A DNA stretch of 64,000 nucleotides from Mesostigma viride (lineage: Eukaryota > Streptophyta > Mesostigmatophyceae > Mesostigmatales > Mesostigmataceae): contig RPFO01000156.1 in NCBI GenBank assembly GCA_009746045.1, positions 5,416,445-5,480,444 on the forward strand. The letters run 5' to 3'. The notes under the pieces are model-generated. The model had not been told where the DNA came from and did no database searches. It saw nothing but the letters and a program-made list of their open reading frames with translations. This document shows positions 1 to 64,000 of the stretch, in pieces. The position numbers and the translations under genes are program-made. Each line of letters starts with the position of its first letter. The stretch's first letter is position 1.

Positions 1-686
1 TTAATTCTATGAGGTCTTCTCCAGGAATTAATCCCATCACCTCGGTAGAGCCTCCAGTACAATGACCTTCTGGCGGTGAGTTACATTAATCCCAGATACT
101 AATCCCATAAAACCCAGTACATATTCAATATAAGTACAATAAATCCATGACAATTAAAATACCACTTGACAAAGTAAGGCGTATTACAATAGTTTGCCTG
201 TCATTCTCTCAACAGGGGTCTATTGGCGCCCGTCTTACGGCGCCCGTCTACTTGCCAGATGGTAAACTGCCACAGCAAACAAATGACAAAATGAAACACA
301 TAGGCAACAATTAAATCCTGCCCTGGGGAACTAGGGAAGTCTGAACAGGCAAACACCTGAACAGGCCAGCTTGTAGAAACATAATACCAGGGAATCGAAC
401 CCCGCCCTATAAACCCCAGAATAAAGGTTCCCAGACCATTGTGAGAAGTATGTACAAATATACATTTCTTTTAAAATAGAATACATGGTCTGTAATGGAC
501 CTGTCAACCTTGTGTAGTCAACAGCATGAACCCCAGCCAAAACCTGGCTGTATCCTGATTAAAATCAGAGTGAGTGTACCATGGTCCATGAGCCTTAGTA
601 CAGACTAAAATACAGGTATTATGCCAGTCACAATGCTGACACTACCACACAATCTGCTCTCCAATGCCCTATAACCATGCACCAGC
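1..686. other. Non-coding left edge, 3' side of the copia element
   Basis: No convincing gene. It lies downstream of the minus-strand copia RNase H and may contain its 3' LTR. I could not find a matching second LTR to the right of gag, so LTR limits are not assignable. On the minus strand near 385-410 there is a good tRNA T-arm/B-box-like motif (GGTTCGATTCC) but no cloverleaf around it. Confidence 0.4.
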
Positions 687-1430
687 TTAGACAGCTTGCT
701 GAGATGGGTCCATCAGAGACTGAAGAACCTTGTATTGCACTGCTGCCTTCTGCACTAGCTTGGTCAAAGCATCAGCAGGATTGTCAACCCCAGGGATATG
801 CTCAATATTGGCCAAGGAGGACAACTCCTTAAGAAGGAGATAATCCAAGTCCCTACTTCTGGCCATCTGCCTGTGCACAAACTGCACCATCCCCATGGAG
901 TCTGTTTTTAGAAGAGTGGTAACCTGAAGTGGCCAAGGAGTGTTAGAAGTCATCTGATGAAGCAACTCCTTCAGATAAAGGCTTGTGTGAATGCCTTCAC
1001 AAATAGCCCTGCATTCTGCCACATCACTGCTGACAGCCACCCGTTTGTGCAGGCGACTAAACCAGCTCACCAAACTCCCCAGGCCTTCCTGTCTGAGCAC
1101 AAAGAGCCCTGCAGCCCTGCCCCTGACCTTGGAGACCTGCCTGCTGTCCATTGAGCTATCCACATACAGCTCCATGCAAATGGGTTGTGATAAATCCACT
1201 GCAGACAACAGAATGCCAGATGAAGCCCTGACCTGATCAGCCACCTTGGCAGACCCTAGCTCCACCAGCATGTCATCAGGCAACCTGGCTATGACCATAA
1301 GGTCTGGCCTGGAAATGCCTGCCACCCAAGCAACCATGCCCCTCACCATGGGACACAGTGCCTGTGTGATGGTTGGAGGAAGCTTGCTAATGAGGGTCTC
1401 TTGATAGTCATTGCCCCCCACCAGCAGCAT
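687..1430 (-). CDS. Copia RNase H domain (end of pol)
   Basis: This 247-residue frame starting at ATG 1,430 carries the RT-RNase H connection and a retroelement RNase H. Visible landmarks are the first acidic strand MELYVDSSMDS (near residue 87), the SSDVAECRAICEGIH helix with the conserved Glu, the LKTDSMGMVQFV strand with the second Asp, and the terminal signature HIPGVDNPADALTKL that copia RNases H share. RNase H removes the RNA strand during cDNA synthesis. It lies in a different frame from the RT just upstream, with the break close to 1,430, so it was once part of the same polyprotein. The C-terminal ADALTKL box makes the family assignment firm. Confidence 0.85.
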   Translation of the reverse strand: MLLVGGNDYQETLISKLPPTITQALCPMVRGMVAWVAGISRPDLMVIARLPDDMLVELGSAKVADQVRASSGILLSAVDLSQPICMELYVDSSMDSRQVSKVRGRAAGLFVLRQEGLGSLVSWFSRLHKRVAVSSDVAECRAICEGIHTSLYLKELLHQMTSNTPWPLQVTTLLKTDSMGMVQFVHRQMARSRDLDYLLLKELSSLANIEHIPGVDNPADALTKLVQKAAVQYKVLQSLMDPSQQAV

Positions 1431-2514
1431 ACGCCACTCCCCCCTTCTTCACCAGTGTGGCCTCCATGCCCACAAACAGCAGAGGCTCATTCTCCACCTG
1501 CCATTGCTCCCTACCCAGAGGAAACTTGGACTTAATGATGGAGATCAGCTCCTTAAGCCACGACGTGGGAGCTATCAGATGTAGGTCATCCCCGTGCAGC
1601 GAAGCATACACTGGCAGGCCTTCCCATTGCCCCAGAAACAGACAGGGGTCTACAGGAGAGACCTTCAAGTTGCAATGCTCCTTCAGGAAACGGTTGAGAG
1701 TCTCCCTCCAGATTATTGGACTTGACCTCAGGCCCTCCAGGCCCTTGAGGATTTTAAGGAACTCCGTGTGGATGTCCCTTTTCCATACAGCAGGCACCCT
1801 AACATAGAAAGGCGTCTTGCCCTCCCACTTTTCCTGTGCCACATCTGCATCACCCTCCAGAAATGCCCTCTTGAAGTCTATCACCACTGAGCCATAGTCC
1901 AAGCCCTTGTTGAGAAGGCCTAGAAAGACACACAGCAGCAGCCTCCAAGTATCATGCAGCATGCCAGGGGTATACAACTCCTCAGCAGTGCACTCACCAG
2001 TACCCTTGAACTCATTCAGCACTGGCCTGACATGTGGTACCTTGACCCCGTCCACCTCCTTCATCTTGATGACAAACTTGAGCTTGAGTAGACGTCGTGC
2101 AGGAGGCAGGTCATTGACAGGTTCCACGCATTTCTTGGAGATCCAGTCCTCCCCAGATTTAATCAGACCCAGTGTGACCTGGGGACACATAATGGGAGAG
2201 GACATGAGCTTCACCAGGCCTTGGTAGTTGATAGGGCTGTGTCCAGCAAGTGAGTGAGGACCAATGCCCAAACTGCTTGGATGACTAGCAGCTGGCAGTA
2301 TGAGGTCATCAACCAAGGGCTCCTGCCCCTGGCACACTTGCACACGCTTAACCGTCCTGGTTACTGCACGTGATAGGTGAGTGGTCCTGAAATTAATCAG
2401 TGGGACCTGACCAGCCCCTTCCTTAGTCAGGAGAGAGGACGTGATCACTACCCATCCTGGCATAGGAAATTCTGCCCCAGAAGAGCAGGTCCTTGATAGC
2501 CCTCCAAGACACAA
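1408..2514 (-). CDS. Copia reverse transcriptase domain
   Basis: This open frame of 368 residues has no ATG at its left limit, so it is an internal piece of pol. The RT begins around residue 130 with the KFVIKMKEVDGVKVPHVRPVL block. Motif A is VVIDFKRAFLEGD. The catalytic double Asp stands in SLHGDDLHLI. Copia elements normally have YVDD at this place, and His-Gly before the two Asp is an unusual variant. The fingers/palm order and the downstream FVGMEA block fit copia pol. RNase H follows after a frame break. The first ~100 residues show no recognised domain. Confidence 0.85.
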   Translation of the reverse strand: MCLGGLSRTCSSGAEFPMPGWVVITSSLLTKEGAGQVPLINFRTTHLSRAVTRTVKRVQVCQGQEPLVDDLILPAASHPSSLGIGPHSLAGHSPINYQGLVKLMSSPIMCPQVTLGLIKSGEDWISKKCVEPVNDLPPARRLLKLKFVIKMKEVDGVKVPHVRPVLNEFKGTGECTAEELYTPGMLHDTWRLLLCVFLGLLNKGLDYGSVVIDFKRAFLEGDADVAQEKWEGKTPFYVRVPAVWKRDIHTEFLKILKGLEGLRSSPIIWRETLNRFLKEHCNLKVSPVDPCLFLGQWEGLPVYASLHGDDLHLIAPTSWLKELISIIKSKFPLGREQWQVENEPLLFVGMEATLVKKGGVAYAAGGGQ

Positions 2515-2618
2515 AAAGCAGTGTCCTGTCCAAGGATAGGAATGAATACCTCACCCAGTACCTTCACGTGTACCCCGCCACTGAAGTCAGACACAAACTG
2601 ATAGCTGGGTTCAGACAT
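2448..2618 (-). pseudogene. Retropepsin-like fragment between integrase and RT
   Basis: A 56-codon frame from ATG 2,618 to TAG 2,448. It reads VKVLGEVFIPILGQDTAFCV and then GPALLGQNFLCQDG. The pattern of a beta strand, a short linker and ALLGxxFL resembles the C-terminal half of retroviral-type aspartic proteases (family pattern I-L-L-G-x-D-F-L). No clean D-T/S-G active site is in this frame. The nearest candidate, GLDTALEVDTNS, is in the preceding integrase frame. In canonical copia elements the protease lies between gag and integrase, so the position is odd. Confidence 0.4.
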
Positions 2619-4168
2619 GCTGTACCCTGCTGCAGCCCTGGTCCCAATGATGGAACCTGAGAATTAGTGTCTACCTCTAAGGCAGTGTCCAGCCCCAGAT
2701 TGCCATGCCACCTGAGCTTGGCTACCTTGGGCTGCTTCTTGGCCCTTTGTAGAGCCCCAATCAATCCAGCCAAACTTGTCCCCCTGGGCTTGGTTAGTGC
2801 CTTGGGCTTGACAGTTGACTCCCCAGCTGTTGACCTTGCAGCCTGTTCAACAAGTACCTCTGCAACCTGGCCAGGGCTGACAGATTCCCCTGCAACAGAT
2901 GTGGTCGTTGCGTCAGTGATGTCACCTGGGACCTGAAAATCCTGCAGATCCTGTGAGCCTTGTGCCTGACTGCCCTCATTCATCAGGTTAGGCTTGACAT
3001 ATGACCAACTCAGCCGGTGTACATGCTTTGGTTCGTCCTCCATGCTGACCAAGCATGCGTGGCTAGCTTCATCAACCTGGGTAACCACCCCAGGACTCCA
3101 GCTACCACGTTTGCCATAAAGGCTAGGTTCCTTCCAAGCTAGGACCTTCTGACCCACTTGTGGCTCCAGCATCTTCCAACCCCGGTCCTTCTCCCTCAGC
3201 TTGGCAAAGGTGACATGTGCAGCATGTTTCCAGCCCTCCAGCACATGTGGTGGGCACAGGCCATGATATAGACCCATTGGGCTGACAGCAACTCCATCAT
3301 AGTAGAAGTTAACCCTGCTGTTCAGCTGCTGCTCCACGTTCCTCAGCCATGCACTCCTGACAAGTGCAGGTGCAGACAAGGGTACCCAGTCTTCAGAGAT
3401 GATCAATTTCTTGACCTCCTGGATTGCCCTCTCGATAGCACCCTGCTGCCCATGAGCCTCCCTAGGTGTAACCAGCAACTCAGGAAGGGTAGGATCACCC
3501 TTGAGATGCTGAAACTGCATGTCCACCTGGATCCTTGTGGTAGGAAACTTGGCTCTTACATTCTGCAGGGCAGCCAGCAAGTACCTGTTCTTCATAGAAG
3601 GTAAATGCTCCAGCACCTTGTATTTCGTGTACCTGTCCACGCACACCAACAGTTGCATGCCCCTGATGTGTTGGATATCACACTGCAGATCACCAATGCT
3701 CTGAGGTAGAGCTTTGGCATGTGATTTCCTGGGCTTGTTGGAGGACAACTGGCACTTACACCGTGAGGCAGCTTGCTGACACGCCTTAAGAAGGGGTGCC
3801 CTGCCCATACGGAAGGCAAAGTTGTTTGACAGAGAAGTGGCATGCCCAAACATGTTGTGGATTCGGGCACCCAACTCCTGGTACACAGAGGAAGCAGTCC
3901 CTGGCACAGTCAGGACTGTGCTGTCAGGTTGTCCAGCATCACCATGCTGACTTCCATCCTGTTCTGACTCAGAGCCTGAGTCACCCTGCTCATGCCCAAC
4001 ACCTGGACCGCCAGCAGGGACCACATGCATACCACCAGAGGCCTTCACACCCCTCTGTGGTTGTACATTGGTTTCTCTCAAAATGAGAGGTCCACCCTCG
4101 TGCCCAGCACGAGGATGCATAGGGTCAGACATACTTACAGCTGCATCAGCTGTCAAGGACGTCTTCAT
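2564..4168 (-). CDS. Copia integrase
   Basis: A 534-residue frame from ATG 4,168. After a low-complexity leader come a degenerate zinc-binding/GAG-pre-integrase region (HNMFGH, then CRCQ-type residues) and the catalytic core: first Asp in LQCDIQHIRG, second in IQVDMQFQHLKGD, and the Glu in GQQGAIERAIQEVKK. The C-terminal part (VGQKVLAWKEPSLYGKRGSWSPGVVTQVD) is the integrase SH3-like tail that binds DNA. Integrase would insert the element cDNA in the nucleus. The frame is the same as that of the second gag part upstream and is separated from it by a stop near 4,310. The C-terminus (about residues 390-534) is low-complexity. Confidence 0.85.
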   Translation of the reverse strand: MKTSLTADAAVSMSDPMHPRAGHEGGPLILRETNVQPQRGVKASGGMHVVPAGGPGVGHEQGDSGSESEQDGSQHGDAGQPDSTVLTVPGTASSVYQELGARIHNMFGHATSLSNNFAFRMGRAPLLKACQQAASRCKCQLSSNKPRKSHAKALPQSIGDLQCDIQHIRGMQLLVCVDRYTKYKVLEHLPSMKNRYLLAALQNVRAKFPTTRIQVDMQFQHLKGDPTLPELLVTPREAHGQQGAIERAIQEVKKLIISEDWVPLSAPALVRSAWLRNVEQQLNSRVNFYYDGVAVSPMGLYHGLCPPHVLEGWKHAAHVTFAKLREKDRGWKMLEPQVGQKVLAWKEPSLYGKRGSWSPGVVTQVDEASHACLVSMEDEPKHVHRLSWSYVKPNLMNEGSQAQGSQDLQDFQVPGDITDATTTSVAGESVSPGQVAEVLVEQAARSTAGESTVKPKALTKPRGTSLAGLIGALQRAKKQPKVAKLRWHGNLGLDTALEVDTNSQVPSLGPGLQQGTACLNPAISLCLTSVAGYT

Positions 4169-4309
4169 AGGAACCTGTACCTCTCCAGGTGACCTGGGGC
4201 CACACTGAACCTGGAGATCACCCTCTTGTTGCCCAGATATAAAATCTGCATTGGAGCACCTGGCCTCCCCCTTGGGTGAATTAAGGTGTGTAGGGGTTGC
4301 CTCAGACAG

Positions 4310-5424
4310 TCACTGCTCCTTGTTGTCTTCTTGCTGACTGCCCTTTGAAGGCTGGCCTGCCTGGGACTTGTTGTTGTTCTTCTTGTTGTTGTTGTTATTC
4401 TTGTTGCTGCCCTGGCCCTGGGACTTCTTGAAGCTGGGACACTCCTTCTTGATGTGCCCCCACCCCTTGCACAGGTAGCATTGTATCTTGGACTTGCCCT
4501 GGCCACTGCCCCCATTGTCAGACGCGTTGCCCTGCTTGGGCTGACCACCCACCCGCCTGAACACCGACTTGGAGTGTGACCTCCTGTCAGAATCAGGTGA
4601 ATGATCTCCCTTGCGCTTGTGATGGTTGCCCCTACGCCCTCCTTGGCTTCGGTCAGCCTCAGACGTCTTGGAGCCACCCTGGGTACGCCCGCCTGCCTGG
4701 GTAGCCTTCACTGCTGGCACTCCACCCTCAAACAGCTCCTCTGCCTCGAGAGCTTGTTTAATGATGACCTTGTAGGCCTTCAGGGTAGAGTGTGGGGCAC
4801 ACATGACTTTTAAGGAGCCACGTGTCGCCTTATCCAGCCCAGAAACCTTGAGCCAGTTGGTTAGGGCTATGTTATCAGCGACATTAAAGCCGTGAGCCCT
4901 GCCCTCCTCAACCATCTTACAATAGTTGAGAAAGTTCTGGATCAGGTCCCCCTTGACCTCCCACCCTTGGTACTTGTCCTGCCAATGGATGCCGACCTTC
5001 TTCGTTGGTCCTCCAGCAGCTCCTTCAGCTCAGCCACGTACAGTGCCCAGGCCTTATTGGCCTTTTTGCACTCCCTGGTTAGGTCCTTAATCTGGTCAGT
5101 ACACTTGCCAAAAGTGCTACTGCCTATCCAGATTTGATAGTAATTTGTACCACCGTACAAGCTAGGGAACCCTTCCAATCCCTCCACAAACTCTTCAGCC
5201 TGCTTAGGCTTGGAGTCTGAGGTTACAGGCTGCAACTGATTGACAATTAAAAGACCCTGTGTGGTAAGATCAAAGCCATGAATAGCTTGTGCATTATTAT
5301 TATTGTGAGGAAGGTTGGTAATCTCTCCGGTAAGCCCCACGTCATCTACGTGAGCGGTTCCACTACCAGCACCCCCATTATTATTCCCACTGGCTGGACC
5401 CTTGCTACGGCGTCCCTCAGCCAT
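4310..5424 (-). pseudogene. Copia gag with CCHC zinc knuckle, frameshifted
   Basis: The frame opens at ATG 5,424 with a Gly/Asn-rich start and runs as capsid-like helical sequence to about 4,990. It then changes frame near 4,985 and continues from about 4,970 to the stop at 4,310. The downstream half has the knuckle CYLCKGWGHIKKEC (C-x2-C-x4-H-x4-C) followed by an Asn/Lys-rich tail. Gag packages the element RNA, and the knuckle binds nucleic acid. A single-base indel restores one continuous reading, so this is one gene, not two. Confidence 0.8.
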
Positions 5425-5593
5425 CCTGCACTACCAGCTATTCAAAGAACACCTTAACAAAGCAGCAGAAAATATGTACAAAATTTTTGTGTCGCCACTG
5501 CCGCCTGCGCCGGTGTCGCTGCCGCCCCGCGAATTGCCGCTGAAAATTCGACAAAAAAATGTCGACGAGTACTGCAGAAGAAAATTAGGCCGA

Positions 5594-6304
5594 CTAGTAG
5601 TCAAGGCCCCTGAAGTCGCAGTACGTGTATACGAACTCACGATCCTCCATATCCAGCTCCGGACCTGCACCGGTATGAATTAAAACCGGCGTGCTCCCCG
5701 CCGCGTAAGTTGCGACGCGCCGACGCGCGACGAGGCGCAGAGGATGTGTAAAGATCGTCAATAATTCCCACCCCGCGGGAATCCACTCTCGCACAGAGGC
5801 GAGAAATGCCACCAGGTTAATTAAAACCTGGCGCTCGCGACTGCGTACGCCGCGAGTGAGCAGCGATAACAGCGCGAGATCCTGAAACAAATTTGTTGAC
5901 ACCGCCGGCGCGCCCCCCGTGCGTAGCGATGCCCAGTTTTGCAGGTTTCTCTGGTAACCGGTGAGTGAAGAGAGGACGTTGTCCAACTCCTCAATGGCAG
6001 TCGTGACTTCGGTCACCGACCGCAAACCTCCCCGCACCTGGACCGTAAATGTCGATAAAATGTTTCGAATCTGGTCCAACAGGTTGCGGATTGCCGGCAC
6101 CAGTGCTGGCAAATCGGGGTCCTCGGGGTTATCCCCGAGCAATGCGTGAGCTGCACGCTGCTGACGATGAAGCTCGTCGAGCGAGACCGTTACTTCGTCG
6201 AGCAATTGCTGCCACGACGGCACCGTCGGTCTTGACGAAGAACCAGCCGGCGGAGCGGCTATTTCCTCATCGTCCGGAATCCGAAATTCTTCCGAATTTG
6301 GCAT
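5594..6304 (-). CDS. Unrecognised 236-residue protein
   Basis: ATG at 6,304, stop at 5,594, uninterrupted. I do not recognise the family. The first ~30 residues are acidic and Pro/Ser-rich. Residues ~30-110 are strongly helical, with heptad-like Leu/Ile/Val spacing (EVTVSLDELHRQQRAAHALL, AIRNLLDQIRNILSTF, AIEELDNVLSSL), suggesting a coiled coil. A second hydrophobic helical block follows at ~140-190. The codons are CpG-rich, unlike the neighbouring copia element, so it is probably not part of that element although it lies just upstream of gag on the same strand. It could be a gag/capsid-like protein or a host gene; neither is proven. Confidence 0.5.
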   Translation of the reverse strand: MPNSEEFRIPDDEEIAAPPAGSSSRPTVPSWQQLLDEVTVSLDELHRQQRAAHALLGDNPEDPDLPALVPAIRNLLDQIRNILSTFTVQVRGGLRSVTEVTTAIEELDNVLSSLTGYQRNLQNWASLRTGGAPAVSTNLFQDLALLSLLTRGVRSRERQVLINLVAFLASVREWIPAGWELLTIFTHPLRLVARRRVATYAAGSTPVLIHTGAGPELDMEDREFVYTYCDFRGLDY

Positions 6305-6949
6305 CTTTTTGACAGAGCGTGTAATACGAGTTGTGAGGGTAAGAATGCCACGAATTCCGCCATGGTTCTTGCAGGAAGTTGCCTTTATTAATAATCAGGA
6401 AACACAGACGTAAGTCACGTCACTTCCAAGACTGCACGCAGCACAGACGACAGGGTCGCAGTGCCAAGAGAACGTGCACGCAAGAACTAGCGTCCCGGTG
6501 TGACCAAGTCACTCATATAGCTTACTAGGGACGCGTCCAAGTATTCAGCTGCACTGTCACAGCTGAACTGTCAATCAATTGATTACACAGACTCTGGCAC
6601 GCCTTTGGCGCGCAGATCTATCAATTGTCCATACGGCTAGTCCTGTGGACCTATCCGTACACTAGTCAGCATCAATTGTCTCATAGGTCCTGGCGCGCTA
6701 CAGTGCGCCTACCTATCAATTGACCATCAAGTCCTGTACAAGTCCTGTCAACGTCCTGCGGACTATCAAAGTGACACTTGTACATCCTGTGTCCGTACGC
6801 GCCCACAGTGGCGCGCCGGGTACTGTCGGCACAGCCTAGGAAACGTCATAACTTTTACGTTCCTTAACCAAATGAGGCGTTCAAGGTGCCGTTGGAAAGA
6901 GCGTAACAATCTCTATCCATCTAACGTAAATCCTTTACGTTAACTGAAA
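6305..6949. other. Non-coding spacer with repeated CAATTG motifs
   Basis: No coding sequence is apparent. Between 6,570 and 6,725 the hexamer CAATTG recurs four times in similar settings (TCAATTGA, TCAATTGT), mixed with repeated GTCCTGT words. It resembles LTR or satellite-like DNA, but no partner copy is visible in the window. Confidence 0.4.
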
Positions 6950-7317
6950 CCAACACAATCGCTGCCTGCATCAGCACCATCAGCACCAATGCCACCAGCA
7001 TCCGTACCACTGGCACCGACCGCACCGCCCGCAGCGGCGCCACCGGGTTGGCAGGTGACATCAACAGGGTGGCAGCAGGCACCAGCAGCGCAGGCACCGC
7101 CCGCAGCGGCGCCACCCGGGGTTGGCAGCTGACATCAACAGGGTGGCAGCAGGCACTAGCCCCACCCTCACCAACCGGGCCACCTGGTTGGCAGTGGACA
7201 GCTAGTGCGGGATGGCAGCAGGTTCCAACGCAGCCGGCACCGACCGCGCCATATGCACCGGGTTGGCAGCTGACATCCGCTGGGTGGCAATGGATGTCAG
7301 GAAGGGCGGCGTGGTAG
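6950..7317 (+). pseudogene. Pro/Ala-rich GWQ-repeat protein, C-terminal fragment
   Basis: The plus strand encodes a tandem repeat of the type PPGWQ-x-TS-x-GWQQ-xP, seen about four times (near 7,045, 7,120, 7,180 and 7,260) and ending at the stop at 7,317. The Trp-Gln pairs are regularly spaced in an Ala/Pro background, as in secreted or cell-surface repeat proteins. One extra G in CACCCGGGG (7,115-7,125) throws the first repeat into another frame. No start or signal peptide can be assigned, so only a C-terminal fragment is supported. It ends about 110 bases before the left end of the giant element. Confidence 0.4.
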
Positions 7318-7428
7318 TATGAACCCCTATATAGGCACTGGCACCATCAATTCAGTGTGAATTAGGCAGCACATCAGCCCAGCATGCCGCAATTCCGTAT
7401 TTCCACCCATCACTGATGGCCTACGCCA

Positions 7429-7505
7429 GGGTGGTCCCACGCGGAATGGGGTAGATTTTTGCAAGAAAAAAACGCTAATTTCAATCGTCCGAAAACCGGA
7501 CATTG
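7429..7505 (+). repeat. Left terminal inverted repeat of the giant element
   Basis: Starts GGGTGGTCCCACGCGG. It matches the reverse complement of 34,911-34,997 except for an 11-base gap after ATGGGGT and a few substitutions. Beyond it, short words such as GCGCCGAAATT recur (7,505, 7,563), possible subterminal transposase-binding repeats. Confidence 0.9.
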
Positions 7506-7876
7506 CGCCGAAATTCTTGCCGAAAATTTGGCAGCCGAGCGAATTTTTCGCCCGACGGACTTTGCGCCGAAATTTTTTGTCTGCCGTGCTTCGAACTCAA
7601 CCGACTCCTGCTGTTGCGTGCACTTTGTCCGATGCCTGCAGGCCACGCACGAATTTTGCGACCGAAATATGACGACTAGACAAGTTTATCGACAACCTAC
7701 ATCGATCTATTGCCACTTTTGAAGTCCTTGGCTTGCTAGCAGCTTTTGATTATCAATGCCGGGAACAAAATTGCCGAAATTTTTTATTGAATCAGTACAT
7801 ATATGTGCACATGTCCGTAATTTTATCATTCTCAATTTTGACATTGTCGGAGTATTTGACAACTTAGGCATTGCGC

Positions 7877-8314
7877 CTAGAAAAAGGTGCCCCATCCGTC
7901 GATGTCAAAATCGCCGAAGGAGTACACTCCCTGGTACTGGTCTCCCCTGTAGTTGGGAGGCTCGCCTGTATACATTTTGGTGTTCCACTTGGCCCCGCCG
8001 TTCTCCGCAGCAGCCAGGAACTCCTGCTGGGCCTCGGCCCTCAGGCGCATCATTGATACATTGGGAGAGCCCGGAATTTCCGTGCTCTCCACCACCACTC
8101 TCGCCTGATTGTCAGGCACGCATTGGTAAGCAGGGTTCAAATCTGAATCGGGTGGCACCAGATCGATCATGCCATTGCCGAACGCAATGACACCTGCACC
8201 CCACTGTGCAGAAGGTCCGAGCAACTCTACATCAATTCTGATGTTTGCAGCGTGCTCATTTTTGTCGACCATCACATAGGTATGCTGAGAACCGAAAATA
8301 TTGCTCTGCTCCAT
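7877..8314 (-). CDS. Unrecognised small protein gene within the giant element
   Basis: Minus-strand frame ending at 7,877 (…DIDGWGTFF). The first ATG in the frame is at 8,314 (MEQSNIFGSQ), giving 145 residues. The frame stays open to about 8,479 without another ATG, and an upstream exon beginning MLNFIRKLKK at 8,516 is possible. The protein looks like a soluble beta-rich domain: alternating hydrophobics (YVMVDKNEHAANIRIDVELLG), a Gly-rich GAGVIAFGNGM turn and a helical stretch MMRLRAEAQQEFLAAAENGG. I do not recognise the family and see no transmembrane segment. It shares its strand with the transposase and lies nearest the left TIR. Confidence 0.5.
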   Translation of the reverse strand: MEQSNIFGSQHTYVMVDKNEHAANIRIDVELLGPSAQWGAGVIAFGNGMIDLVPPDSDLNPAYQCVPDNQARVVVESTEIPGSPNVSMMRLRAEAQQEFLAAAENGGAKWNTKMYTGEPPNYRGDQYQGVYSFGDFDIDGWGTFF

Positions 8315-8635
8315 TTGTGACAGTGTTAAATTTCGGCAAGCTTGGCTGCTTGCAATCGACAGGAAATTGGTGACCCCGACAGCCAGACGCGCAAGGGTTA
8401 TAACTGCAGGTAGAACCCAAAATTTGTCGATAAGGAGTAATGGAAGGGCACGACCACCAGTCACTAGTATTCGCTTCACCGGACACCTTTTTCAGCTTCC
8501 GGATAAAATTCAGCAAGAGCAGCGGCGATTAGATACTAAATATTGCGTTATTGGTTCGTACCGTACCCAGACCAAAATTGTACTAGTGACGCAATTGTAC
8601 TAGGCGGAATGACAACTGCGCCCGGCAAATAAGTA

Positions 8636-8848
8636 TTTATTGCTCCAACCCCACACCTAACTTGTTCCGGAGCTGTTCGAAGCGAAGAGCAATGGAAGGG
8701 ATCGGACCCGAGCCAGATTTGAGTGCGGAACATGATGGCTGGCCTACCTCACTCCGAACATTAAGGTGGACCCGGGTTCGAATCCTGTCAGTGCTATTCG
8801 CTTCGAACAGTTCCGGAACGATTTTTTTTGTGGGGGTGGAGCAATAAA
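8636..8848. mobile_element. 213-bp MITE with 60-bp inverted repeats and a B-box-like core
   Basis: Ends TTTATTGCTCCA and TGGAGCAATAAA are inverted. The inner arms GTTCCGGAGCTGTTCGAAGC and its counterpart at 8,795-8,818 pair almost perfectly. The loop contains GGTTCGAATCC (8,774-8,784), a good Pol III B box/T-arm motif, but the rest does not fold as a tRNA. It is nested inside the giant element. No clear target duplication is visible. Confidence 0.65.
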
Positions 8849-9136
8849 TTCTCGACATGCAGAAACAAATGTCGAATAGATTGTGCAAAAAAATATCGAA
8901 ATCCTTATCATTATTTAAATATACAGCATAAAATTATGTTGCAGTAAAAAATAACTGTTAATTGAAGGCCGCAAAAAATTATCAACTACCCTTAAACTTG
9001 ACCACAGAAAGATCTCGAAAAATATATACAATATATGCGGCCACCTTTTTACACCCTACTGAAGCCCCACTCTAAAGATATAATACGAGCCGAAACTAGG
9101 GCGTCGTCTACCCGCAGCGAGACCCCAATTTCTTGT
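8849..9136. other. AT-rich intergenic segment
   Basis: Between the MITE and the transposase stop codon. No gene or repeat recognised. As the 3' flank of the transposase gene it may hold its polyadenylation signals. Confidence 0.4.
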
Positions 9137-9958
9137 TTAAGTCGGTGCCGGCCCCTCCGGGGCTTCATCCTTGATCACCAGCGTAGTAAGCCACTTGTCG
9201 AGCTCCTTGCTCATCCTGATGTCGGCACACATTCCGTCGCTGCGCACGCGTGCTTCTAGCCGGAGAGCCGGAGCGACGCAGAGATAGCAATTCACAAGCT
9301 CGGGCTGGCGTGACGGTGGCCAATCCTCAACGTTGAGCGTGAAATGCAGGGGGTCATGCTTATCCCGCTTCCAAATCCGAACGGGAAGAATGCCGTTCCC
9401 GGCGAGGAACAGCTCCTTCTCCCGTCCGTTCCGGCCCTCGACCCACCTCTCGAAGTTCTCGTCTAACACGATCGGCCCGGCTTCGCTTACAACCTCAGCT
9501 GGCCAACCAGAACGGGTGGATGGGATCGTGATCCGTGTCCTTGTCCGATGGAACTGCCACATAGTCGTGGAGTCTCATCTGCCGGCCCATCGCCTCCCGC
9601 TTGTCCTTCAGCTGCTCCCCCCGCGTCACCATGCGAACCGGAGGGTTGGGCTGGCTCGGTGGCAGCAAACGGACAGTTTTCATCGAGCTTCCTGCATCAT
9701 TGAACTCGATGATAAACGACCACTCGCTTAGACATCCCTCAAACCGCCCAGCCAAACAGGGCGGACAGTAGCAGGAATAGCGCCTAATCATCAAAAGGCC
9801 AGGGTCGGACTTGTCCAGTCGCCACCAATGCGCCTTCTTGATGCCAGGCACCTCCTCAACCTCCGCGCGTCGGCCGGACTCGACGTCCTGTCATCAAATA
9901 GTTAGGACAAAAAGAATACCGTTCAAATTAGCAAAATTGACCAAAAACCAATAAAACA

Positions 9959-10211
9959 GGGTATAGCTGCAGAGAGCCCCCTTAAAAAAAAAATTAACGA
10001 CAAGACATCAAGTGATCAAAATTCGACACAGGGTATAGCTGCAGAGAGACCCCATTCGAATCATAATAACAACGTACGACAAGATATCAAGTGATCAAAA
10101 TTCGACACAGGGTATAGCTGCAGAGAGACCCCATTCGAATCATAATAACAACGTACGACAAGATATCAAGTGATCGAAATTCGACACAGGGTATAGCTGC
10201 AGAGAGACCCC
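9959..10211 (+). repeat. Four tandem 72-79-bp units in a transposase intron, each with the palindrome
   Basis: GGGTATAGCTGCAGAGAGAC recurs at 9,959, 10,031, 10,110 and 10,189 (spacing 72, 79, 79). The units also share CAAGATATCAAGTGATC and AATTCGACACA. A further half-palindrome sits at 10,276-10,296. All lie in the intron 9,888-10,370. Confidence 0.85.
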
Positions 10212-10655
10212 TTCATACCGAAAGAACAAGCGAAATTTCATACCTAAAAGAAAAGCAACCCATGGACAGTATATAGGGTCTCTCTGCAGAGATACCTTTA
10301 TTGGGTTTGAATTTTTATAGAACAGCGGCAGTTGACGTCTTAAAACCTGAAATAACACAAAATTCCGTACCGGGGGTAAAAGGAAGAAGTGGCGAGTGAC
10401 GTTCTCGGCCCGCGCGCGGGCCGACTCCCTGCTCGATGTCTTGCCGCCCTGCCAGTTCTGGTTCAAGTAGGCGACTAGCTGGTGGGTCTCAAGTATGTGC
10501 TGGTTTTCGGGAATCCTCTGCATTTCCCTCAAGACGCACTTGCACTTCGCTCCTTGACCATCCACCTCCCCCTTCCCATGCTGCTCCCCCATGTAGTGGA
10601 ACTCAAAGGCCTGCAGGTCGGGATCCCCCATGAGCAGACCGTTAATCTGGTTAAT

Positions 10656-11076
10656 TAATTAATTAAACTCGTGCTCCCGTTGGGGAGTCACGGAGCACCG
10701 AAGTGCTTTTAATCCCTGTGTGTGCACTACAGGAGAAAGGGCAGAGACCCCCAGTCTCCTTCATGCCAAAGGCATGCCACAGCTGCAATCGGGCGCGGCT
10801 AGCTAAAAGGACAGGCTAACGATCCGGCAAACTGTGGGTGCAATAAGACCCATGTGAGCATATCATAGCAAGGAGCGTGGGCAAGTAATCTGAACATAGC
10901 CAGGGCGTAGCATGGCTGTACTAGGACTAGGCTATGGCTGGTTGTGTACCGTGCGTTGGCGGCACGTGACTAGGTGTGTTGGCACAGCTAGGCAACATTC
11001 TAGGCATGGCTGCCTTAGCGGCAGTGACGCCAATGGTTACAAGCTAGGGCTATTGCTATTCTAGCCCGCTGGGGGC
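10656..11076 (-). mobile_element. TTAA-tailed retroposon (short 3' copy of the ORF1-LINE family) in a transposase exon
   Basis: The insertion is flanked by the 15-bp direct repeat GTTAATCTGGTTAAT (10,641-10,655 and 11,077-11,091). Removing the insertion and one repeat rejoins the transposase frame (…RYVINQI then NGLLMGDP…). Its tail is (TTAA)n at the left end, so the sense strand is minus. It has a CTCCC-CAAC-GGGAG hairpin next to the tail. Near-identical sequence is at 38,342-38,786, and related copies are at 48.8-50.6 kb. It is 5'-truncated by about 22 bases relative to the 38-kb copy. Long TSD, tail and truncation indicate target-primed reverse transcription. Confidence 0.85.
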
Positions 11077-13319
11077 GTTAATCTGGTTAATCACGTACCT
11101 GGACTTAAACTGCACCGCGCAGTTGTCCGAGCACATGTACAGGTTTCGCACCTCTACCCCTACTTCTACCCGCAGGGTTTCCAGAATCTTGCGAAGAGCG
11201 TATACGAGTGCGCGCTCGCCCCGCTTGATACTGGAATCCCCCAGGAAAAAGAAGACGCGCTTTTCCAGCTCGCCGTTGAGCCGATAACGCACGATCATGG
11301 GCATCAGGATGTGGCTGCGCTTGTGGAAGTACTGCGACTGCAGTTGGACGTAGCTGCTGTTCTCGTAGTTCTCGGCCCAGTCGCCGTGCACGAGCACGTC
11401 CCCCTCTCTCAGATTCTTCTCCCGATCCTTGATTGTATCCGCCTGCGACCAGGCCGTAAAGCAGTGCACGGTGAACTTGTCCCACCTCTTAAGAATCTCG
11501 TCCCGCAGCTCAGCTGGGGTGGACCTCATTTGGACTTGCTCGGGCCGCTTCACCTTCTTCGCCGCCCTGCCATCGGTCTCGCCCTGTTTCGCAAAGGTCC
11601 GCAGACAGTTTCGATTTGCAATAAAATCGCATTTCGATCAGATAACTGCAACTCACAAAGGGTCTCGCTGCAGCTATAGGTCACAAAAACAAAAAGTCAA
11701 CGACATTTTAACGGAGAAATAAAATCGAAACCTACTCACCCTCACCCCTCGGGTCACAGTCTGCTCCACCATCTCGAACTTGAACCAATTCAGAATCTCC
11801 GTGGAATTCTTGTCCCGATCACACTGCACCCAGTTATTATGGATGCCGCATGATTCCTCAGGACAGAACCCCTCCACACACGCCATCTTCAGTATGCGGT
11901 GAACCCTCTCCGTCCTCGGCACCCCATCTTCGTCCTCCACCAGCCTCTCAGAAATGTCGAGGTCTTCCAGGTCCCGTCCCCGCCATTCATCTTCCCCCTC
12001 CCCCTCTTCCATCCCCCCGCCCATTCCGCCCCCTTCACGCAGCCCGTTATCCCTGCCGTCAGTCTCGGCGGACACCGGGCAGTGAAAGTGCTTGATCCAG
12101 TCCGTCGAGTGAATGGCTTTCCACATTCCGCAAGTACCGTCCGGCAGTCTGTACTTGGAGCATCCCGCACACTCCGCGCCACACTTGCAGTTTCTGCCGT
12201 GGTTCGCATTGCAGTGCTTGGTCCACGCCCCCATGGCCGACTGCATGGTGACGTGCTTCTCACACGCGCACAGGTTCCTCTCCTTCCACTTGCCCTTGAT
12301 GCAATCGGGCGCGTATTTGCAGAAGGTCGTGTAGCCCACGTGAATGCCCACGTCCTTATCATACTGGTCACTCCTTTTGTTCCAGTACGCATGCTTTTCG
12401 AGAAAGTGATTGTACATGTCCTCCTTGGAGGTCATGTAATAGCGCGCTCCCTCAACGGCGACGAGCACCCCGCGATTGCCATGACCCTCCCTGCTGTAAG
12501 TGCGCTTGACATCCTTCATCTGGGAGGAGGCGCGCGACTCATCATCGTGCATCCACGCGTCCACTATCGCGTCAATCACGAATTGCGGCAAAGGGCGCCC
12601 CTTGCGAGCCTGCGCGTGTCTGAGGTAGTCCAACTTCTGCTGCCTTCGTATCGCGCGAATTCCGCGAATCTTCTTGGCGTCCATCCCCGTCAGGTTCTCC
12701 AACTCCGCGGCCGAAAACTCCTTCTCCAAGTCGTCACCACAGTAAAGCGTGGACATCAGCACCATCCTGACGTCTCTGTCTGCGTCGCTTTTGGTCAGAC
12801 CATCAAAAAAGCCGTTAATCCGAGCCACCCAGAACCTGTTCAGTTCTGCCATCCGCTCCTGATTGTAAAGCTTTTTCGCCTCATCATGATACAGCCCGTG
12901 ACCTAGTTCAGCGGTCCTAGAGTTAAAGCCAGCAATCATCTGGTCGAAAGCCGGCCCCCGCCCCTCGGGTTTTGTCATCGCCTGAGCCGCTTCAAACGCC
13001 TGGTCAGCGAAATATTCCCCAATAACCCTCTTTGATTTCTTGTATTCTCCCGGCCGCTTGACTTCCTTGGCTTCAGGCTGCGCTGGATTCTGGTTCTCAT
13101 CTCCGAAAACCCTTTTTGCGCCAGTTGGCTGCTTCGTCCCGGTGTTCAACTTAATTGCACTGAATCCTGGACGACCGGACGCAAGGGCGAAAACTCCCAC
13201 CCGTTCGCGTGCTGCATGCCATGACGACCGGCATAACGAAATCCATGCAAATCGAGTAACGTTGGGAAAAGCGACAATTACAGACAAAGTTCGAAAGTGT
13301 ATCATTTTTTACCACGATT

Positions 13320-13580
13320 GGGGTCTAGCTGCAGCTAGACCCTTAGAGGGGCTTTTTCCGTTAGACGAAAAGATTACCTGATGTGGTGAACTTAGCATAC
13401 CCCGACCAAGATTGGGGTCTCGCTGCAGCTAGACCCTTCATTGCGGCGTGCGATTGTTAAATCACAGACTTCTGATTCATTAATTTTATAGCAACCATAA
13501 AGAGGGTCTAGCTGCAGCGAGACCCTTGAATTTAAGCTATTGCTTGTGGTTATAAATGGTCTAGCTGCAGAGAGACCCCA
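13320..13580 (+). repeat. Cluster of four ~22-bp palindromes in the 5' intron of the transposase
   Basis: Copies at 13,320-13,343, 13,414-13,437, 13,503-13,526 and 13,558-13,580, all of the form GGGTCT-[AC]-GCTGCAG-N-[TG]AGACCC. They lie between a possible first exon (~13,600) and the main exon. Confidence 0.8.
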
Positions 13581-13717
13581 ATAAGGACGAAAAGATTTCA
13601 GGTTTTCCTCACCTTCGCGGCTCATTCTCTTATTAGTTCTCCCAGAACACTCAGATACCTGCATGGCGAGAATAACAAAAATAACACAGTAGCATTGATA
13701 AAATTGTTTATCAGAAA

Positions 13718-16671
13718 ATATATATTAAAAATATAATTACTTACAACAGAGTGAAATCACTCAAACCAAAGCAAACGCCCAGCTATAAACCTATATACAG
13801 AGCCATGTCAAAGCTCTATACTACGATAAGACCAATGGAAACGCCTAACGGGAGGAACCTAATAGCCCTGCTGCACCGCAAAATCAGCCCGCGTACGGCG
13901 GAGCATGATGTCAGCCATGGCCCGAGTCAGCGCCACCGACAAGCGCTGACGCCAATATGACGTCCAGGTCCGCGCCGACCATGGGGCCCGCTGGCCCTCC
14001 AGGTCCAGCCGGTCCTCCCGGAGCCGGCAACACTCCTTGAAGAAGGCGGAGGTCAGGGGCCCCATGGCCCCAAACTCCTCCAGGACAAAGGGCACCACAC
14101 GATGGTGCCCGACGTCGCCATAGGCCAGGAGCTTGGCCCGCTCCGCCCGGTCCGCCGTGTAACCTGCCGTGAGGGAGGCCCCAGCCACGTGGCTAAGAGC
14201 CAAGGGCCGCGCCACCGAAACGTCAATAAGCAGATGCCGTCCACCCCCCTCAAAGTCCAGCACCACGATGTCAGGCCGGTGGTTGGGGGAATAGAAGGCA
14301 GCGCCATCCGCATCCTCGGACCGGATGTTCGCGTGGGGGAAGGGCCGACCGAATCATGGCGAGCACCACCGTCAGGAGGACAGTGTGCAAATACAAATAC
14401 CAATTCTGATTCTGTTGGCCCCCCATGCAGGCAAGGTAGTGAGTCCCCGTGGGATCCAGCGGCTGCCCACAGCTACCACAAGGCCGCCCGGCCGGAACAA
14501 GAGGCTGCGGGGCAAATAGCTGGTGCCGGAGCGCCACCGAGTAGTGGCTGGGAGCCAAGGCGAATGGGGGGCCATGGGAAGAGCACGAAGGTACGCCGAG
14601 CCCACACTCCGCAAGGAAAGCGAGAACAGCCACGCACGTCCCTGGGCGTTGAGGTCCGCAAAAGAGCAATCCAATCAGCCGTGTGCAGAATACCCGCGTA
14701 GGTTTTCTGGTGTTTATCGATGACGCGAGCAGGGAATGCGGCGGGAGATTGAACGGAGGCGACCGAGGGAGTGCCGCGAGGGAGGTGGCGCTGTACCGCC
14801 TGAGCGGCACGGACGGGAGAACAGGCCTGCTGGATCTCAGCATAGGCCTCCTGGATGGCGGTGACGAAGGGCAAAGGGCTGCTGGGGTCCAGGAGGTCAG
14901 GCGCTGCTGTTGCCAAAAGGGGCAGGAGCCGGCAGCTTTCCGCCCACGACTGAGCGACGGAGCCCAAAAATGCTGCTGGGGCCAGCCGGGCGGCACGAGT
15001 CAGACCGCAGCCACCCATCCGTGCAGGCAGGGAGGCAATGCGAATAGCATGTGGCGGGAGGTCGGGGCCCGGGACCAGCTGCGCCAAGGCCGACTGGATG
15101 CGTTCGTCGTGGCCCTCGGCGGCCAGCCGGACCTGAGCCGGAAGAGCGCCCCGGAGCCAGTGAACGACGCGAGGGTGAGCGCAAAACCACAGAAGCAGAC
15201 CCTTGGTCTGCGAATCATGAAGGCGCGCAATCAAGGGCAGTACCTCAGTGCGTGCCTCGAGGGCGGCCCGCAGAGCATCGATGACAAACGCGGGGTCGCC
15301 AACCGGAACGCCGAGGACATCCAACCCATGGAGGCGCTCGTCCCGGCCCAAGAGCTGGGGCGGAAAGCCGGAGCAATCACCTTGGGGCGAGTACACCGCG
15401 CACTTGGCCAGGGTCAACTGGAGGTTGATGTCGGCCACCGCGGTCTGCAGTGCAAGCAGAGCCGCGGTGGTGTCCGGCACAGGGCCCAGAAGGTAGATAT
15501 CATCCAAGTAGGCCTGAATAGCGACCGCCGGGTGGGCAGCATGGACCGCTTGGAGGCAACCCTGGAGGGGGGCGGAAAAGTACAGGGGTCCCAGGGGGTC
15601 CCCTTGCTGGGTGCCCGACCGCGACAGCAGGCCGCCGCGAGTGCCGTCCTCCATGATGTGAACCAGTTGGCCGGGCTGGCCGTAGCACACGGCTGTCCAA
15701 GCGTACAAGTCCTCGAAGGACTCCATGACGGCCGCAAACATGCTGGCGCGGGACAGACTGTTGAACGCGTTGTGGCAGTCGACCTTGACGACAGCGTGGG
15801 TGGGGTGGGCCTCGAGGTAGGCCTGCACCGAATGGATGAGGATATCCGCCCCGCCTGGAGTCGTCACCCCCAGCTGGGCCGCCACCGAGGTCTCACCCGC
15901 TGCGAGGGGCGGGCAGAAAAAGGCACGGAGCTCGGGCGCCTTTTGGCGGCAGATCACTTTGCCCACGAGCTTGCGGAGCACCTCACCGCAGGCGATCGGG
16001 CGCACCTTGCCCTCGGGGGGGGCAAGACACCCTTGAGCAGAGCGAGGAGGCGAGCGCCCGCTAACCACTCGCGCGCAGCGGGAGGAACGCGACCAGCCGC
16101 CAGGTCAATGAGGGTGTCAAAGAGAATGTCCTCGCCCCCATGCCCCACCAGGACCTCCAAGTGCTCGTAGCGCCAGCCCGACGGCCCGGTAGAGGAAGCC
16201 CGCGGGACCGCACGCATCACCTCCAGGAAGCAGTCGCGGTCCAGCCGGAGGGGGGCCGGCAGGGGGTCCGGCACGGGCAGCTGGAATCCGGGCTCCGCAG
16301 GGTGAAGAGCCTCCAAGGCCGCCAGGGTAGCCGCATTGGCGGGGGCCAGCTTGGCCATTTCCAAGCGGGTCATGGCCCGGCTGAGCTGCCCCTCGCGGAC
16401 GAGGCGGATGACATCGGCGGCCACCCGCTCGAAGTTGACCTCCCCCGACAGCCGGGCCGTGCGCGGGGGCGGCACGCCAAACAGCCCCTCCCAGTCCCCC
16501 TGCAGAAAGCGTCGGCAACGGGCAATAACCGCACCCTGGAGGCCGCGCACACCACGCCCGAGAGGGGTGAGGAGCAGGCGGGGGGTCACCATGTGCAGTT
16601 TAAAGCCCAGCGGGTCGTCCGGAGCGGCGTGCATGCGCCGGAGAGAAACGATTGCACATTGCGCGAAAAGG
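13718..16671 (-). mobile_element. GC-rich LINE copy A, 5'-truncated, nested in the giant element
   Basis: Reverse complement of copy C from its position ~57,590 to its 3' end. The 5' break is at 16,671, where copy C-like sequence (CCTTTTCGCGCAATG) changes to AT-rich DNA. The 3' tail is ATATTAAAAATATAATTAC. It holds an RT (KVDCHNAFNSL, GTQQGDPLGPL, AYLDDIYLLG) and the endonuclease end. Frame breaks: the G8 run at 16,015-16,022 (shared with copy C), a deleted base near 14,657, a six-G run near 14,568 (shared with copy B) and an extra base near 14,340. It is therefore dead, but young by similarity. Confidence 0.9.
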
Positions 16672-18082
16672 TATATACTAAATACAGTATATTTTGCAAA
16701 AGATTTTATAATATATTGTGAATAGCATGGATTAATTCCACATACTTTAATAATATGGTATGTTAAAGTATATAGAATCATTATTTAGTAAATGATTTAC
16801 AAGAAAAAGTGGTATAGACTATTATTATTATATAGTTCGGCAATCTATGATAGTAAGACATACCGGATGTCAGGTTTATCAGCGGCCTCCAGGGCTATAG
16901 CGTCTCGCTGCAGCGTGACCGTTTGGTTCTATGACTGATTTCAGTAGATGCGCAGAAAAAAATTTATTTCCATGACCACACCAGGAATCGAACCCAGAAC
17001 CTCATTGTACATTTCTGCATGGTAACGATGTCAGCCAAACATCCGAATGTTCCCAGGTAAATGGGCTGGAGGTCGTCTCTTTTTATACCTGCGGCCACAA
17101 GCACGGGTGACGGCATATTGGATGTCGTCCAATCCGCTAGCTTGGTTCCAAAAGATGGGATCGAGCTTTTGCACCAGCGCCGCGCTTCCAGTTTTCAGTT
17201 CCGTGGGGAGGAACGAGGATGCCACGTTTCCAATTTTTTCAATACCGTTCAGCCCTGTAACGCCGCGTCCGGTTTGCGAATTGCGACCGTCCCATCGCCC
17301 ATCGAAAAAGAAGCGCAGCCGCAGACGGAGAGACCCCATAGCTGATACGAGCTGCCATATCGTTTCGACGTTTGCATGCTACCTGCTGGATTATAAAATC
17401 CTACGTTGATACCTGCCTGGTGCCGGAAGTTTACAAGGAAATCGGTCTGCTTTCGCCGCACAACGAAAAAAAGGTGAGCTTTTGCCGCATCCTGGATGGT
17501 AGGCTGACTAAAATTGTTCTATCAAAAACGGCAACTAAACAGCGCATGCACGCCGACGACACAGTTAGCCAGCTGGGCGAAGACATGTCCTTGCTGCCAT
17601 CGCAAGAAACTCTATGTTGCAGCAAGAGTGATAAAAATGTCTGGCTTCCTTCTTTTCGTTGCTAGCTAAACCCTGCAGACATCTCGGTAGAGTCAGCTAA
17701 GCCGATCCTAATCCACATCTGGCATCCATCCCTTTAGTCTAGTTGCCATGGAGCGTTTCTTGGTCTCGCACATGTCGATCATGGTGGTGCTAGGCTTTCA
17801 CTTGGGTCACCCTTTCCATGTTTGCTATGCCTTTGGTCTGGTTAGGTTATAGGTGTAGATGTGCACATACTGCATTTGCTGCGTTTCTAATCGGTGCTCC
17901 TGTTTGATGCTTTTTTTCCCCTTCATATCGTTTCGACGTTTGCATGCTACCTGCCGGATTATAACATCGGACGTTGCTACCTACCTGCATAACGATAGTT
18001 TGCAAGAAATCTTCATTTTGCCGAAACACAAAAAAAGGTGATCTTTTGCCGCAACGTGGATGGTAGGCTGACTAAAATTGTG
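16672..18082. other. Low-information DNA before the minisatellite, with a 160-bp direct repeat
   Basis: About 17,358-17,520 and 17,925-18,083 are related direct repeats (CATATCGTTTCGACGTTTGC, then a TGCTACCTGC…GGATTATAA block, and GGATGGTAGGCTGACTAAAA). The second copy runs straight into the first minisatellite unit. A degenerate palindrome lies at 16,900-16,920. A 102-codon minus frame at 17,031-17,339 could be an exon but has no recognised domain. On the minus strand at ~16,985 there is a GGTTCGATTCC motif without a convincing tRNA fold. Confidence 0.5.
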
Positions 18083-21000
18083 CTGCTACGTATCAATACA
18101 TGTGGGGGGGTGCTGCTACGTATCAATACATGTGGGGGGGTGATGCTACGTATCAATACACGTGGGGGGGTGCTGCTACGTATCAATACACGTGGGGGGG
18201 TGCTGCTACGTATCAATACATGTGGGGGGGTGCTGCTACGTATCAATACATGTGGGGGGGTGCTGCTACGTATCAATACACGTGGGGGGGTGCTGCTACG
18301 TATCAATACATGTGGGGGGGTGCTGCTACGTATCAATACATGTGGGGGGGTGCTGCTACGTATCAATACATGTGGGGGGGTGCTGCTACGTATCAATACA
18401 TGTGGGGGGGTGCTGCTACGTATCAATACATGTGGGGGGGTGCTGCTACGTATCAATACATGTGGGGGGGGCTGCTACGTATCAATACATGTGGGGGGTG
18501 CTGCTACGTATCAATACATGTGGGGGGGTGCTGCTACGTATCAATACATGTGGGGGGGGTGCTACGTATCAATACATGTGGGGGGGTGCTGCTACGTATC
18601 AATACATGTGGGGGGGTGCTGCTACGTATCAATACATGTGGGGGGGTGCTGCTACGTATCAATACATGTGGGGGGGTGCTGCTACGTATCAATACATGTG
18701 GGGGGGTGCTGCTACGTATCAATACATGTGGGGGGGTGCTGCTACGTATCAATACATGTGGGGGGGTGCTGCTACGTATCAATACATGTGGGGGGGTGCT
18801 GCTACGTATCAATACATGTGGGGGGTGCTGCTACGTATCAATACATGTGGGGGGTGCTGCTACGTATCAATACATGTGGGGGGTGCTGCTACGTATCAAT
18901 ACATGTGGGGGGGTGCTGCTACGTATCAATACATGTGGGGGGGTGCTACGTATCAATACATGTGGGGGGGTGCTGCTACGTATCAATACATGTGGGGGGG
19001 TGCTACGTATCAATACATGTGGGGGGTGCTGCTACGTATCAATACATGTGGGGGGGTGCTGCTACGTATCAATACATGTGGGGGGGTGCTGCTACGTATC
19101 AATACATGTGGGGGGGTGCTGCTACGTATCAATACATGTGGGGGGGTGCTGCTACGTATCAATACATGTGGGGGGTGCTGCTACGTATCAATACATGTGG
19201 GGGGGTGCTGCTACGTATCAATACATGTGGGGGGGTGCTGCTACGTATCAATACATGTGGGGGGGTGCTGCTACGTATCAATACATGTGGGGGGGTGCTG
19301 CTACGTATCAATACATGTGGGGGGTGCTGCTACGTATCAATACATGTGGGGGGGTGCTGCTACGTATCAATACATGTGGGGGGGTGCTGCTACGTATCAA
19401 TACATGTGGGGGGGTGCTGCTACGTATCAATACATGTGGGGGGGTGCTGCTACGTATCAATACATGTGGGGGGTGCTGCTACGTATCAATACATGTGGGG
19501 GGTGCTGCTACGTATCAATACATGTGGGGGGGTGCTGCTACGTATCAATACATGTGGGGGGTGCTGCTACGTATCAATACATGTGGGGGGGTGCTGCTAC
19601 GTATCAATACATGTGGGGGGGTGCTGCTACGTATCAATACATGTGGGGGGTGCTGCTACGTATCAATACATGTGGGGGGGTGCTGCTACGTATCAATACA
19701 TGTGGGGGGGTGCTACGTATCAATACATGTGGGGGGGTGCTGCTACGTATCAATACATGTGGGGGGGTGCTACGTATCAATACATGTGGGGGGGTGCTAC
19801 GTATCAATACATGTGGGGGGGTGCTGCTACGTATCAATACATGTGGGGGGGTGCTGCTACGTATCAATACATGTGGGGGGGTGCTGCTACGTATCAATAC
19901 ATGTGGGGGGGGTGCTACGTATCAATACATGTGGGGGGGTGCTGCTACGTATCAATACATGTGGGGGGTGCTGCTACGTATCAATACATGTGGGGGGCTG
20001 CTACGTATCAATACATGTGGGGGGGTGCTACGTATCAATACATGTGGGGGGGTGCTGCTACGTATCAATACATGTGGGGGGGTGCTGCTACGTATCAATA
20101 CATGTGGGGGGGTGCTGCTACGTATCAATACATGTGGGGGGTGCTGCTACGTATCAATACATGTGGGGGGGTGCTGCTACGTATCAATACATGTGGGGGG
20201 GTGCTGCTACGTATCAATACATGTGGGGGGGTGCTGCTACGTATCAATACATGTGGGGGGGTGCTGCTACGTATCAATACATGTGGGGGGGGATGCTACG
20301 TATCAATACATGTGGGGGGGTGCTGCTACGTATCAATACACGTGGGGGGGATGCTACGTATCAATACATGTGGGGGGGTGCTGCTACGTATCAATACATG
20401 TGGGGGGGGTGCTACGTATCAATACATGTGGGGGGGTGCTGCTACGTATCAATACATGTGGGGGGGTGCTGCTACGTATCAATACATGTGGGGGGTGCTG
20501 CTACGTATCAATACATGTGGGGGGTGCTGCTACGTATCAATACATGTGGGGGGGTGCTGCTACGTATCAATACATGTGGGGGGGGTGCTACGTATCAATA
20601 CACGTGGGGGGGGATGCTACGTATCAATACATGTGGGGGGTGCTGCTACGTATCAATACATGTGGGGGGGTGCTGCTACGTATCAATACATGTGGGGGGT
20701 GCTGCTACGTATCAATACATGTGGGGGGGTGCTGCTACGTATCAATACATGTGGGGGGGTGCTGCTACGTATCAATACATGTGGGGGGGTGCTGCTACGT
20801 ATCAATACATGTGGGGGGGGATGCTACGTATCAATACATGTGGGGGGGTGCTGCTACGTATCAATACATGTGGGGGGGGCTGCTACGTATCAATACATGT
20901 GGGGGGTGCTGCTACGTATCAATACATGTGTGGGGGTGCTGCTACGTATCAATACATGTGGGGGGGTGCTGCTACGTATCAATACATGTGGGGGGGTGCT

Positions 21001-21263
21001 GCTACGTATCAATACATGTGGGGGGTGCTGCTACGTATCAATACATGTGGGGGGGTGCTGCTACGTATCAGGGGGGGGATGCTACGTATCAATACATGTG
21101 GGGGGTGATGCTACGTATCAATACATGTGGGGGGTGCTGCTACGTATCAATACATGTGGGGGGTGCTGCTACGTATTAATACATGTGGGGGGGTGATGCT
21201 ACGTATCAATACATGTGGGGGGGGATGCTACGTATCAATACATGTGGGGGGGTGATGCTACGT
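18083..21263 (+). repeat. G-rich minisatellite, ~30-bp unit, roughly 105 copies
   Basis: The unit is TGCTGC (or TGC, TGATGC) + TACGTATCAATACATGTG + six to eight G. Unit length varies from 27 to 32 because of the G run and the TGC count; a few units have CACGTG instead of CATGTG. The unit contains two small palindromes (TACGTA, ACATGT). The near multiple of three and absence of stops create three ~1,000-codon open frames, which are artefacts. Regular G runs give G-quadruplex potential and extreme strand asymmetry. Confidence 0.97.
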
Positions 21264-21990
21264 ATCATTTATTTATTCATGCCATCACCCCCCACATTTA
21301 ATGATTAATGCCATCACCCCCAACATTCATTTATTCATGCCATCACACCCCCACATTCTTTTATTCATGGCAGCACCCCCCACATTTATTTATTCATGCC
21401 ATCACCCCCCACATTTAATGATTAATGCCAGCACCCCCCAACATTCATTTATTCATGCCATCACACCCCCACATTCTTTTATTCATGGCAGCACCCCCCC
21501 ACATTTATTTATTCATGCCATCACCCCCCCACATTTAATGATTAATGCCAGCACCCCCCAACATTCATTTATTCATGCCATCACACCCCCACATTCTTTT
21601 ATTCATGGCAGCACCCCCCCACATTTATTTATTCATGCCATCACCCCCCACATTTAATGATTAATGCCAGCACCCCCCAACATTCATTTATTCATGCCAT
21701 CACACCCCCACATTCTTTTATTCATGGCAGCACCCCCCCACATTTATTTATTCATGCCATCACCCCCCCACATTTAATGATTAATGCCAGCACCCCCCAA
21801 CATTCATTTATTCATGCCATCACACCCCCACATTCTTTTATTCATGGCAGCACCCCCCCACATTTATTTATTCATGCCATCACCCCCCCACATTTAATTA
21901 TTAATGCCAGCACCCCCCCACATGCATTTATACATAGCATCCCCCCCCACATGTATTTATACGTAGCTTCCCCCCCCACATGTATTTATA
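21264..21990 (-). repeat. Inverted, diverged minisatellite block with 120-bp higher-order units
   Basis: The same repeat family continues in the opposite orientation: CCCCCCACATTTATTTATTC with CATGCCATCA replaces the forward unit. Four ~30-bp variants (…TTTATTTATTC, …TTTAATGATTA, …ATTCATTTATTC, …ATTCTTTTATTC) form a 119-120-bp higher-order unit starting at 21,421, 21,541, 21,660 and 21,780. The outermost units (21,920-21,990) look again like reversed forward units (ACATGTATTTATACGTAG). Confidence 0.9.
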
Positions 21991-22000
21991 CGTGGTCGTA

Positions 22001-22466
22001 AGGGTCTCGCTGCGGGTAGACCCTCGGAATTTTGTTTTTGTATTGACGTAAGGGTCTCGCTGCAGCGAGACCCCAAGGAATGTCAATTTTTCATGTTTTC
22101 ATGATGGGGGGTCTTTCTTTTCTCACCCTTAAAATGATTTGTTTTTGTATCGGTGTTAGGGTCTCGCTGCAGCGAGACCCCTACGAATGTCGACTTTTAA
22201 TGTTTGCAAGATGGGAGGGGGCTTTCTTCGCTCACCCTAAAAATGATTTGTTTTTGTTTGACGTTAGGGTCTCGCTGCAGCGAGACCCCAAGGAATGTAT
22301 ACTTTTTTATGTTTGCATGATGGGAGGTTGCTTGTTTTCGCTCACCCTAAAAATGATTTGTTTTTGCTTGAAGTGAGGGTCTCGCTGCAGCGAGACGCCA
22401 AAGTTTTGCATTAAACTAAATGTCCCTTTTAGAATCCACGAAAGGGTCTAGCTGCAGCGAGACCCT
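22001..22466 (+). repeat. Palindrome-bearing ~110-bp tandem repeat
   Basis: Palindromes with core GGTCTCGCTGCAGCGAGACC start at about 22,051, 22,158, 22,266 and 22,376, plus variants at 22,001 and 22,443. Units share AATGTC…TTTTATGTTTGCATGATGGG-like and CTCACCCTAAAAATGATTTG blocks. The array lies directly upstream of gene X, whose first visible exon follows a CTGCAG acceptor at 22,542, so it may sit in a 5' intron or leader. Confidence 0.9.
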
Positions 22467-22542
22467 CCCCATCGTTTTTCTGCCGGCGATTCAGATTTTG
22501 AATGACATTTGTGAAACTTGCTTTTTTGATATTGTTCTGCAG

Positions 22543-24581
22543 ATGTCGTCCTCCTATTCCGATTCTGTCAAGGCCACTCCCGTTTCACCCAAGATCACGT
22601 CGAACACCTCGCCGGACCGAACGGCAACGGAGGCGTTTCCTCCGTTGCAGTTCGGTCGATCCGTAAATGCTCTGGCGAGGTCCCCCCCCACCGAGTCCCC
22701 CTCGCCCTCCAAGTCCAACTTGCCCCCCAGCGAGTTGGACAGAATAATACCCCCCAACTCTCTCGCTGCTGCGTCTCGCGCTCCGTCCCGCTCTCCGCCC
22801 CGTAAGTCTCCATCGCCGCCCCCCAAGTCGGCCGGAGCTACTGCGTCCCGCTCGCCGCCCCGCAAGTCCCCCAAGTCCGGCCCCCGCAACTGCGACCCGT
22901 TCGCCGAACCGCAAGTCCCCCTCTCCGCCCAAAGTTCCCCCCGCTACCGCGTCCCGCTCTCCTTCTCGCAAGTCCCCCTCGCCGTCAACCAAGAACCCCG
23001 CAACTGCGTCCCGCTCGCCGTCCCGCTCTCCTTCCCCCAAGTCCCGCTCGCCGCCACCCAAGTCCCCCGCTTCTGCGTCCCGCTCGCCGTCCCCCAAGCA
23101 TTCCAGTTCTAAGCGTAAGCCTGCGGCCGAGTGGGTAGAGGAAGACGACCGCACCAAAGAGCTCAGGAAGCTGAGGAAGTCTATCAGTGAGCTTGTTGAG
23201 GAGGACGAGCGCGATCAGACTAACGGGAGGCCTGAAGACCCGGAATCGCCGGTTCGGGAGTCGCGTCGGAAGCGGTTGTCCGATTTGTTAGCAATGGCCG
23301 CAAGCTTTGCTGACGACTACGCGGCTCTCGACAAGAAGGACAAGGAGAAGGAGAAGGCGGAGAGGGAGGCCATCGAGAAGGCGGAGAGGGAGAGGGTGGA
23401 GAGGGAGGAGAAGGAGAGGCTGGAGAAGGCGGAGAGGGAGGAGGAGGAGAGGGAGTACAAGGAGAAAAAGGCTGCCCAGGAGAAGGAGCACAGGATCCTG
23501 GTGGCGAAGCAGAAGGAGGAGGCGAAGAAGAAGACGGAGGCGGCAGCGAAGGACATTCTTGCGGAGGAGGCCGCTCTTTTTTTGCAGATGCGACAGGAGA
23601 GGATGAAGGCGGAAGAGGCCGCGAGGAAGATGGAGGAGGAGGCTGCGAGGAAGGAGGAGGAGGCTGCGAAGGCAGTTGAGGGGGAGAAGGACGAGAACGG
23701 GAGCCCACCCCTTCTTCACGAAGGATTTTCAGTCGATTATCAGGTATGTTTATTAATGTGAGACGTACATTTTTCAGATGGCTTGAACGGCGTGTGTGTA
23801 TCGTAGAAAGGGTGGGATTTTATGTCATACATTGATCGTAAGGGTCTAGCTGCGGAGAGACGTTGACCTAGGAGTTAAGGTTGTTGACGACGACGGTGTG
23901 TGGCCTTTTTTTTACTCTTGTTGTCTGCAGCCCGACACGCTGGCCATTCTGAAACAGTACCTGGCTCAGGCTGAGTCTGAGTCTGGGGTGAGTCGTAAAG
24001 CCGAAAAGGGCTTGAGAGGCTTGATCCGCTTTCTTTCGGCCGAGATAGGGTTTGCAGAGAAGTCCGGTGTCGTCGCCAACCCGAGTGTCCTCCAGTTTCA
24101 GAACGTAATTTGGAAGAACGACCGCTGCGGCCAGCTTGCTTTGTTCGGAGCCACACTGCGAGCCATTCATGGGAAGAGGTTCGTTGGTGACGACATTTAT
24201 GAGGTTTTGAAGATCGCGCAGTCGTGCATCCTTAATCTGAAGGAGGATGTCGGACGTTACTTTCCCCGTCGTGCTTTAATATGGTCGACGCTCTTTGATG
24301 AGGTTGAAAAGTTCGAGGTCCACATTGGCGTCACATGCATCGAGGCTTCCTATATGGAAACCTTGAAAATCACTGCGTTGCATCAGCTCTTTAAACTCAT
24401 GACTGGAGATATGAAAGCGGATTCGAGGGCTTCACTGTCGGAAGATGAAGTGTTTGATATTGTCAGGCAAGGATTTGTTGACATGTCCAACAGTGACTTT
24501 ATCGTAATTGTGCCGGGAAGAATGAATGACGTAGGAGGATTGGAGGTGCGCGCACATGAAGTGATCGCGCACATCACCTAA
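22543..24581 (+). CDS. Gene X: SR/SP-rich, coiled-coil protein of unknown function (two exons)
   Basis: ATG 22,543 follows TTCTGCAG, so an upstream exon is possible. Exon 1 runs to 23,743; intron 23,744-23,930 (GT-AG, phase 0) contains a palindrome variant at 23,841; exon 2 is 23,931-24,581. About 615 residues. Residues ~60-190 are Ser-Pro-Arg repeats (SRSPSRKSPSP type). Residues ~240-390 are a long Lys/Glu/Ala/Arg helix (KEKEKAEREAIEKAERER…), a predicted coiled coil. Exon 2 encodes a ~215-residue globular, mostly helical domain (TLAILKQYLAQAES…MNDVGGLEVRAHEVIAHIT) that I do not recognise. A C-run near 22,880 shifts the frame by one; correcting it continues the SP-rich repeat. Nuclear location is an inference from the SR/basic composition. 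Confidence 0.7.
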
Positions 24582-25500
24582 AATCGGTCCGTCCGGTTAC
24601 ATGAGATCCTGGGAATTTTGGCGCGAACGCGTCGCGTTGAGGACGACGGGACCAGAAAAATTCCACCTCGCATGGCTGTCGACCCTATGTCCGCCGGAAT
24701 ATCAGTCAAAAGTCAATTATGCATGTTAAGTCGCTGCGATGGATGCAAACGACGCGTAAACTCTCCTGCTTTGCGATGATGCATGGTAGATATTATTCGC
24801 GTATTTTCATGCGTCAAAATAATTCGCAAACTGAGACGCTGATTTTTTGTGTCGGCCAGATCTGGAATTGGCAGCGAAAATGCATGTTTATTAATTGTGG
24901 GGGAAACTTTTTTGTTGGAAGCTCACAATTCCCAAAAGGTGGAATCCGAATGGGCTTCAAGTCTACTTTCACGAGCGCTAATCAGTTTTTCGAGAAACGA
25001 ATCACATTTTCCAGGCTGTCGCATTACCTGCCGGCAGGTCAGATTTTGCTGTTTTCAGTGACGTTTACGACCGTCCTTGCTTGATGCGTTTCTTCCTTTT
25101 TTTCGGCTCACGGCATGGCGGGGCTTGTTCCAACATGCCTGCGGAGGTGTAAGCTGTGTAGCCATGATTTAAAAGTCACATATTGCTCTCGCGCCACCAT
25201 CTGTTACTGCTCGACACTGCAAGAAACACTGGTTGCCTGCTCGCAACGCAAGCACAAGCACGACAACGGTGCCCTAATCCACATCCAGGCGTGTATTTCC
25301 GAGAAAAACTTCAGGCTTTTGTCGCGGCATACCTTCGGTGTTCCAAGCCGTTCACCGCTCCCCGAAATAGTCTTATGACTCGCTTTTATAGCATTGTGGG
25401 TTCGCGTCCGCCATCTCCGCCGGGTGCTGACACGAGATGTTCGCGCTGAACCTGGACTGCAAGGTCGCCCGCTACCGGCTAGCTGTACGTATTTAGCAAG
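24582..25500. other. 3' flank of gene X, no supported gene
   Basis: A 121-codon frame at 24,719-25,084 has unremarkable composition and no domain; I do not call it. The sequence keeps the CpG content of the surrounding giant element. Confidence 0.4.
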
Positions 25501-27971
25501 CTCTGGATGATATTGTCATGGTTTTGGTGCAGGAAGGTGCTGTGGGGGGGTCTATCTCACCTCTTTACCTAGCTTTCCTCCTCCTAGCTTGACAGCTAAG
25601 TTTGCATCAGGAAGTCATGCTTGTTGACAAAGCTCGATGGATATAAACCTTGGGATGTGCTGTGAAGGTGTTAGCATGCTTGCTTGAAGAATTGAATGCG
25701 TATTTGTGCAAGCCATGGACATTTTTTATTAAGGGCAGTAGGTAGCAGCCACGTTCTTATTCAATTGTGTCAGGACGTCTATGTTGCCTTTACTGCACTC
25801 TGTCCTAGAGGAGTTTGATGCCACTGTAGATGACTATGACCAGTGGGGTGGTGAGGATGGGCCGGTGTGCTGGGGTCAGTGGGGTGAGCCTGAAGGGCAC
25901 CTTGGATCACGTGACCCTTAGGCAATCATGCGAGGCTGTGCAGTTTATGGCTTGTGATGTATGGATGCAGCGGGTGAGGCAGGTTGTCGTTGCCGTGGCC
26001 TGTGTTAGTGAACTCTATCATCTTTTAACTTACCCAAAGCCCCCCTAGACCTAAACTGCCTCGCCTTCTTTGAGGGGTTGCCTTCTTTGAGGAGTGCCAT
26101 GTCTTGAAAGGTTTGTTGGGGCCCTGGCATTTCAGAGTAGGTTGAGGTGGAGAGGGGTGGCACACTGCTAGGTGATGGCAGGGCCATCCATGTGATGCAC
26201 CTTACGTTGGGATGGGGACCATGCATTTGTTCTTGTTGCTAGCATGGGCAGGGTGAGCGGCTGGGAGTAAGGTGTAAGTGCTACTTGCGCCACTGTCCGA
26301 AAGGGGAGCTCCATGCGGTGGGCAAACAGCGTTGCAAGCGTACACTTCACACAAATGTGGTCTGATGCACTCAGCTGACCTGCCATTTCTCTTGATGCAC
26401 CAAACCACACTAAAGGCTTGATATAGCCGGTAGGAAATGCATGTGCATGCAGTGTCAAAAGCAGAGAGGGACACTGTTAGCACATGAGTGTGATTGTAAA
26501 CCGATGAGTGTGAGCCTCCCCGTGCCATCCCATGCATTTTACACCTATTTTTGGCAAGCCCCCATCATGCCGCAGTTATGCACCGCCTATGCAAGGGGGA
26601 TGAATAGACAGTTATAGGTGTGTTGAGGGATGAGATAAGGGTAAACATGAGGAGCCATGCAGGCTAAAACGGAAGGGCGATGTCAACAGTGTGTTTGCCC
26701 AGATTTTGATGTCAGGAGGGGCTGAAAGATCAGTGGCCACGATAAACCTAGGTGGATTACATGAGAGATGACACGACCATGAGAGGGTGGTAGATGAGTT
26801 CAACTGAGAAGAGCTAGCATTACATGCACAGATTCTTAATGACCTATGGACTGTCCAAGGGTTGGAGTTCAGTGCACGTTCCAAAGACTATGATGAGCAT
26901 GACGATGATGGCAAGGGGGCGGGGGGGCGCAATTAGGACAGGCACTGATGCAGAATTATGTTGTACAGCAGCTAGGTGCTTAGCTCAATTGAATAGCAGC
27001 CCAAGCCACTGCTGTCCTTGATTGCGCTTTGTATTTCCATGTAGCAGAGAGGCACCTGGCAGATATATATTTGGATTAGCTGCTATAAGACACGCACAGC
27101 AGGGGTGCCCAGCAGAGTGGGCCAAGTACTGCAAAGGAGATTGTGTGTGCTGCCGAGCGGGGCCCGTTTAGAAAAGAGACTGGTCAGCCGACAGGCACGA
27201 CTGGTCAGCCAAGCTCCCCTTCTTGAGGCTTGTAGGCACTATGGTGCTTGTTCCGAATGCCAGCATCTACTGTGATTGATGGTGATTTTATCCCTTGATG
27301 ATCGCTTTTTTAGTCTGTGTTGGCTAATGTATCCAGCCCCAGTGGCATGTATATGAATCCCATGACAGCCATGACGATAATTGAGTGAAGAATGCAAAGT
27401 TTTCCAAGACAATGGCGCAGAATATGGAGTATTTTTGCAAAAATCGCTCTATTTCTGCTTGCATCCGTCACTTTTAGTGGGCCGGCAGTGGTCCTAATAT
27501 GTCCAACTTGTGTTCTAGTGTAAATTCAATTATTGTGCTATTAATGTGACGAATTCTGGCATGGTTGGGCCGCATATGTGCTGGCAGGGGCTTCATAAGT
27601 TTGAAAATAATGCACTAAAACGGTGTTTTGGCTCATGTATGCCAGAATTATAGCACATAGTTTGGTCCTACATTGCATACTTAAGGGCGGTTTTTGTCTT
27701 TGGATATAAATTAATAAGCATGACCATTTCCAGCTGAATTGGACTACATTTACTACTTGTGTGTGGCTGCTATGCCTCCTTATGCCTGGAAAACATCGTT
27801 TTTTGCACTTTTCCACGTCACGGTTTGATGCTAAAAATAGGTCAGTTGGCCCCCCAATTAATGTGATGTGAACAGGGTCCTAGGGGGACCTTAAGTCCAG
27901 AAAGGCACCCCGATCTGACTATATGTGTGGGAGATATGACCCCATGTAACAAAAAAGGCCGTTTTTAGGTG
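25501..27971. other. CpG-poor block without genes
   Basis: By eye this segment has fewer CpG and more TG/CA than its neighbours, no frame over ~100 codons, no palindromes and no minisatellite. It may be a decayed nested insertion or an old intergenic region. I could not find inverted or direct repeats at its edges. Confidence 0.4.
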
Positions 27972-30006
27972 ATGTGGCATTTGGACATGGCAAGAGACCA
28001 CTTACTGCAATCTTTTGTTAAGTGGCGGACTGACTTTCTTGTCAGCCCGGACGCCAGCCTTTCGCGGGAAGCGGTCGCTTTCTTTTTGGATTGGGCTGGA
28101 CAGGTGATCCAAAGTTTCCGGCACCGGGAGGACTTCCATGTTATTCAGACATATAAGCCACACCGGGAAATCGTCCAGGAATGGTTGGATCAAATCTCGT
28201 TGGTTGATTGTCTCCAGAGTATCCGAACCAAGACAGACACGGAGTGGTCTGATTTAGAGGCGGGAGGCCATTGGCAGTCCCTCGAGTTGTTCTTCGAGGC
28301 GGAATTGAGGCGGCAACTGGAAAAGGAGAGAGCCCATCAAGTGCCGATATGGCCTTTGGGGAAGATTTTGAGGAGGTGGAAGTTCTACGTTTCGGTACGT
28401 TAACTTGCCGATATCGTTTATCGATTTGGTTTGTTTCCATTCCCTGAATAGGGCTCTATATGCTGACCAACCTTCATGGTTTGTCCTGTCATATCATGCA
28501 GGGGGGCTCCATGCCAGGGGACGTATCGGAGGATTTACCTAATTTGTCAGACTTGGTTGATAAGGTGGGTGCTTGTCCGTCGAGTTTCCACGAGCATCTT
28601 ACATGGGGTCTAGCTGCAGGTAGACCCTCACCCTTTTATTGAGACTGACATCTTCGGCTAATTTCAACGGTGCCCCCAACCAATCTGTTGTCTTTTTTCA
28701 GGGGGCGGCTGCGGCGATGGCTGTTGACAGTGCTGGTATTTGGTCTGGACTCGAGATGGAAATGGTAAGCATTAAACGATATCCGGATGTCTGCATTTCG
28801 CCTTAAGTTTTAGTGAGCGCATTATGCGAAATATACAAATGTCGACTAATTTTGATTTCCAATGAGCTGTCGTATTCGGTGTTGACAGGGGGGGGTTTGG
28901 CCTCAGCAGGCGCTGCCGGAGAGGAAGAAAACGCTGGAGGAGATGAGGATGGGGGGGATGAAAACGCTGGAGGAGATGAGGATGGGGGAGACGCTGAGGG
29001 AGAAGTGGCTGTGCAGGTACGTTCATCCGCCGCGAGTTCGTGTGATTTTTTTCGTGCTGAGGGGTATCTCCGCAGAGAGACGATGGTGCAACAATCGAAC
29101 TGAGGTCAAGTCCCTTCTTGTTGTTTTTTTTTTGTCATGCAGGCGGGGGCTGTCGCTGGGGGTACTGCGGGGGGGAAGGCGGCGAAGCCCGCATTGACTG
29201 AGCATGAAAGGGAAAAGCTGGATTCCCGCAAGAAGGTTGCGAAGGATCATATTATTGCTGTTGGCCTGATCATGCTTAAGTCTCCGCCCGATGGCGTCGA
29301 TTCGGAGGGACCTGCGGGGTCCGAGTTTCGCAAGTACCTGACACGACTTGAGGCGGAAGTCGATGCCGATTTCGATACGGAGGTGTTGGGTGCCGCTACC
29401 TTTCAGAGTGAATTGGCATATGAATTTGTAAATCTGGTGAAGTCGAAAGCCACCAAGAATTTCAAGTGGCAGCCTAAGGAGTACTCAGAGGCAAAGGTTG
29501 AGAAGATCGAGAAATTCATGAAGGCTGATTTTCGTCGTCGGGCCGCTGAGGGAAAAAGGGCGCTGAATGCGGTGGCAAAGGCTAACAGTAAGAAGAACGC
29601 GGAGGCGAAGGCGGCGGAGAAGGAGGCGAAGAAGGCGGAGAAGGAGAAGGCTAAGGAGGCCAAGAAGCAGCAGAAAACTGGACAGGTACGATTGTTGTGA
29701 AAATTTTGACCTCTCGCTGCGGGTAGACGCTGACTGGCTGCGGGACTTGGTGTTTAGTGTCAGTAAGGTATTATTCCAACAGAACTTTGTTCGTCCCTGA
29801 ACAGGATGTCGTGGTCGGCCTAAATATTACTGACTTGAGCAAATCCTGCGGTCCTTTTCGATTTTTTACTTCAGGATGACGGGGGGGACGAAGACGCCAC
29901 GGTGGAGAAGAAGTTACCTGGTCATGACGCCGTGTTCGCGCTGGTGAAGGATATCAAAGAGACAACCAGCGCAGGCCAGAAATCGGGAGAATCCGGACCA
30001 TGGTAG
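27972..30006 (+). CDS. Gene Y: six-exon gene, acidic middle and Lys/Ala/Glu C-terminal helix, function unknown
   Basis: Exons 27,972-28,394, 28,502-28,564, 28,702-28,764, 28,889-29,016, 29,143-29,685 and 29,875-30,006 (TAG). Every intron has GT-AG ends and joins in phase 0, except that the G7 run at 28,889-28,895 is one base off. About 448 residues. Exon 1 is a 141-residue helical domain (HLLQSFVKWRTDFL…WPLGKILRRWKFYVS). Exons 2 and 3 are each exactly 63 bases. Exon 4 is a Gly/Asp/Glu repeat (ENAGGDEDGGD twice). Exon 5 has a helical domain (EREKLDSRKKVAKDHIIAVG…) ending in an Ala/Lys/Glu helix (KEAKKAEKEKAKEAKK). No family recognised. Intron 2 carries a palindrome at 28,605-28,628, with degenerate ones in introns 4 and 5. 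Confidence 0.72.
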
Positions 30007-30101
30007 CTCGAGCCTGCCGTTATCTTTTCCGCGTTTTCGAGTCGTTCAGGATGATGAAGATGAATGGTGATGGAAATGTGTATCCTTGTGCATTGAAATT
30101 A

Positions 30102-33100
30102 TGGCTGGCTTACGTGTGGAGCGACTAGATGACCTAGACGGTGGGGCCGGAAACAGCATGCTTGATCAGGCCGTGTGTTTCTAGATATGCTCAAGTACTG
30201 CTCGAGTAGGCGGATGGCGGACGTCGATGACCTGCCAAACTGGCCCGAGTTCTCCCCCTTTCTTGAGCTGCTCCGGTCACTCAACAAGCTTTTTAAGGAG
30301 GGGGTGCTCACGAGCAGTGGGAACCCGGACACCGACCCTATCATTGAAAGCTGGAAGCCTTCGAAAAAGGTCGACTCGAACAAGGAGGTCAGGGACCAGA
30401 ACATCCGGAAGGCCAATTCTCTCAGGGAAACGCGTTGGATTCGGCCGGCCGATTTTAAGCAGACCGGATGTTTCAGTATGCGGATCCAGACGGTCAACGC
30501 GCTTATTTTGCCAGAGGCTTGAGGCAGCGGCGTTTAAACCTTGAAACCATTAAGGAGAACGGCCGCATTCTCCTCAATGCGCGGGACAACGCCTTGCACT
30601 TCAAGGTTGTTGTCCCGGTCTGGCAGTTCCCTTTCCAGGCGCTTGCCGAATCTCAACCTGACCTGTTCGACAAGCAAATCTTGTGCATGCCGGATTTCGT
30701 CAAGTGGCTGAAGATTCACCACGGCGCCAAGATTGACGCGGAGGATGTGGGGTCCAGGTACTTCCGGCCCCTTTCGGATACTGAAGTCGACGTGTGGCTT
30801 AACACGGAGTCCACCACCTCTTTCCTCGCGAGAGGACTTGAGTGGCGTACCTACGCCAGGGTGGACGAGGTGGAAGCAGCTTTGCCTCAGGACATCCAGG
30901 GGAGTCGGGATGTTTTCAACCTGCTGTGCAATACTGCGATGAAGTCCTACGATCCGAAATTTTTTGAGCAACGGGTACCGGTACCGTATCTGGTTCTCCG
31001 GTACGCGGTGGTGGATGGGAACCACTACTTTAAGGGGTTAAAGTCGTTTCTCAGGGGGGCGGATGGCGGGTGGGGAGAGGTTCGGGCAATGATGTGCGAG
31101 GGTGGGGCGGAGTCCAATTTCGCAAAGACTCCTCAGGAGGCGGAGCACGCCTTCCAGGACCTGTTGCGGAAATTCCGTGGTGGTTACATGGGTACGAACG
31201 TCATTCTTCTCAAGGGTGGCGACCTGCTCCCGTCGTGGAGTGAGCTGCGAAATCTACCTAAGGCAAAAGAAGATGTAAGCTATCTATTTTGGCAGGGTCT
31301 AGCTGCGGGTAGACCCTCGGAATTTTCGTGGTTGTTTTTTGTGTGCGCTTCAAGTTTTTTGCGAGGGTCTCGCTGCAGCTAGACCCTCTCCTTTTTTTTG
31401 TTGGAATTTTCGTTGCGTATTGTCGGCCGTTTCTTTTTCGAATTTTGTTAGGGTCTATCCGCAGCTATACCCCTCGCCTTTTATGACTGAGTTTTGTCGT
31501 TGCTCGCTCGATGTTAATTGATGTCGCAGGCGGTGCTGACCGGCAAGCTGGAGAAGCTGTTCGACATCGCCAAGGGGGCGAATTCGGAGGACTTAGCCGT
31601 GGCGGATCGTACGCTGGGCCAGGCGTTGCTTGACGTGTGGAACTACAACAAGCTATATCTATACGGCAAAGTCACGCGTGGGAAGGGCCACTATATTGCG
31701 GATGGCCACTACACCAATCTGCTCACGTACATCCTCCCGGCTATGCGGCAAGCGGGGGGAAGGGAAGGGAATGTGGAGCCGGCAGCGGTGGATGTACACG
31801 AGGAGGAAGCAGAAGGAAAGAAAAAGCCGGCCCACAGCATTGCTTCAGTGCATTCCGCTTACAGTCGCACGCTGGCCAACACGTTTCTCCGTCTGACACA
31901 GGAGCAGACTGATGATCCTGCCTCAACGAAACCCGCGCCTGAGGAGGTGATGATGCAAAGGTGCAAATTCGCCAATGCAGAGGGGGAGAAGAAAGGCCAG
32001 AAGGTCTCTTGGACTTCTTTCAGGAACTTGGCCAGCCTTCCTATGATGGACGCCGTGATCGATTGCATCATGAGCTGCCAGGTTGGACCGGAAAAGCTCA
32101 CCAAGTTGGTGGAGATCGCCAAGGATGTGCTGGAGTGCCTGCGGCTGACCATTTGCGCCAGATTCAAGGAGGATGAGACGCTGGAAGCGCAATGCAAGGA
32201 CGCAAAGGCAAGGAGTTTGTGGCGTCTCATATTTTCGAACTCGTCTTCAATCTCCATCCTCTCGCTCGGCCGGTCGGCAGGAAGGAGATTGTGGCCAGAT
32301 ACCGGGAATTTTGGGATGTGGCCGTCATCATAACGAGGAACATCGCCTACCTTCTTAAAGCCAAAAAACACGCCGCACATCTGAGGATTCCGAGAAAGGA
32401 TATCAGTAATGGCAAGATCGACTTTCAGGAGATTCTGCTAAAAGAGAGCGAGGACAAGACGGTGGGTTTGGCACTTTTGGCTCCGGAAGCGTTCAGGAAG
32501 TACGCTCCAAAAGTTGGATTACTCGAAGGGGGGGTGAAGGAGGCGGCGATGAAGGGGCCGGTGAAGGGGCTGGAGAAGGGGAAGGGGAAGGGGAAGGAGA
32601 CGGAGGCGAAGAAGGAGAAGGGGGCGAAGGAGGAGGAGGAGTGGGACGTGAAGTATGAGTGGCAGAGTGTGGACTGGGGCCGTCGCCGGGTCTGGTTTTG
32701 CTGTCAGGAACTAGACGGTGATGATGATGACAAGTCGCTCGTCAAGCAGGTGGCAGGCGAGGTTGCCTCAGCTTCAGCCCGCCCCTTTCCCTTGGGCAGG
32801 TCCCTTCCGTGCCTGAGCCTGCTGAACTTGGCGAACATGTGGGGTGATAAGTGGAGTAACTTTCAGAGAGGGTGGTGGGCGTTCGGTCCTTGCCCGAATC
32901 GGACATTCCCCAACCGGGCGGGATGTACGATCATGTGCTGAAGGCTTGCGCCCACGAGTTTTTCTCCAGGTTCGAACCGATGGTGATCGTGTTTGGTACC
33001 GAGACGGAGATTAAGGGGTTTCAAGAGATAGTGGAAAGGATCGGGAAAGGGAGTGAATTGTGGGAGCGGCTTGAACAGGGGGAAGGTGATGGGGGGCCTA

Positions 33101-34703
33101 GGCTCGGAAGGGCGAAGAAGCGAAAAGCTTCCCACGAAGCTGGGGGATTGTCCGCCGTGGTGGAGAGGGATGACCAACAGTTGTTGGAGGGAGGGGATGG
33201 AGGGGATGGAGGTCCGGCAGGAGGGTCTAACCGCGGAGAGACCCCCGTCGAGGTCAGAACGCAGCAGGCCGAACAGATGACGGGGCCTGAAGGTGATTCG
33301 GATCCGCCTGCGGCGAAGAAGCCCGCTTCTCAAGTGACTCGACGGGCAGTCGTGTCACTTGTTGAGGATGATGGAGGTGGGCCTTCCAAGCCTGCCGCGC
33401 GCAGCCCGTTTTTCAGGTTCCGAAGAAGCAGCTTCGGGTTCCCCCGGCGACTCTGCCCACCCCGGCGCCTCTGCCCAGTTCTCAGGTACCGAAGAAGCAG
33501 CTTCGGGTTCCCCCGCCGACTCTGGCCATTTCTCAGGTACCGAAGAAGCAGCTTCGTAAGCCAGTTGTGGCAGTGGCTGATTCGGACGACGATGCTGAGG
33601 AGGAGGAGGAGGAGGAGGACGACGATGCTGAGGAGGAGGAGGGGGAGGAGGAGGAGGAGGAGGAGGAGGAGCAGCACGTTGCTACCAAGAAATCCGCCAA
33701 GGGTGGGAAGGCTGCGGAGCACGTTGCTTCCAAGAAATCGGCCAAGGTGGGGAAGCCTCCCAAGCCTGCCCTGCCTCAGAAACGGCGTCGAAAAGCAGTT
33801 GTGCTTTCAGATTCGGACGATGAGGAGGAGAAGGAGGAGGAGGATGGCGGCGGAGAGGAGGAGGACGGGGGAAAGGAGCGCGTTGCTTCCAAGAAGTTAC
33901 CCAAGACCGCGAAGACTGCCAAGGTTGCCGAGCCCGCCAAACCCGCCCCGGCGCCTGCCCCCCACCCCCAGACGGGGTCTACCTGCGAGCAGAGGTCGAA
34001 GGAAAAGGCCAAAAAGGGTAAGAAAAAATCTGCGAGTGAATTCTGGTATGTAGAGTGTTTTGATTTTTTACGGTTGGCAGTCCGATTTCTACTAACTCGA
34101 TTTTAGTCATGCGTTGATGGCATGATCGGTTTGCTCGCAGGTAATGAGGATGTGGAGCAGTTACTTCGCTTGGCTAATGTGGCGGTGGGCTTCGGACCAG
34201 CGGCTGTACATGCTGACACTTCCGGACGGGAGGAGCCTAAGGGGGCGGAAGACAGTCAGGCGGGCGATGAGGATGATGACAAGCCCACGTTGGAAATGAG
34301 ACTTATGGACGGGGAAATGGGGTTCGGAGCACCAGAGGCCTTTTGGTGTGATGGGTGGACTTCAGCCATTATGCAAGCAGGGAACAAGGATACGGCTACG
34401 CCAATGTATGCCAAGCTAGAAGACGTCATGCTTTATGGGCAGGTGTCTGGATACGACACCAAGTGGAGGGACGTCGCATTTAAGTTTTTCGCTGAGGGGG
34501 AGAAGGGAGGGAAGTTGAAGAACAAGTTGTGGTGGATGCCGCTGGACTACGCGATGAAGGTGGTAAAGCTGACGGATGGCAAGAGCTGGAAGGATGTGGA
34601 AGTCTGGGCGCCTGCAAAGGAGATCGATAAGAAGAGGAGGAACTCGAAAACGGAACAGCAGATCGCGGAAGCGAAATTACGGAAGAGGCCCTCGAAAGTG
34701 TGA
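30102..34703 (+). CDS. Gene Z: large intron-containing gene with acidic/basic tail, function unknown
   Basis: Best start is ATG 30,102 (MAGLRVERLDDL); a 2-base GT-repeat indel near 30,172 joins it to the frame FLDMLKYCSS. Exon 1 ends at 31,274. Intron 31,275-31,529 carries three palindromes, and exon 2 begins AVLTGKLEKL in phase 0. A last intron lies at about 34,046-34,140; the stop is at 34,703. Frame breaks occur near 30,468, 32,190, 32,865 and 33,410. Contents: an N-terminal globular region (FQYADPDGQRAYFARGL…), a helical middle (ASLPMMDAVIDCIMS…), Lys/Gly repeats near 32,570, three QVPKKQLR repeats (33,410-33,560), a long Asp/Glu tract (33,580-33,670), KKSAK repeats, and a C-terminal ~190-residue domain with Trp-rich motifs. 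No family recognised. The tail looks like a nuclear, histone- or DNA-associated protein, but this is inference. Confidence 0.65.
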
Positions 34704-34910
34704 GGGAAAGTTAGCACTTGGACATGCGCTGGCAATGCTCGTCCTATGGTTAATACAAAGGTTAGGATGATGTCGAGTCTCTCCACATAAAATTTACATG
34801 AATTACTAACTTTCAAGCCTCTCGATGTGGAATGTACGCTCAAATTGACATGAATTAAGCATTATGACACCAAATTAGCTCGAAAATACGCGATCGGACG
34901 CCAAATTCGC
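34704..34910. other. 3' flank of gene Z
   Basis: Non-coding stretch between the gene Z stop and the right TIR. Words such as CTCGAAAATACGCGATCGGACGC echo subterminal words at the left end. Confidence 0.5.
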
Positions 34911-34997
34911 GCGAAAAAAAGATATCGGACGATTGAAACTAGCGTTTTTTTCTTGCAAAATGCGCCAAAAATGACCCCATTCCGCGTGGGACCACCC
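34911..34997 (-). repeat. Right terminal inverted repeat of the giant element
   Basis: Reverse complement begins GGGTGGTCCCACGCGGAATG and continues through GCAAGAAAAAAACGCTAG and TTTCAATCGTCCGA. The element ends at 34,997 and is followed by GCCA, the repeat of the four bases before the left end. Confidence 0.9.
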
Positions 34998-35489
34998 GCC
35001 ATTCAAGGAACCAGGCATCAGTCAAGTTTATAACTACCCTTGGCGTGCACTACGCAAGCTAGCGATGATTGCCTTTGTGATGACAATGTGATGCCTTGTA
35101 ACGACTTGGAATAACATGTAGATCATGATGATTGTGTTTATGGATTGAAAATGTCATAATCAGTTGCGAGACATTATGAGTATAATTGCCAACATAAAAT
35201 CTGCATTTGATTATGATCACTGTGTGCAGTCATGATGAGGCAGTGACATGACGTATTGCCCATGATGACTTAGAACTGTGGAAGAATCTCTCATGCAATA
35301 TATGCACCATGCCACAAAGAGCTGGAATCACGTACGTCCATGTTCGTTTTCCAGTTGGACAAGTGCGAGATCGAGAAATATAGCGAGAATCAATGTCAGC
35401 CACATATAATCCCATAAAAGGGACCCAGATTAACTTAATTTCTTGAGTTGGCATCAAAAGTGTCCTAAATTTCGCAATTTGTCCTAATC
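34998..35489. other. AT-rich spacer right of the giant element
   Basis: No gene supported. It contains repeated ATGATG/TGTGATGACAATG-like words only. Confidence 0.4.
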
Positions 35490-35491
35490 CA

Positions 35492-35913
35492 GTGCAACAC
35501 CTCAAGGTGGAAGGGGAGCTCAAAACGAAGCTCCGGCCCATGTACCTGGGACCTCACCAGGTGCTGGAGAAATGGGATGATGTCATGTTCAAGGTGGACG
35601 TGCCCATCTCATGGATGGCACCGCGACAACCTTCCACCGTGACCAGCTCAAGCTGTACCACCACCAGAACTCGATCCAGGGTAGACTCAATCCCCCCGCT
35701 CCTGTGGAATACGACCCGGAGACAGGGGAACAGGAGGATGAGGTCGAGGAGACTGTCGCCCACCGCGATTCCGGGCGTGGTCGACAACGCCGATATCGGA
35801 TCCGGTGGAAGCTTTCTAGACATGGGGCAGAGGACTCTTGGAGGACGGAGAAGGAGCTCTCTGGCTGCAAGCGGTTGCTAGACGCGTACAAGAAGGTCCA
35901 CAGGTTACACTAG
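35492..35913 (+). pseudogene. Ty3/gypsy chromovirus integrase C-terminus with chromodomain
   Basis: The first part (ELKTKLRPMYLGPHQVLEKW…VFKVDVP type) is the integrase beta-barrel that follows the catalytic core in gypsy elements. After a frame change near 35,612 it continues FHRDQLKLYHHQ and then a chromodomain: VEETVAHRDSGRGRQRRYRI, RWKLSRHGAEDSW, followed by a terminal helix (LLDAYKK). Chromodomains of this group direct integration to modified chromatin. Core integrase, RT and gag are absent to the left, so this is a 3' remnant. The stop is at 35,913. Confidence 0.75.
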
Positions 35914-37099
35914 AGGTATGTACATACCATGCACAGGTACAGAGTACACTACTAGTCGGTATGGCACAACTTAGTACTCACGAGTGTCACTGTGTGTGGT
36001 ATTCTCCTGTGCAGACGGGCTCCCCAAAGGAGGCCAGTCCCAGCTCCGGCAACAGCGACAGTCCTTTGGTACTACACCTGACGCTCCCCGAGTCCCCGGA
36101 AGTCGCCCCAAAGGCGGACAGACCGGTGGTGCACCACACCCCTCCAGCGTCCCCAGAGGACAGCGCCCCAAAGGCGCTCGCGGCACGGCGGCTGGCAGTA
36201 CCGGACGCCGGACCTTCTCGGGCTTCCGGCCCTGGCAAACGGCTACGCATGGAAGAAGGGGAGACGAGGGTAACTTTGGACATAGAGGAATTAGAGCGAC
36301 AGGCCCGGAACGCCGCGGAGCTCAACAAGGAGACCTTCAACCTGAGGATGTGCCTGAAGGATTACAGCATGGAGGACGTGACCCTCGACCGGCGGAGGCA
36401 GCGATATGGGAAGTTTCCTTTGAATTATCTTGCGGCCCCAGCGTTCAGGTGGCCCAAAGCGAGGCAGGAGGCCTTCCGCGGGATGATGGGGCTCCACAGT
36501 GGTTTCAAGGCATGGAGACTAGGCGGGAGCGCCAGGGGCAGGTGGTGGTCGGCACGGCCTGGGAGACTCACCAACCCGGGTGTAAGTGCGATGATTGTAT
36601 GACCACGCTGACCGCACTCATGGCCTACCCACGAGTGTTTCTCCTGTTGGTTGCGCCGGAGCTGCGAGAGCGCCTCCGACGCAAACATCACGAGTTGCCC
36701 CTAGACGGGGCTCTGCGCGGCGCGCCCTGCACCGCTAACGGCCAATACTCCCTGCGACATTAGCAGGCGTTCGACCTCGTCCTGCAAGTGGATGAAGAAG
36801 ACGCCAACGGTGGGGAGGAGGATTACGACGAGTGGGATGACGACGACCTGCCCAACATGTTACTGCCGGCCGCTAGGTCTGACACTCGTGATGGAGAGGG
36901 CGCTAAGCGCCCCCCGGGCTTTGAGAACCGCCACCCAGGTCCCCCGCCGGGTCGCACCGCGCGGGAGGAGATCGCCCACCATCGGCGACATTCGGAACAG
37001 GGTGTGCGACTCAGCGCCAGTGACCGGGCGTGACCCAGTGGGCAGCGATCCCATGACCGAGCTCGCGATTGGGAGCGTCCCCGCGACTACAATGTCCGC
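35914..37099 (+). pseudogene. ORF downstream of the chromodomain, left half; split by hAT-like copy 1
   Basis: Reading from about 36,015: a Pro/Ser-rich region (PESPEVAPKADRPVVHHTPPA), a helical segment (VTLDIEELERQARNAAELNKE), then after a frame change near 36,510 a Cys-bearing piece (HQPGCKCDDCMTTL) and FLLLVAPELRERLRRKHHE, with a TAG at ~36,763. An acidic segment follows (EEDYDEWDDDDLPNM). The last codons before the insertion (RERPRDYNVRPD) continue in frame into 39,128 (MHESERSFRRV) once the transposon and one target copy are removed. I do not recognise the product. It may be an extra 3' ORF of the gypsy element or a flanking host gene. Confidence 0.45.
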
Positions 37100-37623
37100 C
37101 CTGACATCCATATTGGTCTGTACGGCAGTACGGGGTACTCGGTAAAACCCTTGCGTACTGTAAAAATACAGGTATTTTTGCGAGGGGTAAAAAATACGCG
37201 AAAAAACACGCAGTACGGCATACGGGGTATTTTTGAAATTGTGCTAAAAAAGTACGGGGTATTATTGAGGCCAAGGCTTAAAGTACGGGGTATTCTAAGG
37301 ATGTGTGGCCCTGCATCCAACAAATGTTACTATGTACTATGCTCTCTGCTATTCATTAATGAGCATAATGGCAGTGACTTGCCACCTGCCACACTTAGAT
37401 CGACATTGCAATACATCCTTCAAGTACATTTGTATATTGTGGACACGCAAACTATTGACCATCTAACACCGGTCTCTTTTATTACAATGCATTATTGACA
37501 ACATAATACATGATTGAATGGTATAATGCACCCAGAGCTCTGGCAGCCTCGATGCAGAGGATGTCATAGCACTGTAGATGGCAACTTCGCTGCACAATGA
37601 CAACAAGTGCATGCCACGAATCC

Positions 37624-38215
37624 CTAAGAAATAAAATCATTGGCAATGAACCCAGAATTGACCTTCACTGCTGCGGCAGGTCCATACTTTGCCACTGCCG
37701 CGATCATGTTCTTGTACGAGGCGCTGGCGGCGACGTGAAACGGAATGCCATTCTCGTAAAAGAAAGAGGCCTGGGCAAGGCGGACTTCCTGGAGCTGCGC
37801 ATTGGAAAAGCACTGTGGAATCGTCTTCTGCACTGCCTTGCCAGAGCCACAAGGGCCAGCACCCGGGGCAGTGGCAGGCAGAAGGGCCTTGGCAACGCGG
37901 GCACCGAGCACTGCCTTTTGCTCCTTCTTTTCCAACCGGGCTGCCTCAGCCGCCTGAAGCCTCCCGATCAGGCCTTCTACATTCCTAGACTGCTGGCAAA
38001 ATGTGGCTCCCTTGTTGGGGATGTGGCCGAGATGGCCGACAGCGCGATCCTTGCTAAAGTTGCCAGGCCTGCCGAACTTGTAATCGCACAGCTTGCACGC
38101 CTGGCCACCTCTGGCCGACTACCACGTCTTCCCCACTCACGGTCTTTTCCACCTCGTCAATCAGGTGGAGGTATTGATACTCCTCTCCCCTTTCGACGAC
38201 TGGAACTCTAGGCAT
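37624..38215 (-). pseudogene. Truncated hAT transposase: BED finger plus N-terminal region (copy 1)
   Basis: ATG 38,215 (MPRVPVV). After about 40 residues a frame break (near GGTAGTCGG) leads to QACKLCDYKFGRPGN and VGHLGHIPNKGATFC, a BED-type zinc finger (C-x2-C with distal His/Cys). The frame continues through LEKKEQKAVLG to SFFYENGIPFHVAASASYKN, a block typical of hAT transposases just after the BED domain, and stops at 37,624 (GFIANDFIS). The RNase H-like catalytic core with its DDE residues and the dimerisation domain are absent. Because both copies stop at the same place, this was already the structure of the mobile form. It could bind element ends but not cut. Confidence 0.8.
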
Positions 38216-38341
38216 AGTCGCCTCTTTTAGGATTGCCTAGCGCACAATACATGAACCGGCGCACCCGGCACCCTCTATTTGCTTTAATTGCGTCTTCACT
38301 CTTCTGCGTCTTTCTGGAAGTGCACCCGTCCCTAAACCTTA

Positions 38342-38786
38342 ATTAATTAATTAAACTCGTGCTCCCGTTGGGGAGTCACGGAGCACCGAAGTGCTTTTAA
38401 TCCCTGTGTGTGCACTACAGGAGAAAGGGCAGAGACCCCCAGTCTCCTTCATGCCAAAGGCATGCCACAGCTGCAATCGGGCGCGGCTAGCTAAAAGGAC
38501 AGGCTAACGATCCGGCAAACTGTGGGTGCAATAAGACCCATGTGAGCATATCATAGCAAGGAGCGTGGGCAAGTAATCTGAACATAGCCAGGGCGTAGCA
38601 TGGCTGTACTAGGACTAGGCTATGGCTGGTTGTGTACCGTGCGTTGGCGGCACGTGACTAGGTGTGTTGGCACAGCTAGGCAACATTCTAGGCATGGCTG
38701 CCTTAGCGGCAGTGACGCCAATGGTTACAAGCTAGGGCTATTGCTATTCTAGCCCGCTGGGGGCGTCCACATCTTGTGGTTGATCA
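38342..38786 (-). mobile_element. TTAA-tailed retroposon nested in hAT-like copy 1
   Basis: Flanked by the 13-bp duplication TCCCTAAACCTTA (38,329-38,341 and 38,787-38,799). The inverted second copy of the host transposon keeps the empty site. Nearly identical to 10,656-11,076 but about 22 bases longer at its 5' end (…CCACATCTTGTGGTTGATCA). Tail (TTAA)n at the left; terminal hairpin at 38,362-38,375. Confidence 0.9.
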
Positions 38787-39127
38787 TCCCTAAACCTTAT
38801 GATTCTGCCATGCATGCTCTGTCCCCTCGCAGCTTTTCTCCCGCGAATAAAAAATCCTGTCAAAAAATGTAGAAAGGCACACCGTCACGCGTGTACTATA
38901 TAGCAAGTAGCTATGCACTCGCTGCAATTTCAGCAATTTCAGTACCACTGACAGGTCTGGGCCTCTCCCCACCGCGTGACACGTCCACGACCTCCAAAAT
39001 TAATCGGCTAAGTCCAAAGTGAAAAACAGTGAAAATCGTACGGCGTACGCGGTCGAAAGCGTCAGTACCGTGGAATACGGCGTATTTTCATACCCGAGGT
39101 GCCGTACGAACCAACACGGCCTGACAT

Positions 39128-39522
39128 GCACGAGTCGGAGAGGTCCTTCCGTCGGGTCCTCTCAGCAGTGCACGGGCCGGCCCGAGAGGCTGCCCGCCCC
39201 GTCAATCGCGCGGCGGCTCCATGCAGAGGCCGCCTGTCCTGCACCACAGGGGATGGCCCCAAAGGCCAACCCCCTGCCAGTACGGGGGCAGGCGCCAGAG
39301 ATGGTCCGCTCCGCAGAGCGCGACCGGGTCCCAGAGGTCGATCGCGCGGCGGCTCCAGAGGCCGCCTGTCCTGCACCACAGGGGATGGCCCCAAAGGTCA
39401 CCCCCCTACCCGTACGCAGGCAGACCTCAGAAGAGATGGTTCGCTCCGCAGAGCGCGACCGGGTCCCAGTGCCCGAGCGGCAGACGGCGCGGGAAGGACA
39501 GTGGGGGCCGGCAGGGAAATGA
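39128..39522 (+). pseudogene. Right half of the split downstream ORF, with a 132-bp tandem duplication
   Basis: Continuation of the ORF at 35.9-37.1 kb. A 132-bp (44-codon) unit is repeated at 39,226 and 39,358, encoding CPAPQGMAPK…PLPVR…MVRSAERDRVP twice. The frame ends at TGA 39,522. Pro/Arg-rich, no domain recognised. Because the sequence is GC-rich, several frames are open; I prefer this one because the repeat period is a multiple of three and it continues past the insertion. Confidence 0.4.
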
Positions 39523-39599
39523 GATCCAGCCGAGGGTGGGGCGGGTGGTGTCACATGGAGCGGCGCTGTGCCAGTCGTGCTCGGAAACTCGTGGAGCTT

Positions 39600-40719
39600 T
39601 TTGGCGCAAGATCTCGGACGGGCGCGGCTTTAATCAGGTCGCAAGGGACCGCCCTTTCTGCGGTACGCGGGGCTGGAAAAGGTGAGGGGCTCGTGACGCC
39701 GCGCCCGCATCTCCTGGGGCAAACCCTGTCCTGCATACCAGTTGGTCGTGTCCACGTTGGGACACAAAGGTGTCCTCCTCACGCTCGGGATCGAAGTCGC
39801 CGGATTCTCGGCGGGGCGCGTAATCAGCGGACACCCGCTGCGACGCAAAGGGGGCCGACTCACGACGAACGCGAACGGACGTGGGATGCTCATAACCGGG
39901 GTCGTCCAGGGGCAGCCGACTGAAGTTGGCGTTGGTGGGCGCGCTCCTTGCTGGGACTCAGGGAGGTGGGTACATTAGGAAAGGGACCCGGGGGATCGTA
40001 GTCCTCCTCCTCGAGATCGTTCTGCACGTGGGCCGACCCTGACGCCCGTGGCGGGGATCTGGACCAGCTCTCGTTTGCTCCAAAGGAGACCCGACGGGGA
40101 TCCCTTCCATGACCCAGCCCCGGCCCGCCGCGGCCACGCCCTGCCCAAGGGTGGGTCAGGCGCGGGCGGCCACGCGCGTATGCCCCCAGCTGAGAGGGCT
40201 GCACGAACTCAGGCCGGCGGAGGAGCAAACGGCGAGCTAGCGAGCCGGCGGGCTATATGCGGCCTCTATCTCCTCCGATCCTCCTGCACAACTTCCACAG
40301 ATGGTGGTCGCTGCGTAGGAGGTACCATGTCCCAATTGCCCATATGCTGGGGCAATGGCGGTCACGGCTGCTGCTGCGGCTGCTGTTGCTGTCGCTGCTG
40401 CTGCTGCGTCGGCTGTCGCGACGGCTGAGACTGCTGAGACTGCATGAGGCTGTCGCTGCGGCGACTGCTGAGACAAATGCTGTCGCTGCGGCGACTGCTG
40501 AGGCACCTGCTGTCGCTGCGGCGACTGCTGAGGCGGATCAAACCCTAGGGCAGCTTGTTCTAGCTGCGACTCCAATGTCGTCTGCCGTTGTGCGTAACCT
40601 CGTGATGATGCACTGGATCTTTGGGACCCTTGGGAACCGTGACTGGACGTGCTCGCCACTTCCTGCTGTTCTTCCCTAACGTCCTTTGGGGACAGCCTAG
40701 AGTTCATATTGCCTGGCAA
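39600..40719 (-). pseudogene. Gag-like disordered N-terminal fragment
   Basis: Minus strand from about 40,711 (MNSRLSPKDVREEQQEV). It begins with Ser/Gln-rich sequence and three QQSPQRQ repeats, then an Ala tract. Further frames to about 39,640 read Arg/Pro/Gly-rich sequence (GRGRGGPGLGHGRDPRRVSF, then EEEDYDPPGPFPN). This resembles the disordered start of gypsy-type gag polyproteins, but there is no capsid core or zinc knuckle to prove it. Two or more frame changes. Confidence 0.35.
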
Positions 40720-41576
40720 GCAATATTATTCTACTAAGCTACTTGGCTTGTAGAGATTCTACTTCCGGTTACTACAATCCAGAAACGGGTTCATTCTGAT
40801 GAGTATTGCTCGAGATATGAGCAAGATACTGCTCTACTACATTTTACTTGGATTTGGTGATTCTACTGTGGTTCTTCAAGTGACGCGTGGCATACGGCGT
40901 CTTGTCACAGTGTACGATAGGACATTTAGTCTCCGACACTGCGGTCTATTCAATGCTATTGATTAGACGTAACAAATAGTGACAGGACTTGTGCGACAGG
41001 ACACTGATGTGACTATTTATGGATAACGAGTCGAGATCTGCTGGTCCAGAGTGAAGGACAGCAATATTGTGAGATGATCTGTCCTATCAGTCATCTGGAT
41101 GTGACTGCGTCACAATTAGTATATAATGAGTAGGACGCTGCCACTTGGTAGCACCACTTTCTCTGCACCTGTGTCCTCGCACCTTTGGCGACGGTTCTCA
41201 CGTGCCTCGTGCATTCTGTGCTGGTAGCCATAACCAGCAATGTAAACCTATTATTGATTAATATAACGACTTTCTCTGTAGATCAGTGCAGGCTGAACCA
41301 CAGTTCAGCCACAGTTTCTTTAACTCCTTGGGTCCTTTGGGGACCGTGTGCTACCTGCACCTTTCTTCTTAGGGGGCAGTTTGGGCCCACGTACCTCATG
41401 CACCAGCACCGTACTGGGTACACAATACACAGTACCTCCCCAAACACTGCATGTCAGGCAAGCACGAGAGAAAAGAGGAAGCCACAACTAATGCTTGTAA
41501 TAGTACTAATATTATCTACTAACTACTGTATCTAAGCTATTGGCAGTCTCACTCTATACCTAATATCTAGCTAGTA
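40720..41576. other. Non-coding segment, possibly LTR or leader of the gag-like fragment
   Basis: No gene. AT-rich, upstream (minus strand) of the gag-like frame, so an LTR is possible, but no second copy is present to confirm it. Confidence 0.35.
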
Positions 41577-42186
41577 GTGGTAGTCCGTGTTGGTTCGTAC
41601 GGCACCTCGGGTATGAAAATACGCCGTATTCCACGGTACTGACGCTTTCGACCGCGTACGCCGTACGATTTTCACTGTTTTTCACTTTGGACTTAGCCGA
41701 TTAATTTTGGAGGTCGTGGACGTGTCACGCGGTGGGGAGAGGCCCAGACCTGTCAGTGGTACTGAAATTGCTGAAATTGCAGCGAGTGCATAGCTACTTG
41801 CTATATAGTACACGCGTGACGGTGTGCCTTTCTACATTTTTTGACAGGATTTTTTATTCGCGGGAGAAAAGCTGCGAGGGGACAGAGCATGCATGGCAGA
41901 ATCATAAGGTTTAGGGACGGGTGCACTTCCAGAAAGACGCAGAAGAGTGAAGACGCAATTAAAGCAAATAGAGGGTGCCGGGTGCGCCGGTTCATGTATT
42001 GTGCGCTAGGCAATCCTAAAAGAGGCGACCATGCCTAGAGTTCCAGTCGTCAAAAGGGGAGAGGAGTATCAATACCTCCACCTGATTGACGAGGTGGAAA
42101 AGACCGTGAGTGGGGAAGACGTGGTAGTCGGCCAGAGGTGGCCAGGCGTGCAAGCTGTGCGATTACAAGTTCGGCAGGCCTGGCAA

Positions 42187-43536
42187 CAGTGATGGGTCAT
42201 ACGCGATACGCGTCGTACGCGGCCCCAGGTGTATAATGTATAATACGCGGTGTATAATGTATTATACGCTGATCGTACGCTAACCGTTGAAAACCCCTTT
42301 TTTGGCATGATTTTGAGGGGTTTTCAACATTCTGAGCAACCAAGCATAGTCTGCTGGTGTTTTTCCATACCTTTTGCCTATACATGACATATATAGCATG
42401 ACCTTTGGCATTGCCACCACTACCTAAATACAAGCTTAGTTTCTAACGGTCTAACTTGATAGTTTCTCTTCAAAATCGAGACAACATGCAACTAAGTATC
42501 AATACCAGTATCAATGCACAACTCACTGGAAAGGATAATAAATTTGTAGAACTCAAGATATGCATGCACTATACATTGCCCTGAGGTGTCGATGACATTG
42601 AAGGGCGTCGATGGCATTGAAAGGCGCAAATGAATGCCTCGCACAGCTCCTCGTCCAGCTGCTCTTTGCTGAGCCCATAAGGTGCGGGCAAATTACCGTC
42701 GGTGGATTGGCCCTTTGATGATCCGCTTGGCCCAGCCGCCCCAGCAGCGCGCCCCGAGGTGTTGCTGGCATGAGGGGACACCCAGTTAGAGCTAGGCGTC
42801 GGTTTCTACAACGTCTGCAAGCCTGTCTTTAAGTGCCGCCCGCACATCAGCCTGCTTCTTGGCGTCACTAGTCGCCTTCCTCTTCCTGGTATTGCTTTCC
42901 TTCTCCGCCTGCTCGACCAGCAGCCTGTAACGGAGTACTCCATCATCCATGTAGTAGTTATTTGTCTGCTGCCGATTCTTGAGGATGCGCTCTTTGCTAA
43001 TGTATGTCCAGACAGTTTCGGATGTGGCCTCTTCTTCATCGGGCCGCACATCATCATCGTGTTCCATTGACTCACGTGTCAGCCATGCCTGGATGTCGAT
43101 ATGCTACGATCTAGGTGCCAGACGACCACGACGTTGCTGGCACACCTTATCACCTTCTTGATCCAGATAAATAGGTGTACGTTTATTCCAAATATACTGT
43201 TGCTTATCACCTTCTTGATGATGAATCTTCAGCCTTCCCGCCTTCACCTTCCCGCCTTCACAAGTCACAATGAACGCGCTTTTAGCTTTAGTGCACTATA
43301 CACTAGCTAGCTCATCACGCAATTATTTGTTCCTACTACCGGTCGGCGCGCCGCAGTCTAGGCAAGCAAATGCACCCACCTCGTAAGCCAAAAAATGCCA
43401 AAAATACGCGAAAATACGCAAAAATACGCAAAAATACGCGTTGCGTATGAAAGTACCCCATTTTCGTACGCGCCGCTTGCGTATCGCGCATAATACGCTA
43501 AATACGGCGTATAATACGGCGTATGGCGCATCACTG
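42187..43536. mobile_element. Second hAT-type element (1.35 kb, non-autonomous)
   Basis: Inverted ends CAGTGATGGGTCATACGC and CAGTGATGCGCCATACGC, the CAGNGNTG type common in hAT. Flanked by the 8-bp duplication CCTGGCAA (42,179-42,186 and 43,537-43,544). Subterminal regions are crowded with TACGC/GCGTA words, likely transposase sites. No transposase is present. Confidence 0.93.
42792..43067 (-). CDS. Small unrecognised ORF inside the second hAT
   Basis: ATG 43,067 (MEHDDDVRPDEEEATSETVW), 91 residues. Acidic start, then TYISKERILKNRQQTNNYYM and a basic, helical end (EKESNTRKRKATSDAKKQADVRAALKD). A second short frame (42,569-42,781) follows in the same direction. No family recognised. It may be a captured exon or the relic of a transposase accessory ORF. 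Confidence 0.35.
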   Translation of the reverse strand: MEHDDDVRPDEEEATSETVWTYISKERILKNRQQTNNYYMDDGVLRYRLLVEQAEKESNTRKRKATSDAKKQADVRAALKDRLADVVETDA

Positions 43537-44171
43537 CCTGGCAACTTTAGCAAGGATCGCGCTGTCGGCCATCTCGGCCACATCCCCAACAAGGGAGCCA
43601 CATTTTGCCAGCAGTCTAGGAATGTAGAAGGCCTGATCGGGAGGCTTCAGGCGGCTGAGGCAGCCCGGTAATTGGAAAAGAAGGAGCAAAAGGCAGTGCT
43701 CGGTGCCCGCGTTGCCAAGGCCCTTCTGCCTGCCGCTGCCCCGGGTGCTGGCCCTTGTGGCTCTGGCAAGGCAGTGCAGAAGACGATTCCACAGTGCTTT
43801 TCCAATGCGCAGCTCCAGGAAGTCCGCCTTGCCCAGGCCTCTTTCTTTTACGAGAATGGCATTCCGTTTCACGTCGCCGCCAGCGCCTCGTACAAGAACA
43901 TGATCGCGGCAGTGGCAAAGTATGGACCTGCCGCAGCAGTGAAGGTCAATTCTGGGTTCATTGCCAATGATTTTATTTCTTAGGGATTCGTGGCATGCAC
44001 TTGTTGTCATTGTGCAGCGAAGTTGCCATCTATAGTGCTATGACATCCTCTGCATCGAGGCTGCCAGAGCTCTGGGTGCATTATACCATTCAATCATGTA
44101 TTATGTTGTCAATAATACATTGTAATAAAAGAGACCGGTGTTAGATGGTCAATAGTTTGCGTGTCCACAAT

Positions 44172-45798
44172 AAGACCTAGAACATCGTGCAAATGGCACT
44201 TTAGGGCGGCGTAGCCCGGGCTCGCCTCATGAGCCGTCAGCAACAGTAACTTAATTGCTACTTAACTTAACGAACTAGAAATGGCCATACAAAACTGGCC
44301 AACTAATTCTAACTCATGGAACCGGTCCAGCCCAAGGCCCACCGTCCCGTAGTACCACTCACATAGCGGCGTTCATTCTCATCTGTTATAAAGAAACTAC
44401 GTTCAGAGAACACCGATTCTATTCCCACTATTACCAATCCACCAACATTTGATTAAAACAATAAGTGGGCAATTACAGAACCCATGAGTGAGCCTGCCAC
44501 GCTGCACCCATTTCATGATTGATTGTAGTTCTCGTTACCCAACCCCCCTTTCCTGGTGCTTTATCTCCAAAGCTCCGCCAACCACTTTCGCTCAGTGGCT
44601 CCCGAGGCTGCCCTGCCGCAACGGTCACGACCATTACAATCGCCGGCGGCTGTAGCGAGCCTCATGCACGATAACCCTTTGCAGGGCCCCCCCCAGCCTT
44701 CCACCCTCGGCCAGTAAAAGAGGGTGTTGAATGTGCACGCAAAGACAAGGAAGAAGACGCCTCGTTTAACGATCACGGACCTCCCTCAAAGGCCAGTGCC
44801 GCCCTAACGTGACGACAACTTGTAGGACGTCACCCGATGCCACCATATCTCGATTACTGTCAACGTTGTCACCTGGGGGAGTAACTTTCCATATTTCAGG
44901 TTTTAGTTGATGAGCAGGCTCTCATCACACACCCCAGCGGCCGATAAAGCGCAAGCGCAACTGGGCCGGCCAAAATATTTGGTCCTGCCCGGCCCAGGTC
45001 CGTCTGTTAAACTGGCCCCTTAAGTCTCGGTCTGAATCGAAATATTGCATAATTCCGGAATTCGTCCCCACCACATTCCCGAGACCTCACGCACCCATAA
45101 GAGCGGATGCTGGTAAATATTTTTCTACTTACGCGAGGGCCGACAGACTTGTCGTCCATCACAATGCCCACTAAAAGTAACCCGACCACCCTTCCTTCGG
45201 CAGTCAGCAGTCAGGAACTGCAACCCTGCTGCGACACTCCGCAGCAAAGCGGTAGGCACTGCAGCGTGGCACGGAAATCTTACTCATGGCTTCAGAGTTC
45301 CGTACAGGTGCCACGCGCAGGCAAACGCGAAGTATTTTATAGTCTCTCGTCGGCCAAGAACCCAGCTGCGGGGAGAAAACCGACGAGGGTAATTTCAATT
45401 TCTTTTTCACAGTCACGTGACTGTTCAAGCTATGTCAGTCACGCGCCATCTCTAATCGGCCACCGCCAGCCAAAAGGCTGACGCGATTAGGGCAGCATTA
45501 AATTTCTTGTAATCCGCCATACCCATACCCCATACATCCGATGACAAGAAAAAAAGACCTAGAACATCGTGCAAATGGCACTTTAGGGCGGCGTAGCCCG
45601 GGCTCGCCTCATGAGCCGTCAGCAACAGTAACTTAATTGCTACTTAACTTAACGAACTAGAAATGGCCATACAAAACTGGCCAACTAATTCTAACTCATG
45701 GAACCGGTCCAGCCCAAGGCCCACCGTCCCGTAGTACCACTCACATAGCGGCGTTCATTCTCATCTGTTATAAAGAAACTACGTTCAGAGAACACCGA
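44172..45798 (+). mobile_element. Element with 245-bp direct terminal repeats (TRIM-like)
   Basis: 44,172-44,416 and 45,554-45,798 are direct repeats that look identical by eye, each starting AAGACCTAGAACATC and ending GAGAACACCGA with a TATAAAG inside. The 1,137-bp interior has no gag or pol. A purine run (GACAAGAAAAAAAG) precedes the right repeat like a polypurine tract. The ends are not TG…CA and no target duplication is visible. Compared with the empty site in copy 1, five bases (TACAA) are missing. A 60-120-codon frame near 45,160-45,480 has no recognised domain. Confidence 0.7.
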
Positions 45799-46128
45799 AT
45801 GTACTTGAAGGATGTATTGCAATGTCGATCTAAGTGTGGCAGGTGGCAAGTCACTGCCATTATGCTCATTAATGAATAGCAGAGAGCATAGTACATAGTA
45901 ACATTTGTTGGATGCAGGGCCACACATCCTTAGAATACCCCGTACTTTAAGCCTTGGCCTCAATAATACCCCGTACTTTTTTAGCACAATTTCAAAAATA
46001 CCCCGTATGCCGTACTGCGTGTTTTTTCGCGTATTTTTTACCCCTCGCAAAAATACCTGTATTTTTACAGTACGCAAGGGTTTTACCGAGTACCCCGTAC
46101 TGCCGTACAGACCAACACGGGTGGTAGT

Positions 46129-46903
46129 AGTGCTTATTATGCGACTGGGCCCAGGTGGAGCTGCTCCAGTGCACGCAACGTATCCTGTGCAGGTAACTGG
46201 GTGCCACGCCTCGTCTGGTGCAGCCCTTCTGGGAGGGGCACATTATCCTAAACTGATCTGCCTCCGCTAATGTATTAACAGGGCGGCCCAAAGCCGTGTA
46301 TAGCTTAGCTAAGCCGCCCAGAGCCGACCGGTTTCATCCCGCCCAGCATATGTAGGCGGCTGCCAGAGTCCGGGAAAGCTCAGAACAGCTATAGCCGCAG
46401 CCGGGGCGCCCTCCCAGACCGCCTAACCCATCGTTGGGCGTTCAAGGACGCTAGACGTCCATGCACAGGGTAAGAAGTTAAAGATCCCGGCCCTGATTTC
46501 CTTCTTGCCCTTCCTGTTTTACCCGCGCGCGTAAAAACGGGGGGTTTGTTTTTTGTCGTAATCCGTTTTCATGTCTGTGAACGTTTGTGAGCGGGTTGTC
46601 CCAAAGACAGCCCTCGTCAGCCGTGGGTGGACCCCCAAAGGGCAACGCTGCCTACGGCTCGAGGGTAGTTACCGGCTGGCCGTTGCCTAACTGTGTTGCC
46701 GGTATAGCTGTACCTCAACGTTTGCGTACTGCTTGTGAATGTTCTGTTTCTGCCTCGTGTTTCTCTGCACGTCACCTGCACGTAGAGGTATCCTGGGTGG
46801 GCTTTCCTCCTTTCCTTTTCCTTCTTGCATGTCATGCTTGCTTTCCCATACTGCTTAGTACCTACTCTGTAGTTCATGGGAACCTCTCGCAGCAGACGTA
46901 ATA
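46129..46903. other. Unassigned segment right of hAT-like copy 2
   Basis: No secure gene. It probably belongs to the unidentified element that encodes the following short ORF. Confidence 0.3.
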
Positions 46904-47071
46904 ATGAAGGAGGATATAGACGTATTAATCAAGGAGGTAGATCCCAATACCGTATACTATGCAGTAGCACACGACGGGGCCACAGGCCAACCAGGCATTT
47001 TCTATAGTTGGGCTGCGTGTAGCAATCATATTAAGGATAAAGTCTTACACCCTGGCAGCGTCGTTAGCTAG
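46904..47071 (+). CDS. Short ORF resembling the RNase H1 hybrid-binding domain
   Basis: ATG 46,904, TAG 47,071, 55 residues. The stretch VYYAVAHDGATGQPGIFYSW followed by AACSNHIKD matches the pattern of the small RNA:DNA hybrid-binding domain found at the N-terminus of eukaryotic RNase H1 and in caulimovirus transactivator proteins (Y-A-V-x-x-G-x-x-P-G-I-Y-x-S-W-x-x-C). The usual distal KSF element is replaced by a stop, so it is a partial domain. In retroelements and host genes this domain normally precedes an RNase H, which is not seen here. Confidence 0.4.
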   Translation: MKEDIDVLIKEVDPNTVYYAVAHDGATGQPGIFYSWAACSNHIKDKVLHPGSVVS

Positions 47072-47790
47072 ATGGCAGGGATTTAAACCACCCTAACCTA
47101 ACCTCCGATAACCAGTGTAACGAACCCGTCCGGGTCGTGCGAAAGATCCTATTGTTAGGGTAGGTTATTACGGTTTTTCTCGGTTAACCGCGACCACTCT
47201 ATGGGACTGGGATTAACGGAACAGATGCGGCTTTTGCACTGTTATTATGGCTCACTGTGATTAATATAATTAATCTACGCAACATACATTTAGGATAGAG
47301 CGACCAAATGCAGTTGGTAAATGCCCCGGGCTCGGATAAGTGACAATACACTCACTTCATTCCGAACCAAGAGGACGAGACTCTCGTCCTCGGACCAATT
47401 TCACCTAGGTCTGCCACCAAGCTGGCAAGCGGCGCCGACCTGGCGCCGACCTTCCAGAGAATTCCGAAGCATGCAGTCCACACAAGATCCTCGGGTCGAC
47501 ATCGACCCTCGCCTACAGAATCCACGCATGAGTACAAGATCTCAAACAGCTGTAAAGTACGCAGCGCGGCCCGACTGCGGCGGCCCCTAGAAGATCTCAT
47601 ACATCAACCTAGGCCCAAAATAACTAGTCCGAATCGTACAACTGTCATAATTCCATACAAAAGTCCTGACCAAGGGACAATTCCCAAATTCCCCAATAGT
47701 CCCGAAATGAGTCCCAAAGTCCTACGGACTATGACAACAAACCAAAATCCATAATTTATTTCATTGTTGCGCCCGCTCTAAAGGCCGGGC
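47072..47790. other. Non-coding segment
   Basis: No gene or known repeat recognised. It ends near 47,790, where similarity to the ORF1 LINE family begins. Confidence 0.35.
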
Positions 47791-50638
47791 CCGCAACACT
47801 AGTGCTGGAGGAGCACGTGACCTGCATGGCCGTTGGCCGAGAAGCTGACCTCGCCTCGCTAAACACGACGCTCAACACGCGGTGGAGACCCGGGTCTCCA
47901 ATGTGAAAACCAAGGTCGTCCACAAGCTCCAACCTCAGTTCATGGCGCTGCACACCGCGGCGCAGGCATCTGAGACGCACACTGCACTTGTCTCTCGCCT
48001 AAACCACTGGTGGAGGGCAAGTGCGGCGTGCCCATGAAGAAGCTTCAAGCCATCACCACCTACACCGAGGCCCTGGCCTCACAGGTCCCAAAGATATATA
48101 GCGGAGCAGGTGGCCACCATCGATCACATCCCAGCCACCCCGGCAGGATGCTGGCGACCTCCCGCCCCGCCTCTAGCTCGTATATGCATGCGGACCTGCT
48201 GCGGACAGCGACCGCCTCAAGTGACGCCATCGATCGCTCACGAAACCCCAGGAGCTTGAAGACCTTCGCCAGCCGGCACAACAACGGGAGGCCATGTGAC
48301 CGCGACCGCGCCCGCCGCGACTGCCGGGTGGTGCTGCGTCGCTTCCCCAGAAGCCTGAGGTGAGACGTCAACCACCTTACCCTCATGGGCCTGGTATATA
48401 GGTGCATGAGGTAGAACTGCGTGGGTGCCACCGCCTTCCCCACTCACGGGACAAGGCGGCTAGCTCCCACCAGTCCTGCTCACCTTCCCGGTCTCCCGTG
48501 AGGACAAGCAGTGGTTCCTTCTCGTCGCAAGAGGTTGCACAACCTCACCTGGACGCTGGACGACGACCTGACCCCCGCTCAGCAGCAGCAGCGATGCGAC
48601 CAGTGTGGCCGGAATACCTCCGCCACGAGCAGGACCCCCAGAAGCCCAAGGTGTACTGGAGGGCCTGATGATCGACCACAAGATGTGGACGCCCCCAGCG
48701 GGCTAGAATAGCCTATACATAGCTTGTCTTCATTGGTTGTCACTGCCACCATGGCAGCCATGCCTAGAATGTTTGCCTAGCTGTGCCACCATTAATTAAT
48801 CAATTAAACTCGTGCTCCCGTTGGGGAGTCACGGAGCACCGGAGTGCTTCAGTAATCCCTGTATGTGCACAACAGGAAGAAAGGGCAGAGACCCCCTTTC
48901 TCCTTCATGCCAGAGGCATGCCACAGCTGCAATCGGACACGGTAGACGATGCGGCACTTAGTTCTGTGGGTGCAATACGTCCCATGTGAGCATATCATGA
49001 GTGTCTGATCAGAATATCATAACAAGGAGCGTGGGCAAGTAAACTGATCATAGCCAGGACGTAGCATGGCTGACAGTTACTACAAGGGCTAAGCTACAAG
49101 GCTATGGCTGCCGTTGTGTACCGTGGGTTAGCGGTGCACGTGACTACACGTGTAGGTATGGTGGCACAGCTAGGCAAACATTATAGGCATGGATGCCATG
49201 GCGGCAGTGACTACCAATGATTACAAGCTAGCTATAGGGCTATTCTATAGCCCGCTGGGGGCGTCGACACATATTGTGGTTGATCATCAGGTCCCCGCCC
49301 CTCCAGTACACCTTGGGCTTCTGGGGGTCCTGCTTGTGGCGGAGGAATTCCGGCCACAGGTCGCGTCGCTGCTGCTGCTGAGCGGGGGTCAGGTCGTCGT
49401 CCAGCGTCCAGGTGAGGTCGTGCAACTGCTTGCGACGAGAAAGGAACCGCCGCTTGTCCTCAGGGGAGGGGAAGGTTGAGCAGGACTGGTGGGGGAGCCG
49501 CCTTGTCCCGTGAGTGGGGAATTGAGGCGGTGGCACCGGCCGCGCAGTTCTACCTCACCTACCAGGCCCATGAGGGTAAGAAGCTGGTCCTTGAGCTCCG
49601 ACGTTGGCAAGGGTGGTTGACGTCTCACCTGGCTTAATTCTGGGGGAAGCGACGCAGCACCACTCGGCACTGGCGGCGCCGGGGCACGGTCGGTGGCCTC
49701 CCGTTGTTCAGCCTGGCGGTGGTCCTCGATCCATGCAGCTCCTGGAGTTCCGTGGCGATGGCGTCAGTGGTTGAGGTGGTCGCTGACCGCAGCAGGTCCG
49801 CATAGGAGAGCGGCGGGAGGTCGCCAGCATCCTGCCGGGGTGGCTGGGATGCGATGGTGGCTGTCTGTTCCGCTATCTTTGGGACCTATGTGGCCAGGGC
49901 CTCGGTGTGGGCGGTGCAATGGCTTCAAGCTTCTTCATGAGCACGCCGCACTTCCCCTCCACCTGGTTGAGGCGGGAGAGCAGTGCCGAGCATGCGCCTC
50001 AGATGCCTGCGCCGCGGTCTGCAGCGCCGTGAGCTGAGGTCAACTGAAGCTTGCCACTTGTGTGCGACCTTGGTTTTTACATTGGATACCTTGGCCTCGA
50101 TCCACCGTGTTGAGCGCTGCATGTGGTCATCAATGTCATCTTCTCGCGGCCAGGGGCCAGCTCACGTGCTCCTCCAGCACTGCTCGGATGTCATCCTTGC
50201 AGAGGGAGGGAGCCGGTGTGGCTGCGCTGAGGCCGGGCTGGGTTGCGGAGCCGAGCGTCGCTCGAGGTCACGTGTAGTTAGCTAATTGAAGAAGCTAAAG
50301 AGGACTGTGCCACCATACCTAGTCACGTGCACCGCTAACACACGGTACACAACCAGTCATAGCCCGAGCTTAGTCCTTGTACAGCCATGCTACGTCCTGC
50401 CGGCTATATGCTCAGTTTACTTGCCCACGCTCCTTGTTATGATATGCTCACATGGGACTTATTGCACCCACAGATCTTGTTGACGGATTGTTTACCGTGT
50501 CCGATTGCAGCTGTGGCATGCCTCTGGCATGAAGGAGAAAGGGGGTCTCTGCCCTTTCTTCCTGTTGTGCACACACATGCAGGGATCAAAAGCACTCTGG
50601 TGCTCCGTGACTCCCCAACGAGAGCACGAGTTTAATTA
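47791..50638 (+). mobile_element. ORF1-bearing LINE copy, plus strand, interrupted by a sibling
   Basis: Sequence 47,791-48,792 plus 50,317-50,638 forms one copy. It holds a decayed ORF1, whose last part (48,510-48,668) encodes the ORF1 C-terminal domain (LTWTLDDDLTPAQQQQR type), followed by ~430 bp of 3' sequence and a TTTAATTAAT tail at 50,629-50,638. The interruption is the minus-strand copy 48,793-50,304. ORF1 is broken by several indels. Confidence 0.7.
48793..50304 (-). mobile_element. ORF1-bearing LINE copy, minus strand, nested in its sibling
   Basis: Flanked by the 12-bp duplication CTGTGCCACCAT (48,781-48,792 and 50,305-50,316). Tail TTAATTAATCAATTAA at the left, hairpin at 48,815-48,828. 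The ORF1 C-terminus is readable at 49,240-49,536: RRKQLHDLTWTLDDDLTPAQ, then PKVYWRGGDLMI, the pattern of L1-type ORF1 proteins (nucleic-acid chaperones). Upstream ORF1 sequence to ~50,270 is broken. It carries no ORF2, so it depended on a partner for reverse transcription. Confidence 0.75.
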
Positions 50639-52100
50639 ATCTGCACCCATCCGCAGCGACAAGATCGACTGCATGGCCCAACTGGGAACCGCTGCATGCT
50701 CGAGCGTTCATGAACTGCATGCCGCGGTAGAGTATATTATTTGCGGGCTACCATCTTGAATGCAGCTACAGGTCTGCACTGCATGCGACGACCCTGATCG
50801 AGGACATCCGTCGGAGGTGAGTCTCGGGGGCAGCCTCAAGATTCACCTGCATGCACACCAGCCGACGGGCAGGCTCGGAATTCTCGCAGGCATTCTCTAC
50901 TTCCATGCACCAAGAGCGCCTCCCCCTGCATCCCGGACACCATCATCGATGGATCCGAGCTGTAGTGGAGGAGCAGCTGGCGCGGCTGGATTGAGCAGCA
51001 CTGAATAAAAGGTGCATGCACTGAATAAAAGTTAAATGGGCACTGTCAGTCAGAGCTCGCAGCCTTGACTGCGCCTGACGGCCTGGCCGCTCAATGTTCA
51101 CCATCACCGCCACTTCAGGTCAACAAAATTGAAGCCAAAGTCGCGTAGTATGCACACACTGGCAAGCTCCATGCAGCTACTAGTCCCCACTTTACTGCTG
51201 CACGCAAGAGCACTTGCCACCCATGCAGCCAGGTTTCTGAAGCCACTGCCACTTTGACCGCCTAGCTGCCTTATTATAACCAGCTAGGTGGACTGGAAGG
51301 CAAAGTTGACCAGGGCAGTTGCTACTATACCATTAGACCTGTCGAGGCCATGCATGGCCGGTATGCACGCAGCGGTCCCTGACGGACGGCGCCGAGCGAT
51401 CGAACGGCCACCATCGCCGCGCCCGGCGGCCCATGCATATGCAACCGGTGCCGGTCGGGCCAGCGATGACCCCTCGACTTGCAAGCGCGCATCCTCATAA
51501 TAGGCGGACCTGCTCAATTAGACCCAGGCAACCTCTATACCACCATGGTGCACCGGGCCACTATCAACATCAAGCTACAGCTATATAGGAGCTGGAAGAC
51601 ACGCGCCGCGACTGGCCATGCACTGACCGCGACCGCTGCCGCTGCATGCTGGGTCATCCTCAGGCGCTTCAACAGGCTATCGAGCCGCCCGGGGAGACCC
51701 CATGAAGACTCTCTTCTCGACGAGCTCAGTCCGGAACCAGCTATTGGCCCGCATGGATGGAGCTGCAAGCCGGTACGGCAAGCTGTGGACGCGGGCGCCT
51801 ATATACACTGCGAGGGCCGCCTGGCGCCTGCCCCATCCACGGCCCACGGGACAAGGCTGGGCCCCCACCAGTGTTCCTCACTGGCTTCAGCGACATCGCT
51901 GCCCAAGTTCGGTTCCTCAGTTAATGGCAGCAATCTAAGCTGGCGCGCACGTCCCCCTGGCTGGTGTTCGCTTAATTGACAAAGACCTGACACCCTAGCC
52001 ATGCAGCGCGCCCAGCAGTGCAGCAAAGGGGCCGCGACTCCAGTGGCCCGCCAACTTCATCCACCACAAGTCCAGCCCCGACAAGCCGCAAGTGAAACAG
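50639..52100 (+). mobile_element. Strongly decayed relic of the ORF1 LINE family
   Basis: Patches resemble the neighbouring ORF1 copies in the same order, for example CACGGGACAAGGCTGGGCCC near 51,846 against the ORF1 segment at 48,445. No continuous frame survives. Confidence 0.4.
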
Positions 52101-52584
52101 TTGGCAAGAGACCGGACTACTATCGTAGACTGGGGCTCAAAAATCAAGTTTGAATTTTCCCCAAGTCCATGTACATTTGGTGGACCCCGCTACATCAAAA
52201 TGGTGTTTTTTGGAAATAGTGGATATTGCTTCTATTGTAACTTATTATCATGTGGGAACATACAACCCCCCCACACACCCAAAACCCCCAACCCCGGCAC
52301 CCAAGGACCCAGCATGCCCCCTTTGCCCCCCCCCTCCCCCCCCCAAGCACCCACGCATTCATGCAGCCAGGCAGCCAGGCAGCCAGGCAGCCAGGCAGCC
52401 AGGCAGCCAGGCAGCCAGGCACCAAGGATTTCATCTATCATGCATCTATCTTTGATTACTATGTACAGTATCATGTGGGAACATATACATCCCCCCAAAG
52501 GACCCAGCACGCCCCAATATTGTCCCCCCCCCCCCCCCCCCCCCCCAAACACACAGGACCCGGGTAGTTTGTGTGGATATTGCA
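52101..52584. repeat. Simple repeats: CAGGCAGC octamer array and a C23 run
   Basis: An 8-bp unit (GCAGCCAG) is repeated about 8.5 times at 52,363-52,431, and a run of 23 C lies at 52,524-52,546. TATCATGTGGGAACATA recurs at 52,246 and 52,469. No gene. Confidence 0.85.
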
Positions 52585-54573
52585 TATATATTTTAAAAAT
52601 ATAATTACTTACAGCAGAGTGAAATCACTCAAACCAAAGCAAACGCCCAGCTATAAACCTATATATATATTAAAAATATAATTACTTACAGCAGAGTGAA
52701 ATCACTCAAACCAAAGCAAACGCCCAGCTATAAACCTATATACAGAGCCATGTCAAAGCTCTATACTACGATAAGACCAATGGAAACGCCTAACGGGAGG
52801 AACCTAATAGCCCTGCTGCACCGCAAAATCAGCCCGCGTACGGCGGAGCATGATGTCAGCCATGGCCCGAGTCAGCGCCACCGACAAGCGCTGACGCCAA
52901 TATGACGTCCAGGTCCGCGCCGACCATGGGGCCCGCTGGCCCTCCAGGTCCAGCCGGTCCTCCCGGAGCCGGCAACACTCCTTGAAGAAGGCGGAGGTCA
53001 GGGGCCCCATGGCCCCAAACTCCTCCAGGACAAAGGGCACCACACGATGGTGCCCGACGTCGCCGTAGGCCAGGAGCTTGGCCCGCTCCGCCCGGTCCGC
53101 CGTGTAACCTGCCGTGAGGGAGGCCCCAGCCACGTGGCTAAGAGCCAAGGGCCGCGCCACCGAAACGTCAATAAGCAGATGCCGGCCACCCCCCTCAAAG
53201 TCCAGCACCACGATGTCAGGCCGGTGGTTGGGGGAATAGAAGGCAGCGCCATCCGCATCCTCGGACCGGATGTTCGCGTGGGGGAAAACCGACCGAATCA
53301 TGGCGAGCACCACCGTCAGGAGGACAGTGTGCAAATACAAATACCAATTCTGATTCTGTTGGCCCCCCATGCAGGCAAGGTAGTGAGTCCCCGTGGGATC
53401 CAGCGGCTGCCCACAGCTACCACAAGGCCGCCCGGCCGGAACAAGAGGCTGCGGGGCAAATAGCTGGTGCCGGAGCGCCACCGAGTAGTGGCTGGGAGCC
53501 AAGGCGAATGGGGGGCCATGGGAAGAGCACGAAGGTACGCCGAGCCCACACTCCGCAAGGAAAGCGAGAACAGCCACGCACGTCCCTGGGCGTTGAGGTC
53601 CGCGAAAAGAGCAATCCAATCAGCCGTGTGCAGAATACCCGCGTAGGTTTTCTGGTGTTTATCGATGACGCGAGCAGGGAATGCGGCGGGAGATTGAACG
53701 GAGGCGACCGAGGGAGTGCCGCGAGGGAGGTGGCGCTGTACCGCCTGAGCGGCACGGACGGGAGAACAGGCCTGCTGGATCTCAGCATAGGCCTCCTGGA
53801 TGGCGGTGACGAAGGGCAAAGGGCTGCTGGGGTCCAGGAGGTCAGGCGCTGCCGTTGCCAAAAGGGGCAGGAGCCGGCAGCTTTCCGCCCACGACTGAGC
53901 GACGGAGCCCAAAAATGCTGCTGGGGCCAGCCGGGCGGCACGAGTCAGACCGCAGCCACCCATCCGTGCAGGCAGGGTGGCAATGCGAATAGCATGTGGC
54001 GGGAGGTCGGGGCCCGGGACCAGCTGCGCCAAGGCCGACTGGATGCGTTCGTCGTGGCCCTCGGCGGCCAGCCGGACCTGAGCCGGAAGAGCGCCCCGGA
54101 GCCAGTGAACGACGCGAGGGTGAGCGCAAAACCACAGAAGCAGACCCTTGGTCTGCGAATCATGAAGGCGCGCAATCAAGGGCAGTACCTCAGTGCGTGC
54201 CTCGAGGGCGGCCCGCAGAGCATCGATGACAAACGCGGGGTCGCCAACCGGAACGCCGAGGACATCTAACCCATGGAGGCGCTCGTCCCGGCCCAAGAGC
54301 TGGGGCGGAAAGCCGGAGCAATCACCTTGGGGCGAGTACACCGCGCACTTGGCCAGGGTCAACTGGAGGTTGATGTCGGCCACCGCGGTCTGCAGTGCCA
54401 GCAGAGCCGCGGTGGTGTCCGGCACAGGGCCCAGAAGGTAGATATCATCCAAGTAGGCCTGAATAGCGACTGCCGGGTGGGCAGCATGGACCGCTTGGAG
54501 GCAACCCTGGAGGGGGGCGGCAAAGTACAGGGGTCCCGGGGGGTCCCCTTGCTGGGTGCCCGACCGCGACAGC
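52585..54573 (-). mobile_element. GC-rich LINE copy B, 5'-truncated, with a duplicated 3' end
   Basis: Minus-strand copy truncated inside the RT just before motif B (GTQQGDPPGPL). It retains AYLDDIYLLG, the thumb and the endonuclease end. A one-base change in a G run near 53,509 breaks the frame, as in copy A. To its left a separate ~76-bp piece of the same 3' end (52,585-52,661) is attached in the same orientation, giving two successive 3' tails. Confidence 0.9.
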
Positions 54574-54583
54574 ATATATATTT

Positions 54584-55131
54584 ACCGGCGGGCTTCAAAG
54601 TGCCGGACGGCAGGCGGTACCACCATTCCGTGGCAGCTTGGCCCAGTTTGCTACCGGCTGGCACACGTTTTCAGTGAATTTTGGGCTCCAGATTTAAATG
54701 CAACGTGCGGTTTGAGGCAGGGGAAAACATGCGTGGACGATAGGAATTATAGCACCGGCGGGCTTCAAAGTGCCGGACGGCAGGCGGTACCACCATTCCG
54801 TGGCAGCTTGGCCCAGTTTGCTACCGGCTGGCACACGTTTTCAGTGAATTTTGGGCTCCAGATTTAAATGCAACGTGCGGTTTGAGGCAGGGGAAAACAT
54901 GCGTGGACGATAGGAATTATAGCACCGGCGGGCTTCAAAGTGCCGGACGGCAGGCGGTACCACCATTCCGTGGCAGCTTGGCCCAGTTTGCTACCGGCTG
55001 GCACACGTTTTCAGTGAATTTTGGGCTCCAGATTTAAATGCAACGTGCGGTTTGAGGCAGGGGAAAACATGCGTGGACGATAGGAATTATAGCACCGGCG
55101 GGCTTCAAAGTGCCGGACGGCAGGCGGTACC
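54584..55131 (+). repeat. 170-bp tandem 5' monomers of LINE copy C
   Basis: ACCGGCGGGCTTCAAAGTGC starts at 54,584, 54,754, 54,924 and 55,094, exactly 170 bases apart. The full units appear almost identical; the fourth is cut after about 38 bases where the leader begins. Confidence 0.95.
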
Positions 55132-55243
55132 GCGACCGCAGCGCGTTGGGGGGCTGCCGCCCCCCAAACCCCCCGCGTGGGGGCTCCGCCCCCCACACCC
55201 CCCGCCCCCCCCTCGGTGGCTGCCACGCCTGCCCTGATTGTTC

Positions 55244-56701
55244 ATGGACGACCCACGACCCCCTTCGCCCAACGGCTCCCCCGCTCCCCGGTTGGCGCCT
55301 CGGCGGTCCTCTCGGCTTGCGGCCCTTCTTGCGGAGGTGGGCGACCCGGCTGCGGGGGGCTCGGGCGCCCCGGTCTCCCCCTCCTTGGTCTGCGAGGTCT
55401 GCCGGAGCGGGCACCGCGGGCACCACATGTTAGTTTGTGATGCTTGCAATTCCGGGTGGCACTTGCAGTGTCTTACTCCCCGGCTCTACCGGGTCCCGCC
55501 GGGCTCCTGGACGTGCCCGCGCTGTCCCCCCCGGCGGGCCCCCGGGCTGCCCTCCCCGCTGGGTGCTCCGGCCCCCTGCCCCGTGTGCCCCCCTGCCGAG
55601 GCCCTCGGGGCGGGCCGTGGCCTGCCCGATGGGGCCGCCGTTGCTCGGGCCCTGGCGCCCTCGGCCCCGGGGCCCCACCCGTCGCCTGGCCCCGCCGACG
55701 GGGGCGCGGCGCTGTCGCCTGGGCTGAGCCCGGCCGACTCCCCGGCGGGCCTGGCGACCCCGGCGCCCGCCCCCGGCCCCTCGCTCCCCGACGCTCTGGC
55801 CTCCCTTCCCCCGGCCGCGGTTGGCCACCCAGCCGCCACCCCCGTCCTTGCCGCGTGGGACGGCGGCCCCCGGGCCCACGCGTTCACCTCGTGGCCGCCC
55901 TCGCACATTGTCGGCGTGGTGGGCCGCGCCACCTTTTCTTGGGCGTACTGCCCTTTGTTGCTGGACGCGGTCGGGCTCCAGGCCGCCTTCCCCTCGCTCC
56001 CTAGGCCCCCGGCCTTCCTGGCCCTAGTTGCGCAGGTGCGGGCGACATTTCTTTCCGCCGCCCCCCCGGTGACGGCCTCGACTCTTTGGGGGTATGTCTT
56101 GGAAGGATATCACGCCGGCTGCCGGCTGCCGTGGCATCTCCCGGCCGCCCGGCAGGAAGAGCTGCTTTCCCTGGACGAGCGGGTGGGTCAGGCGGTGGTC
56201 GAGTTCGTCACGGCGGTGGCTCGAGACGCACAGGTCTCGGTGCGGGCGGCCTACCTCGCGGGCGGCGCCGACCTGGGCCTCATGTCCCCGCGGCAGCTTC
56301 GCCTCTTCTTGGACGCCCAGGCCCCGCCTCCCGGCCCGGTTGCCAGTGGGGGCTTTCTCATCACCTCCCTCAGCCTGGCGCAGGCCGCCATGCTGCGTGT
56401 GGAGTTCGGGGCCCCCATCGCGGTTCAGGGCGGCCAGGCCATCTTGGTGGACTCGGCCGGGCGCGCCCAGCCCCTAACCGCGGGGACGCCTGTTTCTGCC
56501 TTCCTCCACGACATCCTGGAGTTGGCAGGCATCCCGCACGAATGGCACCCCGCGGCTGACCAACCGGTCGGCATCCTCTCGCGCGCCCAGATTGCCGCCT
56601 CCCGGGTTGCTGGGAGGCCGGCTGGGACCCGCCCCCCCTCATGTCCGGTCCCTTCTGGAGGGGGACGACCCCGAGTCGGGCTCCTGTGCCATCTGCCTTG
56701 A
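55244..56701 (+). CDS. LINE copy C, N-terminal part with PHD finger
   Basis: The first ATG in frame is 55,244 (MDDPRPPSPNGS). Residues ~45-95 form a C4-H-C3 PHD finger: CEVC, then CDAC, then WHLQC, then WTCPRC. PHD fingers usually read histone H3 tails. A Pro/Ala-rich linker (to ~residue 190) and a helical region (~200-440) follow. The frame should pass to the next segment at a C7 run (56,632-56,638); beyond it the frame ends at 56,701. The ORF belongs to the LINE because the same strand continues into RT with only frame breaks between. Confidence 0.8.
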   Translation: MDDPRPPSPNGSPAPRLAPRRSSRLAALLAEVGDPAAGGSGAPVSPSLVCEVCRSGHRGHHMLVCDACNSGWHLQCLTPRLYRVPPGSWTCPRCPPRRAPGLPSPLGAPAPCPVCPPAEALGAGRGLPDGAAVARALAPSAPGPHPSPGPADGGAALSPGLSPADSPAGLATPAPAPGPSLPDALASLPPAAVGHPAATPVLAAWDGGPRAHAFTSWPPSHIVGVVGRATFSWAYCPLLLDAVGLQAAFPSLPRPPAFLALVAQVRATFLSAAPPVTASTLWGYVLEGYHAGCRLPWHLPAARQEELLSLDERVGQAVVEFVTAVARDAQVSVRAAYLAGGADLGLMSPRQLRLFLDAQAPPPGPVASGGFLITSLSLAQAAMLRVEFGAPIAVQGGQAILVDSAGRAQPLTAGTPVSAFLHDILELAGIPHEWHPAADQPVGILSRAQIAASRVAGRPAGTRPPSCPVPSGGGRPRVGLLCHLP

Positions 56702-57518
56702 GCCCTTCCGGCCGGGGGATGGCTTGTGTCGCCTGCCCGCGTGCGGCCACACATTCCATCAAGCGTGCATCGCGCGCAGCTTGCTCCACTCCGTGCCGCG
56801 CTGCCCGTTGTGCCGGGCTGTTGTGCCGCCCCCTGGGACTGCGCTTCCTCTCGGCCCGCCCCCGGTCTCGCTGGGTCCCCTGCCGGGTCCCCACCGGGCC
56901 CCGGGGCCAGCTGCCTCCCCGACCCCTCGGCCTCCGCCCCCGGCCTCGTTGCCGGGGCCTGGGGTGGTCGCGGGCGCGCTGGCGAGTCCCCCTGGGAGGG
57001 GCGCCGGCGTTCTCGATCCCCCTCCGCTGGGGGTCTCCCCGGTGGGCACTGCCTCCTCCGTGGCCCCGGCGGGCCTGCCGGGCGCTGGTCGGGTCGTGGT
57101 GCGCGCGCCTGCCGGCCCGGCTGGGGAGACGCCGCAGGCCCCACGTCCTGCCTTTGCTGGCGCCGCTCCCCGCCACTCAGCGCCCGCCGACGGCCTTCAC
57201 CGGTGTGCCGTGCTGCTTCCCACGGGGTCCCCGTGTGCGGGTGTGTTCCACAACCGTAACCTCCTCTGCCAGCACCTTCGCGCTGTGCACCCCGATCTCG
57301 GCGCGGCGGATCTGCAGGCCATGAGCTGTTACCGGTGCCCGGAAGCTCACTGCCAGCGGGTGTACTCCATTCACGGGCGCGCTCAGCACGCGCGCGCCTG
57401 TGTTGCTCAACGGCCCCTCAACCGGCCAGCAGTCCCGGCCCCCTCCCCCCTCCCGCCTCGGCTCCCCCGGCTCCCAGCCCCCGCCGCCCGACTACTCGGC
57501 CAGTTGGCGTTGGCTTGA
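56592..57518 (+). CDS. LINE copy C, RING-H2 and C2H2-finger part
   Basis: From the C7 run on, this frame carries an ideal RING-H2 finger: CAIC, 13 residues, CGHTFH, QAC, 11 residues, CPLC (near 56,685-56,815). RING-H2 domains recruit ubiquitin-conjugating enzymes. After a Pro-rich linker come two C2H2-like fingers (CAVLLPTGSPCAGVF…HLRAVH and CYRCPEAHC…H), the kind used for target recognition in R2-type LINEs. The frame ends at TGA 57,518. Another frame reads SASWRWLDTVP across it and then WDACAINP…, the usual lead-in to RLE-LINE RTs, so an indel near 57,530 is likely. Confidence 0.75.
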   Translation: MPPPGLLGGRLGPAPPHVRSLLEGDDPESGSCAICLEPFRPGDGLCRLPACGHTFHQACIARSLLHSVPRCPLCRAVVPPPGTALPLGPPPVSLGPLPGPHRAPGPAASPTPRPPPPASLPGPGVVAGALASPPGRGAGVLDPPPLGVSPVGTASSVAPAGLPGAGRVVVRAPAGPAGETPQAPRPAFAGAAPRHSAPADGLHRCAVLLPTGSPCAGVFHNRNLLCQHLRAVHPDLGAADLQAMSCYRCPEAHCQRVYSIHGRAQHARACVAQRPLNRPAVPAPSPLPPRLPRLPAPAARLLGQLALA

Positions 57519-57626
57519 CACGGTCCCTGGGATGCATGCGCCATCAACCCGACGTCTACCCTGACCGACCTCCCCCACCGCGCGCGTAGCCTTTTCGCGC
57601 AATGTGCAATCGTTTCTCTCCGGCGC

Positions 57627-58307
57627 ATGCACGCCGCTCCGGACGACCCGCTGGGCTTTAAACTGCACATGGTGACCCCCCGCCTGCTCCTCACCCCTCT
57701 CGGGCGTGGTGTGCGCGGCCTCCAGGGTGCGGTTATTGCCCGTTGCCGACGCTTTCTGCAGGGGGACTGGGAGGGGCTGTTTGGCGTGCCGCCCCCGCGC
57801 ACGGCCCGGCTGTCGGGGGAGGTCAACTTCGAGCGGGTGGCCGCCGACGTCATCCGCCTCGTCCGCGAGGGGCAGCTCAGCCGGGCCATGACCCGCTTGG
57901 AAATGGCCAAGCTCGCCCCCGCCAATGCGGCTACCCTGGCGGCCTTGGAGGCTCTTCACCCTGCGGAGCCCGGATTCCAGCTGCCCGTGCCGGACCCCCT
58001 GCCGGCCCCCCTCCGGCTGGACCGCGACTGCTTCCTGGAGGTGATGCGTGAGGTCCCGCGGGCTTCCTCTACCGGGCCGTCGGGCTGGCGCTACGAGCAC
58101 TTGGAGGTCCTGGTGGGGCATGGGGGCGAGGACATTCTCTTTGACACCCTCATTGACCTGGCGGCTGGTCGCGTTCCTCCCGCTGCGCGCGAGTGGTTAG
58201 CGGGCGCTCGCCTCCTCGCTCTGCTCAAGGGTGTCTTGCCCCCCCCGAGGGCAAGGTGCGCCCGATCGCCTGCGGTGAGGTGCTCCGCAAGCTCGTGGGC
58301 AAAGTGA
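57627..58307 (+). CDS. LINE copy C, N-terminal RT segment
   Basis: This frame (first ATG 57,627, but open from 57,519) gives the RT fingers region: LDRDCFLEVMREVPRASSTG, PSGWRYEHLEVL, then DLAAGRVPPAAREWLAGARL. The conserved P-S-G-W block is RT motif 0/1. It should join the next frame at the C8 run 58,249-58,256 (…LLALLKGVLPP then EGKVRPIACGEV). The nested copy A has the same run length and the same break. Confidence 0.8.
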   Translation: MHAAPDDPLGFKLHMVTPRLLLTPLGRGVRGLQGAVIARCRRFLQGDWEGLFGVPPPRTARLSGEVNFERVAADVIRLVREGQLSRAMTRLEMAKLAPANAATLAALEALHPAEPGFQLPVPDPLPAPLRLDRDCFLEVMREVPRASSTGPSGWRYEHLEVLVGHGGEDILFDTLIDLAAGRVPPAAREWLAGARLLALLKGVLPPPRARCARSPAVRCSASSWAK

Positions 58308-60403
58308 TCTGCCGCCAAAAGGCGCCCGAGCTCCGTGCCTTTTTCTGCCCGCCCCTCGCAGCGGGTGAGACCTCGGTGGCGGCCCAGCTGGGGGTGACGA
58401 CTCCAGGCGGGGCGGATATCCTCATCCATTCGGTGCAGGCCTACCTCGAGGCCCACCCCACCCACGCTGTCGTCAAGGTCGACTGCCACAACGCGTTCAA
58501 CAGTCTGTCCCGCGCCAGCATGTTTGCGGCCGTCATGGAGTCCTTCGAGGACTTGTACGCTTGGACAGCCGTGTGCTACGGCCAGCCCGGCCAACTGGTT
58601 CACATCATGGAGGACGGCACTCGCGGCGGCCTGCTGTCGCGGTCGGGCACCCAGCAAGGGGACCCCCTGGGACCCCTGTACTTTGCCGCCCCCCTCCAGG
58701 GTTGCCTCCAAGCGGTCCATGCTGCCCACCCGGCGGTCGCTATTCAGGCCTACTTGGATGATATCTACCTTCTGGGCCCTGTGCCGGACACCACCGCGGC
58801 TCTGCTGGCACTGCAGACCGCGGTGGCCGACATCAACCTCCAGTTGACCCTTGCCAAGTGCGCGGTGTACTCGCCCCAAGGTGATTGCTCCGGCTTTCCG
58901 CCCCAGCTCTTGGGCCGGGACGAGCGCCTCCATGGGTTGGATGTCCTCGGCGTTCCGGTTGGCGACCCCGCGTTTGTCATCGATGCTCTGCGGGCCGCCC
59001 TCGAGGCACGCACTGAGGTACTGCCCTTGATTGCGCGCCTTCATGATTCGCAGACCAAGGGTCTGCTTCTGTGGTTTTGCGCTCACCCTCGCGTCGTTCA
59101 CTGGCTCCGGGGCGCTCTTCCGTCTCAGGTCCGGCTGGCCGCCGAGGGCCACGACGAACGCATCCAGTCGGCCTTGGCGCAGCTGGTCCCGGGCCCCGAC
59201 CTCCCGCCACATGCTATTCGCATTGCCTCCCTGCCTGCACGGATGGGTGGCTGCGGTCTGACTCGTGCCGCCCGGCTGGCCCCAGCAGCCTTTTTGGGCT
59301 CCGTCGCTCAGTCGTGGGCGGAAAGCTGCCGGCTCCTGCCCCTTTTGGCAACGGCAGCGCCTGACCTCCTGGACCCCAGCAGCCCTTTGCCCTTCGTCAC
59401 CGCCATCCAGGAGGCCTATGCTGAGATCCAGCAGGCCTGTTCTCCCGTCCGTGCCGCTCAGGCGGTACAGCGCCACCTCCCTCGCGGCACTCCCTCGGTC
59501 GCCTCCGTTCAATCTCCCGCCGCATTCCCTGCTCGCGTCATCGATAAACACCAGAAAACCTACGCGGGTATTCTGCACACGGCTGATTGGATTGCTCTTT
59601 TCGCGGACCTCAACGCCCAGGGACGTGCGTGGCTGTTCTCGCTTTCCTTGCGGAGTGTGGGCTCGGCGTACCTTCGTGCTCTTCCCATGGCCCCCCCATT
59701 CGCCTTGGCTCCCAGCCACTACTCGGTGGCGCTCCGGCACCAGCTATTTGCCCCGCAGCCTCTTGTTCCGGCCGGGCGGCCTTGTGGTAGCTGTGGGCAG
59801 CCGCTGGATCCCACGGGGACTCACTACCTTGCCTGCATGGGGGGCCAACAGAATCAGAATTGGTATTTGTATTTGCACACTGTCCTCCTGACGGTGGTGC
59901 TCGCCATGATTCGGTCGGTTTTCCCCCACGCGAACATCCGGTCCGAGGATGCGGATGGCGCTGCCTTCTATTCCCCCAACCACCGGCCTGACATCGTGGT
60001 GCTGGACTTTGAGGGGGGTGGCCGGCATCTGCTTATTGACGTTTCGGTGGCGCGGCCCTTGGCTCTTAGCCACGTGGCTGGGGCCTCCCTCACGGCAGGT
60101 TACACGGCGGACCGGGCGGAGCGGGCCAAGCTCCTGGCCTACGGCGACGTCGGGCACCATCGTGTGGTGCCCTTTGTCCTGGAGGAGTTTGGGGCCATGG
60201 GGCCCCTGACCTCCGCCTTCTTCAAGGAGTGTTGCCGGCTCCGGGAGGACCGGCTGGACCTGGAGGGCCAGCGGGCCCCATGGTCGGCGCGGACCTGGAC
60301 GTCATATTGGCGTCAGCGCTTGTCGGTGGCGCTGACTCGGGCCATGGCGGACATCATGCTCCGCCGTACGCGGGCTGATTTTGCGGTGCAGCAGGGCTAT
60401 TAG
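58257..60403 (+). CDS. LINE copy C, reverse transcriptase and restriction-like endonuclease
   Basis: Uninterrupted to TAG 60,403. RT motifs: KVRPIACGEVLRKLVGK, motif A VVKVDCHNAFNSL, motif B SRSGTQQGDPLGPLYF, motif C AYLDDIYLLG with the catalytic Asp pair, then the thumb (HPRVVHWLRGALP). The C-terminus has the zinc motif C-x2-C-x9-H-x3-C (CGSCGQ…HYLAC) and the endonuclease core RPDIVVLDF…HLLIDVSVARP, a PD-(D/E)xK fold that nicks the target for priming. A seven-C run near 59,691-59,697 keeps the frame open here, whereas copies A and B have six and shift. Confidence 0.92.
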
Positions 60404-60551
60404 GTTCCTCCCGTTAGGCGTTTCCATTGGTCTTATCGTAGTATAGAGCTTTGACATGGCTCTGTATATAGGTTTATAGCTGGGCGTTTGCTTTGGTTTG
60501 AGTGATTTCACTCTGCTGTAAGTAATTATATTTTTAATATATATATTTAAA

Positions 60552-61139
60552 ATGGCGCTGCCTTCTATTCCCCCAACCACCGGCCTGACATCGTGGTGCT
60601 GGACTTTGAGGGGGGTGGCCGGCATCTGCTTATTGACGTTTCGGTGGCGCGGCCCTTGGCTCTTAGCCACGTGGCTGGGGCCTCCCTCACGGCAGGTTAC
60701 ACGGCGGACCGGGCGGAGCGGGCCAAGCTCCTGGCCTACGGCGACGTCGGGCACCATCGTGTGGTGCCCTTTGTCCTGGAGGAGTTTGGGGCCATGGGGC
60801 CCCTGACCTCCGCCTTCTTCAAGGAGTGTTGCCGGCTCCGGGAGGACCGGCTGGACCTGGAGGGCCAGCGGGCCCCATGGTCGGCGCGGACCTGGACGTC
60901 ATATTGGCGTCAGCGCTTGTCGGTGGCGCTGACTCAGGCCATGGCTGACATCATGCTCCGCCGTACGCGGGCTGATTTTGCGGTGCAGCAGGGCTATTAG
61001 GTTCCTCCCGTTAGGCGTTTCCATTGGTCTTATCGTAGTATAGAGCTTTGACATGGCTCTGTATATAGGTTTATAGCTGGGCGTTTGCTTTGGTTTGAGT
61101 GATTTCACTCTGCTGTAAGTAATTATATTTTTAAATATA
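60552..61139 (+). mobile_element. LINE copy D, 588-bp 3' fragment in tandem with copy C
   Basis: Starts at ATGGCGCTGCC, equivalent to copy C 59,956, and runs through the endonuclease end, the stop at 61,000 and the 3' UTR. It begins within ten bases of copy C's 3' tail, in the same orientation. Only a few substitutions separate it from copy C. Confidence 0.93.
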
Positions 61140-61183
61140 TATCATGATGGCTTATTATCGTGTTCATCTTATCATGTAAGAGA

Positions 61184-62549
61184 CTAGTAAATTGACTTGT
61201 ATATGACGTCCCCCCACCAGTATACCGGTTTCCCCCCTGCGCTTTGCCGGAGCTGGAGGTAGGTCGGCCATAGCTCGCGTCGCCGTTGTTGCTGGGCCAG
61301 CCGGTCAGGTCGTCGTCCAGCGTGAAGTGAGTCCTCGAGAGCTTCTTGCGGTTTTTAAGAAACAACAGCTTGTCCGCCATGTACTTAAAGGTGAGGAGCA
61401 GGGGGGCCGGGCCAGCCTTACCCCGCGCGCGGGGAAGGCGGGCAGCCGACATCCGCAGCTCACCAGTTCGATGTGCATGGGGGCCGGCAAGAATGTCGCG
61501 CTTAAATGCCGTGAGGAGACTCGTCGAGGTCTCATCTGCCGGCTGGTCGAAGTGCTTGACGATGACATTGTGGCTACGCTGGGGGCGGTCGGCCTCCTCG
61601 CGGAGGTCGAGGGCTTGTTGCTTGAGCTGTGCCGCGATGGTGGAGGTGGTGGTGGTGGAGTGGTGCTTGAGCAGGTCCGCCCAGGTCGACCATGGGTGGG
61701 AGGAGCATCGCTGGCCGGGCCAGCAGATGCCGGCTGGGCAGCGATGTCCTTCACCGCCTGGGCGGTGATGCCTGCGGTGTTTTGCAAGCATTCGATGGCG
61801 ATGGCGTGGTCGTGGAGGCGCTGGTCGATGTCGTGGAGCTGGGTTTTGATGTCGGCGGTGGAGGTGGAGGCGGCAGTGCACTGAGGTGGAGGCGAGGAGG
61901 GTGGAGGTGGAGGTGACGGTGGACGGTGGTGGAAATGTGAGGGGGTTCAGCAGCCAACGTGCCTCCCATTGCGGCAACATCTGCGGCAAGGGGGCCGGTC
62001 ACGTGCTGCTGGATGGCCTCCGTAAGGATGGAGCGGAGTGTAGATGCGGAGATGGATGGAGCCCAGATCTCGCCGTCAAACTTCGTGAGGAGGGAGCAGA
62101 GAATCAGGTGCTGAAGGTCAGGCCGGTTGTAGTGGAGGCCCGTCAGCAGCAGATCTCGGCTTTGAAGCCTGCGGCCATCCGGGCTCGAGAAGACGGTTGA
62201 TGCTGTGAAGGTGGAGGCGCAGCTCAAGGAGCGAGGCGTAATCCCCGTAGAAATGCACCGGCTCCAGAGCAGTGCACGGGGCAATGTTGTACCAGTCGTA
62301 ATCGTCGACATTGAAGGTTTTGAGCTTGAAATGCGGTTCGCGGACCGCGGATGCCAGGCGACTGCGTTTGGTTTCGGGCGATGCCGATGGCGAGGCCGCG
62401 GGAGCAGCCGAGTGAACCACTAACATTTGGCTAGGGTCACTGCTGCCTGGGAGGCCGGGAGGTGGAACTGCAGCTAGGGCTGCAGGTGTATTTGCTTGGC
62501 TCATTGCAGCCTCCAAACTGCGATTCGTTGAGTTGCGTTTGCTGGCCAT
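61184..62549 (-). pseudogene. L1-type LINE ORF1, frameshifted
   Basis: ATG 62,549 (MASKRNSTNRSLEAAMSQ), stop 61,184. An N-terminal domain (KLKTFNVDDYDWYNIAPC…) changes frame near 62,190 and again near 61,960 and 61,790. Then a Pro-rich linker, a helix (AAQLKQQALDLREEADRPQR), an RRM-like stretch (VIVKHFDQ…PLLLTFKYMADKLLFL) and the C-terminal domain (HFTLDDDLT, then after a frame break LAQQQRRRELWPTYLQL, VYW). This is the coiled coil-RRM-CTD plan of L1 ORF1 proteins, which bind element RNA. No ORF2 is adjacent. Confidence 0.7.
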
Positions 62550-62823
62550 AATAGTGCGTAATGGCGTCGGGAAAATATATTAGCGTATGCGTCCTAGAAA
62601 GATGCCGTGGTGCTTTGCGTAATAGTGCATGCAGGCTGGTCACAATACTGCGTTACAGCTGTAATAACCAATGATAGTAGCAGATGCGCCTAGAAAAGAC
62701 GCATCGGTTGCAAGTGATCTGACTGCATTTGGGGCTCAGACGCAAAAGTTCTGAGCTCCGCCGTCAGCCATGTCCGCTCGTGGCTCGTGGCTCGCCATTA
62801 ACTATACACAGCAGTCTCAGGGA
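62550..62823. other. Upstream flank of the ORF1 gene
   Basis: No gene. It presumably includes the 5' UTR of the ORF1 element on the minus strand. Confidence 0.35.
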
Positions 62824-62982
62824 TATGTGCTACATATACTCCCAACGAAGTTATGTTCTTAATTAATTATTTAGCTGATGGATGGAGGTGAGCAAAGCCG
62901 CAAAACCTAACTAAGCTAAGCTCTTAGCGTTAATTAATTAATTAATTAGGAACATAACTCCGTTGGGAGTATATGTAGCACA
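62824..62982. repeat. Inverted pair of LINE 3' ends (tail to tail)
   Basis: 62,824-62,868 and 62,934-62,982 are inverted repeats (GTGCTACATATACTCCCAAC arm), each ending in TTAATTAATTA pointing to the centre. They are the 3' termini of two TTAA-tailed elements in opposite orientation; the right one belongs to the minus-strand element at 63-64 kb. Together they could fold as a ~45-bp hairpin. Confidence 0.75.
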
Positions 62983-63053
62983 TTAATTAATTAATTAATA
63001 AGCACGTGACTGCGTCACGTGGGTGCCAATACAGAGTAAAGGAACCTTCAACC
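62983..63053 (-). mobile_element. Very short (71-bp) TTAA-tailed insertion
   Basis: Flanked by the direct repeat TATATGTAGCACAT (62,969-62,982 and 63,054-63,067). Contents: a (TTAA)n tail followed by AAGCACGTGACTGCGTCACG and ~40 further bases. It is an extremely 5'-truncated retroposon. Confidence 0.65.
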
Positions 63054-63460
63054 CTATATGTAGCACATAGCCCTTGAGAAGGGGCATATGGCCTATGATA
63101 CATTCTAGGCTACTTCATGCAAGGGTGGGGATGTAAGCTACCCTTGCTCTAGGTGCACCAGGGCACCTGCACCCTCATGATCTATCACGCTATGCCCAGC
63201 TAAGGGGGAGCATGTCATGTACGTGGGGGAAGATCATTATGGCTATACAAGAGCTAGGGCATGGCATCTCAGCAGAGAGCAGCTCTCTGCATGGGCACTG
63301 CATAATAAAATAAAGCTAGGCATCATCTGGAGGGTGGCTCATCATAGGCACACATGTACATGACTAAAAATGCTAGGCCTCAGCTGGTATAGTGCCTGTA
63401 GTAGGCGGGCATGTACAAGGCCACTGTCTAACTATTCTACACTACTGCTGCTGTATTCCC
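63054..63460 (-). other. 3' UTR of the ORF1 LINE
   Basis: Non-coding sequence between the ORF1 stop and the TTAA tail of the minus-strand element, interrupted near its end by the 71-bp insertion. Confidence 0.5.
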
Positions 63461-64000
63461 CTAGGCTGGGGCTGCTGGAGTCGCTGGGACCGCGGTGGTC
63501 GAGGGGGTCGCGTGCCAGGGCTTGTGGCCGACGTAGATGGCCGCCCCCTTCCAGTACACCGGCTGGCCCGCCTTGGTCTGCCGGAGCTGGAGGTAGGTCG
63601 GCCATAGCTCCCGTCGCCGTTGTTGCTGCGCCAGGGTCAAGTCGTCGTCCACGGTGAAGTGAGTATTCTCGAGCCGCTTGCGGCGTCTGAGAAACGAAAT
63701 CTTGTCCGCTGGGCTCTCAAAGATGAGAAGAAGCGGAGGCGCGCCTGCCTTACCCCGCGCGCGGGGGAGGCGGTGGGCGGTCAGCTTAATCTCACCAAGA
63801 AGGCCCATGCGTGCAAGGATTTTGCTCTCAAACGCACGTGCAAGCTTCTCGGAATTCTCACCTTCTTCCATGTCGAAGTTCTTGAGTATGGCGCTGAGGC
63901 TGCGCTTGGCAAGCTCGGCCTCCTCGCGGAGGTCAAGCGTCTGCCGTTGAAGCTGGGCAGCGACGGCGGAGGTGGTGGAGGTGGTGTGTTGCTTAATTAA
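63461..64000 (-). CDS. L1-type LINE ORF1, partial (runs off the window)
   Basis: Open from the window edge to the stop at 63,461. A helix (AAQLQRQTLDLREEAELAKR) is followed by SLSAILKNFD, the RRM-like core (…PLLLIFESPADKISFL, RRRKRLENTHF) and the C-terminal domain TVDDDLTLAQQQRRRELW, ending VYWKGAAIYVG. This matches the helix-RRM-CTD plan of L1 ORF1 and is the best-preserved ORF1 here, with no frame break in 180 codons. Its 3' end is the TTAA tail near 62,932-62,950. The N-terminus and any ORF2 lie outside the window or are absent. Confidence 0.8.
   Translation of the reverse strand, partial: LIKQHTTSTTSAVAAQLQRQTLDLREEAELAKRSLSAILKNFDMEEGENSEKLARAFESKILARMGLLGEIKLTAHRLPRARGKAGAPPLLLIFESPADKISFLRRRKRLENTHFTVDDDLTLAQQQRRRELWPTYLQLRQTKAGQPVYWKGAAIYVGHKPWHATPSTTAVPATPAAPA

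Follow-up and report, generated by a model that had tools for sequence, protein, structure and literature searches.

Organisation of the element and its genes

The window is a 64,000-nucleotide stretch of Mesostigma viride DNA, of which positions 7429-34997 are one copy of a recently active multicopy DNA transposon. All 24 of the 24 terminal bases match as inverted repeats (TIRs; left 7429-7452, forward strand; right 34974-34997, reverse strand), and after one gap, about 10 bases long, the matching resumes for some 36 more bases, to about 65-75 bp, with the imperfect continuation on the left reaching about 7492. The description of these ends in the sequence-only reading as inverted repeats of about 75 bases was a fair one, given this single indel, and the GCCA flanks that it reported are present at both element borders, where comparison of the flanks places target-site duplications (TSDs; no strand assigned) at 7425-7428 and 34998-35001. 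The termini read GGGTGG...CCACCC, and the ends begin GGGTGGTCCCA.

The native layout consists of two divergent arms around a central minisatellite (18080-21989, no strand assigned; a 30-bp unit repeated 108.5 times, then a 120-bp unit repeated 6 times), with the transposase and a small downstream gene on one side and a large multi-exon gene, here called the partner, on the other. The transposase gene lies on the reverse strand. Its exon 1 (11746-13305) has an uncertain start codon, the annotated relatives beginning MSREAR from a further exon; exon 2 (10371-11583) carries the predicted catalytic core, DWAENY ... SDNC ... GEQHGKGEVDG, and is split here by a nested insertion; and the frame of exon 3 (9137-9887) is broken in the window copy and open in copies L020, L021 and L026, so that three of four copies tested have a transposase frame open over 1029 aa. 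The small gene (7877-8314, reverse strand; MEQSNIFGSQHTYV...DGWGTFF) has a homologue in a second family, discussed below, which lies between the transposase stop codon and the end.

On the forward strand of the right arm there appears to be a single large multi-exon gene, or else a closely packed set of genes. It begins with a low-complexity, charged exon A1 (22543-23743), followed by exon A2 (23931-28394), exons A3-A5 (28502-28564, 28702-28764 and 28889-29016), exon A6 (29143-29685), exon A7 (29875-31274) and the rest of the exons, A8 up to the final stop codon (31530-34703, with approximate inner splice sites). Most of the arm forms a single exon chain, the first seven introns of which are in phase 0, and an annotated relative of the partner, P0004, skips exon A7. 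The frame is interrupted in both copies that were read, by nested insertions or by single-base differences, and the latter could be assembly errors.

Four stretches of the window copy are absent from a copy of 19,431 bp elsewhere in the genome. These are a SINE-like insertion within transposase exon 2 (10655-11076, no strand assigned) whose direct target repeat measures about 15 bp, a retroelement piece on the reverse strand with a reverse transcriptase domain, RVT_1 (13725-16665), an insertion of 3.4 kb that has short inverted ends (CATCACCTAAAA...) and splits partner exon A2 (24571-27977, no strand assigned), and an insertion within partner exon A7 (29954-30184). About 25 palindromes, GGGTCTCGCTGCAGCGAGACCC, are arrayed along the element. 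A count of 16/22 first suggested that they are common to the second family; this was dropped as the words there differ, and we therefore count the palindromes as family-specific.

Copies in the genome

Searching the genome with the terminal sequence, as had been proposed from the sequence alone, bore out a multicopy element whose interior continues collinearly from its ends. The left end (first 101 bases) occurs at at least 41 places, 40 of them full length at 100% (40 of 479 candidates scored), and the right end (last 128 bases) at at least 40 places (40 of 468 candidates scored). When left- and right-end locations were matched contig by contig, a right end was found for 20 of the 40 full-length left ends, at spacings of 16.1-58.4 kb. 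Four of these pairs measure 19,431-19,638 bp, so we put the native unit at about 19.5 kb rather than 27.6 kb; the window copy has been inflated to the latter size by the four later insertions listed above. The earlier proposal of a 27.6-kb DNA transposon holds for a large DNA transposon, probably of DDE type, with inverted ends and a 4-bp TSD, and fails for the length, which is swollen by nested insertions.

If these ends belonged to short non-autonomous elements, the interior would be an accident of flanking insertions. We consider this scarcely credible, as the interior was collinear for at least 1.1 kb in all 20 copies fetched (more than 3 kb in 12 of them; first pieces 95.8-99.7% identical), 20 end pairs span 16-58 kb, and we found no observation in support of it. 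Divergence among 23 copies over 1.1 kb averages 0.85%, with a maximum of 2.28% and 27 of 253 pairs identical, and the closest 15 copies differ by a mean of 0.24% over the same 1.1 kb.

Identical 4-mers flank both sides in 17 of the 20 paired copies, the window copy included, and the other three have no TSD. Because two copies share their flanks, the TSD pairs represent at least 16 separate insertions. The 17 TSDs have no common word and several are GC-rich (GCCA, CGCC, TCCG, CGCT and AGCT, among others).

The transposase

The motif pointed out in the sequence-only reading, D-W-A-E-N-Y/H-G-K-G, survives comparison: D-[WY]-A-E-N-Y, SDNC and GEQHGKGEVDG are invariant across three aligned transposase proteins from three families, the third of which (P0003) was compared by its transposase protein only. 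A structure model of the core, built on three sequences and of moderate confidence (pLDDT 57, pTM 0.58), has strands and helices in RNase H order, with D60 after strand 1 and D145 after strand 4, and its best matches among solved structures are PIWI and RNase HI folds. The core is thus modelled, at moderate confidence, with an RNase H fold in which D, D and E are in place. No transposase was found among the 50 best structural matches listed for this model, which is no evidence against a transposase. The full-length model built beside it was uninformative (pLDDT 36).

A search of 5.8 billion proteins, which relies on shared 5-residue words and in which some 8000 candidates were scored, returned transposase relatives from Mesostigma only and no named relative. 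Nothing reached the curated cut-offs when pieces of the transposase were scanned with Pfam and PHROGs, no relative was found in viral contigs, and PDB sequence searches with profiles of the transposase and of exon A7 gave no match (best E 0.17 and 0.38). Across the domain scans of the element and its relatives, matches below the cut-offs to TniQ (0.11), CDtoxinA (0.095) and oligo_HPY (0.099) were treated as chance, as were one to YlqD (0.031) in P0004 and two weaker matches in that protein.

The partner and small genes have relatives in a second family

The genome contains a second family with a transposase 63% identical to the first and with similar ends; its end words gave 130 exact matches (control 0), and a 4-bp TSD is found in eight of nine pairs, the ninth having none. 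In the one copy examined, which itself lacks a TSD, the same genes are present and the partner exons keep their order at the far end. Identity between the families is 56-73% for the partner and small genes, at dN/dS of 0.14-0.35, a range that applies likewise to the partner exons; exon A6 has a counterpart 59% identical over 73 residues, exon A7 one 56-57% identical with dN/dS of about 0.14, and the small gene is 63-65% identical with dN/dS of 0.25-0.27. Given these relatives and the coding constraint upon them, both genes look as if they belong to the machinery of movement and were not acquired as cargo.

The claim of a multi-gene cargo does not stand up to this. One supposed gene is the nested reverse transcriptase (RVT_1), the right arm is mostly one exon chain, and the second-family counterparts complete the case against four independent cargo genes. 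Alternatively, a simple transposon might have captured the large gene from the host and now carry it as a passive passenger, and it is true that the gene lacks a known transposition domain: no known domain supporting a function for the partner was found with Pfam, PHROGs or, using the exon A7 profile, the PDB. Nonetheless, related exons occupy the corresponding arm of the second family, in unchanged order and at the identity and dN/dS given above, the protein search returned one Mesostigma protein as the sole relative of the partner, and the viral collection yielded no relative of exon A7, so we regard capture of a host gene as unlikely. Below-cut-off matches to RecQ_Zn_bind (0.039), Bromo_TP (0.19) and two weaker ones were treated as chance, as was a match to Pox_Ag35 (E 0.42) that falls in an acidic low-complexity part. 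Pfam gave no match reaching the curated cut-off on pieces of the small gene.

Comparison with known superfamilies

Several described groups serve for comparison with this element. Sola transposases are of the DDE cut-and-paste type; CACTA elements are large, encode a transposase and a second element protein and use DDE chemistry; the KDZ group (Kyakuja, Dileera, Zisupton) comprises large eukaryotic elements that carry extra genes and whose transposases contain Cys; and Polinton/Maverick elements have a 6-bp TSD and carry DNA polymerase B, integrase and capsid genes.

In its size, its transposase with a second protein and its predicted DDE chemistry, the element resembles CMC/EnSpm, which is ruled out by ends that read GGGTGG...CCACCC rather than CA...TG. 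The excerpted text of PMC12730594 characterises the group by 5'-CA..TG-3' ends and by two motifs, C(2)C and H(3-4)H, located between D2 and E; by eye, neither of these motifs is present between the second D and GEQHGKGE. The same excerpts give an 8-bp TSD for Zisupton and a 7-bp TSD for Kyakuja, which has no TIRs, and the 4-bp TSD and TIRs seen here rule out KDZ. Kolobok and piggyBac target TTAA according to the portion of PMC9587614 available, and TTAA occurs in none of the 17 TSDs, on which Kolobok was rejected. DUF7869 (PF25273) is likewise multicopy and abundant in the same genome, and shares the order of a D and an H-x-x-D-type motif, but was rejected: a score was obtained for one of four proteins only, P0002, at 12.3 bits where the Pfam gathering cut-off is 26, and hhalign profile comparison gave a probability of 0.1-0.2%.

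Like Polinton/Maverick and Teratorn, the element is tens of kb long with several genes, and a unit of about 20 kb with inverted ends might be taken for an integrated virus or a Polinton-like element rather than a plain transposon. The evidence makes this very unlikely: the TSD is of 4 bp and not 6 bp; no capsid, polymerase or other viral domain reached the curated cut-off in the pieces scanned with Pfam; DNA polymerase B, integrase and capsid had no Pfam or PHROGs match in the pieces scanned, a search that could miss remote forms; PHROGs gave weak matches of unknown function (E 0.078-0.35); and viral contigs held no relatives of the transposase or exon A7.

Sola (Sola1-3), compared by description only, is alike in its 4-bp TSD, short TIRs and DDE-like core. 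The element could belong to a superfamily already described and have diverged deeply within it, with Sola the obvious candidate by TSD length and the large gene an accessory protein known there, and the excerpted text of PMC3627910 does report Sola2 elements with 4-bp TSDs, one of them with an 888-aa transposase. In the same excerpts, however, Sola2 TSDs are AT-rich (AWWT, ATAT and the like), a criterion known for Sola2 only, whereas the TSDs here have no common word and several are GC-rich; the element also has, unlike Sola, a conserved second large gene, and the protein search found no named relative within the limits described above. We hold membership of a described superfamily to be possible though doubtful. 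No description of the element was found among the titles and abstract openings listed for literature on giant DNA transposons, Mesostigma repeats, Sola, DUF7869 and KDZ. The element probably represents a lineage of a known kind that is new at the level of a superfamily, set apart from Sola by description only. The new superfamily suggested in the sequence-only reading is consistent with the finding that no relatives were detectable within the limits of the searches.

A model for movement and its implications

We are confident in reading this element as autonomous, a cut-and-paste DNA transposon with a native length of about 19.5 kb, of which the partner and small genes are co-inherited parts. 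A DDE transposase, with D at DWAENY, D at SDNC and E in GEQHGKGE, would recognise the ends starting GGGTGGTCCCA, excise the unit in a cut-and-paste rather than replicative manner, and insert it at staggered cuts, giving rise to 4-bp duplications with no evident target word. The partner and small gene products most likely take part in transposition or help to regulate it, as accessory proteins do in other multi-protein transposons. More tentatively, one may picture a new superfamily in which a unit of about 20 kb is moved by a DDE transposase together with a large partner, and perhaps the small protein, with the palindromes GGGTCTCGCTGCAGCGAGACCC as family-specific binding sites; by analogy, this would be a eukaryotic counterpart of Tn7 or Mu, a proposal to which we give limited weight.

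DNA transposition is said, in the section of a review available to us (PMC6431247), to become less effective once the cargo exceeds 6 kb. Yet one unicellular streptophyte alga harbours two families whose units measure roughly 20 kb, and each has spread to dozens of copies that closely resemble one another. Since the gene set is common to both families, the partner and the small protein are candidates for enabling the movement of such long units, and the little-diverged copies with open transposase genes make the system testable. The annotated Mesostigma proteins include genes of these elements, which bears on how many genes are counted close to the base of the land-plant lineage.

Results

The inverted-repeat ends of the element, at window positions 7429 and 34997, are identical at 24/24 bases, and the match extends for about 36 more bases once one gap of about 10 bases is allowed. 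The sequence-only reading had proposed inverted ends over about 75 bases flanked by GCCA, and this description holds, GCCA being present on both sides. The genome that contains the window comprises 439.9 Mb in 2243 contigs (the accessible part of PMC6947507 gives 441.8 Mb for the published Mesostigma viride assembly). The left end (first 101 bases) has at least 41 occurrences, of which 40 are full-length and 100% identical; this is a lower bound given that 40 were scored among 479 candidates; the right end (last 128 bases) occurs in at least 40 (40 of 468 candidates scored). Half of the full-length left ends (20/40) could be joined to a right end of their own contig, defining copies of 16,108 to 58,385 bp, four of which measure 19,431 to 19,638 bp. 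At C557:401958-402680 (locus L036) two right ends lie face to face with about 0.5 kb between them, representing two adjacent insertions of the family.

A 4-bp TSD flanks 17 of the 20 paired copies (the window copy, 18 other pairs and the C557 pair), namely GCCA (window), GCAA, CCTA, CGCC, AGCT, TTTT, AAGC, CGCT, TGTT (two pairs), TCCG, CGAA, GCCA (with one extra matching base), GGAT, TCCT, GCCT and AACC, and no common target word was seen among the 17. The two TGTT pairs count as one insertion on two contigs because their flanks are identical. The TSD is absent from the pairs on contigs C662, C382 and C100 (3/20), and the C382 right flank recurs beside another copy, pointing to recombination or to a join made in the assembly. 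The copies on C323 and at C224:2489380-2505487 share their flanks, with 19,535 and 16,108 bp between their ends, respectively, and probably represent a single insertion present as two alleles.

Across the initial 1.1 kb of the element, 23 copies (the window copy, the C745 copy, locus L008 and 20 fetched stretches of 10 kb) diverge by a mean of 0.85% and a maximum of 2.28%, counting substitutions only, and 27 of the 253 pairs are identical. A subset of 15 copies differs by 0.24% over the same stretch, and a separate figure of 0.32% over 2.5 kb took in those 15 copies alone. The family is young and did not arise in a single burst.

The 19,431-bp C745 copy is collinear with the window copy apart from four stretches found in the window only: 10655-11076, which bears a roughly 15-bp direct repeat and disrupts the transposase; 13725-16665, which encodes a reverse transcriptase domain (RVT_1, E 2.2e-11); 24571-27977, which has short inverted ends; and 29954-30184, which has no counterpart in C745. 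Since these stretches are absent from C745, the multi-gene interior first described is partly made up of later insertions; one of the supposed genes is the nested reverse transcriptase. The 3.4-kb insertion at 24571-27977 sits inside the large right-arm partner gene, has inverted ends (CATCACCTAAAA...), and is possibly another DNA transposon. Pieces resembling the nested retroelement, recognised by a match to locus L003, occur repeatedly in the window, at 13718-14597, 52583-53541 and 59665-61142, and by eye we noted gag-like ORFs that contain a CCHC-type zinc knuckle (CYLCKGWGHIKKECP) adjoining the element at 4310-5430 on the minus strand.

The transposase, of three exons, lies on the minus strand of the left arm, with a small gene, also minus, closer to the element end, and minisatellites occupy the centre. 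The transposase frame is open over 1029 aa in three of the four copies tested (L020, L021 and L026); that of L010 was not open with the splice sites tried. On the plus strand of the right arm, partner exons 1-8 occupy C745 element positions 10627-11820, 12008-13057, 13165-13227, 13365-13427, 13552-13680, 13807-14349, 14539-15705 and 15961 onward. Exons 1-5 translate without stops, exons 6-7 fall within open frames, and the seven introns between exons 1-8 are all phase 0, judged by lengths. The annotated partner relative P0004 splices exon 6 to exon 8, and single-base differences between copies shift the frames from exon 8 onward; the right arm may encode a single protein of over 2,000 residues or a set of proteins.

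The palindrome GGGTCTCGCTGCAGCGAGACCC and its variants recur throughout the element (window 9112-33231), in many of its introns and intergenic gaps, with none elsewhere in the window. In C745, 25 places match it at 16/22 bases or more (0.05 expected in shuffles), and 24 of these fall outside our listed exons; in the second family, few and differing words reach 15 or 16 of 22. The palindromes may be binding sites for an element protein.

Discussion

Searching with the transposase protein (7982 candidates scored, those with most shared words) revealed three relatives, all from Mesostigma, at 100%, 63% and 41% identity, and a profile search (7717 candidates scored) returned the same three. The 100% match is an annotated M. 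viride protein (EukProt, jgi Mesvir1) covering 81% of the searched transposase part. The 63% family occupies at least 45 places in the genome (45 of 1621 candidates scored); for the 41% family, where 63 of 1485 candidates were scored, the number is at least 62. Taking family ends as the point beyond the transposase where the similarity of two copies stops (two copies per family), the end of the 63% family, GGCCGGGCCCACTTCGAATG, agrees ungapped with that of this element, GGGTGGTCCCACGCGGAATG, at 14/20 bases, and the end of the 41% family, GGGCGTCCCCAACATCTAC, at 8/12. A genome search for the exact end word of the 63% family gave 130 occurrences, against 0 for the backward control. Nine pairs, mostly short (19.6 to 25.0 kb), were picked from roughly the first 100 places listed; longer pairs are also present, one on C1215 reaching 37 kb, for example. 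A 4-bp TSD flanks eight of these nine pairs (GAGA, TTTA, TACA, ACAA, AAAT, TATT, ATAC and CTCA), and the pair on C1 has none.

No Pfam model scored above cut-off for the transposase, small-gene or partner pieces. DUF7869 gave a weak match in protein P0002, over the stretch between the second D and the HGKG region, scoring 12.3 bits where the cut-off is 26, and profile comparison of the transposase with six of twelve fetched DUF7869 members returned a probability of 0.1-0.2%, so we do not file the transposase there. DUF7869 itself occurs in at least 150 places here (e.g. L059-L070), with a top score of 63.5 bits, and in 0/14 control genomes; several of its protein families are highly multicopy in this genome and look like further, distinct mobile elements. 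KDZ, EnSpm and Kolobok/piggyBac fail on TSD or ends by the criteria in the accessible parts of PMC12730594 and PMC9587614. Polinton, whose TSD measures 6 bp, likewise fails on TSD or ends. Sola agrees with this element in its 4-bp TSD length, and membership is possible as judged on that length; the Sola2 examples in the accessible part of PMC3627910 have AT-rich TSDs.

Both arms of the 63% family were read in one copy, the TSD-less C1 pair, 20,374 bp apart. The small gene lies close to the transposase there (locus L073) and, by 99.6% identity, also in the C1424 copy L074, and the far-end 5.9 kb of C1 holds relatives of partner exons 6, 7 and 8 and of the last exons, with order and orientation kept. 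Between this element and the 63% family (NG86), identity, dN and dS are 59%, 0.31 and 1.58 for exon 6; 57%, 0.35 and 2.59 for exon 7; 56%, 0.40 and 2.75 for the second frame of exon 8; 56%, 0.35 and 1.01 for the last partner exon; and 63-65%, 0.26-0.29 and 0.96-1.19 for the small gene. Where dS is high, as for exons 7 and 8, the ratios are rough; the opening part of exon 8 reaches 73% identity across 75 residues, and no dS could be calculated for it. The third codon position is the most changed in every exon. Two alternative small-gene reading frames aligned over just 31 and 12 residues. Presence and constraint in two families support the view that the partner and small genes would be machinery rather than cargo.

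The element is well supported as a young and probably autonomous member of a general kind of DNA transposon already known, and its transposase likely represents a new superfamily-level lineage, Sola having been compared by its TSD.
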